This document shows, one piece after another, positions 1 to 64,000 of a DNA stretch of 64,000 nt. Every line of letters starts with the position of its first letter. The first letter of the stretch is position 1. This stretch comes from Lates calcarifer (Eukaryota > Chordata > Actinopteri > Centropomidae). The notes under the pieces were generated by a model that was given only the letters and a program-made list of their open reading frames with translations, ran no database searches and had not been told where the DNA came from. The stretch spans positions 1,420,008 to 1,484,007 of the forward strand of contig NC_066844.1 in NCBI RefSeq assembly GCF_001640805.2, written 5' to 3'. The position numbers and the translations under genes were made by a program.

Positions 1-604
1 CTCTCTACAACAAGGAATCTGAGGATTCATCTGCTGGCTGCAACCCAAGTGAAGTTCTACAAACAAGGCTAATGATTGTTAGATGATAAATTCATGTTAT
101 TTTTAAACTCAGTCAAAATATTGACTTGTTCTCCAACAACAGTAGGAGCAGAATCATCCATTATCGTCCATGGTGGTGAGGTGTAAACACCACGAGTCAA
201 TCGTTTTATATCATCTCCATTTTTCCAGTTTGGATTGAAATCTAAGCCGTTCATGTCCAGTCGATAACATGAAATGGTACAAAGATCAGCTGTTATTTGT
301 CCAAGGTAAAAAGGTTAAAAAAATGCACAGGTATAAGTTTGGAAAAAAATTGACAGAGAAATCAGAAATAATAAAGGCCTTTTTCTGAGGTTGAGAAACT
401 GGTTGATTTACAGCTTTCCTGCAGCAATCGAAATAAACAAAGTTTTGAAAGCTGATACAAACAATTCACCCAAGTGACCAAACTTTTGATGATTACTTAT
501 AAACTCCCTGTCTGTGCAAAGTCAGTGTTGGAACAAACTGTGTTACTGCACCCTGTGATGCATTATTAGGACAATACTGTACTGCAGGAAGTAGTCCTGT
601 ATGT

Positions 605-910
605 ATCTCAGAATGGTGAGAAAAAGGCAACGAACAAATGAAGACAGGCTGGTTGGTCAGGAGCTCGTCCTACAGCAAGATAAGAAGCCAAAACATTAGA
701 GGCAAAAGCACCAGACGGTTGCTTCACTTGATGGGAAACCAGCACAGTCTCCAGACTTAAAGCCCATGGAGCTGGTTTGAGATGAACTGGACAGAAGGTG
801 AAAGCAAAGCAACCAACAAGTGCAACTTATTTATGGGAACTTTGAAACAGTCTTGTGACGAACTTTCCAAACAATGTCTCATTTTCAATGTAGAAACAAC
901 ATCACACTGC
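605..910 (+). mobile_element. Degenerate Tc1-like transposase fragment
   Basis: A broken reading frame still shows the C-terminal half of a Tc1-type (DD35E) transposase. A block reading LVLQQDKKPKH, around 664-696, resembles the family motif around the second catalytic aspartate. About 50 bases later a block QSPDLKPMELV, stop, DELDRR (around 745-800) matches the region before the catalytic glutamate. At least four in-frame stops show that it is dead. No terminal repeats are identified. The rest of 1-1147 holds nothing else I can recognise. Confidence 0.7.
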
Positions 911-1147
911 TGAATGAGTCAAAAGAGGTTTTATTATCAGTGACTAATTTCCAAAGATGTGTGTGATTTATTTGTTCTATGTGTTAACTTCAAAAACACT
1001 GAGACACTTCACTGTAACTTTTATTAACAACTGGAGAAATGGAGGTGCTCTAAAACTTCTGACCAGTGGAGTTCACATCTGAAAATACACACTTAGGTCA
1101 CACACACACACACACTGTGTGGGTGTGCACACATACTAACCTTACTG

Positions 1148-1223
1148 TATAAATAACCCGTGCTTACAATAACGTAATCACTTCATGGCAGATTCATCTC
1201 CAGATCAGCATCTATTATCTGAG
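1148..1223 (+). promoter_or_regulatory. OR-1 TATA box and probable 5' noncoding exon
   Basis: TATAAATA at 1148-1155 is placed as a TATA box. About 30 bases downstream a short exon would end at the donor GAG|gtcagt (exon end 1223). It would join an acceptor at 1371-1372 or 1379-1380, just before the OR-1 start. The same layout (TATA, about 40-60 base exon, GAG|GT donor) recurs upstream of OR-2. The exon contains an ATG at 1185 that would open a short upstream frame. The transcript structure is inferred. Confidence 0.5.
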
Positions 1224-1388
1224 GTCAGTACTGAACTGCTTCTAAATTCATTCACAATGAAAACAAAGTCTCAATACATACATATGCACAGTAATGAGGA
1301 TGTGGTGTTTGTCTCTAAATCATATTTGCAGTATTTTATCATCATGTTTTCTGTCTTTTCTTTTCAAACAAGTTCATCAGCTGCTGAC

Positions 1389-2603
1389 ATGAATTTCACA
1401 CCTGGGGACAGTAATGTAACGACGGCTCTGAATAACCAGGAACCATTTCTTGTGGCTATTGGCAAGAATGTGGCCGTTGTCGTCCTCGGCATCACCATCA
1501 ACTACATCAATGCCACTATGGTCCACACATTCAACAAACATCATGTGTGTAAAACTGTGTAGCTACAAAAGAAAAAGTTCATCACAATGTTTCTGACTTT
1601 AAAACCACATCTCTCCTAAATACTGACAATACAACAGACACTAAAGTCAATGGATGAAAAGGGAAATACTGGTCATTGTTGTTAGAAATATTAGGGCAGC
1701 TGTAATGACTACTGCTTTTGAACTATTTCTGTAGCAGGTAGAGATGTGTAATATACTGTAATCTAACCCTGATTCTGCTGCTCAATACAGATCTTCAAGA
1801 TGAACCCTCGCTTTATCCTGTTCATCCACCTGGTGGTCAACGACATGATCCAGCTCACAATCAGCATTTCTCTCTTCATCTTCACCTACACCTTCCGCAC
1901 TATCTATGTCTCCATCTGTTGCCTCTTCATCTTGCCGGCCATCTTCACCACACAAAACACCCCTCTGAATCTAGCTTTCATGGCAGCAGAGTGCTACATT
2001 GCTGTCTGCATTCCTCTCCGCTATAACTACATTTGTACAGTCAAGAGAACATATATTGTGATTGGAATAATCTGGGCAATGAGTTCACTTTCTGTCCTGC
2101 CAGATATCTTCATCCTCTTGGCCACTGAACCTCTGGAGTTCTTAAATTCAAGAGTGTACTGCTACAGGGATTCTGTGTTTAGGAGCACCTACAGTCTAAA
2201 GAAGAGGGATGCATCCCACATATTGTTTCTGGTAGTGGTTTGGTTCACTCTCTTCTACACTTACTTCAGAATTTTGTTTGTGGCCAAAGCTGCTGATGCT
2301 GATGCTAAAAAGGCGAGAAACACTATCCTCCTTCATGGCTTTCAGGTGCTGCTGTGTATGACTGTCTATGTGCAACCTATGTTACTTCAACTTCTCACAG
2401 ACTTGTTTCCAGGAGGAGTTAGTGCCATACAATTTTCCTTGTACATTTTAAGCCAAATCCTCCCTCGCTTTATTAGTCCTATTGTTTATGGGTTACGAGA
2501 CAAGACGTTCAGGAAGTACTTCCAAAGGTATCTGTGTGTCTCATTAATTAATGCTTCTAGTTCCTCATGTTGGTCAGACGTTTGGCTTAGATTAAAAAAA
2601 TGA
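1389..2603 (+). CDS. OR-1: odorant receptor, OR131-2-like (two coding exons)
   Basis: A class A GPCR of the teleost OR131-2-like odorant receptor family, expected in the cilia of olfactory neurons. Coding exons are 1389-1544 and 1791-2603, joined in phase 0, giving 322 residues. The donor reads CAT|gtgtgt where sister genes have CAG|gt. The N-terminus has sequons NFT and NVT. TM1 lies around residues 22-42. The TM3-end motif MAAECYIAVC (116-125) replaces the usual MAYDRYVAIC, with Cys in place of Arg. RNTILLHGFQ (228-237) leads into TM6, and PRFISPIVYGLRDKTF (277-292) is the TM7 signature. The frame is open throughout. ATG 1389 is chosen because an acceptor lies just upstream and because the start with sequons matches the sister genes. 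The ligand is unknown. Confidence 0.88.
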
Positions 2604-3863
2604 ATACAACAGGGGGAAAAAAAACACTTAATTAGCAGTGATAATCCCACCTTCAGTATACAAGTGACCTGATCAAACTGTATCAGGAGATGATGATGAG
2701 TTCATGTCAGTTCAGTGTTTAATTGTTGTAGACTGTTATGTCCTCATCTGATACTGGGGACTACAAGTGATCAGAGCTCCAGTATAATAAACATTTTGAA
2801 CTTCCACCTGAAATTCGACCGTTCCTTCTGCCATAGCTTTACTGCAGGTCATTGCCTGTGCAGTGATCCAGCTTAGACCTCAGAGCTACACTAGCTGCTA
2901 AATTAATGTTAAATTTAAGATAAAGCGGAGAAATTGGAGAAATCAGACATTATCAGTTTATTCATTTTTAGCTTCTGATAAGTTTTAAGGATGAACCGAG
3001 AGTAAAGACACTTTTCTATTACCCTCATTTCCAATTCCAGGTGGTTTTCTTTGCATAAAAATATTTTATGTTTGGGACGTTAATCTCTGATAGTTAATAT
3101 GATCAATTAATTTTATGCTAGAATTAAAGAGAGATATGACTATTTAATCAAATGAAGTGTTTTATTTTTCATCAGTGCCAGTCATGCTGGTCCTGATCTG
3201 GGCTCCTAATTATCTTTGCCATGCTCTGTAACAAACCACCAATTCATGTTTCAATGCTTCTGTTTCTGAAAACGACAGCAGCATCGAGATGAAACATTTT
3301 ATAAGTGCTCTAATTCCATAATTTAGCTCATGTAGAGAGCTATTCAAGTGTTATTAACTTTTAAGATTTTAACAGGTGGCCTGTGGATGTCCAGCCCAAC
3401 ATGTTGAACACACTGCTACTGTTTTATTTACTTTAACGTGACATATGAGAATAAAAAATAAAAACAACTGTGACAGAAAAATAAAAAGGTTTGTGAGGTA
3501 ATAATCTGACACAGAGGCACAAAAACTGCTCCATCGTGCCACTGGACATCAGAAACTCCACAGGTACCTTCATGTGCTTTCATCACTTACACTATTTTCA
3601 CCTGTTACTTGTCAAGTGATTTTTACTGCGAGATCTCACACCCTGACTGTCCCGAACAGAGCAGGAGACGCCACTTAAAAACTATAGATATTTGATGTTC
3701 GAGTCTTTACTGGGAGGGGAAGTTCAATACTGATATAGGCACAAATATGTAAATAATAAGTCAAACCAGATTTTGTTCACTACATTTGTTTTGACTGAGT
3801 GAATATCAATGAGCCACACTCACAGTGACATCACTCTCAGCACTCAGGCAGCATCCTGCTCAG
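2604..3863. other. Intergenic, OR-1 to OR-2
   Basis: AT-rich sequence with no open frame of interest and no repeat I can name. AATAAA-type signals occur but none can be assigned with confidence. Confidence 0.5.
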
Positions 3864-3933
3864 TATAAAGCCACCACACCGATTTCAGATTCATTTTCAT
3901 GTCTGGTCAAAGTGGACACTGAAGAGCTCTGAG
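3864..3933 (+). promoter_or_regulatory. OR-2 TATA box and 5' noncoding exon
   Basis: TATAAAG at 3864-3870 is followed about 30 bases later by a putative noncoding exon ending at a near-consensus donor, GAG|gtaagt (exon end 3933). It would splice to an acceptor near 4265-4266, shortly before the OR-2 ATG. The arrangement parallels OR-1 and OR-5. Confidence 0.6.
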
Positions 3934-4284
3934 GTAAGTTTTAATGCTGTCTCACTGTATTAGTGCAGAATGTTATGTATATGTTTTTACAGTATTATGA
4001 ACAGCACTTGTTCCACAACAATTTTTTATCTTGTAATTCCAACATATCTCTAACATACTTCAGCAGCCGGGCTGGATGGTAAACACATTTCAGGATGAAT
4101 GCTTTCTTGTTTTACTTTGTCATTGAGTAGTTGACCGAGGTATTCTTGCAACTGTGTGAAAATATGAAAATAACAAAGAAAAAAACACATTAAATGTTCA
4201 TTGCAGCACAATCTGAACACAACATTAAAATATTGTTTAATGTTTCCGTGTGACAGAGACTTGCAGGATCCTCAGATCGTCTCC

Positions 4285-5413
4285 ATGAATTCCTCCTCTC
4301 TTAATGTGTCGAGTGCTCTGAGCTATCGAGACTCTTGGAACACAGCTGTAGCCAAAAATGTGATTGTTGTGGCTCTTGGCCTCACCATCAACTATATCAA
4401 TGGTACACTGATCCACACCTTCAGAAAACACCAGGTCAGAGTCCTCTCTGTTAGTTATCATTAGTATAATCGTTATTGTTATTATCATCATTATTATTCA
4501 ATCATTAGTACAAGAAAGAAATGGATGGATTCGAGTAATAAATATGAGATGCTTTCACTGACTGATTCCTTTCTTTTCTTCTCCTCCATCTCAGATATTT
4601 TATGTGAATCCTCGTTACATCCTCTTCATCCACCTGGTGTTGAACGATATGATCCAGCTCACTACAACAATGAGCCTGTTTGTCTTTTCGTACGTCTTCT
4701 ACAAAATTAACGTTTCTCTCTGTTGCCTCATCGTTACCTTTGCAGTCTTCACCACCCTGAACACTCCCTTAAATTTAGCTGTCATGGCAGTCGAGTGCTA
4801 CATCGCCATTTGTTTACCTCTGCGACACGCTGAGCTCTGCACCATCAAACGAACATATATTCTGATTGCTTGGATTTGGACCATGAGCGCAGTTTCCACC
4901 CTGCCAGACATGTTTATTCTTGTGGTAACGCAGCCTGTGCAGTTATTTTATTCAGCTATTTTCTGTGAGAGGGATAACCTGTTTAAACACCCTGCAAGTT
5001 TAAAAAAGAGGGATGTTTCCTACATCATTTTCCTGGTTGGTGTTTGGCTCACTCTCGTCTACACTTACTTCAAGATCTTCTTTGCTGCTAAAGCAGCTAA
5101 AGATGCTAAAAATGCAAATGCAGAGAAGGCCAGAAATACAATCCTGCTGCATGCCTTTCAGTTACTGCTGTGTATGCTAACCTTTGTAGCCCATTTATTA
5201 AGAAAGGCTCTGCTGTACTGGTTCCCTAAACATTACGTTCATGTGGCTTTTTTTTCTTATATCATGGTCCAGATCCTCCCCAGGTTAATCAGTCCTATGG
5301 TGTACGGGCTACGAGACAAGACGTTTAGACAGCATTTGAAAAAGCATCTGCTGTGTACAGTGAGAGCGAGCTTCAAACCATGGACTACAGCCAAGTTCAT
5401 GTTGCTCTGGTAG
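4285..5413 (+). CDS. OR-2: odorant receptor, OR131-2-like (two coding exons)
   Basis: Coding exons 4285-4434 and 4595-5413 join in phase 0 after the motif TFRKHQ at a good donor (CAG|gtcaga) and acceptor (ctcag). The product is 322 residues and fully open. The start is MNSSSLNVSS with sequons NSS and NVS. The TM2 region reads LFIHLVLNDMIQL, the TM3 motif is MAVECYIAIC (114-123), the pre-TM6 motif is RNTILLHAFQ, and the TM7 region reads PRLISPMVYGLRDKTF. The loop before RNTILL carries a short alanine/lysine-rich expansion (AAKDAKNANAEKA) not seen in the neighbours. The gene has its own promoter, so it is a separate unit rather than part of a polycistron. An ATG-less extension upstream of 4285 was not used. 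Confidence 0.9.
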
Positions 5414-5818
5414 ATTACCAACTACACAGATACATTTCAAACCAAGCATTTCCAGGCAGCACACGACAGTTGAGGTTTACTGGAGTCTGATGAACTTAGA
5501 TAGTGCATTTCTATCATATTAAGCATCAAAAGCAACACAATCTGCAAATTCACTGAATCATTAATTGTAAAATTCTTCTTAACTACAAATTATTTGTTGT
5601 TTTAAGGTGAGACACTGCAGGCAAAAACATTGTCTTTTCATGCACTGGTTAATTATGAGCAATTTTTCCTCTACAACATGTCTTCCAAAACATCCAAAAT
5701 ACATAATTGTTTATTTCACCATACTGTCTATTTACATCTGTAGATTTCTCCTAAATTGATTGAAACTTCTAATATAACATGCAGTACCACAATCACTGTC
5801 CTCACAGGCAGCGTTGTA

Positions 5819-5821
<3 letters not shown>

Positions 5822-5851
<30 letters not shown>
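5822..5851. repeat. (CT)n microsatellite
   Basis: About 15 uninterrupted CT units, directly visible. Confidence 0.95.
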
Positions 5852-5852
<1 letters not shown>

Positions 5853-6788
5853 GCACAATGTTATCAGATCCAAATATGGTCATTTCCTTTGTATCATCCA
5901 CAATAGTGTTTGATATTATTGTATTTGTAAATAGTGATTTCCAATAAAAATGTCATGTTACATGCAGTGATTATGCAGAATGTGGTTTTCCTGTTCAGGG
6001 AAACTGAAAATGACAAAACAGCTCTGTCTGAGAAAATTGCTTCTCAGCAGTGTCACTGTCAACATGACTTTACAGTTTTGTTCCTTTCAAAGGGGGTTTG
6101 GTCATTCACTGTATCGTACATAGCCTCATTTAAATAACATTTAATCATTAAAAACATGGTGAAAGTATGTATGTATGTAATGATTTATGGAGTGATAAAA
6201 AAGAGACGTCCCTTCTGTAAAAACTCTACTATGTTAAGAAAAGGAAAAAAGAAAAAAGGAGTTTGTACCCGGCTTCATCTGATGTTCAGATTTCTGTTCT
6301 GAAAGACAAATAATGCTTCATTCGCATTCATTTGTTTTAATTAATGTGATCAGCTGGGGAAGTTTCATAGTAATATATAATAGTTAATAGTCCTGCCTCC
6401 ACAGTTTAAACATGGCACCACAGACTGCAGGCTGCAGGCCTCTGATGCACAATCATCTATTCATGTCATTATTTAAGCCTCCAGTTACTTACAGGACGCA
6501 TATTTTACGTACACAGTGATAATATGAGGATTTTGTAAATGGAGTGAAATATAAGTAAAGTATATAGAGTAACTGCCTGTGATTTCAGGTTTTTAACCCC
6601 AACCCTAATCCTAACCCTGTCTAGCTAATTTGTGTTAACATCTAACACCTAACCTTAATAAAACCTAAACCAAACCACGAAACAAGTCTTTCACCTAAAA
6701 TGTAAAGATGTTGGTTTTTTTAATCCCCAGAAGTTACATAATTTGACTGCGTAAACAGATTTATTTCCCCACAACATGAGCAATACAT

Positions 6789-6790
<2 letters not shown>

Positions 6791-6824
<34 letters not shown>
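6791..6824. repeat. (AC)n microsatellite
   Basis: About 17 uninterrupted AC units, directly visible. Confidence 0.95.
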
Positions 6825-6826
<2 letters not shown>

Positions 6827-7747
6827 CAAACCCGTGACTGTTCTTCATCCCTTGACATTCACATTAACTACTATATATGAAAGACATCAGACCACATCAT
6901 ACACACTATCATCAAGGTGGGTGCATGTTCTTTCTGTGTCATTCTGAGTATTAAGGAACAATGTGTTGATTATTCTTATTTCTATTTTGCATGTGTGGTT
7001 CATTCTCTACTCTAATTTTTCTAGACATGTTTTTGACCAGAGTTAAATAATATTCAAGATGAAAATGTTCTAAAGTTTCTCATTAAAATGATTTGAACTT
7101 TGTTAGTTTCCCTGTTATCAGACTGAGCTCAGACTTTTTCAAACTCAACTATGTTGCTGCTGCTTTACCAATAACAGTAAACCTGATCACTGGTGTAACA
7201 CTGACTCTGCTGTTATATGTCCCAGTAAACAATGAGTGTGATAATGAGCCACTCTGAGCAACAGCAGGAGCACTGTGAAACTGCAGTTTACATGCAGCAG
7301 ATTTTAAGTGTAGAACTGAACAGGTTTGGCTTTTTAGTGTTTTATTATATTATTATTATTTAATATGTAATCTATAATGTTTAAAATTTCATAGAGCAAA
7401 CATATAATTGAAAAATATTAAGCTCTGTAACATGAAGACAATGCATGAAAACAGAACTTTTCACTGAGAACATCATTGATCTCAATGAGATATTAACTGA
7501 AATAACTAAAACTCTGTGCACTGGTGATAAATACTGTCATTTATTCAAATTACACTGACATGTGGGTGTTTCTCAGCAGGGTGTTGTGTTGTTGTTTAAA
7601 GCTTCATCATTAAGGGAAGTGCATCTCTCAGGCTGATCCTCTTTCTCTAGCTGATCAACAAGGACTTTTTTCTTCTAATCTGACCCACAGCTGTCTCCAG
7701 TGAGGAAGACCCGGACCAGGTTTACAGGACCTGGTTTCAGACGACTC

Positions 7748-8872
7748 ATGAGCCTTTCAAACACTGGCAGAAATCTCACGACACCTGTCTATCGAGACAA
7801 TTTACAAACAGCCATAGTCAAGAATGTGATTACTGTGGTTCTCTGCATCTCTATTAACTATGTCAACAGCACCCTGGTGCACACATTCACTAAACATCAG
7901 GTCTGAGTCTTTTGCATCATTGCAACAAATGTAAATTTATATATTCGCATATAATCAGTGACACTGCTCCTATTCTATTCCTCTTATTTCCTAATAAATT
8001 CTGTCCTTCCCTACAGGTTTTCAACATGACCCCTCGTTACATCCTGTACATCCATCTGGTGATCAATGATATAATCCTGCTGACCATGTTCACAGTCATT
8101 CAAGTCCTGAGTTACATCGTTTTCACTCTCAATGTCTCCCTGTGTGTATTTTTGATGATGACTGCTATACTTGCAAACCTAAACAATCCTCTGACACTAG
8201 CTGTTATGGCGGTAGAGTGCTACATCGCCATATGCTTCCCCCTCCGTCACACCCAGATCTGCACAGTCAAGAAAACATACGTTGTGATCGGCCTGATATG
8301 GGTGCTGAGTACAGTTTCAATCCTACCAGACTTATTTGTCGCCCTGTCCACAGAGTCTATGGAATTCTTCAACTCCAGAGTTTTCTGCCTCAGGGAAAAT
8401 ATCTTCAGAAACCCCCATCTCACAGAGAAGAGGGATATATCCAACACACTTTATCTGTTCATTGTTTGGTTCACACTTTTCTACATATACTTCAGGATCC
8501 TTTTCACGGCACAAGCAGCTGCTACAGACGCCAGGAAAGCAAGGAACACTGTCCTGCTCCACGGCTTCCAGCTGCTGTTATGCATGCTTACCTTATGTTT
8601 TTCATCTTATAGTAGAATTTCTAACATACCTGTTCCCAAAAGGGATACTGGTCATTCGCTTCACTGTCCCCATATTTGTTCAGGTTCTGCCTCGACTCAT
8701 CAGTCCGATTGTTTACGGGCTACGAGACAAGACGTTCAGGAATCACCTGAAAAGATATCTGTTCTGTACAAGTGCTCACACTCATCCACAAACATTTCAG
8801 AAGAGACCAGTGAAACATTATAAAAAGGACACCTGTAAATCAAAACAAGGACAAAAAATTATGTCTTTGTGA
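7748..8872 (+). pseudogene. OR-3: OR131-2-like receptor with one +1 frameshift
   Basis: Exon 1 is 7748-7900 (MSLSNTGRNLTT..., sequon NLT) and ends CAG|gtctga. Exon 2 is 8017-8872 and begins VFNMTPRY. Everything from TM1 through the TM5-TM6 loop is in frame, including MAVECYIAIC and RNTVLLHGFQLLLCML. At about 8593-8594 an extra T (acc-t-tat) shifts the frame. The remaining TM6 and TM7 residues (VLPRLISPIVYGLRDKTF) continue intact in the next frame to the stop at 8870-8872. Reading on in the first frame ends at 8823 with a product lacking TM6-TM7. As sequenced it cannot make a seven-helix receptor, but the lesion is single and recent, so a segregating allele or an assembly error is equally possible. 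Confidence 0.8.
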
Positions 8873-10154
8873 AGCTTATATTAGTTCTTGTAGTTACTCT
8901 GTCAGACAGATTTGGTTCAACTTGATTGTATGATTTAAAGCTGCAGTTAGCCTAATGCTTTCAGCAGTCACACAGGTGATTCTCCTCTGGGAAGGTGCAA
9001 GATGTTCTTTAATTTCTCGGAGGGAACCAGGGATGGGAGCCTGGTTCCCTCCGATGGCCAAGCATAATTACTGACCATAAAACAACAACAACAAATCATG
9101 TGCATAACATAACTTGTTTTGCAAAAATAAATCACCCCTTTTATACCTCTCCTGTTATTTTACTGCACTGACATGTCTGCCACAGTTCAAGTTACAGATG
9201 AGTCACATCAAGCAACTTTTTCTTTGACCAAATTAATTAATAAAAATAGCAGCATTCATTTTTGTCAACAGTGTGTTATACATGTGGCGCTTAAATACAA
9301 GTTTCAGATCGGATAAAACAAATCATCAGAAAAATAACTTCATTTCCAAAGTTTAAAAGTTTTTTGACTTAAAGAAATAAATGATGTCTTCTGCTGAAAG
9401 TTGAGTTTTCCTGAGCGAAGAGCAAATGTGACATTGAACTTTTTGTGGAACTGTCCAGGCTTTGAAATCTACTGTTCATGTTCATTCATGCACAAATAGC
9501 CTGAATCACCTGCTATTCTCTCCCGACCAAACTAGTGTGTAACATGAACCTTTACTTGCTCTTTTTTGTTTTGTGTTGAAGAACACAGACAGATCTAGTT
9601 TCAACTCTCACCACTAAACACTACACAAATGGTCAAGTTAGAAGAAGAGTGGACATTGGACTTACATTCAGCAGGTTACGTGACCCCACATGAACACTGC
9701 AGGTAATCACTGCATCCCACCACCTTGCTACTTCTGATGATGTTTTTTTGACTTACAATGGTTCCACCCAAAGCTGATGGAAACTCTGAGTAGCAACAAA
9801 TTTCAAAGAATCCTGAACAACGCTGGTTAAAGAACCATCATTTCATTTGGTGGAAAATAGTAAAGTTGTGATGCAGAAAACCAAAACAATGAGCTGAAAC
9901 TCACTGTAAAGCAGAGTAAAGCTGAGGAGATGATAATTCTCCTCAGTTTCTTCACTATCAGACATACAGTCATTTGATCCATTTTATTACAAAATGTCGA
10001 CACTTTAAAGTGCAAAATTTATATCAATCAATATTCATCTTGAAAAGACAACAAATAAGCATATTTCTCTGAATGTGAGACTATTCTTTTAAGATACACA
10101 TGAAAACATGAACACACCTACACAATCAACAATCCCACGAGTCATTTATCAGCC
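8873..10154. other. Intergenic, OR-3 to OR-4
   Basis: AT-rich, no gene seen. A short stretch around 9650-9675 (attggacttacattcagcagg) resembles a teleost interspersed repeat that I also place near 55.6-55.8 kb; this assignment is from memory and weak. Confidence 0.35.
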
Positions 10155-10162
10155 TATATAAA
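10155..10162 (+). promoter_or_regulatory. OR-4 TATA box
   Basis: TATATAAA in the context cctatataaactcc, very like the copy A-G promoter context ctatataactcc. It lies 500 bases upstream of the OR-4 ATG. The downstream noncoding exon boundary is not clear. Confidence 0.55.
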
Positions 10163-10661
10163 CTCCTTCCATCAACACCCACAGCAGACTGGTGTTATGT
10201 GACATCCTTCTGGGTACAAACAGTCTTTTCATGCTTACTGCTATTATTACAGTAAGCATGATCATTTTATTATGTTGCCATCTATCTGTGCTTTTTCTGC
10301 GACTTAGATTTATTATTGACAGGTGTTGATGAACTGCTGTTTCTGTCACAGTTTGATGAGAGGCATTTTCTCTGTAAAATGGAACATATGGGACAATTAG
10401 CCTGTTATTTGTTTAACAGTTTGTGGCACAGACAGATCACACTCTCCACAGAGGCAGGAAATCACAAAGAACGTTTTAAACAAATATTAGATTTATTCTG
10501 TGGATTAGTGCATCTCATCACACATTTCAGAGTCTCCTTTATTTGTGAATCTTTGAATTTTGTCGTAAATTCTCTTCAAACCTCACACTGTGGAGGACAC
10601 AGCTCGACCTAAAATATTGTCAATGCTTATTTCAGACAGGAAGGATTCTGCCATTTCAGAC

Positions 10662-12303
10662 ATGAATGTATCATCTGTCAATGGAACTTTCACTGTAGCT
10701 GGGACACAGCGAGACACTTTCACCACAGCTGTGACCAAGAATCTGATTGTCACAGCCCTCTGCATCTCCATCAACTACATCAATGGTACTCTGATCCACA
10801 CCTTCAGAAAGCACCAGGTCTGAACTCTGGCATTGTTTTTATTAGCACAGGCTGTGCAGAAGGGGAAGATTCAAACATGCTCAATTTAAATTTAGTCTTC
10901 TTTCCCGCTCTGCTGTAAGCAAGCAGGTGTCAGATCTTGGATATATGCATAGAACAGCTTTCACAAATCGGTTTCTAAAAAGATGAATTAATTAATCATG
11001 AGTAAATGATGCACTGTGTTCCATGTAATATCTAGGATAGTAGTGGGTTATGAAAAAAAAAGAAATTTATTAACCTGAAGCAGAGGATAATTGCAAAATG
11101 ATTCTCCAAAGCAAAACACTCTGTATCACCATTAGATAATTCATCTGGCTCACTGCTTCTAATGTTTATTCATTTAGTGTTTTCTATTTTCATGCATCAT
11201 TTAATCATATTCTACAAAAACACATCAAATCTATGATTTTCTCATTTATCATATTGACATTATCAGATTTCAAAATGTGCTGTTATGTTGAGAAAATGTT
11301 CACCGCTGACAGGAAGTTTGATGTAGTCATTAGAAAGTAATTCAAATATATGTCACTTATATTGTGAACTGCAGGGTCTATGTTTAATGTCACAAAGTGC
11401 ATTGTTTGTTTGCAGGATTCCCTTTTTCTCACTGCCTTTATCCTACAGATCTTCTATTCGAGCCCTCGTTACATTCTGTTCATCCACCTGGTGATAAACG
11501 ACATGATGCAGCTGGCCCTGTCCACTCTTCTCCACATCATCAGCTACGCCCTGTATAAAATCAGTGTACCCTTCTGCCTCATCCTGCTGATCATCACCAT
11601 CCTCACCACCCTCAACACGCCACTAAACCTGGCTGGAATGGCGGTCGAGTGCTACATCGCCATCTGCGTCCCCCTCCGTCACGGCCAGATCTGCACCATC
11701 ATGAAAACCTACATCCTGATTGGTTTGATCTGGGCTGCGAGTGCATGTTCCATCCTACCAGACCTCTTCATCCTCCTGGCCACAGAGCCTCTGCAGTTCT
11801 TTCACTCTAAGGTGCTCTGTGCCAGAGATTTCGTGTTCAGAAGCAACTACAGCCAGAAGAAGAGGGAGGTGTCGCACATCGTTTGTCTCGCCTTGGTCTG
11901 GCTCACACTCTTTTACACTTATTTCAGGATTCTGTTTGCTGCCAAGGAAGCAACTGCAGACTTTAAAAAAGCCAGAAACACTATTCTCCTCCATGGTTTC
12001 CAGCTGCTGCTATGCATGCTTATATATGTGCGACCCATGTTTGAGCAGGGTTTGCTCTACTTACTGCCCAAACAGCACTCGACCATACGCTTCACCGCCT
12101 ACGTCATTGTCCAGATCATGCCACGGTTTGTTAGTCCCATTGTCTACGGACTGCGAGACCAGACCTTCAGGAGACATGTGACAAGGTACCTGCTTTGTAA
12201 AGTGAGCACAAGCAACCACCCAGAAAATGTCACCAGTACCAAACATGATGCCCACTATGAAACTGCAGTGACATGTATATTATCTCTATCTGTATCTATA
12301 TAA
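10662..12303 (+). CDS. OR-4: odorant receptor, OR131-2-like (two coding exons)
   Basis: Coding exons 10662-10817 and 11449-12303 join in phase 0 after TFRKHQ, giving 336 residues. The C-terminal tail is the longest among OR-1 to OR-4, running past RRHVTRYLLCKV for about 35 residues. The start MNVSSVNGTFT has two sequons. An upstream ATG at 10623 exists, but an acceptor-like AG lies between the two, which favours 10662. Landmarks are SSPRYILFIHLVINDMM (TM2), MAVECYIAIC (TM3), RNTILLHGFQLLLCM (TM6) and PRFVSPIVYGLRDQTF (TM7). The exon is visibly more GC-rich at third positions than OR-1 and OR-2. The frame is open throughout. The intron is 631 bp. Confidence 0.9.
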
Positions 12304-13175
12304 TCTCTACCACAATCATCACTTGTGTTTTACATTACTGTGGTTTTGCTTGCAGCAGTGAAAGCATTTAAAATATAAGGCCTAAAGTCCAATAAATACT
12401 ACAGCATAGCTCGCACATTAACTGATTTTTCATCTTAAAAACTCACTGAAAGTTTAAAAAAATCTAAGAAGTACATTTGTATAAAATATTGTGTAACTTG
12501 TAAAACCATCATGACAGCAACTCTGACCACTGGAGGCAGATTCACTGCAATTTTATGGAACTTAAAATTGCAAGAGAAGTAAAAACAATCGAGAAGTTTC
12601 TAATACTTCAATAAAAATGTTCTTGTTATTCTACTCATTCTAACCCACACTAGCATCCTGGCTCTGGGGACCAGGGTCACTGACACATTAACAGCTACAG
12701 GATGGAGAGCCATGAAATTTCATACAGATGAATTCCAGCTGGGGAGACATGGCCAATAACTAACTAACTAACTAACTCTCTCTCTCTCTCCACTGTCAAA
12801 ATAAATAAAAAACTAAATGTAAAGTTATTTAGCAACTGTTTTGAAAACTGATTAATCACCTTAGTAATTTTCTAAACAAAAAGGTCAAACAGTATCTTGG
12901 ATTTGTTGCATTACTTCATCTTATGCCTAGGGGACATGACACTGTACCAAACACTGTAACACAGAGCTTGATTCAAAAGACAAAACATTTATATCAATGG
13001 TGCAAAAGTGCAATTTTAAAAAAAAAAAAGGTCACATGACAGGATAAGAAACAATGCTCTGATCTCACTGTTGTCATCATAACCAACACAAACTATCACC
13101 ATCATCATCAGCATCTTTTCTTTTCTCTAATAAACACAGAGGAAGAAAATCAATTAAGTCTCGTTTCACAGTATT
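12304..13175. other. Intergenic, OR-4 to OR-5
   Basis: AT-rich with a small (AACT)n-CT simple-sequence run near 12760-12790. No gene or transposon recognised. Confidence 0.5.
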
Positions 13176-13223
13176 TATAAAGGCTCAGTCGAGCTGTCTG
13201 TCTCGAGTCTCACCTGGACTCAG
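13176..13223 (+). promoter_or_regulatory. OR-5 TATA box and 5' noncoding exon
   Basis: TATAAAG at 13176-13182, then a short putative exon ending at CAG|gtaggt (exon end 13223). It would splice to the acceptor at 13806-13807, immediately ahead of the small first coding exon of OR-5. Confidence 0.55.
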
Positions 13224-13820
13224 GTAGGTAGAACAGGACAGGGATGGTGGTGAGGTAGCCCCTGACTACAGTCTTTAAAATGTAAGATTACAATGTGAGT
13301 TTAGTCCAAATATTTATATTTTAACTCAAGCTTTATTTAAATTAAAATGTTTGAAATTTTTAAATGTTACTGCAGCACTCTTTGCATCAGTAGATGCTCT
13401 TATATTTGGAAGAATATACATGTAATAATTTCCCTGATTATACTTTCACAATGTGATTCATTAACATGTGTTTCATGCTGAAAAACACTGCAGAGCTTTG
13501 CAAAAAGAAAAAAATCAGGCTTAAGGTGAATGATGGCAGAATGCTGCATGTCATAAAATTCAGTTAAGCAGGGATTACATTTTAACACCTGTGCAAAGTA
13601 TTTAGGAAGTGCTCTGATATACTGGTAGAACTGGATCACTGAACGTTTCCACAACATTTCAGTGGAAACTAAAATATATTTCTGTTTCTTGAGTATGTGC
13701 TCAAACTAATGAACAAGCATCATAAAGAGATGAGGATTCATTGTAAATAGATTTCTCAAACTGATCATAATAATTGTATTTTCTGTGTCATCCACTCTTT
13801 TTCTCAGGTCTCAGTAAAAT

Positions 13821-16446
13821 ATGAGCTCATCAGTGGCTCCAGGAGGAAACATGACGTCTTATCAGGTCTGAAGCAGCTGTTTTGGTGCCACATGTTTTAA
13901 AGCTAATAAGTGTTTTTGATCTCCCTGTACTGTTGTGTTTAATGTGAGAAATATTCCACGTCAGTATTTCAGAGTAAACTTCATCACTGCAATTTTTGTT
14001 TTGAGTCATTTAATTCTTGAAGATTAAAGCAGGAAAATTTAAGTTTAAGTTAAATTTGTCACTTCATGGCTCTGACTCTGGCTCTTTGAATGAATTAGTT
14101 ACAGCCTGGTCTGGTTCCTTCTGTAACAAATACTCAGCATCATCTTCTGTCGTGGCCCAGATGACGGTCATGCACATGTTCTATCTCCTGATTCAGAAAT
14201 ATATGAATTAACATGGACAGTTATATCTATTTAACTGAGTCAATATGTGATTTTAAGGTCTCAATATTCAGTCTGACGTTTGCTGGAAAACCATCCTGAA
14301 TAATCCTGAAAAAGCACAAGAATCCGTTCTTTACTTTGACGTAACCTTTAAACTGATGAGTTATTAATATTAGGTGTGTTGTGCATGTGTGTGAGCATAA
14401 GTGAGGAGATGCAGTTAAAGAGTAAATTTCAGAAAAGGAATGAGGCTCTCTGATGCTCCAGTTTACTGACAGTCATCTGTGTTTCCCTCTCTCTGGCTCC
14501 CTCTGCTGCTGCACCAGCTCACATTCATCAGAGACACCTTCACCACAGCATTTGTGAAGAACCTGATCGTGGTTCTGGTCTGGCTCATCCTCAGTTACAT
14601 CAACGGCACACTGGTGGCCACTTTTTTCAGACACCAGGTACACACACATACCACACACACACACGCTGGTATATGAAACACCTTAGTGCTGAAACAATTA
14701 CATAATTAATCAATAAGTCATTCAGAATATCAACCAACAATAATATTGATAATCAGGTCATCTTTTCAGAGTTTTATGAAAACCAAACATTCACTCACTG
14801 CTGCTTCTCTGTGTTTTATATTAAACGTAGAAATGTATTTTAAATATATATCTCTCTGGACTCAAAGATCACAAGTTTCTGACAAAAAACAAAATCTATT
14901 AAATAACAAAATAACCAATATTCAAATTAAATCTGCCTCAGATCATTTTAAAACATAGAGATGAAAAATAAAAAGCAGCAGCAGAGGATTTTAAATGCTA
15001 TTACGTGAGGCTGTTTTTCTAAAGCACTTAGAAATGTCCTATCTGATAGAGAATCTTCACAGACACACACTAACCCATTAAATATTATTAAATTAATCTA
15101 TTAGATGTCTGAGAATCTGACAGCCCAAAACTAAAAGGTGTTGTGTAAACAGACGTAAGCGGCAAATCTGAATGAAACAAGAGAATTTTAACATTTTCAC
15201 TTAATAAGCAACAGAAATCTTTAATGAACGTTATTGAAATTGTTGGCAGTTAATTTTCTGTTGATTGACTAATTAATTCATCAACTCATTTGGACATTTT
15301 GAGGCTTCTTAAACAACTGATCAGACATTAACAGTTTGAGGATATCACCTCGGACTGAAAATCATGATTAGACCAAACAACTGACTGTTAAATGAAGAAA
15401 ATCACCTGCAGATTAACGGTTAAAGAAAATTAGTTGTAGCCTTGTTTTGTTGATCCCACCTCATACTTCACAAGACTGAGGATTCTTTTCATCTCATCAA
15501 TACAATAACAATTAATCATTTGTTTTCAGGATGGTCAGTGTTGATGTGCAGACTTTCTTCATTTATCTTTTCCTTTATCACTCCTGCGCTCTGTGCTCTC
15601 TAACCCACCACACTCCCTCTCCCTCTGTCCTCCTCCAGGCCTTTTACGAAGACCCTCGTTACATCCTCTTCATCCACATGGTGATAAACGATGCCATCCA
15701 GCTGACCGTCACCATCACACTTTTTGTCCTCAGCTACATTTTCTACAAGATCAACGTCTCCTTCTGCTGCTTATTCATCCTGGTGGCAGTCTTCACCACC
15801 AGAAACACGCCAGTCAACTTAGCCAGCATGGCCATAGAGCGCTACATTGCCATCTGTGAACCTCTTCGCCACTCTCAAATCTGCACAGTGAGAAGAACTT
15901 ACATGGTCATCGGGTTGATCTGGTTTATATGTGTGGCTCCAGACATCACAGATCTCTTTGTGACGCTGGCGACTGAGTCCCTGAGCTTCTTTCATGAGTC
16001 GGTGTTCTGCCTGCGCCAGAATGTCTTCAAAGACCCGATCCTCGCACAGAAAAGACAAGCCTTCGATATCATCTATTTCTCCTGTGTGTTTCTGACTCTC
16101 ATCTTCACCTACTTGAGGATCATGTTTGCAGCCAGAGCCTGTCTCCACAGAGAAGATATCAGCCCAGAGAGCCAGGAACACCATCCTGCTCCACGGCGTC
16201 CAGCTGGCCATGTGCCTGCTCTCCTACATCTCCCCCAGCGTGGAGCTCGTCCTGCATCTCATCTTCCCCGGTCGGATCCTAGAAATAAGATTCACAAACT
16301 ACCTGATCGTCTACATCCTGCCCCGGTTTCTGAGCCCAATCATCTACGGTGTCAGAGACGAAAAGTTCAGGAAGTACTTCAAGATGTACCTTCTGAGCAA
16401 CAGGTGCAGGAAGAAGCAGCAGAAAGTGGACCCCAAGGACATGTAA
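13821..16446 (+). pseudogene. OR-5: OR131-2-like receptor, three coding exons, one +1 frameshift
   Basis: Exon 1, 13821-13865, encodes 15 residues (MSSSVAPGGNMTSYQ, sequon NMT). Exon 2, 14518-14637, encodes 40 residues through TM1 and ends TFFRHQ. Exon 3 is 15639-16446. All junctions are phase 0 with GT-AG ends. Exon 2 has no usable ATG, which makes the upstream mini-exon necessary; it supplies the sequon expected of a receptor N-terminus. TM3 carries MAIERYIAIC with the canonical Arg. At about 16141 an extra T after AARA shifts the frame just before the pre-TM6 motif RARNTILLHGVQ. TM6-TM7 (PRFLSPIIYGVRDEKF) continue in the next frame to TAA 16444-16446. With that base ignored the product would be about 324 residues. 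Confidence 0.75.
14690..15430. repeat. Diverged interspersed repeat within an OR-5 intron
   Basis: The segment starts gctgaaacaattacataatt and contains TAATTAATCAAT-like stretches. Near 15250-15380 a block (attaattcatcaactcatttgg) reads like the other end of the same kind of teleost nonautonomous repeat. I recognise the style from memory; boundaries are approximate. Confidence 0.4.
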
Positions 16447-17232
16447 CTGAGTTTAGATGAAGATCAGCAACAGAATAAAAAATATCCTTTCTGATGAAGC
16501 AGACCTTCAATTTTTTTTTTTTTTTTTTTTGAAAAACAGAAAAATATATTGATAGAGGCTACTGAAAAAGGCTGGCTGGCTAGTGCCAAATTTTCTATGT
16601 ACTTTCTGATACAATAAAGAAGAAAAACCTAAAAGATTCTGTCTAAACAGAGGAAACACAGAAAACCATCAGATTTATTTAATAAATGTTGAATTATAAT
16701 ATCAGGTGTAGTCACTGGAATGATTCTTTCTACAGCTGCAGCAGCAGTTAGTAAAGAGACACTCGAGCCTCGTTAGAGAATAAACAGACAGGTTGAGGCT
16801 GTGACACTTAACACTAATCCACCATATTCCTCTGTCCATCCAGAGAGAATACGTAGAATATATTACACACACACAACTTGTTATCAAAGAGAGTGGACTC
16901 TGGAGGAACATCAGAAACGTCACCTCGTGGTGAAAACCACGTCCTAACTTCTGCACTACACAGCCATCATCTTCTACACTTTTGGTTTATATACTGTACC
17001 CAATCACATCTCCAACTGAAACTGAAATTCAAGTTGGTGGCTTCAAAATCAAAATAACAAAGACCATATAAAAAGAGTTCAAATTAGAAATAAATGACTC
17101 GTGATAACAAACACAGGTACAATAACGAGTCATATTGCTGTTTGGCCAATAGGATAGGTTAGGGTTAGGGTTAACCCTATCCCTATGACAACCAGATCAA
17201 TACACACACACAAACACATCCACACAAATCCA
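16447..17232. other. Intergenic, OR-5 to OR-6
   Basis: Contains a pure T run at 16509-16530 and the telomere-like palindrome near 17157-17187 (listed separately). No gene seen. Confidence 0.5.
17157..17187. repeat. Inverted telomere-like repeat (TTAGGG / CCCTAA)
   Basis: About two and a half units of TTAGGG run directly into a partial CCCTAA unit, giving a self-complementary core around ttagggttaaccctat. It is a short interstitial element. A weaker CCCTAA-like run occurs near 6600-6620. Confidence 0.6.
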
Positions 17233-17240
17233 TATATAAG
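17233..17240 (+). promoter_or_regulatory. OR-6 TATA box
   Basis: TATATAAG about 690 bases upstream of the OR-6 ATG. The intervening noncoding exon or exons cannot be fixed from sequence alone. Confidence 0.45.
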
Positions 17241-17918
17241 GGAGGCCAGGCTGCTGGAGGAGGTCACTGACAGCCAGTGACTCACAGAGGAAAGAGTCTG
17301 TTGTTTGTGAATATTGTATCAGACACCTGTAATGATATTATGGATGTGGACGTGTTGAATATGTGAATCTTTTTCACGAGAGAAAAAAGGTTGTTTTTTT
17401 TTTTAGTCTGATACATTTCACATTTTCATTACAGACGACTGAGTGTGTTTAAACTGTAAAACTGTGGATTTTTTCTGTGTCCTTCATTATCAGACAATGA
17501 AGTAGCTAAAATGTTTTTAATGATGCTTTAAAATGTCTTTATACCTTCCTGCAGATCACAGAGATACACGTTAAAACACTGAGAGCCATGAACTCCTGAA
17601 GACGTGTGAATGGGATATCTGTGGTTGTAGGTGTGTACAGGTTAAGATGTCTACAGATTTATTATCATAAAATATGACTACATAGCCTTTCATGCATTTC
17701 ATATACTTATCCATGTTCCTCGTAGTGAGTGCTTTTGTGTCATTTTAAAAGGAACTATTTACTGTCATCTGTGCAAACTTTTCCAAACATTTCCCTGGTA
17801 ATTAATCATACAATTGTTTGATGTTTAATATCTTTGAATAACTATAATCAAAAAATCACTGAGTGCATGAATACAATTTGTCTGTAAACATCAGGTTTCT
17901 TCAGATCGTGAGGAGCAG

Positions 17919-20325
17919 ATGTCAGTGATGCTAAACTCCACCTCAGCCGACCCCCTGGGCCTGCTGCTGAGTAATACCAGCCTTTCAGCGACAGGGGGCG
18001 CTGTGGCTGTACCTAAAGACAGCTTCTCGAGTGCTCTGACCAAGAACATAGTGGCCATGTTGGTGTGGCTGACCCTCAGTATCATCAACAGCAGCATGGT
18101 GCACACCTTCCTACAGCACAGGTACACACAGCTGCCATCAAACATGTTTCTGACCTTATCTGTGGTCACACACAATGACTGATGCATCACATACGACATA
18201 GTACACCATGTTTAACTTAGATCCAGACTATAGACGATAGATTTAAATAGCAGCACCCTCTAAACGCACTCACTGCAGACACACAAATGATTACTTACTT
18301 GAAGTGTATATTTCCTGCCATCAATCTTTCCATGACTGTAGCAAAAACTTCTCTGTTGTCACATTTGTTATTAAGAAACTTATTTAACCTCATCATGTAA
18401 AATAATTTTCTTTATCATGAGTCCACATTGTTCAGGGTCTCTATCTTGTCATCTACAGCTGTTAAAACTCAAATTATTGATTAGTCCATCTATAGAAAGG
18501 TGATGAATTGTTTATGTCATTTTTCAAGCACAAATACTAGAAGACACCTCTGTTCCCCCTCCCTCAGTGTGAGGATTTACTGTATGATTTCCCCTTGCAC
18601 TTTAGAAAATACAGTTTTTTGACATTTTTTTACACCAATAATTCACTGATTAATAATGAATTAATAATATATTATTAGAATAATCATTAGTTGAGCTCTG
18701 ATCTGATCTGACTCTAGCCTCTTCTATGAGAACCCTCGATACATCATGTTCATCTGCATGGTGATCAACGATGCTCTGCAGCTCACCCTCGTTACAGCTC
18801 TCTACGTGGTCAGCTACATCTTCAGGAAGATCCACGCCTCTGTCTGCTGCCTTCTGGTAAGTCATTACAACAGCAGCTTTAAACCAGCTGTCATGTTCTG
18901 ATCAGTATTTTGGAAAAGCTGATTCTGCATTTTCTCCCACAAAACTGAAATTTATGAACACAAGCCATAAACATTCTGAGTTCTGTTTGTACAGGAGGAA
19001 GAAGTCGCTGTTCATGCTTTTTAAAAGTGGCCTCTAAGAACAAAACCCTGTAGCTGCAGTATTCACACTGAAACACAGATGTACAGCTCTCAAAAACATG
19101 TTCACACATCATCATGTTTCTCTCAGATCATGACAGCGGTCCTCACCACCCGCTCCACCCCTCTCATCCTGGCTGGCATGGCCGTGGAGCGCTACATTGC
19201 CATCTGCTTCCCCCTGCACTACAGCCAGATGTGCACCGTCCCTCGCACCCTCCTCCTCATCAGTGTCATCCTCATCCTCACCGCCGCCCCACCCATCACC
19301 GACCTCCTCATCACCATCGTCAAGGAGCCCCCGAGCTTCTTCCACACCACCATTTTTTGCGACCACTCGCTTCTTTTTCGTGACCGGTCCATCTACTACA
19401 AGAACTGTGTGTTTGATGGGACGTACCTCTCCTTCGTGGCTCTGACGCTGCTCTACACCTACTGCAAGATCATGCTGACGGCACGAGCCGCCTCGACGGG
19501 CCTGGCCTCGGTGAAGAGGGCGAGGAACACGGTGCTGCTTCACGGGGTGCAGGTGGGTGTCACAGGTGGAGAGGTAGTTTGAAACTGTCCCTCTGTGCAA
19601 TGTGAGCTGAGAAGCACAGACACTGGACCTGCATCTACAGCACCGGGGCCACACCTGAAAGAAAAGCAGACATTGCTTATGCAATTAATTACTGTGAGTA
19701 ACAAGGGGGATATAGAATATGGAAACTTTTCAACCCGAAGCAAATATCAGAATAACAGAATAACATCTGTTGCATTTGTCTTGTTTTGTTTGAACAGTCC
19801 AAAACCCAGACATATAGAAAATAGTGGATGCTCAAATTTGAGTGGCTGGAACTAAATTACTTAAATTGACAAGGTGTTTTTCAGTTTGAATGGAATCCAC
19901 AGCTATTATTTAGGAAGAGCAGACTGAGAGCTCAATTCTTGATCATCTCATTAGTACAAGCCTGTTTACTGTTTGTTATAAATGTTGTATATTTAAATGA
20001 ATCCATCAGTAACACAACATTTTTTCCTCCCCTGTCCTTTTTGTTTCAGCTGCTGCTGTGCATGCTGGCCTTTGTGGTTCCCTCCCTTCAGGCTGCTCTC
20101 ATCTCCCTCTTCCCACGCCTGAGTCTGGAGATTCGTTACATCTTCTTCCTGCTCGTCTACATCATCCCCCGTTTCCTGAGCCCTGTCATCTATGGTTTTC
20201 GTGACAAACAGTTCAGGAAGTACTGGATCCGGTACCTGGCCTGTCGGAGCCAGAGTATCGTCAGGGTCAGGCCGATGTTATTGAAAGTGAACTTGCAGGT
20301 GAAACAATCACATCAGGCAACCTGA
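17919..20325 (+). CDS. OR-6: odorant receptor with four coding exons
   Basis: Coding exons are 17919-18121, 18718-18856, 19127-19552 and 20050-20325, giving 347 residues, all open. The junctions fall after TFLQH (phase 2, the split codon encodes Ser), after the TM3-start motif CCLL (phase 0), and after RNTVLLHGVQ (phase 0). All donors and acceptors are GT-AG. The long N-terminus has sequons NST and NTS and a possible alternative start at 17928. Motifs are ENPRYIMFICMVINDALQL (TM2), LAGMAVERYIAIC (TM3), LLLCMLAFV (TM6) and PRFLSPVIYGFRDKQF (TM7). Exon 3 is strikingly GC-rich at third positions. Sequence is closest to OR-5. The second and third introns have no counterpart in OR-1 to OR-5 and do not coincide with those of copies A-G. 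Confidence 0.85.
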
Positions 20326-20759
20326 ACACAAGTCCGACTGACAGTCAGTCTACTGCTGCTACTCCTTCAGAAACTATGTGTAAAATATTGTCAGATTTGC
20401 TTATAAAGACCCTTTAACAAAGCATGATGGGAACTGTGATGTTTTAATCTTGTAACTAAGCATCTATATAAGGATGACGATATTTGGTATGCTTGCATTT
20501 CCACAGTGGTATGAGTCTGACAAAATCAGCTGACACAGAATCGCTCTGTTAACGTGATGTATTGTAGTGTACATCACACACCACCAGAGGTCAGTCATAA
20601 TACAGGAAGCTGGAGGAACAGGCAGGAAGCCGAGCGCTGGTGAGGACATGGGACAAAAATGAAAAAATGTTGTCCTGTTCAGGGATATTTCTGGTTCAGA
20701 TTTGAAGTTTGAATTTGATAAGAAAGTCAAAGGTGTACATAAAAAACTCTGAGGCAGAC

Positions 20760-21025
20760 TGGAGCTGTAACAATAAGCTGATAGATCAATTAGTCAAAAT
20801 GACATAAAATGAACTGAAATCGATTTCAATTATTTTAGCTATTTTTAAGCAAAAATGTCAAACTTTTGCTGATCACAGTCAAACATGAAAATATTTCATG
20901 ATTTTCTTTGTAACACGATTCTAAATTGAATGTTTTATGTTTGGCTTTTTAACATTTTATTGATAAAACAATTAATTGAGATGATAATCAATGCTTTGTT
21001 TAGTAACTGTTTGCTGCAGCCCTAA
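20760..21025. repeat. Teleost nonautonomous interspersed repeat
   Basis: The block from agctgtaacaataagctga to gctgcagccctaagg contains TAATTAATTGA-like and GATAATCAAT stretches, mirroring the ends of the repeat placed in the OR-5 intron. Part of the same family seems to recur in introns of copies A, C and G. Family identity is from memory. Confidence 0.45.
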
Positions 21026-21479
21026 GGTAGAGAGCAACAATGACTGGAAGGAATCACCCAATCACAGAGCTACTGTAGTATTCATACTAACAGTATTTAA
21101 ATTGGCCATAACATAAACCTATAGTATCACCACAGACCCCTGTGTCTCCATGTTCACAAACAATAATGAGAATGTTTTAGAAAATAAAATAAAATTCTAA
21201 TACAGAAAGGGGAAAAGAACCAGCGACGTCTCCCACTTTGTAGTTCTACATTTTGTTAAACTACATAAGTTTCTCTGAAAGCTCCTGATGGCTTCTGTCC
21301 ATGGTCCAGTGACACAGCTACAACAGGCCTGACGAGAATCAAAGTCCAGTCTGAGAAACACTAATTTTCCCATGTGTTAATGTGAGGTCAGAGATCAACT
21401 GGCTTAGCTTCATGATTTTTCCTGAAGACCTGATCATTTATAGTGTCAGTGGTTCAACAATAGTCACATCTGTGTAGTA

Positions 21480-21908
21480 GACTGTCATTTATTCCTCCCT
21501 TCTTTCATTTGAAAATGATCTCTAATCACTGACACTTTCATTTTGATGCAGTCTACCTATACAGACAAACTGCATCAGATTGCTGATAAGTGATCAAGTC
21601 ACCATTTATATTCATGGCATGATCAGCTGCTCACAACAATAAATAAGTGTACTTTAAAATAAATGGGTCATAATGGATTAAAACATCTATTTTACTAATA
21701 AAGCTCATTTAACACATTTGTAATTCAAATATGACAATCTTCCTTCCTCAGCCCCTCTATCACCCCCCCACACACACACACATCCCTACCTCACTGTAGT
21801 ATTATCACTGAAATCTATATAACTCCATCTCCTCCTGTTCCATCCACTACTTACAGTCAGTCGGTCAGCCCTGTACCTCCACACCGACCAGAGCAGTGAG
21901 ATGTTGAA
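21480..21908 (+). promoter_or_regulatory. Copy A promoter block, TATA box and 5' exon
   Basis: This block is shared, with small differences, ahead of all seven copies, so it is described here once. A distal part has homeodomain-like TAATCA and TAATGG motifs. It is followed by a C-tract/CA run, TATATAA at 21816-21822, and a 5' exon of about 60 bases ending atgttgaa|gtaagt (end 21908). The exon joins the acceptor at 22327-22328. The spliced leader would contain the upstream frame ATG TTG AAT GCT GAC TGA, ending before the receptor ATG at 22362. The sequence between OR-6 and this block (20326-21480) holds the repeat listed above and no gene. Confidence 0.6.
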
Positions 21909-22973
21909 GTAAGTTTGATTATTTTAACTTTACATTCAAAACAGAAGAATGACTTTGTATTCTAATTATTATTAAAAATTAAATTTAAGTTTAGTCTCTT
22001 TCTCCTTTTTTCTTATTTGCTTTGCCTTGATTGTGAACAAAATGTATTCAACCTTTGAAAATGAGATATTCTATTGTTGGTCTTGTTTAATCAGTGGGGG
22101 GAATATTTTAATGTAATTTAATATTATTATTATTATTATTATTAATAATAATAATTTAATTTATGTAATTGTAGATAGTTTATTTCATTTGTATGTCTTA
22201 AAACAGATCCCAAAGTAGTTTTAATACAACTCTTATAAATGAAATTTTGGACTTTGCCTTTGCCAAAGTTCCTCAAGTTATTTATTCATCTAAAAGACAG
22301 TGAGATTCTGGATGGACTGTGTTTCCAGTGCTGACTGAACCGAGCAGGAACGAGCTGTAACATGAACTCAACCGGACGTCTGGACGGCCTGAATGACGCT
22401 TTCTCAAAGAACTTCATCGCCTTTGTTCTTGGCGTCATCATCAACTGCATTGATGGAGCTTTTGTCTACACCTACTTTAAGAGTGAAGTTTTATACCAAG
22501 ACCCCAGGTAACAACAGATGGCCAGGTTTGATTTCTGAACTGATGAGATTTGTCTGGCTACATCTCATCTACTGCACTCCTCTCTCCTGCAGGTATGTGC
22601 TGTACATCCATCTGGTGATCAACGACATGATCGTGCTGACGTTTTCTGTGGCGCTACTCTTCTTTACCAACACCATCGACCTGACCTTCGCTCCCTGCTG
22701 CATCTATACTGCTCATCTTAGTCACTACCACCAAGTAGGTGTGTGTTTGTGTTGACACAATTATTCCGCATGTGTGTTTCTGTACGGGTTTCCTTGGTTC
22801 TATCATTGTGTTTTTCTCTCAAAATGCAAATTCCACTTTAGGCTTTTAAAACGTTCAAGCATGAGACATGTTTACTGTATATTAGCCAGTCAACTCATGA
22901 AACAACTCTAAGCAATTAATCAATCAATTAAGCAATTTCCTCATGTTATTATTCAGGCACATTAATAAACAAA

Positions 22974-22975
<2 letters not shown>

Positions 22976-23026
<51 letters not shown>
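22976..23026. repeat. (AT)n microsatellite in copy A intron 2
   Basis: About 25 uninterrupted AT units, followed by a short imperfect extension to about 23040. Confidence 0.95.
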
Positions 23027-23028
<2 letters not shown>

Positions 23029-23040
23029 AATATATATATA

Positions 23041-23165
23041 AAAACATTTGATGGTTCAACATTCACAAATTAGCAGTTTTTTCTTGGTTTTATATCACAG
23101 TAAACTGAATATTTTGGATTTTAAAACTGTTGGTTGAATAAAATCAGACATTTAATCACACGACT
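23041..23165. repeat. Interspersed repeat fragment in copy A intron 2
   Basis: The stretch tatcacagtaaactgaatat ... ctgttggttgaataaaatc recurs in copy C intron 2 (32690-32820) and copy G intron 2 (about 50150-50230). It reads like the internal part of a common teleost nonautonomous repeat. Confidence 0.45.
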
Positions 23166-24128
23166 GTGATGAGCATTTCACTGTGTTTCAAACAGGCCTA
23201 TCTGTTGATGCCATGAGATGTCACTACAATCTACTAACAGAGTTGAGGATGCGACAAATGGTCGACAAACACACATCTACAACGCTAGTCGACTTTAATA
23301 AATTTTTACATGATGAAAGCTGTTATTTCCTTCAAAAAGCTATCACTGGCTGAGCAGACAACACATTCATGATGTTTCATTATATTATTTCATTGCAACC
23401 ACACAACTACACTGACAAATCCGACTGAACCAGTGACTCTGTGGAAGTTTCTTTCTTTGCCCAGTTAAAAATCCAACCTCACTCAGAAATAATACATCAG
23501 TTGACACTGAACACACAGAGTTAAAGGTTCAAAAACTCTGAGAAACATTACAAACATGAACAAAGACTTCAAGGACTAGTTAGAGTTACTAAAGTTTTTA
23601 CATCAGAAGTTTGGATTTGAAGCAGTTAACAAATCATTATCATGTGTTTTTATTTGTCTTCATCCAGGAACAGCCCTCTGAACCTGGCCGGAATGGCAGT
23701 CGAGCGTTACATTGCTGTCTGCCGACCTCTTCATCACGCCCAGATCTGCACTGTCCAGCGAGCCTATGCTCTGATTGCACTCATCTGGGTCGTCTCCCTC
23801 ATCCCCGCCCTCACAGATATCATGGTCGTCCTCGACACTCAGCCTCTCTCTATATTCTCAAGGATTGTCATCTGTTACCCTACATATCTCTACAACACAC
23901 CGTACCACAAGGCTCAAAGTGTGGCTGTTCAGGTGAAATGTTGATTGTTATTTCATTGATCTTAATTAGTTAAAGCTTTATTTATTTAGGAAATCTGAGG
24001 GATCAACATCTCTTTCATAGGAGAAACACGTCTACTAATTACATATCCACAAGGTCACAACAGGATTATTCTTTTACACTAAATAAGCTGGTACAACTTC
24101 AATGAATTCTGCGATGACCAAACTGTCA

Positions 24129-24735
24129 TGGGTTCGAGTACAAATTACAGGATGGAGGACCAATTGCAGACACAAAGTCAGGCTTTGGAGATGACACAAA
24201 TAATCCAGGTAAACATATGCAAAGGGAAAGGCAGTGTCCAAATTGCCAGTAGAGAGACCTAAAACAACAACCAGGAACTAAATCAGGACCAGGTACAAGC
24301 AGGGTGATAAGAACACTATGAACTAGGTCGGTATAAACAGTGGGAAACCAACAGGGGAACAGGTGAGAAGGCAGGTGAAGGAAATCAGCCGATTAGGAAC
24401 TGTCATCAAGTCCAAGGGCACCTGGTGGACAGGTGAGAAATAGCACATCTGGAAATGCAGGGGCACAGGGAAGTAAGAAAGTGGTTAAGGGCAGAAATTC
24501 TGACACATCATCTGTTGCTCATTGACTCAATTAATATGGTAGATTATGGACATCTCCATACTCGATCATCTGAAACTGGTTCCACACATTTTCACCTAAA
24601 GAACTCTGGTGCCAGTCCCAAAAAGCTGGCACCAGACAAAATTGTGGGTCCAAAAGTTGGAACCACAGTTGTCAGTGGTCACAGGATGAGCTACTGTAAG
24701 ATATTCTGCACTATTTTGAGAAAACACAAGCAATT
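24129..24735. repeat. Shared intron-3 block, copy A
   Basis: Begins atgggttcgagtacaaattac and ends near the motif gaaaacacaagcaa. The same block lies in intron 3 of copies C (33979-34445), D (37748-38212), E (41862-42338) and F (45863-46326). B (28861-28895) and G (about 51570-51740) keep only remnants. A diverged version lies downstream of copy B. It was therefore part of the ancestral repeat unit. No protein-coding content is recognised; it may be an old transposon insertion. Confidence 0.6.
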
Positions 24736-25740
24736 ATCTCTGGATATCTCTTAGGAATGCTGTACACGGTCGCTACAGACAGGCAACCTTAAAATGAAAG
24801 ATGTAATGTCATAAAAAGTAAGTTTAGAAAAAGCAAGAAAAACAGCTGCGTTCTGTCAGATATGATTTCTTTCCAACAGAACTTACCTCAACTTCTGCTA
24901 CCTAACATTCTTCTACTACTTATTTAGTTTATTGGCAGTTGGAAACAACAACAACTTTGTGCATTGCTGCCACCAACTGGTACAGAGTGTGAACTACATA
25001 ACGTTTGGTTCTCAAACCTGTCAAAATGCAGGCTGCCTCTCAAAAGGAGCAGGTTCTGAACTGGCTCCAGCACCGTCCAGGTGAAAAAAGATACCAGAGA
25101 AATCAGCCTATTAAACCACTGTGATAACTTCTATCAAAAGCCTTGAACAGATCTACAAAGAGACCAACACAGTGTTGCTTTTCATTAAGTTACATCAAGT
25201 TAACATCAGCCATTTCAGTTTACTGTGTAACCATGGAGAAGCTTGTTTTTATTTCATAGCTCAGTTTTAATGAGTTTTAATCCATAGCAGATTAAAGTGA
25301 CCATGGTTTGTGTCTTCATGTCTCCTCATCAGGTCCTTCTGTTTTCATTTGTCGTCCTGACTTTAATCATCACCTACCTGAAGGTCCTCTGTGCTGCCCA
25401 GGCAGCTTCTGGTTCTGACCAGGCCTCCGCCAGAAACGCCCGCAACACTATCCTGCTGCACGGAGTCCAGCTCCTCATCTGCACCCTGTCATTCATCTCT
25501 CCCCTCATCAACGTCATTTCACTTTCCATTTGGCCCCAGGGCAGAAGATTTATCCTCTTCACCACCTATCTGCTCACTGAACTGATTCCACGTCTGCTCA
25601 GTCCGCTCATCTACGGCGTCAGAGACAAGAAGTTCAGCAGCCTCATCAGGCTGCATGTCTTCTTTAAATACTCCAACTCTATAGAAAATAAGATGAACCT
25701 GGTAGCACCCTGGAGAAAGTCCAAACAGGTGCTACAGTGA

Positions 25741-26511
25741 AAGGCCTTCAAAGACTGATTTGTAAACTACAAACTAATGTCAGTTTCACTGAAAGCTCTG
25801 GTGGTTTCTGTCCATGGTCCAGTGACACAGCTACAACAGGCCTAACTAGAATCAAAGTCCAGTCTGAAAAAGACAGTCAGCTATAATAACATGCATTAAC
25901 CTCATATATAAATACTAATTTTCAGATGTGATCCATCTGAGGTCAGAGATCAACTGCCTTTGTTTCATATTTCTTTCCTGGAGGTCTGATCATTTATAGT
26001 CTCTGTAGCTCTACAATGGTCACATCTGTGTAGTTGATGATACATTAATTAATAAATCATCATTTATTTCTCTCCTCTGTCCTTTGAAAATGATCTCTAA
26101 TCACTGACACTTTATTTTGATGAAGTCTACCTATACACACAAACTGCATCAGATTGTTGATAAGTGATCAAGTCAACTTTTATATTCATGACAACAACGA
26201 TCCCAGCTGCTCATCAGCTGCTCACAACAATAAAAGAGTGTACTTTAAAATAAATGGGTCATAATGGATTAAAACATTTATTTTACCAATAAAGCTCATT
26301 TAACACATTTGTAATTCAAATATGACAATCTTCCTTCCTCAGCCCCTCTATCACCCCACCCCCCAACCCCCTCTCACACTCTCTCACACACACACACACA
26401 CACTACCTCACTGAAATCTATATAACTCCATCTCCTCCTGTTCCATCCACTACTTACAGTCAGTCGGTCAGCCCTGTACCTCCACACCGACCAGAGCAGT
26501 GAGATGTTGAA
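25741..26511 (+). promoter_or_regulatory. Copy A to B spacer, copy B promoter and 5' exon
   Basis: The first part is copy A 3' flank, with candidate poly(A) signals AATAAA at about 26051 and 26229. The rest is the shared promoter block with TATATAA at 26419-26425 and the 5' exon ending at 26511, with the upstream ATG at 26504. Confidence 0.55.
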
Positions 26512-27093
26512 GTAAGTTTGATTGTTTTAACTTTTCATTCAAAACAGAAGAATGACTTTGTATTCTAATTAACAACAGAAATAGAAAACATAGAGGCACT
26601 GATGGATTTATTCTTTGTCATGTTACAGATTTACAAGAAATAAAAATTTAAGTTTAATCTCTTTCTCGTTTTTTTCTTATTTGCTTTGCCTTGATTGTGA
26701 ACAAAATGTATTCAACCTTTGAAAATGTGATATTCTATTGTTGGTCCTGTTTAATCAGTGGAGGAATATTTTAATGTAATTTACTAATATTATTTCATTT
26801 GTATTTCTTAAAACAGATCACAAAGTTAGTTTTAATACAACTGTAGTCTCTCTTATAAATGAAACTTTGGACTTCACCTTTGCCACAGTTCCTTAAAATC
26901 ATACTGGTTCTTACACTGGTGAAATGTTCACATTATCAAATGAGACATCCAGTCTTTTATAACATTTTATGTAAACTGACCAGCTGAGCAAGAAAATCTG
27001 TATTTCAAGTTATTTATTCATCTAAAAGACAGTGAGATTCTGGATGGACTGTGTTTCCAGTGCTGACTGAACCGAGCAGGAACGAGCTGTAAC

Positions 27094-29505
27094 ATGAACT
27101 CAACCGGACGTCTGGACGGCCTGAATGAGGCTTTCTCAAAGAACTTCATCGCCTTTGGTCTCTGCATCATCATCAACTGCATCAATGGAGCTTTTGTCTA
27201 CACCTACTGTAAGAGTGAAGTTTTACACCGAGACCCCAGGTAACAACAGATGGCCAGGTTTGATTTCTGAACTGATGAGATTTGTCTGGCTACATCTCAT
27301 CTACTGCACTCCTCTCTCCTGCAGGTATGTGCTGTACATCCATCTGGTGATCAACGACATGATCATGCTAACGTTTTCTGTGGCACTGCACATCTTTACC
27401 TACACCATCCCTCTGACGTTTGCTCCCTGCTGCATTATACTGCTCATCTTACTCACTACCACCAAGTAGGTGTGTGTTTGTGTTAACACAATTATTTTGC
27501 ATGTGTGTTTCTGTTGCGTTTCCTTGGTTCTATCATTGTGTTTTTCTCTCAAAATGCAATTTCCACTTTTCAGGCTTTTAAAATGTTCAAGGATGAGATG
27601 TGTTTACTGTATATTAACCAGTCAACTCATGAAACAGCTCTAAGCAACTAATTAGGAATCAAGATTTTATAAGAGCTGCTACATGAACAACAATGTACGA
27701 GGTATAGCTATTAAAAAACGAGACTAATTCAGTAATACAATTCTATTGAACATTTTTCAGTGTCTTTCTCTTTCAACATACTCCCCCCTCCTGCATCAAC
27801 ACACTGCTGCATTTGGGTCTTCTACTTATCAAAGCAGTGCAGTAGGTCTTCTCTAAACAGCTGTCTCAGAACCTCTGTCGTTCTTTTCTTAACTTCTGAC
27901 ACAGAGTCAAAACGTGTTCCTTTGAGCACAGATTTGATCTTAGCAAAAAGGAAAAAGTCACACAGTGCTAGTTCAGGTGAATAGGGAGGGTGATCAAGAA
28001 GCACTGTGATTTGTTTTTGGGCCAGAAACTGCTTTAACGAGAGGGCAGTGTGAGATGGTACACAGAAGTTTTGGAACAACTTTGGCACACACTTGTCATA
28101 TTGAAACATTCAAACACATGTGCACGTAACATGCAGTGTTCCCCATACAATGTACAAAGAGATTCAGCTGCTGTTTTGTTCAATTTCACCAAAAATTTCA
28201 AGATAATGGGTTGCTTAACTTTTAGGCTAATAATTTTCCAACGCCTTAGGAAAAACATATGCACTTCATTTAGTAAGTATCAGTGAACTAAAGAGGTCTG
28301 ACTATTCTCCTGAAGGAACAGCACTGCAGCTGTTAAATAAGGTATGGTCAAAGGTCAGGCAGCTAACAAATCATTCTGTGTTTTTATTTGTCTTCATCCA
28401 GGAACAGCCCTCTGAACCTGGCCGGCATGGCAGTCGAGCGTTACATTGCTGTCTGCCGACCTCTTCATCACGCCCAGATCTGCACTGTCCAGCGAGCCTA
28501 TGCTCTGATTGCACTCATCTGGGTCGTCTCCCTCATCCCCGCCCTCACAGATATCATGGTCGTCCTCGCCACTCAGCCTCTCTCTGTATTCTCAAGGATT
28601 ATCTTTTGTTACCCTTCATATCTGTACAACACACCGTACCACAAGGCTCAAAGTATGGCTGTTCAGGTGAAATGTTGATTGTTATTTCATTGATCTTAAT
28701 TAGTTTAAGCTTTATTTATTTAGGAAATCTGAGGGATCAACATCTCTTTCAGAGGAGAAACCCGTCTACTAATTACATATCCACAAGGTCACAACAAGAT
28801 GATTCTTTTACACTAAATAAGCTGGTACAACTTCAATGAATCCTGCGATGACCAAACTGTCATGGGTTCGAGTACAAATTACAGGATGGAGGACCAAATG
28901 AACACACTTGAACAGATCTACAAAGAGACCAACACAGTGTTGCTTTTCATCAAGTTACATCAAGTTAACATCAGCCATTTCAGTTTACTGTGTAACCATG
29001 GAGAAGCTTGTTTTTATTTCATAGCTCAGTTTTAATGAGTTTTAATCCATAGCAGATTAAAGTGACCATGGTTTGTGTCTTCATGTCTCCTCATCAGGTC
29101 CTTCTGTTTTCATTTGTCGTCCTGACTTTAATCATCACCTACCTGAAGGTCCTCTGTGCTGCCCAGGCAGCTTCTGGTTCTGACCAGGCCTCCGCCAGAA
29201 ACGCCCGCAACACTATCCTGCTGCACGGAGTCCAGCTCCTCATCTGCACCCTGTCATTCATCTCTCCCCTCATCAACATCATTTCACTTTCCATTTGGCC
29301 CCAGGGCCGCACAGTTATGCTCTTCATAAACTATCTGCTCACTGAACTGATTCCACGTCTGCTCAGTCCGCTCATCTACGGCGTCAGAGACAAGAAGTTC
29401 AGCAGCCTCATCAGGCTGCATGTCTTCTTTAAATACTCCAACTCTATAGAAAATAAGATGAACCTGGTAGCACCCTGGAGAAAGTCCAAACAGGTGCTAC
29501 AGTGA
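27094..29505 (+). CDS. Copy B: intact four-exon odorant receptor, 319 aa
   Basis: This serves as the reference for copies A-G. Exons are 27094-27239 (146 bp), 27325-27465 (141), 28402-28666 (265) and 29098-29505 (408), with introns in phases 2, 2 and 0. Residues 1-49 hold the N-terminus (sequon NST at 2-4) and TM1. The first junction splits Arg49 in DPR|YVLYIHLVIND at the first cytoplasmic loop. The second splits Lys96 in TTTK|NSPLNLAG inside TM3. The third follows Gln184, before TM5. Landmarks are MAVERYIAVC (105-114), ARNTILLHGVQ (220-230) and PRLLSPLIYGVRDKKF (270-285). Copy B is distinctive in FGLCIIINCING (TM1), Cys at residue 37, and GRTVMLFINYLL in the TM6-TM7 region. Intron 2 contains a mariner fossil. 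Family assignment rests on clear similarity to OR-5 and OR-6. The ligand is unknown. Confidence 0.88.
27696..28270 (-). mobile_element. Internally deleted mariner-family transposon
   Basis: On the minus strand an N-terminal piece (about 28264-28095; LKFLVKLNKTAAESLC ... AHVFECF) matches the first helix-turn-helix of mariner transposases. It then jumps, in another frame, to the C-terminal catalytic part (28109-27822; PPYSPELALCDFFLFAKIK, the DD34D third aspartate region, followed by RFDSVSEVKKRT). The middle, including the first catalytic aspartates, is missing. A plausible terminal repeat starts at 27698 after a TA dinucleotide (cgaggtatagctatt). The matching other end is not seen. It sits in intron 2 of copy B and is absent from the same intron of the other copies. 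Confidence 0.75.
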
Positions 29506-29639
29506 AAGGCCTTCAAAGACTGATTTGTAAACTACAAACTAATGTCAGTTTCACTGAAAGCCCTGATGGCTTCTGTCCATGGTCCAGTGACACAGCTACA
29601 GCAGGCCTGACTAAAATCAAAGTCCTGTCTGAAAAGGAC

Positions 29640-30238
29640 ACAGTGGACTATAATAAGAAGCATTACCCACATGTATAAACACAAATTTTCCGATATGCTT
29701 AATGTGAGGTCAGAGATTAGCTTGCTTAGCTTCATGTTTTTTCACAGCGACAGTGCTAATCACTGCGCCACCATGCCGCCTGGCTTTGAAAATTTAAACA
29801 GTAATTCTGGAATAAAAGCAGCTAACAAATCATTATCGTGTGTTTTTTTAATCCATCTTCATTGAGGCACAATATGAGACAAAATCACAACAGGATGATT
29901 CTTTTACACAAAATAAGATGGTGCAACTTAAATGAAGATTGCAATAACCATATTGTCATGGGTTCGAGAGCAGAGTACAGCATGGAGGACTAAATGCAGA
30001 CACAAAGTCAGGCGTTGGAGACACAGACAATCCAGGTAAACCTATGCAAAGGGAAAGGCAGTGTCCAAATTGCCCATAGAGAGACCTAAAACAACGACAA
30101 TAACTGTTCACCTGGTGCCCATCCCAAAAAGCTGGCACCAGACAAAATTGAGGGTTTAAAAGTTGGAGCCACTGTGGTCAGTGGTCAAAGGACGAACTAC
30201 TGCAAGAGATTCTACGCTATTTCGAGAAAACACAAATG
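29640..30238 (+). pseudogene. Relic of an eighth four-exon receptor copy, exons 3 and 4 lost
   Basis: From about 29745 the sequence follows the end of intron 2 of copy C (cagtgctaatcactgc ... gcagctaacaaatcattatc) up to the exon 3 acceptor region at about 29860. It then skips exon 3 and resumes in intron-3 sequence (tcacaacaggatgattcttt) and the shared intron-3 block through about 30238. Exon 4 is absent, replaced by a GC-rich repeat. After that repeat, gene 3'-flank sequence resumes. This explains the long gap between copies B and C. Confidence 0.6.
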
Positions 30239-30620
30239 TTTTCTTGTCAATCGCCACCTTATTGTCGTGGAGGGGTTTGAGTGCCCCGGTGAACCTGGGA
30301 GCTGTATTGTCCAGGGCAATAGCCCCTGGTAGTGTCTCCCAAGGGCTGGACAAACAACGATTCAAAAATACTTTGATGAAATGGCAGGTTTAAGAGTTGG
30401 CCACCTCGCCTGGAAAAGGGAAACCAGGGCAACCTCCTGGAGCCAGACCTGGGAGGGGAGCTCACCAGTGAGCATCTGGTGGCCCCAGGCCAAACAAGTT
30501 ACATGGAGCTGCCACCCCATGGACCGACCACCTGTGGGGATATCCATTGGGGTCGGGTGCTTTGCCAGCCGGGTGGCAGGCGAAGGTAGGGTCCCCGGCA
30601 AAGGAGCCAACTAGTCTAAA
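30239..30620. repeat. GC-rich interspersed repeat, possibly a LINE 5' region
   Basis: Sharply more GC-rich than its surroundings (tgtcgtggaggggtttgagt ... tagggtccccggcaaaggag). It resembles the untranslated leader of retrotransposons seen in fish genomes; this is a recollection, not a database match. No long coding frame of known type is present. Confidence 0.4.
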
Positions 30621-31245
30621 AAAACAACAGAGCACTATAATAAGTTGCATCACCCACATATATAACTGCTAATTTTCACATGTGATCCATCTGAGGTCAG
30701 AGATCAACTGCCTTTGTTTCATATTTCTTTCCTGGAGGTCTGATCATTTATAGTCTCTGTGGCTCTACAATGGTCACATCTGTGTAGTTGATGATACATC
30801 GATTAATAAATCATCATTTATTTCTCTCCTCTGTCCTTTGAAAATGATCTCTAATCACTGACACTTTATTTTGATGCAGTCTACCTATACACACAAACTG
30901 CATCAGATTGCTGATAGGTGATCAAGTCAACTTTTATATTCATGACAACAACGATCCCAGCTGCTCATCAGCTGCTCACAACAATAAAAGAGTGTACTTT
31001 AAAATAAATGGGTCATAATGGATTAAAACATTTATTATTTATCAAATTTAACACATTTGTAATTCAAAAATGACAATCTTCCTTCCTCAGCCCCTCTATC
31101 ACCCCCCCCACACACACACACCCTACCTCACTGTAGTATTATCACTGAAATCTATATAACTCCATCTCCTCCTGTTCCATCCACTACTTACAGTCAGTCG
31201 GTCAGCCCTGTACCTCCACACCGACCAGAGCAGTGAGATGTTGAA
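30621..31245 (+). promoter_or_regulatory. Copy C promoter block, TATA box and 5' exon
   Basis: A full-length version of the shared upstream block, with TATATAA at 31153-31159, upstream ATG at 31238 and exon end at 31245. Confidence 0.6.
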
Positions 31246-31837
31246 GTAAGTTTGATTGTTTTAACTTTTCATTCAAAACAGAAGAATGACTTTGTATTCT
31301 AATTAACAACAGAAATAGAAAACATAGAGGCACTGATGGATTTATTCTTTGTCATGTTACAGATTTACAAGAAATAAAAATTTAAGTTTAATCTCTTTCT
31401 CGTTTTTTTCTTATTTGCGTTGCCTTGATTGTGAACAAAATGTATTCAACCTTTGAAAATGTGATATTCTATTGTTGGTCTTGTTTAATCAGTGGGGGGA
31501 ATATTTTAATGTAATTTACTAATTGTAGATAGTTTATTTCATTTGTATTTCTTAAAACAGATCACAAAGTTAGTTTTAATACAACTGTAGTCTCTCTTAT
31601 AAATGAAACTTTGGACTTTTCCTTTGCCACAGTTCCCTAAAATCATACTGGTTCTTACACCGGTGAAATGTTCACATTATCAAATGAGACATCCAGTCTT
31701 TTATAACATTTTATGTAAACTGACCAGCTGAGCAAGAAAATCTGTATTTCAAGTTATTTATTCATCTAAAAGACAGTGAGATTCTGGATGGACTGTGTTT
31801 CCAGTGCTGACTGAACCGAGCAGGAACGAGCTGTAAC

Positions 31838-34800
31838 ATGAACTCAACCGGACGTCTGGACGGCCTGAATGACGCTTTCTCAAAGCACTTCATCACCTTT
31901 GGTCTTGGCGTCATCATCAACTGCATCAATGGAGCTTTTGTCTACACCTACTGTAAGAGTGAAGTTTTATACCGAGACCCCAGGTAACAACAGATGGCCA
32001 GGTTTGATTTCTGAACTGATGAGATTTGTCTGGCTACATCTCATCTACTGCACTCCTCTCTCCTGCAGGTATGTGCTGTACATCCATCTGGTGATCAATG
32101 ACATGATCATGCTGACATTGTCTGTGGCGCTGCACTTCTTTACCTACACCATCCCCCTGACCTTCGCTCCCTGCTGCATCTTACTGCTCATCTTAGTCGC
32201 TACCACCAAGTAGGTGTGTGTTTGTGTTGACACAATTATTCTGCATGTGTGTTTCTGTCGGGTTTCCTTGGTTCTATCATTGTGTATTTCTCTCAAACTG
32301 CAATTTCCACTTTTCAGGCTTTTAAAACGTTCAAGCATGAGACATGTTTACTGTATACTGGCCAGCCAACACTTCAAACAGCTCTAAGCAATTAATCAGG
32401 AATCAAGATTTAACTGGAAATCTTGATTTTCTTTCGTTCTTTCTTTCTTTAAATATTTTATTTTACTTTTAATAATGTTTAAATTTACCTTTTATCGTTG
32501 ATAACTTGTACTACTATCATTTTACCTTGTCTTGTGTTTCTACTCTCAATGCCTTTTGTGATTTATGTAGCACTTTGAATTGTCCTGTTGCTATGGCTAA
32601 ATTGAAACTTAACTTCCAGGCTGAACAGATCCAACACTAGAGCTAAAATCATCAGTCAATTAATCAATTTCTCCATCAAAACAAATTTTTCAAGCTATCA
32701 AAACATTTGATGGTTCAACATTCACAAATTAGCTGTTTTTCTTGGTCTTCTATCACAGTAAACTGAATATTTTGGGGATTTTGAACTGTTGGTTGAACAA
32801 AATAGGACATTTAATCACACCACAGTGTGATGAGCATTTCACAGTGTTCTGGTGTTTAATCACTGTGTCAAACAGGCCTACCTGTTAATACCATGAGATG
32901 TCACTACCATCCACTGACAGCGTTTAGGACGTCACAAACGGGCAACAAACACACGTCTACAACGCTAGTCGACTTTAACAAATTTTTACATGATGAAAGC
33001 TGTTATTTCCTTCAAAAAGCTATCACTGGCTGAGCAGACGACACCTTTAGCAGACCCATCTTTTTCTGAAATAACAACTCATTAGCATCAGCAGGAGATT
33101 ATGAGGCTACTCTGATTCATTATATTATTTCATTGCAACCACACAACTACACTGACAAATCTGACTGAAGCACTGACTCTGTGGAAGTTTTTTTCTTTGA
33201 AGTTGAAAATCCAACCTCACTGAGAAACAATACATCAGTTGACACTGAACACACAGACTTAAAGGTTCAAAAACTCTGAGAAACATTACAAACATGAACA
33301 AAGACTTCAAGGACTAGTTAGAGCTACTTAAGTCAGAGGTCTGACTATCCTCCTGACAGAACAGAACTGCTGCTGTTGTTGTGACCAGTAAGGTCAAAGG
33401 TCAGGCGACAGTGCTAACCACTGCACCATCATGCCGCCTGGCTTTGAAAATTTGAACAGTTATTCTGGATTTAAAGCAGCTAACAAATCATTATCATGTG
33501 TTTTTATTTGTCTTCATCCAGGAACAGCCCTCTGAACCTGGCCGGAATGGCAGTCGAGCGTTACATTGCTGTCTGCCGACCTCTTCATCACGCCCAGATC
33601 TGCACTGTCCAGCGAGCCTATGCTCTGATTGCACTCATCTGGGTCGTCTCCCTCATCCCCGGCCTCACAGATATCATGGTCGTCCTCGACACTCAGCCTC
33701 TCTCTGTATTCTCAAGGATTGTCATCTGTTACCCTACATATCTCTACAACACACCGTACCACAAGGCTCAAAGTGTGGCTGTTCAGGTGAAATGTTGATT
33801 GTTATTTCATTGATCTTAATTAGTTTAAGCTTTATTTATTTAGGAAATCTGAGGGATCAACATCTCTTTCATAGGAGAAACCCGTCTACTAATTACATAT
33901 CCACAAGGTCACAACAGGATGATTCTTTTACACTAAATAAGCTGGTACAACTTCAATGAATCCTGCGATGACCAAACTGTCATGGGTTCGAGTACAAATT
34001 ACAGGATGGAGGACCAATTGCAGACACAAAGTCAGGCTTTGGAGATGACACAGACAATCCAGGTAAACGTATGCAAAGGGAGAAGCAGGACGTCAGGTCA
34101 CAAAAACAGACATAATGTCCAAATTGCCAGTAGAGAGATCTCAAACAGCATTCAGGAACTAAGTCAGGACCAGGTACAAGCAAGGTGATAAGAACACTAT
34201 GAACTAGGTCGGTATAAACAGGGGAACAGGTGAAAAGGCAGGTGAAGGGAATCAGCTGATTAGGTATAGTGATAAAGTCAAAGGGCACCTGGTTCCACAC
34301 ATTTCCACCAAAAGAAGTCTGGTGCCATTTCCAAAAAGCTGGCACCAGACAAAGATTGAGAGTCCAAAATTTGGAACCACTGTTGTCAGTGGTCACAGGA
34401 AAAACTACTGCAATAGATTCTGCACTATTTTGAAAAAACACAAGCAATTATGTCTATCTCTGAATATCTGGTATGAATGCTGTACGCATTCACTACACAC
34501 AGACAACCTTCAGATGCAAGAAGTAATGACTCAAAGTAAATTTGTAAAAAGCAAGAAAAGCAGCTGCATTCTGTCAGATATGATTTCTTTCCAACAGAAA
34601 TTACCCCAACTTCTGCTACCTAACATTCTACCACTTCTTCTTTAGTTTATTGGCGGTTGGCAACAACAACTTGGTGCATTGCTGCCACCAACTGGTACAG
34701 AGTGTGAACTACGTAATGTTTGGTTCTCAAACCTGTCAAAATGCAGGCTGCCTCTCAAAAGGAGCAGGTTCTGAACTGGCTCCAGCACCGTCCAGGTGAA

Positions 34801-35455
34801 AAAAAGATACCAGAGAAATCAGCCTTTTAAACCACTGTGATAACTTCTATCAAAAGCCTTGAACAGATCTACAAAGAGACCAACACAGTGTTGCTTTTCA
34901 TTAAGTTACATCAAGTTAACATCAGCCATTTCAGTTTACTGCGTAACCATGGAGAAGCTTGTTTTTATTTCATAGCTCAGTTTTAATGAGTTTAATCAAT
35001 GGCAGATTAAAGTGACCATGGTTTGTGTCTTCATGTCTCCTCATCAGGCCCTTCTGTTTTCATTTGTCGTCCTGACTTTAATCATCACCTACCTGAAGGT
35101 CCTCTGTGCTGCCCAGGCAGCTTCTGGTTCTGACCAGGCCTCCGCCAGAAACGCCCGCAACACTATCCTGCTGCACGGAGTCCAGCTCCTCATCTGCACC
35201 CTGTCATTCATCTCTCCCCTCATCAACACCATTTCACTTTCCATTTGGCCCCAGGGCAGAAGATTTATCCTCTTTACCACCTATCTGCTCACTGAACTGA
35301 TTCCTCGTCTGCTCAGTCCACTCATCTACGGCGTCAGAGACAAGAAGTTCAGCAGCCTCATCAGGCTGCATGTCTTCTTTAAATACTCCAACTCTATAGA
35401 AAATAAGATGAACCTGGTAGCACCCTGGAGAAGGTCCAAACAGGTGCTACAGTGA
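31838..35455 (+). CDS. Copy C: intact four-exon odorant receptor, 319 aa
   Basis: Exons are 31838-31983, 32069-32209, 33522-33786 and 35048-35455, with the same lengths and phases as copy B. Distinguishing residues are SKHFITFGLGV in TM1, MLTLSVALHFF in TM2, CCILLLILVATTK at the TM3 start, and exon 4 beginning ALLF instead of VLLF. The TM6 region is GRRFILFTTYLL, as in copy A. Introns 2 and 3 are 1312 and 1261 bp. The whole frame is open. Confidence 0.87.
32640..32825. repeat. Interspersed repeat fragment in copy C intron 2
   Basis: Corresponds to the fragment in copy A intron 2, with an additional left part (caatttctccatcaaaacaa). A neighbouring CTTT-rich stretch lies at about 32430-32450. 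Confidence 0.45.
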
Positions 35456-35997
35456 AAGGCCTTCAAAGACTGATTTGTAAACTACAAACTAATGTCAGTT
35501 TCACTGAAAGCCCTGATGGCTTCTGTCCATGGTCCAGTGACACAGCTACAACAGGCCTGACTAGAATCAAAAAGTCCAGACTGAAAAAGACACAGTCGGC
35601 TATAATAACATGCATTAACCTCATATATAAATACTAATTTTCAGATGTGATCCATCTGAGGTCAGAGATCAACTGCCTTTGTTTCATACTGTTTTCGAGG
35701 AGGTCTGATCATTTATAGTCAATAAGACTATACAATAAAAGAGTGTACTTTAAAATAAATGGGTCATAATGGATTAAAACATTTATTATTTATCAAATTT
35801 AACACATTTGTAATTCAAAAATGACAATCTTCCTTCCTCAGCCCCTCTATCACCCCCCCCCACACACACACACCCTACCTCACTGTAGTATTATCACTGA
35901 AATCTATATAACTCCATCTCCTCCTGTTCCATCCACTACTTACAGTCAGTCGGTCAGCCCTGTACCTCCACACCGACCAGAGTAGTGAGATGTTGAA
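35456..35997 (+). promoter_or_regulatory. Copy D promoter block, shortened, and 5' exon
   Basis: TATATAA is at 35905-35911, the upstream ATG at 35990 and the exon end at 35997. Compared with copies B, C, E, F and G, about 230 bases are missing between gatcatttatagtc and caataaaagagtg, around 35715-35735. The distal part of the shared block is therefore absent here. Confidence 0.6.
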
Positions 35998-36588
35998 GTA
36001 AGTTTGATTGTTTTAACTTTTCATTCAAAACAGAAGAATGACTTTGTATTCTAATTAACAACAGAAATAGAAAACATAGAGGCACTGATGGATTTATTCT
36101 TTGTCATGTTACAGATTTACAAGAAATAAAAATTTAAGTTTAATCTCTTTCTCCTTTTTTTCTTATTTGCTTTGCCTTGATTGTGCACAAAATGTATTCA
36201 ACCTTTGAAAATGAGATATTCTATTGTTGGTCTTGTTTAATCAGTGGAGGAATATTTTAATGTAATTTACTAATTGTAGATAGTTTATTTCATTTGTATT
36301 TCTTAAAACAGATCACAAAGTTAGTTTTAATACAACTGTAGTCTCTCTTATAAATGAAACTTTGGACTTCACCTTTGCCAAAGTTCCTTAAAATCATACT
36401 GGTTCTTACACCGGTGAAATGTTCACATTATCAAATGAGACATCCAGTCTTTTATAACATTTCATGTAAACTGACCAGCTGAGCAAGAAAATCTGTATTT
36501 CAAGTTATTTATTCATCTAAAAGACAGTGAGATTCTGGATGGACTGTGTTTCCAGTGCTGACTGAACCGAGCAGGAACGAGCTGTAAC

Positions 36589-39246
36589 ATGAACTCAACC
36601 GGACGTCTGGACAGCCTGAATGAGGCTTTCTCCAGGAACTTCATCACCTTTGTTTTCGGTGTCATCATCAACTGCATTGATGGAACCTTTGTCTACACCT
36701 ACTTTAAGAGTGAAGTCTTATGCCGAGACCCCAGGTAACAACAGATGGCCAGGTTTGATTTCTGAACTGATGAGATTTGTCTGGCTACATCTCATCTACT
36801 GCACTCCTCTCTCCTGCAGGTATGTGCTGTACATCCATCTGGTGATCAACGACATGATCGTGCTGACGTTTTCTGTGGCGCTGCACATCTTTACCTACAC
36901 CATCCCCCTGACCTTCGCTCCCTGCTGTATCATACTGTTCATCTTAGTCACTACCACCAAGTAGGTGTGTGTTTGTGTTAACACAATTATTCTGCATGTG
37001 TGTTTCTGTCAGGTTTCCTTGGTTCTATCATTGTGTTTTTCTCTCAAACTGCAATTTCCACATTACAAACAAGAACAAAGACTTCAAGGACTAGTTAGAG
37101 CTACTTAAGTCAGAGGTCTGACTATTCTCCTGATGGAACAGCACTACTGCTGTTGTGGTGACCAGTAAGGTCAAAGGTCAGGCAATAGTGCTAACCACTG
37201 CACCATCATGCTGCCTGGCTTTGAAACTTTGAACAGTTATTCTGGATTTAAAGCAGCTAACAAGAAGTTTTTATTTATCTTCATCCAGGAACAGCCCTCT
37301 GAACCTGGCCGGAATGGCAGTCGAGCGTTACATTGCTGTCTGCCGACCTCTTCATCACGCCCAGATCTGCACTGTCCAGCGAGCCTATGCTCTGATTGCA
37401 CTCATCTGGGTCGTCTCCCTCATCCCCGGCCTCACAGATATCATGGTCGTCCTCGCCACTCAGCCTCTCTCTGTATTCTCAAGGATTGTCATCTGTTACC
37501 CTACATATCTGTACAACACACCGTACCACAACGCTCAAAGTGTGGCTGTTCAGGTGAAATGTTGATTGTTATTTCATTGATCTTAATTAGTTTAAGCTTT
37601 ATTTATTTAGGAAATCTGAGGGATCAACATCTCTTTCATAGGAGAAACCCGTCTACTAATTACATATCCACAAAGTCACAACAAGATGATTCTTTTACAC
37701 TAAATAAGCTGGTACAACTTTAATGAAGACTGCAATGACCAAGCTGTCATGGGTTTGAGTACAAATTACAGGACGGAGGACCAAGTGCAGACACAAAGTC
37801 AGGCTTTGGAGACGACACAGACAATCCAGGTAAACGTATGCAAAGGGAGAAGCAGGACGTCAGGTCACAAAAACAGACACAATGTCCAAATTGCCAGTAG
37901 AGAGATCTCAAACAGCATTCAGGAACTAAATCAGGACCAGGTACAAGTAGGGTGATAAGAACATTATGAACTAGGTCGGTATAAACAGGGGAACAGGTGA
38001 GAAGGCAGGTGAAGGGGATCAGCTGATTAGGTATAGTGATAAAGTCAAAGGGCACCTGGTTCCACACATTTCCACCAAAAGAAGTCTGGTGCCATTTCCA
38101 AAAAGCTGGCACCAGACAAAATTGAGAGTCCAAAAGTTGGAACCACTGTTGTCAGTGGTCACAGGACAAACTACTGCAAGAGATTCTGCGCTATTTTTAA
38201 AAAACACAAGCTATTATTTCTGTATCTCTGAATATCTGGTATGAATGCTGTACGCATTCACTCCACGCAGACAATCTTCAGATGCAAGAAGTAATGACTC
38301 AAAGTAAATTTGTAAAAAGCAAGAAAAACAGCTGTATTCTGTCAGATATGATTTCTTTCCAACAGAAATTACCCCAACTTCTGCTACCTAACATTCTACT
38401 TCTTCTTTAGTTTATTGGCGGTTAGCAAACAACAACTTGGTGCATTGCTGCCACCAACTGGTACAGAGTGTGAACTACATAACGTTTGGTTCTCAAACCT
38501 GTCAAAATGCAGGCTGCCTCTCAAAAGGAGCAGGTTCTGAACTGGCTCCAGCACTGTCCAGGTGAAAAAAGATACCAGAGAAATCAGCCTTTTAAACCAC
38601 TGTGATAACTTCTATCAGATCAGATCTATCAGATCTACAAAGAGACCAACACAGTGTTGCTTTTCATCAAGTTACATCAAGTTAACATCAGCCATTTCAG
38701 TTTACTGTGTAACCATGGAGAAGCTTGTTTTTATTTCATAGCTCAGTTTTAATGAGTTTTAATCCATAGCAGATTAAAGTGACCATGGTTTGTGTCTTCA
38801 TGTCTCCTCATCAGGTCCTTCTGTTTTCATTTGTCGTCCTGACTTTAATCATCACCTACTTGAAGGTCCTCTGTGCTGCCCAGGCAGCTTCTGGTTCTGA
38901 CCAGGCCTCCGCCAGAAACGCCCGCAACACTATCCTGCTGCACGGAGTCCAGCTCCTCATCTGCACCCTGTCATTCATCTCTCCCCTCATCAACCTCATT
39001 TCACTTTCCATTTGGCCCCAGAACCGAAGATTTATCCTCTTCACCACCTATCTGCTCACTGAACTGATTCCTCGTCTGCTCAGTCCACTCATCTACGGTG
39101 TCAGAGACAAGAAGTTCAGCAGCCTCATCAGGCTGCACTTCTGCTTTAAAAACTGCACCTCTATAGAAAATAAGATGAACCTGGTAGCACCTGGAGAAGG
39201 TCCAAACAGGTGCTACAGTGAATGGCCTTCAAAGACTGATTTGTAA
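36589..39246 (+). CDS. Copy D: four-exon odorant receptor with altered C-terminal tail, 327 aa
   Basis: Exons are 36589-36734, 36820-36960, 37289-37553 and 38815-39246. Exon 4 is 432 bp because a one-base deletion after NLVAP replaces the usual WRRSKQVLQ ending with GEGPNRCYSEWPSKTDL and a later stop. The change lies beyond TM7, so the receptor core is complete. Other differences are SLNEAFSRNFITFVFGV in the N-terminus and TM1, Cys at residue 43, QNRRFILFTTYLL in the TM6 region, and LHFCFKNCTS in the proximal tail. Intron 2 is only 328 bp. Confidence 0.85.
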
Positions 39247-39949
39247 ACTACAAACTAATGTCAGTTTCACTGAAAGCTCTGGTGGTTTCTGTCCATGGTC
39301 CAGTGACACAGCTACAACAGGCCTGACTAGAATCAAAGTCCAGTCTGAAAAAGACACAGTCGGCTATAATAAGATGCATTAACCTCATATATAAATACTA
39401 ATTTTCAGATGTGATCCATCTGAGGTCAGAGATCAACTGCCTTTGTTTCATATTTCTTTCCTGGAGGTCTGATCATTTATAGTCTCTGTGGCTCTACAAT
39501 GGTCACATCTGTGTAGTTGATGATACATCAATTAATAAATCATCATTTATTTCTCTCCTCTGTCCTTTGAAAATGATCTCTAATCACTGACACTTTATTT
39601 TGATGAAGTCTACCTATACACACAAACTGCATCAGATTGCTGATAAGTGATCAAGTCACCATTTATATTCATGGCATGATCAGCTGCTCATAACAATAAA
39701 AGAGTGTACTTTAAAATAAATGGGTCATAATGGATTAAAACATTTATTTTACCAATAAAGCTCATTTAACACATTTGTAATTCAAAAATGACAATCTTCC
39801 TTCCTCAGCCCCTCTATCACCCCCCCCACACACACACACCCTACCTCACTGAAATCTATATAACTCCATCTCCTCCTGTTCCATCCACTACTTACAGTCA
39901 GTCGGTCAGCCCTGTACCTCCACACCGACCAGAGCAGTGAGATGTTGAA
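39247..39949 (+). promoter_or_regulatory. Copy E promoter block, TATA box and 5' exon
   Basis: Full-length shared block. TATATAA is at 39857-39863, the upstream ATG at 39942 and the exon end at 39949. Confidence 0.6.
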
Positions 39950-40428
39950 GTAAGTTTGATTGTTTTAACTTTTCATTCAAAACAGAAGAATGACTTTGTA
40001 TTCTAATTAACAACAGAAATAGAAAACATAGAGGCACTGATGGATTTATTCTTTGTCATGTTACAGATTTACAAGAAATAAAAATGTAAGTTTAGTCTCT
40101 TTCTCCTTTTTTTCTTATTTGCTTTGCCTTGATTGTGCACAAAATGTATTCAACCTTTGAAAATGAGATATTCTATTGTTGGTCCTGTTTAATCAGTGGA
40201 GGAATATTTTAATGTAATTTACTAATTGTAGATAGTTTATTTCATTTGTATTTCTTAAAACAGATCACAAAGTTAGTTTTAATACAACTGTAGTCTCTCT
40301 TATAAATGAAACTTTGGATTTTGCCTTTGCCAAAGTTCCTCAAGTTATTTATTCATCTAAAAGACAGTGGGATTCTGGATGGACTGTGTTTCCAGTGCTG
40401 ACTGAACCGAGCAGGAACGAGCTGTAAC

Positions 40429-43351
40429 ATGAACTCAACCGGACGTCTGGACGGCCTGAATGACGCTTTCTCAAAGAACTTCATCGCCTTTGTTCTTGGC
40501 GTCATCATCAACTGTATCAATGGAGCTTTTGTCTACACCTACTTTAAGAATGAAGTCTTATACCGAGACCCCAGGTAACAACAGATGGCCAGGTTTGATT
40601 TCTGAACTGATGAGATTTGTCTGGCTACATCTCATCTACTGCACTCCTCTCTCCTGCAGGTATGTGCTGTACATCCATCTGGTGATCAACGACATGATCA
40701 TGCTAACGTTTTCTGTGGCGCTGCACATCTTTACCTACACCATCCCTCTGACGTTTGCTCCCTGCTGCATTATACTGCTCATCTTACTCACTACCACCAA
40801 GTAGGTGTGTGTGTTTGTGTTAACACAATTATTTTGCATGTGTGTTTCTGTTGCGTTTCCTTGGTTCTATCATTGTGTTTTTCTCTCAAAATGCAATTTC
40901 CACTTTTCAGGCTTTTAAAATGTTCTAGGATGAGATGTGTTTACTGTATATTAACCAGCCAAGTCATGAAACAGCTCTAAGCAATTAATCAGACAGTTAA
41001 ATAATATTTTTAGTCATGTCTGTCCATTTACATGACCCATTCCTCGTGATTATTCAGACACATTAATAAACAGACCAAATATTCTGGTATGTAAACCCAG
41101 CAGCATTTAACAGTATAATAAAATGATCTCATACAAATATGAATATAATTATGAAAATACCTTAGGAACATGCAACCTAATCAATTTCTCTGTCAAAACT
41201 TTCAAGCTAAAATATCAAAACATTTGATGGTCCAATGTTCACAAATTAGCTGAGTTAAAGAGTCGAAAACTCTGAGACACATTACAAACAGGAACAAAGA
41301 ATACAAGGACTAGTTAGAGCTACTAAAGTTTTTACATCAGAGGTTTGAATTTAAAGCAGCTAACAAATCATTATCATGTGTTTTTATTTATCTTCATCCA
41401 GGAACAGCCCTCTGAACCTGGCCGGAATGGCAGTCGAGCGTTACATTGCTGTCTGCCGACCTCTTCATCACGCCCAGATCTGCACTGTCCAGCGAGCCTA
41501 TGCTCTGATTGCACTCACCTGGGTCGTCTCCTTCATACCCGGCCTCACAGATATCATGATCGTCCTCGCCACTCAGCCTCTCTCTATATTCTCAAGGATT
41601 ATCTTCTGTTTCCCTTCATATCTGTACAACACACCGTACCACAATGCTCAAAGTGTGACTGTTCAGGTGAAATGTTGATTGTTATTTCATTGATCTTAAT
41701 TAGTTTAAGCTTTATTTATTTAGGAAATCTGAGGGATCAACATCTCTTTCATAAAAGAAACACGTCTACTAATTACATATCCACAAAGTCACAACAAGAT
41801 GATTCTTTTACACTAAATAAGTTGGTACAATTTTAATGAAGACTGCGATGACTAAGCTGTCATGGGTTCGAGTATAAATTACAGGATGGAGGACCAAGTG
41901 CAGACACAAAGTCAGGCTTTGGAGACGACACAGACAATCCAGGTAAATGTATGCAAAGGGAGAAGCAGGACGTCAGGTCACAAAAACAGACATAATGTCC
42001 AAATTGCCAGTAGAGAGATCTCAAACAGCATTCAGGAACTAAATCAGGACCAGGTACAAGCAGGGTGATAAGAACACTATGAACTAGGTCGGTATAAACA
42101 GTGGGAAACCAACAGGGGAACAGGTGAGAAGGCAGGTGAAGGAAATCAGCTGATTAGGTATAGTGATAAAGTCAAAGGGCACCTGGTTCCACACATTTCC
42201 ACCAAAAGAAGTCTGGTGCCATTTCCAAAAAGCTGGCACCAGACAAAATTGAGAGTCCAAAAGTTGGAACCACTGTTGTCAGTGGTCACAGGACAAACTA
42301 CTGCAAGAGATTCTACGCTATTTTGAAAAAACACAAGCTATTATTTCTGTATCTCTGAATATCTGGTATGAATGCTGTACGCATTCACTCCACGCAGACA
42401 ATCTTCAGATGCAAGAAGTAATGACTCAAAGTAAATTTGTAAAAAGCAAGAAAAACAGCTGTATTCTGTCAGATATGATTTCTTTCCAACAGAAATTACC
42501 CCAACTTCTGCTACCTAACGTTCTACTTATTCTTCTTTAGTTTATTGGCGGTTGGCAAACAACAACTTGGTGCATTGCTGCCACCAACTGGTACAGAGTG
42601 TGAACTACATAACATTTGGTTCTCAAACCTGTCAAAATGCAGGCTGCCTCTCAAAAGGAGCAGGTTCTGAACTGGCTCCAGCACCGTCCAGGTGAAAAAA
42701 AGATACCAGAGAAATCAGCCTATTAAACCACTGTGATAACTTCTATCAAAAGCTTTGAACAGATCTACAAAGAGACCAACACAGTGTTGCTTTTCATTAA
42801 GTTACATCAAGTTAACATCAGCCATTTCAGTTTACTGTGTAACCATGGAGAAGCTTGTTTTTATTTCATAGCTCAGTTTTAATGAGTTTAATCCATAGCA
42901 GATTAAAGTGACCATGGTTTGTGTCTTCATGTCTCCTCATCAGGTTCTTCTGTTTTCATTTGTCGTCTTGACTTTAATCATCACCTACCTGAAGGTCCTC
43001 TGTGCTGCCCAGGCAGCTTCTGGTTCTGACCAGGCCTCCGCCAGAAACGCCCGTAACACTATCCTGCTGCACGGAGTCCAGCTCCTCATCTGCACCCTGT
43101 CATTCATCTCTCCCCTCATCAACCTCATTTCTCTTTCCATTTGGCCCCAGAACCGAAGATTTATCCTCTTCACCAACTATATGCTCACTGAACTGATTCC
43201 ACGTCTGCTCAGTCCGCTCATCTACGGCGTCAGAGACAAGAAGCTCAGCAGCCTCATCAGGCTGCATGTCTTCTTTAAATACTCCAACTCTATAGAAAAT
43301 AAGATGAACCTGGTAGCACCCTGGAGAAGGTCCAAACAGGTGCTACAGTGA
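40429..43351 (+). CDS. Copy E: intact four-exon odorant receptor, 319 aa
   Basis: Exons are 40429-40574, 40660-40800, 41402-41666 and 42944-43351. Specific residues include FKNEVLYRDPR at the end of exon 1, LTWVVSFIPGLTDIMIVL in TM4, IIFCFPSYLY in the second extracellular loop, FTNYMLTE near TM7, and KKLSSL where the others have KKFSSL. The 5' intron is shorter than in B and C because sequence before the second exon is missing (the caaatgagacatccagtc block). The frame is open. Confidence 0.87.
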
Positions 43352-44104
43352 AAGGCCTTCAAAGACTGATTTGTAAACTACAAACTAATGTCAGTTTCTC
43401 TGAAAGCCCTGATGGCTTCTGTCCATGGTCCAGTGACACAGCTACAACAGGCCTGACTAGAATCAAAGTCCAGTCTGAAAAAGACACAGTCGGCTATAAT
43501 AAGATGCATTAACCTCATATATAAATACTAATTTTCAGATGTGATCCATCTGAGGTCAGAGATCAACTGCCTTTGTTTCATATTTCTTTCCTGGAGGTCT
43601 GATCATTTATAGTCTCTGTGGCTCTACAATGGTCACATCTGTGTAGTTGATGATACATCGATTAATAAATCATCATTTATTTCTCTCCTCTGTCCTTTGA
43701 AAATGATCTCTAATCACTGACACTTTATTTTGATGAAGTCTACCTATACACACAAACTGCATCAGATTGCTGATAAGTGATCAAGTCAACTTTTATATTC
43801 ATGACAACAACGATCCCAGCTGCTCATCAGCTGCTCACAACAATAAAAGAGTGTACTTTAAAATAAATGGGTCATAATGGATTAAGACATTTATTATTTA
43901 TCAAATTTAACACATTTGTAATTCAAAAATGACAATCTTCCTTCCTCAGCCCCTCTATCACCCCCCCCACACACACACACCCTGCCTCACTGTAGTATTA
44001 TCACTGAAATCTATATAACTCCATCTCCTCCTGTTCCATCCACTACTTACAGTCAGTCGGTCAGCCCTGTACCTCCACACCGACCAGAGTAGTGAGATGT
44101 TGAA
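43352..44104 (+). promoter_or_regulatory. Copy F promoter block, TATA box and 5' exon
   Basis: Full-length shared block. TATATAA is at 44012-44018, the upstream ATG at 44097 and the exon end at 44104. Confidence 0.6.
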
Positions 44105-44691
44105 GTAAGTTTGATTGTTTTAACTTTTCATTCAAAACAGAAGAATGACTTTGTATTCTAATTAACAACAGAAATAGAAAACATAGAGGCACTGATGGAT
44201 TTATTCTTTGTCATGTTACAGATTTACAAGAAATAAAAATTTAAGTTCTCTTTCTCCTTTTTTTCTTATTTGCTTTGCCTTGATTGTGAACAAAATGTAT
44301 TCAACCTTTGAAAATGAGATATTCTATTGTTGGTCCTGTTTAATCAGTGGAGGAATATTTTAATGTAATTTACTAATTGTAGATAGTTTATTTCATTTGT
44401 ATTTCTTAAAACAGATCACAAATTTAGTTTTAATACAACTGTAGTCTCTCTTATAAATGAAACTTTGGACTTCACCTTTGCCAAAGTTCCTTAAAATCAT
44501 ACTGGTTCTTACACCGGTGAAATGTTCACATTATCAAATGAGACATCCAGTCTTTTATAACATTTTATGTAAACTGACCAGCTGAGCACGAAAATCTGTA
44601 TTTCAAGTTATTTATTCATCTAAAAGACAGTGAGATTCTGGATGGACTGTGTTTCCAGTGCTGACTGAACCGAGCAGGAACGAGCTGTAAC

Positions 44692-47280
44692 ATGAACTCA
44701 ACCGGACGTCTGGACGGCCTGAATGAGGTTTTCTCAAAGAACTTCATCGCCTTTGTTCTCGGCATCATCATCAACTGCATTGATGGAGCTTTTGTCTACA
44801 CCTACTTTAAGAGTGAAGTTTTATACCAAGACCCCAGGTAACAACAGATGGCCAGGTTTGATTTCTGAACTGATGAGATTTGTCTGGCTACATCTCATCT
44901 ACTGCACTCCTCTCTCCTGCAGGTATGTGCTGTACATCCATCTGGTAATCAATGACATGATCGTGCTGACGTTTTCTGTGGCGCTGCACATCTTTACCTA
45001 CACCATCGACTCTGACCTTCGCTCCCTGCTGCATTCATACTGCTCATCTTACTCACTACCACTAAGTAGGTGTGTGTTTGTGTTAACACAATTATTTTGC
45101 ATGTGTGTTTCTGTCGGGTTTCCTTGGTTCTATCATTGTGTATTTCTCTCAAATTGCAATTTCCACATTACAAACAAGAACAAAGACTTCAAGGACTAGT
45201 TAGAGCTACTTAAGTCAGAGGTCTGACTATTCTCCTGATGGAACAGAACTGCTGCTGTTGTGGTGACCAGTAAGGTCAAAGGTCAGGCGACAGTGCTAAC
45301 CACTGCACCACCATGCCGCCTGGCTTTGAAAATTTGAACAATTATTCTGGATTTAAAGCAGCTAACAAATCATTATCATGTGTTTTTATTTGTCTTCATC
45401 CAGGAACAGCCCTCTGAACCTGGCCGGAATGGCAGTCGAGCGTTACATTGCTGTCTGCCAACCTCTTTATCACGCCCAGATCTGCACTGTCCAGCGAGCC
45501 TATGCTCTGATTGCACTCACCTGGGTCGTCTCCCTCATCCCTGCCCTAACAGATATCATGGTCGTCCTCGACACTCAGCCTCTCTCTGTATTCTCAAGGA
45601 TTGTCATCTGTTACCCTACATATCTCTACAACACACCGTACCACAACGCTCAAAGTGTGGCTGTTCAGGTGAAATGTTGATTGTTATTTCATTGATCTTA
45701 ATTAGTTTAAGCTTTATTTATTTAGGAAATCTGAGGGATCAACATCTCTTTCATAGGAGAAACCCGTCTACTAATTACATATCCACAAGGTCACAACAGG
45801 ATAATTCTTTTACACTAAATAAGCTGGTACAACTTCAATGAATTCTGCGATGACCAAACTGTCATGGGTTCGAGTACAAATTACAGGATGGAGGACCAAT
45901 TGCAGACACAAAGTCAGGCTTTGGAGATGACACAAATAAGCCAGGTAAACATATGCAGGGAAAGGTAGTGTCCAAATTGCCAGTAGAGAGACCTAAAACA
46001 ACAACCAGGAACAAAATCAGGACCAGGTACAAGTAGGGTGAAATACTATTCTGAAAATAGTGAAACCTATGAACTAGGTCGGTATAAGCAGTGGGAAACC
46101 AACAGGGGAACAGGTGAGAAGGCAAGTGAAGGGGATCAGCTGATTAGGTATAGTGATAAAGTCAAAGGGCACCTGGTTCCACACATTTCCACCAAAAGAA
46201 GTCTGGTGCCATTTCCAAAAAGCTGGCACCAGACAAAATTGAGAGTCCAAAAGTTGGAACCACTGTTGTCAGTGGTCACAGGATGAGCTACTGCAAGAGA
46301 TTCTACGCTATTTGGAGAAAACACAAGCAATTATTTCTGTATCTCTGAATATCTGTTATGAATGCTGTACGCGGTCACTACACACAGACAACCTTCAGAT
46401 GCAAGAAGTAATGACTCAAAGTAAATTTGTAAAAAGCAAGAAAAGCAGCTGCGTTCTGTCAGATATGATTTCTTACCAACAGAAATTACCCCTACCTAAC
46501 ATTCTGCTACTTCTTCTTCAGTTTATTGGCGGTTGGCAAACAACAACTTGGAGCATTGCTGCCACCAACTGGTACAGAGTGTGAACTACATAACATTTGG
46601 TTCTCAAACCTGTCAAAATGCAGGAAAAAAGATACCAGAGAAATCAGCCTATTAAACCACTGTGATAACTTCTATCAAAAGCTTTGAACAGATCTACAAA
46701 GAGACCAACACAGTGTTGCTTTTCATCAAGTTGCATCAAGTTAACATCAGCCATTTTAGTTTACTGTGTAACCATGGAGAAGCTTGTTTTTATTTCATAG
46801 CTCAGTTTTAATGAGTTTAATCCATAGCAGATTAAAGTGACCATGGTTTGTGTCTTCATGTCTCCTCATCAGGTCCTTCTGTTTTCATTTGTCGTCCTGA
46901 CTTTAATCATCACCTACTTGAAGGTCCTCTGTGCTGCCCAGGCAGCTTCTGGTTCTGACCAGGCCTCCGCCAGAAACGCCCGCAACACTATCCTGCTGCA
47001 CGGAGTCCAGCTCCTCATCTGCACCCTGTCATTCATCTCTCCCCTCATCAACGTCATTTCACTTTCCATTTGGCCCCAGAACCGAAGATTTATCCTCTTC
47101 ACCAACTATCTGCTCACTGAACTGATTCCTCGTCTGCTCAGTCCGCTCATCTACGGCGTCAGAGACAAGAAGTTCAGCAGCCTCATCAGGCTGCATGTCT
47201 TCTTTAAATACTCCAACTCTATAGAAAATAAGATGAACCTGGTAGCACCCTGGAGAAAGTCCAAACAGGTGCTACAGTGA
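44692..47280 (+). pseudogene. Copy F: four-exon odorant receptor with two +1 insertions in exon 2
   Basis: Exons are 44692-44837, 44923-45065, 45404-45668 and 46873-47280. Exon 2 is 143 bp, two more than normal: one extra base near 45011 (gac-tctgacc) and one near 45034 (catt-catactg). With the usual donor, exon 3 is read out of frame. The next GT, four bases downstream (aagtag|gtgtgt), would make exon 2 147 bp and restore the frame with no stop, but the TM3 start would become a polar, non-membrane-like segment. Exons 1, 3 and 4 are open. Exon 3 differs at CQPLYHAQ. Confidence 0.7.
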
Positions 47281-48040
47281 AAGGCCTTCAAAGACTGATT
47301 TGTAAACTACAACCTAATGTCAGTTTCACTGAAAGCTCTGGTGGTTTCTGTCCATGGTCCAGTGACACAGCTACAACAGGCCTGACTAGAATCAAAAGGT
47401 CCAGTCTGAAAAAGACACAGTCGGCTATAATAAGACGCATTAACCTCATATATAAATACTAATTTTCAGATGTGATCCATCTGAGGTCAGAGATCAACTG
47501 CCTTTGTTTCATATTTCTTTCCTGGAGGTCTGATCATTTATAGTCTCTGTGGCTCTACAATGGTCACATCTGTGTAGTTGATGATACATCAATTAATAAA
47601 TCATCATTTATTTCTCTCCTCTGTCCTTTGAAAATGATCTCTAATCACTAACACTTTATTTTGATGAAGTCTACCTATACACACAAACTGCATCAGACTG
47701 CTGATAAGTGATAAAGTCAACTTTTATATTCATGACAACAACGATCCCAGCTGCTCATCAGCTGCTCACAACAATAAAAGAGTGTACTTTAAAATAAATG
47801 GGTCATAATGGATTAAAACATTTATTATTTATCAAATTTAACACATTTGTAATTCAAAAATGACAATCTTCCTTCCTCAGCCCCTCTATCACCCCCCCAC
47901 ACACACACACACACACCCTACCTCACTGTAGTATTATCACTGAAATCTATATAACTCCATCTCCTCCTGTTCCATCCACTACTTACAGTCAGTCGGTCAG
48001 CCCTGTACCTCCACACCGACCAGAGCAGTGAGATGTTGAA
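47281..48040 (+). promoter_or_regulatory. Copy G promoter block, TATA box and 5' exon
   Basis: Full-length shared block with a longer CA run. TATATAA is at 47948-47954, the upstream ATG at 48033 and the exon end at 48040. Confidence 0.6.
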
Positions 48041-48631
48041 GTAAGTTTGATTGTTTTAACTTTTCATTCAAAACAGAAGAATGACTTTGTATTCTAATTA
48101 ACAACAGAAATAGAAAACATAGAGGCATTGATGGATTTATTCTTTGTCGTGTTACAGATTTACAAGAAATAAAAATTTAAGTTTAGTCTCTTTCTCCTTT
48201 TTTTCTTATTTGCTTTGCCTTGATTGTGCACAAAATGTATTCAACCTTTGAAAATGAGATATTCTATTGTTGGTCTTGTTTAATCAGTGGAGGAATATTT
48301 TAATGTAATTTACTAATTGTAGATAGTTTATTTCATTTGTATTTCTTAAAACAGATCACAAATTTAGTTTTAATACAACTGTAGTCTCTCTTATAAATGA
48401 AACTTTAGACTTCACCTTTGCCACAGTTCCTTAAAATCATACTGGTTCTTACACCGGTGAAATGTTCACATTATCAAATGAGACATCCAGTCTTTTATAA
48501 CATTTTATGTAAACTGACCAGCTGAGCACGAAAATCTGTATTTCAAGTTATTTATTCATCTAAAAGACAGTGAGATTCTGGATGGACTGTGTTTCCAGTG
48601 CTGACTGAACCGAGCAGGAACGAGCTGTAAC

Positions 48632-51600
48632 ATGAACTCAACCGGACGTCTGGACGGCCTGAATGACGCTTTCTCAAAGAACTTCATCACCTTTGTTTTT
48701 GGCATCATCATCAACTGTATCAATGGAACTTTTGTCTACACCTACTTTAAGAGTGAAGTTTTACACCAAGACCCCAGGTAACAACAGATGGCCAGGTTTG
48801 ATTTCTGAACTGATGAGATTTGTCTGGCTACATCTCATCTACTGCACTCCTCTCTCCTGCAGGTATGTGCTGTACATCCATCTGGTGATCAACGACATGA
48901 TCATGCTAACGTTTTCTGTGGTGCTGCACATCTTTACCTACACCATCCCCCTGACCTTCGCTCCCTGCTGCATCATACTGCTCATCTTAGTCACTACCAC
49001 TAAGTAGGTGTGTGTTTGTGTTAACAAAATCATTCTGCATGTGTGTCAGGTTTCCATCATTGCCACTGAACATAGCACATGTTCTAATGTGTGTGTCTCA
49101 AACTGAAATTTCCACTTGACAGGCTCTTAAAACATTCAAGGATGAGGTGTGCTTACTGTATATTAGCCAGCAAACACATGAAACAGCCCTGTGCAGTGAA
49201 CTGAGATTGACATCTGCGATTAATCAGATAGTTATTCATTTCAAACTCACAAAAACTAATGACTTGAAGAAAACTAAACTCTGTTAAGATGAGACCATCA
49301 GTGAGTTTAAATAAAGAACAGCTGTGTATCAATAGAGTAAACCTCAGCATGAGCTTTAGTTTAACAAGATGTAAATCTGATATAACAAAGCAGTTCTGTT
49401 AAATTTATGTTTTTATCTTTTATCACAACTTAAATTAGCACCATGAAAACATCATTAATGCACCAAGCAAACAATAACTGAGAGACATGAGCTCAGCCAC
49501 AGTAACTTAATACCGGACACCAGGACAGGAGGATACGAGCAGAAACCAGCAGAGCAGAGCCTCAACAGGCTCAGAGATTTCCAGTGGTGCTGATTAATTC
49601 AAGTATTGTGAGTAATTTGGAGGTACTTGTACTTTACTTGAGCATTTCCATTTTCTGCTACTTTTACCACTACACCACTGCAGTTCAGAGGAAAATATTC
49701 TACTTTAAGTTATGAGTTATGTTGCAGATTCAGATTTTGATTACAACATACAATCAACAAGCTAATTATGATGTATTATTATAAGTTATGAAAAGACTTT
49801 ATGAACCACCAAAGAAGAACTTCACAAGTTTCCCAGCAGTATATAAATGAATTATATTCCAACTATGTAATATTCATCACTCTGAAATGGGCCATCAGAG
49901 TACTCAGCCTCAGTAGGGCCTACTTCTTTCACCAGTGCTGAGTTATACTGTTTGGTTTCTGTCTACTGTTTTAGCTTGTTTATATCTTCCATTTTATTTA
50001 AAATCGTGTTTGTCTTCTCTTGTCTCTTGTTTGTATATTACCATTTTATATTTTCTTGTGTTTGCCTTTCTTTAATGCCTTTTGTGTTTTATATACAGAC
50101 CTTAAACTTGCCCTGTTGCTATGGCTACACCAGTTGCATTCCAAATGGCTGTTTCTTTTGTCTTTTATCACAGTAAAAACTGAATATTATGGGTTATAAA
50201 ACTGTTGGTTGGACAAAACAGGACATTTACTGTCACCACCGTATACTTGGCATTTCAGTGTTCTGGTGTTTCATTACTGTGTCAAACAGGCCTACCTGTA
50301 GATGCCATGAGATGTCACTGCCACTGACAGAGTTGAGGACGCGACAAACGGTCGACGAACACAAACACTAGACGACTTTAGCAGACTTTAACACGATAAA
50401 ACACGACGGTGACACTGTTATTTCCTTCAAAAAGGAAGGAGAAGGAGACGACACTTCTAGCGGGTTTAGCCTTTTCTGCAACAACACCTCATTAGCAGCG
50501 GGAGGGAGACCAGGTGTTTCCATCAGGGTAGAGGATCAGACCTGTGGGGGAGCAACGACAGTTCAAAGAGCCCCGCCCCCCTTTACCGCAGAGGGTGTGT
50601 TAGATTTAACCTTTGCCGACTAGAGTACGTCGGAGTGGAGCAGGGACTGGGCGGGTTCAAATTAAAACAGACAGGTCTCAAAGCAAAGGAAAAACCCAGT
50701 GATGGAAAGAGCACGAAAAAGTACCAGTATCACAGTATAAAAATACTCCATTACAGTAAAAGTCCTGCATTTAAAATCATTAATTATAATTCTAATTAAA
50801 TAATTGAGTAAAAGCAAAGAAGTGTCATTGGAAAAATGTTATCAAAAGTAAAAAAAAAAAAAAAAAAAAAAACTACTTTGATTAACTGTATTATTTCAGT
50901 GCAACTTACCAAACAGTCTTCATTCTCACACCACCACACTGACAAATCAGATTCAACCACAGACTCTGTCCAACAGTTTCTTTCTTTGCCCAGTTGGAAA
51001 TCCAGCCTCATTCAGAGGTAATATGTTAGTTAACACTGAACAACACCAAGTTAAAGATTCAAAAACTCTGGGACCAGTTAGTGCTACTAAAGTAGTTAAG
51101 TTAGAGGTCTGACTATTCTCCTGCAGGAACAGGATGTTGATGTTGTCATGACTAGTAAGGTCAAGGTCAGGTATATGTCTCTAGATGTCCAGGCTCCATT
51201 AAAATTTGAACAGTTATTCTGGATTTAAAGCAGCTAACAAATCATTATCATGTGTTCTTATTTATCTTCATCCAGGAACAGCCCTCTGAACCTGGCCGGC
51301 ATGGCAGTCGAGCGTTACATTGCAGTCTGCCGACCTCTTCATCACGCCCAGATCTGCACTGTCCAGCGAGCCTATGCTCTGATTGCACTCATCTGGGTCG
51401 TCTCCCTCATCCCCGCCCTCACAGATATCATGGTCGTCCTCGCCACTCAGCCTCTCTCTGTATTATCAAGGATTGTCATCTGTTACCCGTCATATCTGTA
51501 CAACACACCGTACCACAAGGCTCAAAGTGTGGCTGTTCAGGTGAAATGTTGATTGTTATTTCATTAATTGAATCAGGGCCAGGTACAGGTGGTAAGAACA

Positions 51601-52688
51601 CTATGCAGAGATGGTAAACTGGTTCCACACATTTCCACAGAGAGAAGTCCTGGTCCAAAAGTTGGAACTACTGTTGTCAGTGGTTATTGGACGAGCTACT
51701 GCAAGAGATTTTGTGCCATTTTGAGAAAACACAACTTACGGGGAACCTTCAAATGAAAGATGTAATGACTTAAAAAGTACATTCATCAAAAGCAAAAAAA
51801 ACAGCTGTATTCTGTCAGATATGATTTCTTTCCAACAGAAATTACCCCAACTTCTGCTACATAGGTTCTCCTTCTTCTTTAGTTTATTGGCGGTTGGCAA
51901 CAACAACTTGGTGCATTGCTGCCACCAACTGCTACAGAGTGTGAACTACATAACATTTGGTTCTCAAACCTCTCAAAATGCAGGCTGCCTCTCAAAAGGA
52001 GCAGGTTGCTGAACTGGCTCTAGCACCGTCCAGGTGGAAAAAAGATACCAGAGAAATCAGCCTATTAAACCACTGTGATAACTTCTATCAGATCAGATCT
52101 ATCAGATCTACAAAGAGACCAACACAGTGTTGCTTTTCATTAAGTTACATCAAGTTAACATCAGCCATTTCAGTTTACTGTGTAACCATGGAGAAGCTTG
52201 TTTTTATTTCATAGCTCAGTTTTAATGAGTTTAATCCATAGCAGATTAAAGTGACCATGGTTTGTGTCTTCATGTCTCCTCATCAGGTCCTTCTGTTTTC
52301 ATTTGTCGTCCTGACTTTAATCATCACCTACCTGAAGGTCCTCTGTGCTGCCCAGGCAGCTTCTGGTTCTGACCAGGCCTCCGCCAGAAACGCCCACAAC
52401 ACTATCCTGCTGCACGGAGTCCAGCTCCTCATCTGCACCCTGTCATTCATCTCTCCCCTCATCAACCTCATTTTACTTGCCACTTTGCCCCAGGACCGCA
52501 CCAACATCCTCTTCGTCAATTTTCTGTTCACCAATGTGCTCCCACGTCTGCTCAGTCCACTCATCTACGGCGTCAGAGACAAGAAGTTCAGCAGCCTCAT
52601 CAGGCTGCACTTCTGCTGTAAATACTGTAACTCTATAGAAAATAAGGTGAACCTGGTGGGACTCAGAAGAAGGTCCAAACAGAGGTGA
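48632..52688 (+). CDS. Copy G: intact four-exon odorant receptor, 317 aa, divergent TM6-TM7 region
   Basis: Exons are 48632-48777, 48863-49003, 51276-51540 and 52287-52688. It is the last receptor of the array. Exon 4 departs from the other copies: LILLATLPQDRTNILFV in place of the usual ISLSIWPQ-RRFILF region, then NFLFTNVLPR, NAHNTILL instead of NARNTILL, and a shorter basic tail ending RRRSKQR. Intron 2 is 2272 bp, inflated by several repeats. The frame is open. A candidate poly(A) signal is AATAAA at 53132-53137. Confidence 0.86.
49600..49870. repeat. Teleost interspersed repeat in copy G intron 2
   Basis: Reads ggaggtacttgtactttact, gagcatttccattttctgct, then accactgcagttcagaggaa. This is the style of a widespread fish repeat built from TACTTGAGTA-like units. 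Related fragments appear near 50700-50845, 55170-55240 and 56150-56275. Assigned from memory. Confidence 0.5.
50150..50230. repeat. Interspersed repeat fragment in copy G intron 2
   Basis: Contains cacagtaaaaactgaatatt and ctgttggttggacaaaacag, matching the fragments in introns 2 of copies A and C. Confidence 0.45.
50700..50872. repeat. Interspersed repeat fragment and poly(A) run
   Basis: A fragment of the TACTTGAGTA-type repeat (gtaaaagtcctgcatttaaa) precedes a pure run of 23 A at 50850-50872. Confidence 0.55.
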
Positions 52689-53599
52689 CCACAATAGGCC
52701 TTCAAAGAATGATTGTGCATGTTTTAGTCCATGATCTACAGATACCACTGAACACACAAGCTGATCTGCTGTGATGATCTCTTAAGAGATAAAAGTTACA
52801 TGTGCACAATCACAGTCACAAGTATAAGGTTTAAGTTGTAATACCAGATTTTGGCCACTAGATGGACTCATCATCACAGACATATCTATGAAATTCTGCT
52901 TCTCAGTATGAAATATTAATAAATTATCAGACATGTTTCTGAATGTGTGAGAGGTGTGAGACTATTCCAAATCCCGGTCAGATGTTACAGATTAGGAATG
53001 TTGTGTTTTCTTTAAGCACTTCAGAAAGACAGAGATGTTGATACATTTCATCTTTGTTTTTGCTTCTTGTATGAGACTGAATCTCATTTCTGTTCTTTCC
53101 TGTATCCTCATTGAATTAAATGGGAAAATGAAATAAAGTTGGTCACAAAAAGTTCCTCTATTATTTCATAAAATCGAGAGGAACCTTTAATAGCGTGTTT
53201 CTGTTTTAAAATGTCATGCATTGTTGGTGTTGAGGGGAAGTATTTATGCTCTGTAATGAGAAAAAGTAAAAAGTCAGCAGCAGTTTGTGGGAAACTTAAA
53301 GCTCAGTCTCTGTGGATATTTAGAGGCATATTACAGTAATTAAAAAATAATGAGTTCATTAAATGACACCCGAGATTTCACAAATTTTCATTAAAAACCA
53401 CAGATACACACACACTTAAAACCCCAGCTGTGAGACAACATATTACTCCAGAACCACGAGGCCACTTTAAGCTTGTTCCTGACCACAGCAGACTGACTCC
53501 CTGTGAGAGCATAAACATGAAGACTTTAAAAATAGATCTCCAAATTAACCACCGAGTGCCGCAAACGCATCATAAAAACAATCCCATGCCCGCACAGTG
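52689..53599. other. Spacer between the receptor array and kcns1
   Basis: Copy G 3' flank with AATAAA at 53132-53137, then AT-rich sequence with no recognisable gene. Confidence 0.5.
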
Positions 53600-53952
53600 C
53601 ATTAAAGGCACTTCTCGATCGGAGATACCGATCCTGTTCCGGAATGTGACGGAAAAAGCCGAGGACTGCCTCTCAGAGAAACGGACAAACAGAGGTTCAG
53701 ATGGAGGAAACCTGCGAGTCCTCAGCTGACTCTGCGGCCGCTTCGCAACTGTTTCCTGTCGCAGGCAGAGAGAGGAGGTTTTCACCCCCGTTTTCAGCTT
53801 CTGTCTTTTCTCATCATCCGACGATTCGTGTTTTACAGTTTGGTCCATTTCAGACGGAAAAGTCCAAAACTTATCAGCGCATCATGGGGTGAATCTGAAC
53901 CTGAGGAGGATGCTGATCCGGTGATGAGAGAGTGTCGTGACCAAACTCACAT
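53600..53952 (+). promoter_or_regulatory. kcns1: Probable kcns1 promoter and first noncoding exon
   Basis: CG dinucleotides, scarce elsewhere in the window, cluster here (cgatcggagataccgatcc, ttccggaatgtgacgg, gcggccgcttcg). No TATA box is seen. A strong donor, CAT|gtaagtat at 53952/53953, would end a 5' noncoding exon that joins the acceptor at 58295-58296, just before the kcns1 ATG. This implies a first intron of about 4.3 kb. It is inferred from composition, donor and position. Confidence 0.5.
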
Positions 53953-56900
53953 GTAAGTATCAGAAAAAGATGTAATACTTATAATACGTTTCTCGTGGTA
54001 ACATTAGAGCCTGTAGTGTGTAGCTGTAAAGAGACTTTAGCTACGATTCATTTATTCATCCTTCAAATTTAAAGCTGCACTTTCACCAGTTTACTTCATT
54101 TCCTTCCACCTGTGAAGTTGCATCGTGTTGTGTTCAGGGCACTGATTTATTACATTACACCAACGTGTTCGAGGGAGTTTGTTGTTGCAGGTGCATTTTT
54201 CCACCGCTGTGATTTCAAGCCGCTGCGCTTCCTTGTGCTGAATTATAGATCAACTTTATTTCTGTATGTGCACCATGGCTGCTCCCCAGAGACCTCAGCA
54301 TGGGCCCGTCATGTCATTATAAACACACACAGAGAGTCACATTGTCTCACTGTTATTTACTCGCTTTTCCATTTGTTTGGTGTCTGGACAAAATGGCAAA
54401 AAGGGAATAATTAGTGAAAAAGAGGAACAAATTCCTGCTGTTAAAGCTCATAATTTCATGTTTTTATTCTCTTTTCTGGCTTTGTTTACTCCTTAACATT
54501 AGACCACACTGCTGCAGGTCATCAACAGCAGCATTTATATCTCTACCACCACAGTTTAACTATTGATTAATTATTAATTATATTCTATGAGTTGAAATTT
54601 TCAATCTATTTGTCAAAAGCAAAGATTCTCAGTCTGTAAATAAAGACACAGCTGCACAGCCGTCAGTCAAGACTTTAGTCCAAGTCAGTGCTGAGATAAA
54701 GCTGAGCTGAAATCAAACAAAGGTGTAGCGTTCAGAGAGGATGAAGATCAGTGGATGTGGCTGAAAGCACTGAAAGCTAATAAGCAAACCTTTGGGTTTA
54801 GATTATTATGTTTCCATTCAGATGTTCTGTTTAAGAGTACATCCATGTACTTTTTGAAGTGTTTACAGGTTGTGATCTTCTTCATCTTCTTCTCCTCTTC
54901 TAATGGCACATTATAATTTAAACAGTGCATCACTGTCACCCACTGACGACATGTGTTCTGTGGTTAGTTGCTTACACGTTTGTGATAACCGACTGTAAGG
55001 TCGGCAGAGTCGTGCTTCATGTGACTGCATCACCATATGGAGACTCACTCGGCGTTTTACTCCACTGCAGTGATCAGAACCTGCACTGAGCCTTCACCAG
55101 TCAACACATTCAGTACGTATACTCCACCTTCCTCCAGGAGCTAAACCTGCATCACATAAATAATCAATGGATTATTTTCTACACTGTTGTTTTACTACTT
55201 AAGTAAAGGATACAAATGCTTCCTCCACCGCTGGCTTACAGAGCCCAAACAGACCTGGACTACATGAGATCTAAAGCAGTTACAGGGTTGTTGTTTGCTG
55301 CCGACTTTAAACTGCCCTGCTCTGGATGTGTCTCATCTAAACATCTCATTTCAAATCTGAAGATCAAATCAAGATGCCAGGTGAACACAGACCACTCGCC
55401 ATTAAGTATCAAGTATTAAGATCTTTTACTTAAAGCAGCTACAGTCAACATTTTTACAGAGGCTAATATGACACCACTGATGTCGGTTTGCACTTCAGGT
55501 CAATAAACCTGCTTCCATTCTGATTTATGTTTAGTAGAAAGGTGTGCAGACTTGAGAGGAACCCGTTCCATGTTGGTGGAGAAGGAACATTGGTGTCATT
55601 TTTGGCAGCAGCAGCAGCAGATGTACTCTACCTGCTCGACAGCAAACAGCAGACAGACAGTTAGAGTACGACTGGTGAACACAGTGGAGGATTTAGCAGC
55701 TAAAGACACAGACAGGAGGTGGTGGAGACCAAAAACAGAGCTAATAGAGGAAATACTGGACTGAGGTTTCATCAGATGGACACAAACACCACAACACATG
55801 TATCATCTCTAACTGCAGAAATAAGCAACTGTTTGCTAAGTAGTTCAACTCGTTTCCACTGGCTAAAACAATCATGTTACTGCTTGGATTAAGTAAAAGT
55901 AGCAGTAACACTGAATTCAGGATTTTACTTAAATAGAAGCAGGAAAGTATAAGCAGCAAAATGAAATATCAAAAGAAGAGGTGCTCACTATGCAGAAGAA
56001 CGGGCTCTGTCTCATGCATTAATGTGCAGCAGTGTTAAAATGATTTTAGCAGGTTGAGGTGATTTGACTGTAACATGGCATCTTATTTTAGAAGTTAATC
56101 ATATTTTTTCATGAAATATTGATCTTCAAAGTAACGGTTACAAAATGAATGTGTGGTGGAATAGAAGTATCAAGTAGCATGAAATGGAAATACTCAAGTG
56201 AAGTACAAAGTTTGTCAAAGTTGCACTTCAACACAGTATTTGAGTAAATTTACTTGGTAACTATCCACCACTGGCATTTCTAAATGCTAACATGCTTCCC
56301 ACATACACACCCACCACCCACCTGCATATTCACACAAACATGCTGCTGACAGATGAAGACAGATTTTGGCTGCATCCAGTTCATGTGACCATAAATCACT
56401 GAGCTGAAGAGAGAGAGGAGGAGAAAAACCCGATTAAAAGCAGCAGGAAGAGAGTGAATGATACAGAGGCAGATGAAGTCAGACTGCTCTGGTTAAAACA
56501 CCATTAACTCCACATTAGGTTAACACCTGTCTGTGATTCCTCGGGCCATTTCCTACCCCACGCAATTAGAGACTATATAACATTATTACTTTACATTATA
56601 GCTACACTTTACCTGGAGCAGAAGCAGCACTTAGCGCTGCCTCCAAATGGATGGCTCTCCTCCGTCCTGTAGGAGCGAGCGCTACATGTGGAGCAGCTGC
56701 AGATGTCTGGATGTTTACACCAGATCAGACATAAAAACGAGCAGGAGAAACAAAAATGATGATCCAGATATCATCTTCATTCCCTGAAACTTCACTTGTT
56801 GCTAAGCAATGTTAAACAAACACTCACCAAGTTGAACTGGATTGAATTACGTCTCCTGGTAGTGATATTAACATTGTGCTGTAAAACATATTTCAGGCAA

Positions 56901-58296
56901 CAGCAGGAACATTTGAGGCCTTTGGATACGAGAGTGAAGAACTCTCACATGATACTTTTCAATGTAAAGAAATCTTCCTACAGTTTTAAAGTTTGATGTG
57001 AACTTTTATTCATCTGTTTAGTGATTTCATGGTGTAGTTTTTATTGTGAAAGTGTGTACACTGTGTGGGTGTTTGCACTGGGAGTACAGTAGATGAGCCT
57101 GTGTGGGAGTTAGTTTCTGTTTTGGCTGCATCTATTAGTTTAAAAAAAAAAAAACTTGATCACATGGAGACAAGTTGCCTGAAACTGTGGTTAATGTTAA
57201 TAGAGAAAAATCATTATTTAAGTATTTTGAGCAGAACTTTTGTGTTATGGCTTGTTACACAAACAAAACTCAACTTTTGTCTTTATATTCAGTCTGTGAA
57301 AAGTCCAGTAAAAAGCCTTTTGGCTCTCAACCAGTGCACATTGTGTTTTTTAGTTAACATTAAAATGTCTGGTAGATCAAATTAGTGTCTGGTCGTCTGG
57401 TCTTAGAGCAGAGCAGATGAAATTAGAGTGCCTACGATACAAAGAAGAAGCCCAAAGCTTGAGGTAAATAAAACAGAGAGGATGAGATCTGAATCATTTA
57501 AAAAAAAAAAAACATGTTCCAGTAAAGCTGCGTGTTCAACAACAAAACGCTCACAACTTCAAATGAAGTCAAATATCTGCAGTCAAAGTTTAAGGCTGCT
57601 TAACAAACACCACGCAACGATGAAAAACATCTACGCGTTTCTCAGCACGTTCAGACGTATTTTCTGCCACTTAAAATGAAGAAAAAAGCTAAAGCTAAAT
57701 TTTAAAGTAATTCCCTAAAACAGCTGCTACTCAAACAGGAAGAAATACTGCAGCTGTGTGTGATGTAACACAAAGTTTGAATGAGCTATAGTACAAAGAA
57801 CAAGTATTATCTTTCATTTCACTCCAGTGCCAATATTGTGGTTACAGTACGAGGCAGCTCCCATGTAACTGAATCTGCACGAGGAGGATCTCGTGTCCTC
57901 AGAAAATCAGACATTGATAAATCTACTGTGTGAAATCTCCTCTTTCCCTCGACAGGGTTTCCTTACTGAAACCCTGTTGTACTTGACTGTGAACCTCGTT
58001 TAGGACTTCAACCATGAGCTGAGCTGAGTCCGACAGGAAACGTTTCCTGTCATCTCTCCTCCTCACTCACCGACATAAAAATCAGATTAGATTTCCGTAG
58101 CTAAAAACCAACTTATTTCATTGGTTAAATATACGTTTATCTTCCTGCATTGTGTCTTGTGGTCGTGTCCTCTCCTGTGACCCTGACATTATAAAATCAG
58201 TACTAACTTCAGAATGTGCCACAGTGTATTTCTCACTGTGTCTGTGCTGCCTTTACTTCCATCCTCACCTCTGTCGTGTCTCTGCTGTCACTCCAG
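53953..58296. other. Putative kcns1 intron 1
   Basis: No coding exon recognised. It contains repeat fragments around 55170-55240 (aagtaaaggatacaaatgct), 55550-55800 (gcagctaaagacacagacag ... ccaaaaacagagctaataga) and 56150-56275 (aaatttacttggtaactatc, caccactgg), all in the style of common fish repeats. The short open frames here have no family signature. Confidence 0.45.
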
Positions 58297-58305
58297 ATAA
58301 CCACC

Positions 58306-61300
58306 ATGGTGAAGGAGAGTCTGCCCAGCTGGGTCCACCAGGACTCTGACGAGGGCCTCGTCCACGTGAACGTCGGAGGTCTGAAGAGGAGTCTCTGCTC
58401 CAGCACGCTGAAGAAATTCCCAGACACCAGACTGGGAAAACTGCTGGCATGTGACTCCGAGGAGGATATACTGCAGGTGGGGGGGGTTGAGGAGACAGAC
58501 TGACATATGTCATTCGTACATCCTTCTACAAGGAGCTGGTGTTTGTCTTTCAATTATTTTACTACTAATTTCCATCCTCCCCTCTCTCTGTCCTCCCGTC
58601 TTTCTTCCTTCCTGTAGGTGTGCGATGACTATGACGTGCAGCAGAAGGAGTTTTATTTTGATAGGAATCCCGGCCTCTTCCCATACGTCCTCCACTTCTA
58701 CCAGACGGGCAAACTCCACATCATGGAGGAGCTGTGTGTCTTCTCCTTCAGGTCTGTCTCTGTCGGTCTGATCATAATTTACAGCCCTATGAGACTGCAG
58801 CTAGTGTACAAATGAACTTGATGTGCCCTCTGCTCCCCACAGTCAGGAGATAGAGTACTGGGGTATCAATGAGTTCTTCCTGGACAGTTGCTGCAGTTAC
58901 CGTTACCACGACCGGAAGCTGGAGAGCAGCCGGCATCGCAGCTGGGACGACGAGAGCGACGTCAGCAGCATCGACACGTCTGTGGACGAGATATCTGACT
59001 TAAACAGGTGAAAGGCTGGTGAAGATCTGTAAAGAAAATATCATGGTTGCTGTAATCATGCAACCCCACATCCATTCATCTGTCTCCACGTGTTCTCAGA
59101 GACATGCAGCATTTCCAGGAGGTGCGTTACGGGAACATCAGGAAGTGTCTGTGGCTGACGCTGGAGAACCCAGGATACTCCATCCCCAGCAAGCTCTTCA
59201 GCCTGCTCTCCATCGGAGTGGTGCTCACATCCATCGCCACCATGTGTATCAACAGCATCCCAGAGTATCAGGTTGGTAACAGAGAGCTGGAAAGATCACG
59301 AAGCCAAACAAAACCGTAGAGACTCTAAGGAGTCAGTTTTAGATTCAGCATAAATCCCACTCTGAGGATGTCATCTGTCCAAAAAACATCCATCAATCCA
59401 ACAATAAATCACAGAGAAAAATGTTCCATATAACTCCATAAAATGCCAGAACTTGCCTGAGAATCAAATGTTCTTCAGTATCACAGTAACAGTAGTGAAA
59501 GCTGTCTGTGCATCCACTGCAAACAGCTAATCTTCTTTTAATGGCACCAATTTGCCTGAATGAGTAGGGATGATGAGGAGCTGTGAGGATTGTTCATAAA
59601 CGTCAACCTGGATTCTGCTGAGAAGTGTGAAAATATGGTTCAGAAATTGAATGCATCATTGAAAGCAGCTGTAGATGTGATCACCAACCTTTCTCCTCTT
59701 CTCCTGAAGACGTTCGACTCTGACGGGAAGCTGATCGAGGACCCGACCATGCAGGCTTTGGAGGTGTTCTGCAGCTGCTGGTTCACCTTCGAGGTGAGTT
59801 TCACTGACATGTACAAACATATCAACCAAACAGAAAATATAAAATAATTGTTTCCCTCTTTCTCTCTCTGAGGTGGTGACACGACTGCTGCTCGCGCCGA
59901 ACAGGAGGAAGTTCTTTCATCACCCGCTGAACATTATTGACATGGTGTCTGTGGTTCCCATCTACGTCACCCTGATCTTTGACATGGCTGTGGGATCTGA
60001 GTCTGAACTGGGAGACCTGGGACGACTCATACAGGTTGGGAGAGTGTGATATTTAAAGATTAGCAGCAGGATTGACTGCTTCAAGGCAGAAAGATCATCA
60101 GTGATCTGTGAATGAAAGGGAAAGCAGAATGATTGAAATAGCTTGAAGCAGGAAAATAGAGGGAGAAGCTCTTCCTTATTAAACTGTCGCCAAAGCTTCA
60201 TCATTTTTCAGGACTTTAAGACTCTAAAAAAGCTTCACTTGGACTGTGTGGGTGTAGTTTGATCAGAACTGATTGACAGTGATAAACTCATTAGAGTTTG
60301 AGTCGAATGTTGCTAAGTCCTGAACTGAGACACCAGAGAGAGGAGCTGTGTTCAGAGTTTTATGTCCCAACATCCTGTAATTCTCACTTTTAAACATTTT
60401 ACAGCTGTTTATTTAAAGTTACAAAAAACATCCCTCTCTCTCCTCAGGTGTTCAGGCTGATGAGGATCTTCAGAGTTTTGAAGCTGGCCCGACACTCGAC
60501 AGGACTGCGTTCACTGGGAGCGACGCTTCGGGTGAGTCAGTGCTCAGTCTGCTCAGACACAGACACAGTTATGTAACTTTTGACTCAAACCTCTGAAGGA
60601 AAATAAAAACACTGCGATTAATTTGTATTTAGGTTGTGACATTTCGTCCCGCTGACCTTTCTGTAGCTGCCTCAGATGAAGGTCTGAGTTGATTTTGAAA
60701 AACCCAGGTTCTGCTTCTTTGGAAGATGTGGTTTTGATATTCAGCAATGTCAAGAAGTCTGGGGTTTATGTGATGATTTAAACCTGGATGTCACCGTGTG
60801 CAGTCCTCCACTGCTGAGCGTTGACAGTCTGAACCTGATGGACTGATAAACGCTGCACAACCCCACGAATGTCAGAGAAAACAAGCAGCATGCTGCTGGT
60901 CAGACTCCTGATCTGAGACGCCGTCTTCAGTCTTGGAGACTGCGGCTCTTCCACTGCGTTCATAGCTGCTGCTGCTGCACGTTATCATGCCGTCCTGTGC
61001 AACAACAGTCTCTGAACTTTCCGATCTCACCTTGTGAATAAGAAACTGGCAACAAGTTCACCGCGTGGGCGTTCACAACTTGTTTCCGCTGCCTCCAAGT
61101 GACCACAAAAATCAGTTACTGCAGGTTTGAGTTTGTGTTTCTGTATGTAGTTTTGGTTGGACTTCTTCCCACCCACCTGTTGTTTCCTTGTTCTTTATGT
61201 TTAGTTTACACTGAACCGTGCTGCTCGTTGCTCTGCAGTTTCTTCTCACTGCAGTGAAAAAGCCTGTAGAGTCATGAAACACTGAAGTTTTGCTTAATGT

Positions 61301-62777
61301 TTACACTTGGAGTTATGGGCGAGCAGATGCTGTCTGTGTCTCGATGTCATTCCTCTGGACAGTCTGCAGACATCAGCAGAGACGTCGTGTCTGATGCAGA
61401 GTCAGTTACACCAGAATTATTAACTTCATTATGCTCATCATTATGCATGAGTTGGGAGGTAAATAGATAAATCATCGTCTTAAATAATGCTGTCTGTTAA
61501 CAGGATTTGAATGCATTATATTTACATTTAAACTGCAGTGGCTCTTAAATGAATGCTCCTGATCCGTGATCAGCATGAGGAGTGAAACTCTGAAAGCTGT
61601 TTGGTTTCATCTAAAGTAAAAACCCTCAATACGAGACATTGGTTTCAATGTGGACTCAGTGACTCAGCTGAAGGATAAAACTTTAACTTGAAGTGTTTTA
61701 AAGCAACAGGCTCATTCAGTCGTGACTTCAGTTTCTCGAATGGTGGAATTTTTTAAAGCTTGGATACCAACAGCACTTTATCTGTGACACATTACAGTGT
61801 GGTACTTTAAATAAGGGGGAAAGTTCATCTTTCTCTGTTTATTAAAGGTACAGTTTGAAATGTGGTATCTCCTCTTCTCTTATTGAAACAAAGTGACCGC
61901 CGTGTTTTTCTATCAAAGAATCACAGCAGAGATTTTTTGCTCTTCATCTCATGACTGAGGTTCTCTGACCACACTTCCTGTTGGGATTTCATGTTGCACA
62001 GCACATTGTGTCTTTTTGTTTATTGGAGAGGCTGAAAATAGAGATTGAGATATCAGTTATCCACTTTTTAATTCCTCTTCTGTCCCTGCAGACATTTGAA
62101 GTTTCCTTTTCCTCCGTCTTGTATCTGCAGCACAGTTACCGTGAGGTCGGCATCCTGCTGCTGTACCTGGCTGTCGGAGTGTCCGTCTTCTCTGGCATCG
62201 CTTACACTGCTGAATATGAAGAGGTAAAACGTTGAGGCCTCACACACACTCTTTTCTCCTCCTTGATTCAGTTAAAATGTTCGTGTTGATGCCTAAAAAC
62301 CTCTGGGTGTTCTTCCAGGACGTGGGTCTGGACACCATCCCAGCCTGCTGGTGGTGGGGGACGGTGAGCATGACCACGGTCGGTTACGGCGACGTGGTGC
62401 CCGTCACTGTGGCCGGGAAGCTGGCCGCCAGCGGCTGCATCTTGGGCGGCACCCTGGTGGTGGCGCTGCCCATCACCATCATCTTCAATAAGTTCTCGCA
62501 CTTCTACCGGCGACAGAAAGCTCTGGAGGCGTCGGTGAGGAACAACAACCGCAGGAAGGTGAGGATGAGCTGCGAGAACGAGCCGGAGGAGGACGAGGAA
62601 GAGGAGGAGGAGGAGGGATCAGACGGGGACAGCCGGTGTCTGGACGATGATGATATCGATGATATCGAGGAGGACGATATAGATTACGAGGATGAAGGAG
62701 GTGTGATAAATTATAGCTACGTGGAGCATCCGTCCTACTCGTCGATACTGAGGAAGAAGGAGCTGCATCAGCTGTGA
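58306..62777 (+). CDS. kcns1: Kv9.1-type potassium channel modulatory subunit (kcns1), nine coding exons
   Basis: Coding exons are 58306-58476, 58618-58751, 58843-59007, 59100-59271, 59710-59793, 59873-60034, 60448-60531, 62131-62223 and 62319-62777, all GT-AG, giving 507 residues. Kv9.1 is an electrically silent alpha subunit that assembles with Kv2 channels in the plasma membrane and alters their gating. The T1 domain (about 20-115) contains CDDYD and [18 protein letters not shown]1 is around 190-210. S4 is [16 protein letters not shown] (297-312). The filter is TVGYGD (375-380). S6 has ALPIT (406-408 is PIT) instead of the PVP of Kv1-Kv4, a mark of silent subunits. [20 protein letters not shown] and [19 protein letters not shown] match KCNS1 better than KCNS2 or KCNS3. 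ATG 58306 has a strong context (accaccATGg) and follows an acceptor. Residues 441-482 form an acidic tail. Confidence 0.92.
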
Positions 62778-64000
62778 GGAGTCTAATAAACTGAGACACA
62801 ACCAATTCAAACCAATGTGAAGTCTGATGTTTGCAGTTGTATGTATATATACATACATGCTGATTGCATGTATATATACATACAACAACATAAACCGTGT
62901 TCATATTTGATCATGAATGTGACTGAAACTGATCCATGAGCTGTCAAACAGGATTCATGTGAGATCTTCTCTCTGACCAATCACTGTCATTAAACTCTGC
63001 ATCGATTCAAACATGGAGGACAATAAATCAAGTGGCTGTAATGTGATTAGAGTTTGAGCAGATACTTGTAAAGAAATTAAAGTTAGAAAGAGCAAACTGT
63101 AACTGACAGGTCGGACTGTAACTACGTCTTCCATGCTGGACTCTGTACTGAAGTTTGTTTGCATTCATTCGTGCATGTGGGCTGTTTCAGGTGGAGGTCT
63201 GCTTGTCGTGGACGTGTTTCTCTGTTAAAAACATGGATGTGAAGAATTACAGAATATATTTAAGTAAAAACAAAAGGTCAAATGTATTTAACTGTCAGAG
63301 GAAGTGATGAACTGCAGCAAACTGAACTAAATACAAGCCTGAAGTGAAGTGAAATAGCATGCACGCAGATGAAATTAACTGAATAAAAAGATAAAAGATA
63401 ACAAACTGTGAGAAAGTATTTTTGTTAAAACGTTAAGAGAAGATATTTCACTCAGATCCACAGAGGTGAACCTCGTGGATTCGTCTGGGATCCAAGACAA
63501 ACTTCAGTCACTCTGAAAACCATCAGTGAATTTACTGTTCTCACCTGCAGAGGTAAAGTTTAGGTTTCTGTTACTGCAGCCACAGAAAAATCTTCTCTAC
63601 AAAGAATGAATGAGTGAAACACGTGAAACATCTGATCTGGTCCTTTTTCTGTCTGAAGGAAGCATCAGTGGCTTTGTGCCACACACTTCATTTACAGAGT
63701 GACTCAGTGGAAAATGGATCACACCTGTCAAACTGTCATTTAATATCACAGACGATGCTCCGACCAGAGGAGACAGAGGACACTGTGCTGTACGCTGCTG
63801 AGCTGAGCGTCAACCCAGCTCTTCATTTAGTTCACTTTACTTTTAATCCTTCTACTGACACACTATCAGACGACACATGACATTATTAGGTCATTCATGC
63901 TGATGCATTGATGGAGAAACAGGATGTTATTGCTGTTTTTAGTAAAATATTAAAATACTTTTGTTCTATTTAAATGAAAGTTTGGAGGTGAAATGTTCTT
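62778..64000. other. kcns1 3' flank
   Basis: An AATAAA at 62785-62790 is only 8 bases past the stop, probably too close to serve alone. Another lies at 63022-63027. An almost perfect inverted repeat at 62836-62886 could form a hairpin in the 3' UTR. No further gene seen. Confidence 0.5.

What the first reader, a model, noticed from the sequence alone, without database searches (positions are those of the whole stretch)
22362..52688. A tandem array of odorant receptors whose coding region is split into four exons
Seven consecutive copies share exons of 146, 141, 265 and about 408 bp with introns in phases 2, 2 and 0 and clean GT-AG borders. Five are fully open across all junctions. Vertebrate odorant receptor coding regions are classically a single exon; a receptor interrupted in the first cytoplasmic loop, in TM3 and before TM5 is a marked departure. 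Purifying maintenance of three junctions in five copies argues for function.
Basis: partly seen in the sequence, partly recalled or inferred. Interest (0 to 1): 0.85.

Follow-up and report, generated by a model that had tools for sequence, protein, structure and literature searches.

The report
Four-exon fish smell-receptor gene array
A barramundi chromosome carries seven tandem copies of a fish odorant-receptor-like gene whose protein code is split over four exons; the split looks real, but it matches one already reported in a cichlid fish, and the public annotation already has it for three of the five intact copies.

Summary
Seven tandem copies have coding exons of about 146/141/265/408 bp. 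All 42 GT/AG borders are kept. Five copies (2, 3, 4, 5, 7) are open; copies 1 and 6 are frameshifted in exon 2. The window is barramundi, Lates calcarifer. NCBI proteins equal the spliced products of copies 2, 4 and 7 letter for letter.

The claimed departure is not new. Azzouzi et al. 2014 (PMC4122780) found 46 of 507 cichlid ORs with 2-4 coding exons; their BurORs.T129 has introns at codons 48, 96 and 184, the same three codons as here. The window also holds a four-exon V-type gene (17919-20325) with the published V spacing, and two-exon genes upstream. Split ORs are published in mammals, Sillago and, with transcripts, an anchovy.

Constraint on the protein is modest (dN/dS about 0.59). Expression could not be tested.

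The parts
22362..25740 (+). T-type copy 1: exons 22362-22507, 22593-22734 (+1 base, frameshift), 23668-23932, 25333-25740; frame broken
27094..29505 (+). T-type copy 2: exons 27094-27239, 27325-27465, 28402-28666, 29098-29505; open, 319 aa, identical to NCBI protein P0001
31838..35455 (+). T-type copy 3: exons 31838-31983, 32069-32209, 33522-33786, 35048-35455; open, 319 aa (NCBI model P0004 is the same for the first 183 aa and has an inserted stretch before exon 4)
36589..39246 (+). T-type copy 4: exons 36589-36734, 36820-36960, 37289-37553, 38815-39246; open, 327 aa with altered C-tail, identical to NCBI P0007
40429..43351 (+). T-type copy 5: exons 40429-40574, 40660-40800, 41402-41666, 42944-43351; open, 319 aa (NCBI model P0085 is the same for the first 183 aa, then reads past the exon 3 donor and ends at 187 aa)
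44692..47280 (+). T-type copy 6: exons 44692-44837, 44923-45065 (+2 bases, frameshift), 45404-45668, 46873-47280; frame broken
48632..52688 (+). T-type copy 7: exons 48632-48777, 48863-49003, 51276-51540, 52287-52688; open, 317 aa, identical to NCBI P0009; most diverged in exon 4 and the 3' flank
26413..27093 (+). probable promoter and 5' non-coding exon of copy 2 (TATA-like 26413-26434, donor after 26511, acceptor before 27061); the same elements lie before 7 of 7 copies; transcription not shown
27240..27324 (+). intron 1 of copy 2, 85 bp, identical in all seven copies
17919..20325 (+). V-type four-exon OR gene: exons 17919-18121, 18718-18856, 19127-19552, 20050-20325; introns after codon 67 (phase 2), 114 (phase 0), 256 (phase 0)
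   Evidence: published V spacing
14470..16446 (+). U-type gene: exon 1 within the open frame from 14470, ending at 14637 (true first base not fixed), exon 2 from 15639; frame break between about 16139 and 16159
1344..12303 (+). four W-type two-exon OR genes: W07 (1344 or 1389 to 1544, 1791-2603), W08 (4240-4434, 4595-5413), W09 (7748-7900, 8017..; frame break near 8593), W10 (10623-10817, 11449-12303); one phase 0 intron in the first cytoplasmic loop

Best explanation
This is a tandem expansion, in barramundi, of the known four-exon 'T' kind of teleost OR131-2-like (type 2 / family H) odorant receptor. Each unit has its own TATA-like promoter, a short 5' non-coding exon, and four coding exons that are spliced to one ordinary seven-helix receptor of about 319 residues. 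Shown: seven copies, the three shared intron positions, five open frames, identity of three products with annotated proteins, and agreement of the three interrupted codons, by number and mostly by sequence, with a published cichlid gene. Inferred: that the copies are transcribed in olfactory sensory neurons and sense water-borne odorants, and that the introns have no special job beyond ordinary splicing. The copies appear to exchange sequence by conversion or unequal crossing-over, and two have lost their frame, as in birth-and-death evolution of receptor families.
For: Gene models and borders; stops in all three introns of all 7 copies. Product: Pfam 7tm_1 at 74.1 bits against a cut-off of 30.5; 100% identity to NCBI 'odorant receptor 131-2-like' of Lates calcarifer on a contig of the same length, 27,842,965 bases. 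BurORs.T129 of a cichlid: introns at codons 48 (phase 2, CCC.AG), 96 (AAG) and 184 (phase 0, GTC.CAG); here 48 (phase 2, CCC.AG), 96 (AA|G) and 184 (phase 0, GTT.CAG in copy 2). V and T genes bear neighbouring locus tags elsewhere: Larimichthys crocea LYC03368/03369, Channa striata 001035/001034. dN/dS 0.59 over 10 pairs of five open copies, 0.55 without copy 7. Neutral simulation: five open frames and all 60 splice bases kept in 0.18% of 4000 runs at 3% and in none at 5% change per lineage. Mosaic copies: 364 of 630 pairs of informative sites fail the four-gamete test.
Against: No RNA evidence was available. Pfam's olfactory family 7tm_4 stays below its cut-off (22.5 against 27), and the best solved-structure matches are non-olfactory class A receptors, with consOR1 further down. 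Type 2 receptors are also expressed outside the nose in Xenopus (PMC3324471, abstract). dN/dS of 0.59 is weak constraint, and in exon 3 it is 0.81, or 1.10 without copy 7. Intron 2 is listed as phase 0 in the cichlid table and is phase 2 here; I could not see the cichlid sequence to settle the one-base difference. Table 8 of the same paper lists only 1 of the 2 family T genes as multi-exon, so the family letter alone does not guarantee the structure.
Confidence: 0.85

Rival explanations
1. The array is a set of decaying pseudogenes: recent copies whose open frames only reflect their youth and mutual exchange.
For: Two of 7 copies are frameshifted; dN/dS is 0.59 overall, 0.81 in exon 3 and 1.10 there without copy 7; copy 4 has an altered C-tail.
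Against: Five copies are open, all 42 splice dinucleotides are intact, a neutral model rarely gives this (assuming independence, which the mosaic pattern weakens), promoter and 5' exon are nearly invariant (1 variable column of 104), and full-length relatives exist in many other fishes.
Confidence: 0.07
2. The split structure is an artefact of gene prediction: the gap segments are retained in the real messenger or the true exons differ.
For: Public models disagree among themselves: P0002, P0003, P0004 and P0085 use other borders near exons 2-4.
Against: Reading into any of the three introns in the usual frame meets a stop within 3 codons in 7 of 7 copies; intron 2 varies from 328 to 2272 bp and intron 3 from 431 to 1400 bp while the exon lengths hardly vary; a cichlid gene has the same three interrupted codons; three NCBI proteins equal the four-exon models and two more agree for the first 183 aa, over introns 1 and 2.
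Confidence: 0.03
3. The genes are class A receptors with a non-olfactory job that carry an olfactory name by annotation only.
For: 7tm_4 below cut-off; solved-structure ranking led by peptide receptors; type 2 receptors expressed in brain, skin and testes of Xenopus (abstract).
Against: Tandem expansion with broken copies, and resemblance to other clustered OR131-2-like genes of the genome, are typical of chemoreceptors; type 2 eta genes are expressed in frog olfactory neurons (abstract).
Confidence: 0.2

Closest known systems
BurORs.T129, four-coding-exon OR of Haplochromis burtoni, family T (Azzouzi et al. 2014, PMC4122780; outline with abstract, passages, sections 8 and 9 seen)
   Same: Three introns at codons 48 (phase 2, last codon CCC.AG), 96 (AAG) and 184 (phase 0, last codon GTC.CAG; GTT.CAG in copy 2 here).
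   Different: Intron 2 is tabulated as phase 0 there and is phase 2 here; family T has 2 genes in five cichlids, 1 of them multi-exon, against a seven-copy array here.
Cichlid family V four-exon ORs (BriORs.V122, ZebORs.V149; same paper)
   Same: Equal to the window's V gene at 17919-20325: phases 2, 0, 0; codon spacings 47 and 142; last codons CAC.AG, CTT.CTG, GTG.CAG.
   Different: Not the array itself: none of the three V intron positions coincides with a T position. Family V also has 2 genes with two exons.
Cichlid families W and U, two or three coding exons (same paper)
   Same: One phase 0 intron in the first cytoplasmic loop, often after CAC.CAG, as in the window's W08, W10 and U genes.
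   Different: The T intron 1 lies 20 nt further downstream in the alignment.
Split OR genes of human and mouse (Barnes et al. 2020, PMC7055050, passages seen, most of the abstract among them)
   Same: OR coding sequence split by an intron, expressed like intronless ORs.
   Different: Two exons, intron in over 90% of them in the N-terminal domain or TM1; no link in origin tested.
Spliced MOR genes of Coilia nasus (PMC5387026, passages and section 17 seen)
   Different: Four genes; intron positions not given in the section read.

Membership tests
class A (rhodopsin-like) GPCR | Pfam 7tm_1 above curated cut-off | tested here: met
   74.1 bits against 30.5 for the copy 2 product
vertebrate olfactory receptor as modelled by Pfam 7tm_4 | score above the curated cut-off of 27 | tested here: not met
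   22.5 bits; so the odorant label rests on relatives, not on this model
teleost OR131-2-like (type 2 / family H) receptors | full-length sequence relationship to proteins of that name | tested here: met
   100% to the Lates protein; other fish proteins of that name in the list at about 58-76% over 90% or more of the query (120 of 785 hits listed). That OR131-2-like belongs to type 2 / family H is recalled.
cichlid four-exon T lineage | introns in codons 48, 96, 184 | tested here: met
   codons 48, 96, 184; phase of the second differs by one base from the printed table
cichlid four-exon T lineage | common descent shown by a tree with the cichlid T protein itself | tested here: inconclusive
   two cichlid OR131-2-like proteins (Oreochromis, Archocentrus) fall in one percomorph clade with the array, 100/99, but T129 itself was not available and their exon numbers are unknown
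functional odorant receptor | expression in olfactory sensory neurons and response to an odorant | not testable with these tools
   no RNA or assay data at hand

The most novel reading that the evidence does not exclude
This locus is a hot spot of repeated intron gain in a vertebrate GPCR family: the W/U, V and T lineages, side by side within about 71 kb, carry at least six distinct intron positions (three in V, three in T, none in common; the W/U intron is one base from V's first), gained in separate lineages of a receptor family whose other members in this genome include many with a single coding exon. Two of them (T introns 1 and 3) sit at CAG|GT sites that leave a 6-base in-register repeat, as gain by a small tandem duplication would. 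Vertebrates are thought to gain introns very rarely (recalled). Loss from an intron-rich ancestor is not excluded.
Probability: 0.35. Interest if true: 0.5.

Novelty: new member of a known kind. Interest (0 to 1): 0.27.

Why it matters
It illustrates that fish OR surveys restricted to long single-exon reading frames can miss whole groups: Policarpo et al. 2024 (passages seen) speak of two or three exons in rare cases, while four-exon T and V genes lie side by side here. The locus, with three neighbouring lineages that differ in intron position, is a usable natural series for asking whether and how introns are gained in vertebrate genes.

Tried and rejected
Intron 1 as a structured RNA: folding is unremarkable (z -0.89). 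Introns as copies of a repeat elsewhere in the genome: the search did not complete, so this is open. Diversifying selection (dN above dS) as the reason why exons 1 and 2 vary more than intron 1: not supported, dN/dS is 0.64 and 0.21 there (five open copies). An Olf1/EBF-type site upstream of the copies: none with the simple patterns used, 0 of 7 copies, in 800 bases before the 5' exon landmark (the motif is recalled). Transcript evidence through short-contig proteins (source 'lgn': P0090, P0098, P0106, P0113, P0215): full-length products from contigs of 1.3-2.0 kb, but the kind of library behind them and the gene structure in those fishes are unknown, so they prove nothing. Paper searches for the barramundi genes: 'odorant receptor 131-2' with intron (0 papers), 'odorant receptor 131-2-like' (0 papers), 'OR131-2' with olfactory (3 papers, one about the zebrafish protein), and a six-term search with Lates calcarifer (20 of 137 listed); no title or abstract start shown there names this array. 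Structure prediction was not run, because the spliced protein is not a plain translation of the window.
Full report
Identity of the window. A whole-genome search placed it at G000:C12:1420008-1484007. The spliced product of copy 2 is 100% identical to an NCBI protein 'odorant receptor 131-2-like' of Lates calcarifer on a contig of 27,842,965 bases, the length of C12. The window is therefore barramundi.

The observation. Landmark searches found seven copies of each border and start. Joining the exons gives coding exons of 146, 141, 265 and about 408 bp, phases 2, 2 and 0, with five of seven copies open (2, 3, 4, 5, 7). Copy 1 has one and copy 6 two extra bases in exon 2. All 42 GT/AG dinucleotides are intact, in the broken copies too. 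Intron 1 is 85 bp in all copies; intron 2 ranges from 328 to 2272 bp and intron 3 from 431 to 1400 bp. Reading on into an intron in the usual frame of the exon before it meets a stop after 1, 1 and 3 codons for introns 1, 2 and 3 in 7 of 7 copies (for copies 1 and 6 this takes no account of their frameshifts). A TATA-like stretch and a probable 5' exon with donor GTAAG lie before 7 of 7 copies, and a conserved acceptor lies just before the start codon in 7 of 7; a short upstream reading frame would begin in that 5' exon. These untranslated parts are inferred from conservation.

What the protein is. Pfam 7tm_1 matches well above its cut-off, 7tm_4 (olfactory) below it. The nearest solved structures by sequence are motilin, galanin, nociceptin and adenosine receptors, with an olfactory consensus receptor further down. 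Of 785 homologues with E up to 0.001, 120 are listed; many are fish proteins named odorant receptor 131-2-like. Counting from the ERY arginine, intron 2 falls at 3.37, in the middle of TM3; the cichlid paper's label OUT1 for that codon may be a slip of topology prediction.

Prior art. Azzouzi et al. 2014 (PMC4122780; abstract, passages and sections 8 and 9 seen) list 46 of 507 complete cichlid ORs with two to four coding exons. Their Table 7 gives BurORs.T129 introns at codon 48 phase 2 after CCC.AG, codon 96 phase 0 after AAG, and codon 184 phase 0 after GTC.CAG. Here they are codon 48 phase 2 after CCC.AG, inside codon 96 (AA|G), and codon 184 phase 0 after GTT.CAG in copy 2. Their Table 8 lists 2 family T genes, of which 1 is multi-exon. 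Table 7's two V genes have introns at 62/109/251 and 80/127/269; the V gene in this window has 67/114/256 with the same phases and the same spacings of 47 and 142. Contig numbers of the cichlid W, U, V and T genes are close to one another, and V and T have neighbouring locus tags in Larimichthys and Channa, so the locus order seems old; this is inference. [quoted passage not shown] 28 of 138 Sillago OR genes with 2-5 coding exons (PMC10093537, passages); four spliced OR genes with transcript support in Coilia nasus (PMC5387026, passages and section 17). Policarpo et al. 2024 allow for two or three exons in rare cases (PMC10869828, passages), while two other papers state that ORs have no coding introns (PMC3308321, passages; PMC8661438, passages).

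Annotation. NCBI proteins equal copies 2, 4 and 7 as spliced here; the models for copies 3 and 5 agree for the first 183 residues, after which the copy 3 model has an extra stretch and the copy 5 model ends by reading past the exon 3 donor. So the array is in the databases, in part wrongly modelled.

Neighbours and intron positions. Upstream on C12 lie two-exon W-type genes (ten located, W01-W10, of which W07-W10 are in the window), one U-type and one V-type gene. On a protein alignment in nucleotide units the introns sit at 213 (W), 212/351/786 (V) and 233/377/648 (T). The W intron and V intron 1 are one base apart and may be one intron; no other position is shared. A tree of 62 rows (5 T, 1 V, 6 W, 34 single-exon, 16 named relatives of unknown exon number) makes the W rows one clade (100/98) and the T rows one clade (100/99), but leaves the order of V, W, T and the single-exon genes open, with warnings of long branches. 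Broken or incomplete genes T1, T6, W02, W04, W06, W09 and U were left out. The 34 single-exon rows are the reading frames of at least 285 aa in the 17 loci L016-L032; all 34 match copy 2, the two from L032 only weakly. The genome search scored 125 of 614 candidates, so the family is larger than what was examined. Gain in separate lineages is the simpler reading if the ancestor was intronless, but the tree does not prove it. Of ten introns looked at, T introns 1 and 3 leave in-register repeats of six bases (CAGGTA, TCAGGT), W09 one of five, and the other seven three or fewer; splice consensus alone favours such repeats, so this is a lead only.

Selection and exchange. Over the 10 pairs of five open copies dN/dS is 0.59 (exon 1 0.64, exon 2 0.21, exon 3 0.81, exon 4 0.69; the altered tails of copies 4 and 7 inflate exon 4); without copy 7 it is 0.55 overall and 1.10 in exon 3. 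A neutral simulation with independent copies keeps all five frames and all 60 splice bases in 0.18% of 4000 runs at 3% change per lineage and in none at 5%. The copies are not independent: 364 of 630 pairs of the 36 informative sites in exons 1, 3 and 4 fail the four-gamete test over seven copies, which points to conversion or unequal crossing-over. Intron 1 has 0 variable sites of 85, against 49 of 287 in exons 1 and 2 (Fisher p 1.7e-6) and 34 of 607 columns in the 5' intron (p 0.015). Exon silent sites differ too (dS about 0.12 and 0.16 in exons 1 and 2, five copies), so this is not simple adaptive change in the protein; a recent conversion tract over intron 1 or constraint on it would both fit. 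These tests treat sites as independent and were made after seeing the pattern.

Verdict. Real, correctly described, ordinary for this receptor lineage, already published as a structure and mostly annotated. The remaining open points are expression and the origin of the introns.

Noticed in passing
27240-27324 and the same intron in six other copies: Intron 1 is identical in all seven copies although exons 1 and 2 on either side vary at 49 of 287 sites.
   Followed up: partly
17919-20325: A single V-type OR gene with four coding exons at positions different from those of the array; matches cichlid family V.
   Followed up: yes
1344-12303 and L013-L014: Tandem W-type two-exon OR genes, four of ten with frame breaks (W02, W04, W06, W09).
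   Followed up: partly
26476-26511 and six other copies: The probable 5' non-coding exon ends with an ATG that, if spliced to the exon 1 acceptor, would open a five-codon upstream reading frame (read).
   Followed up: no
49004-51275: Intron 2 of copy 7 is 2272 bp against 328-1312 bp in the others, apparently through inserted sequence.
   Followed up: no
62220-62777: Open stretch encoding the pore end and C-terminus of a voltage-gated potassium channel (best solved match KCNB1) downstream of the array.
   Followed up: partly
P0002, P0003, P0004, P0085 (public models of copies in this array): These public protein models differ from the spliced products described here: altered exon 2/3 joins, an extra stretch, a truncation.
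   Followed up: yes
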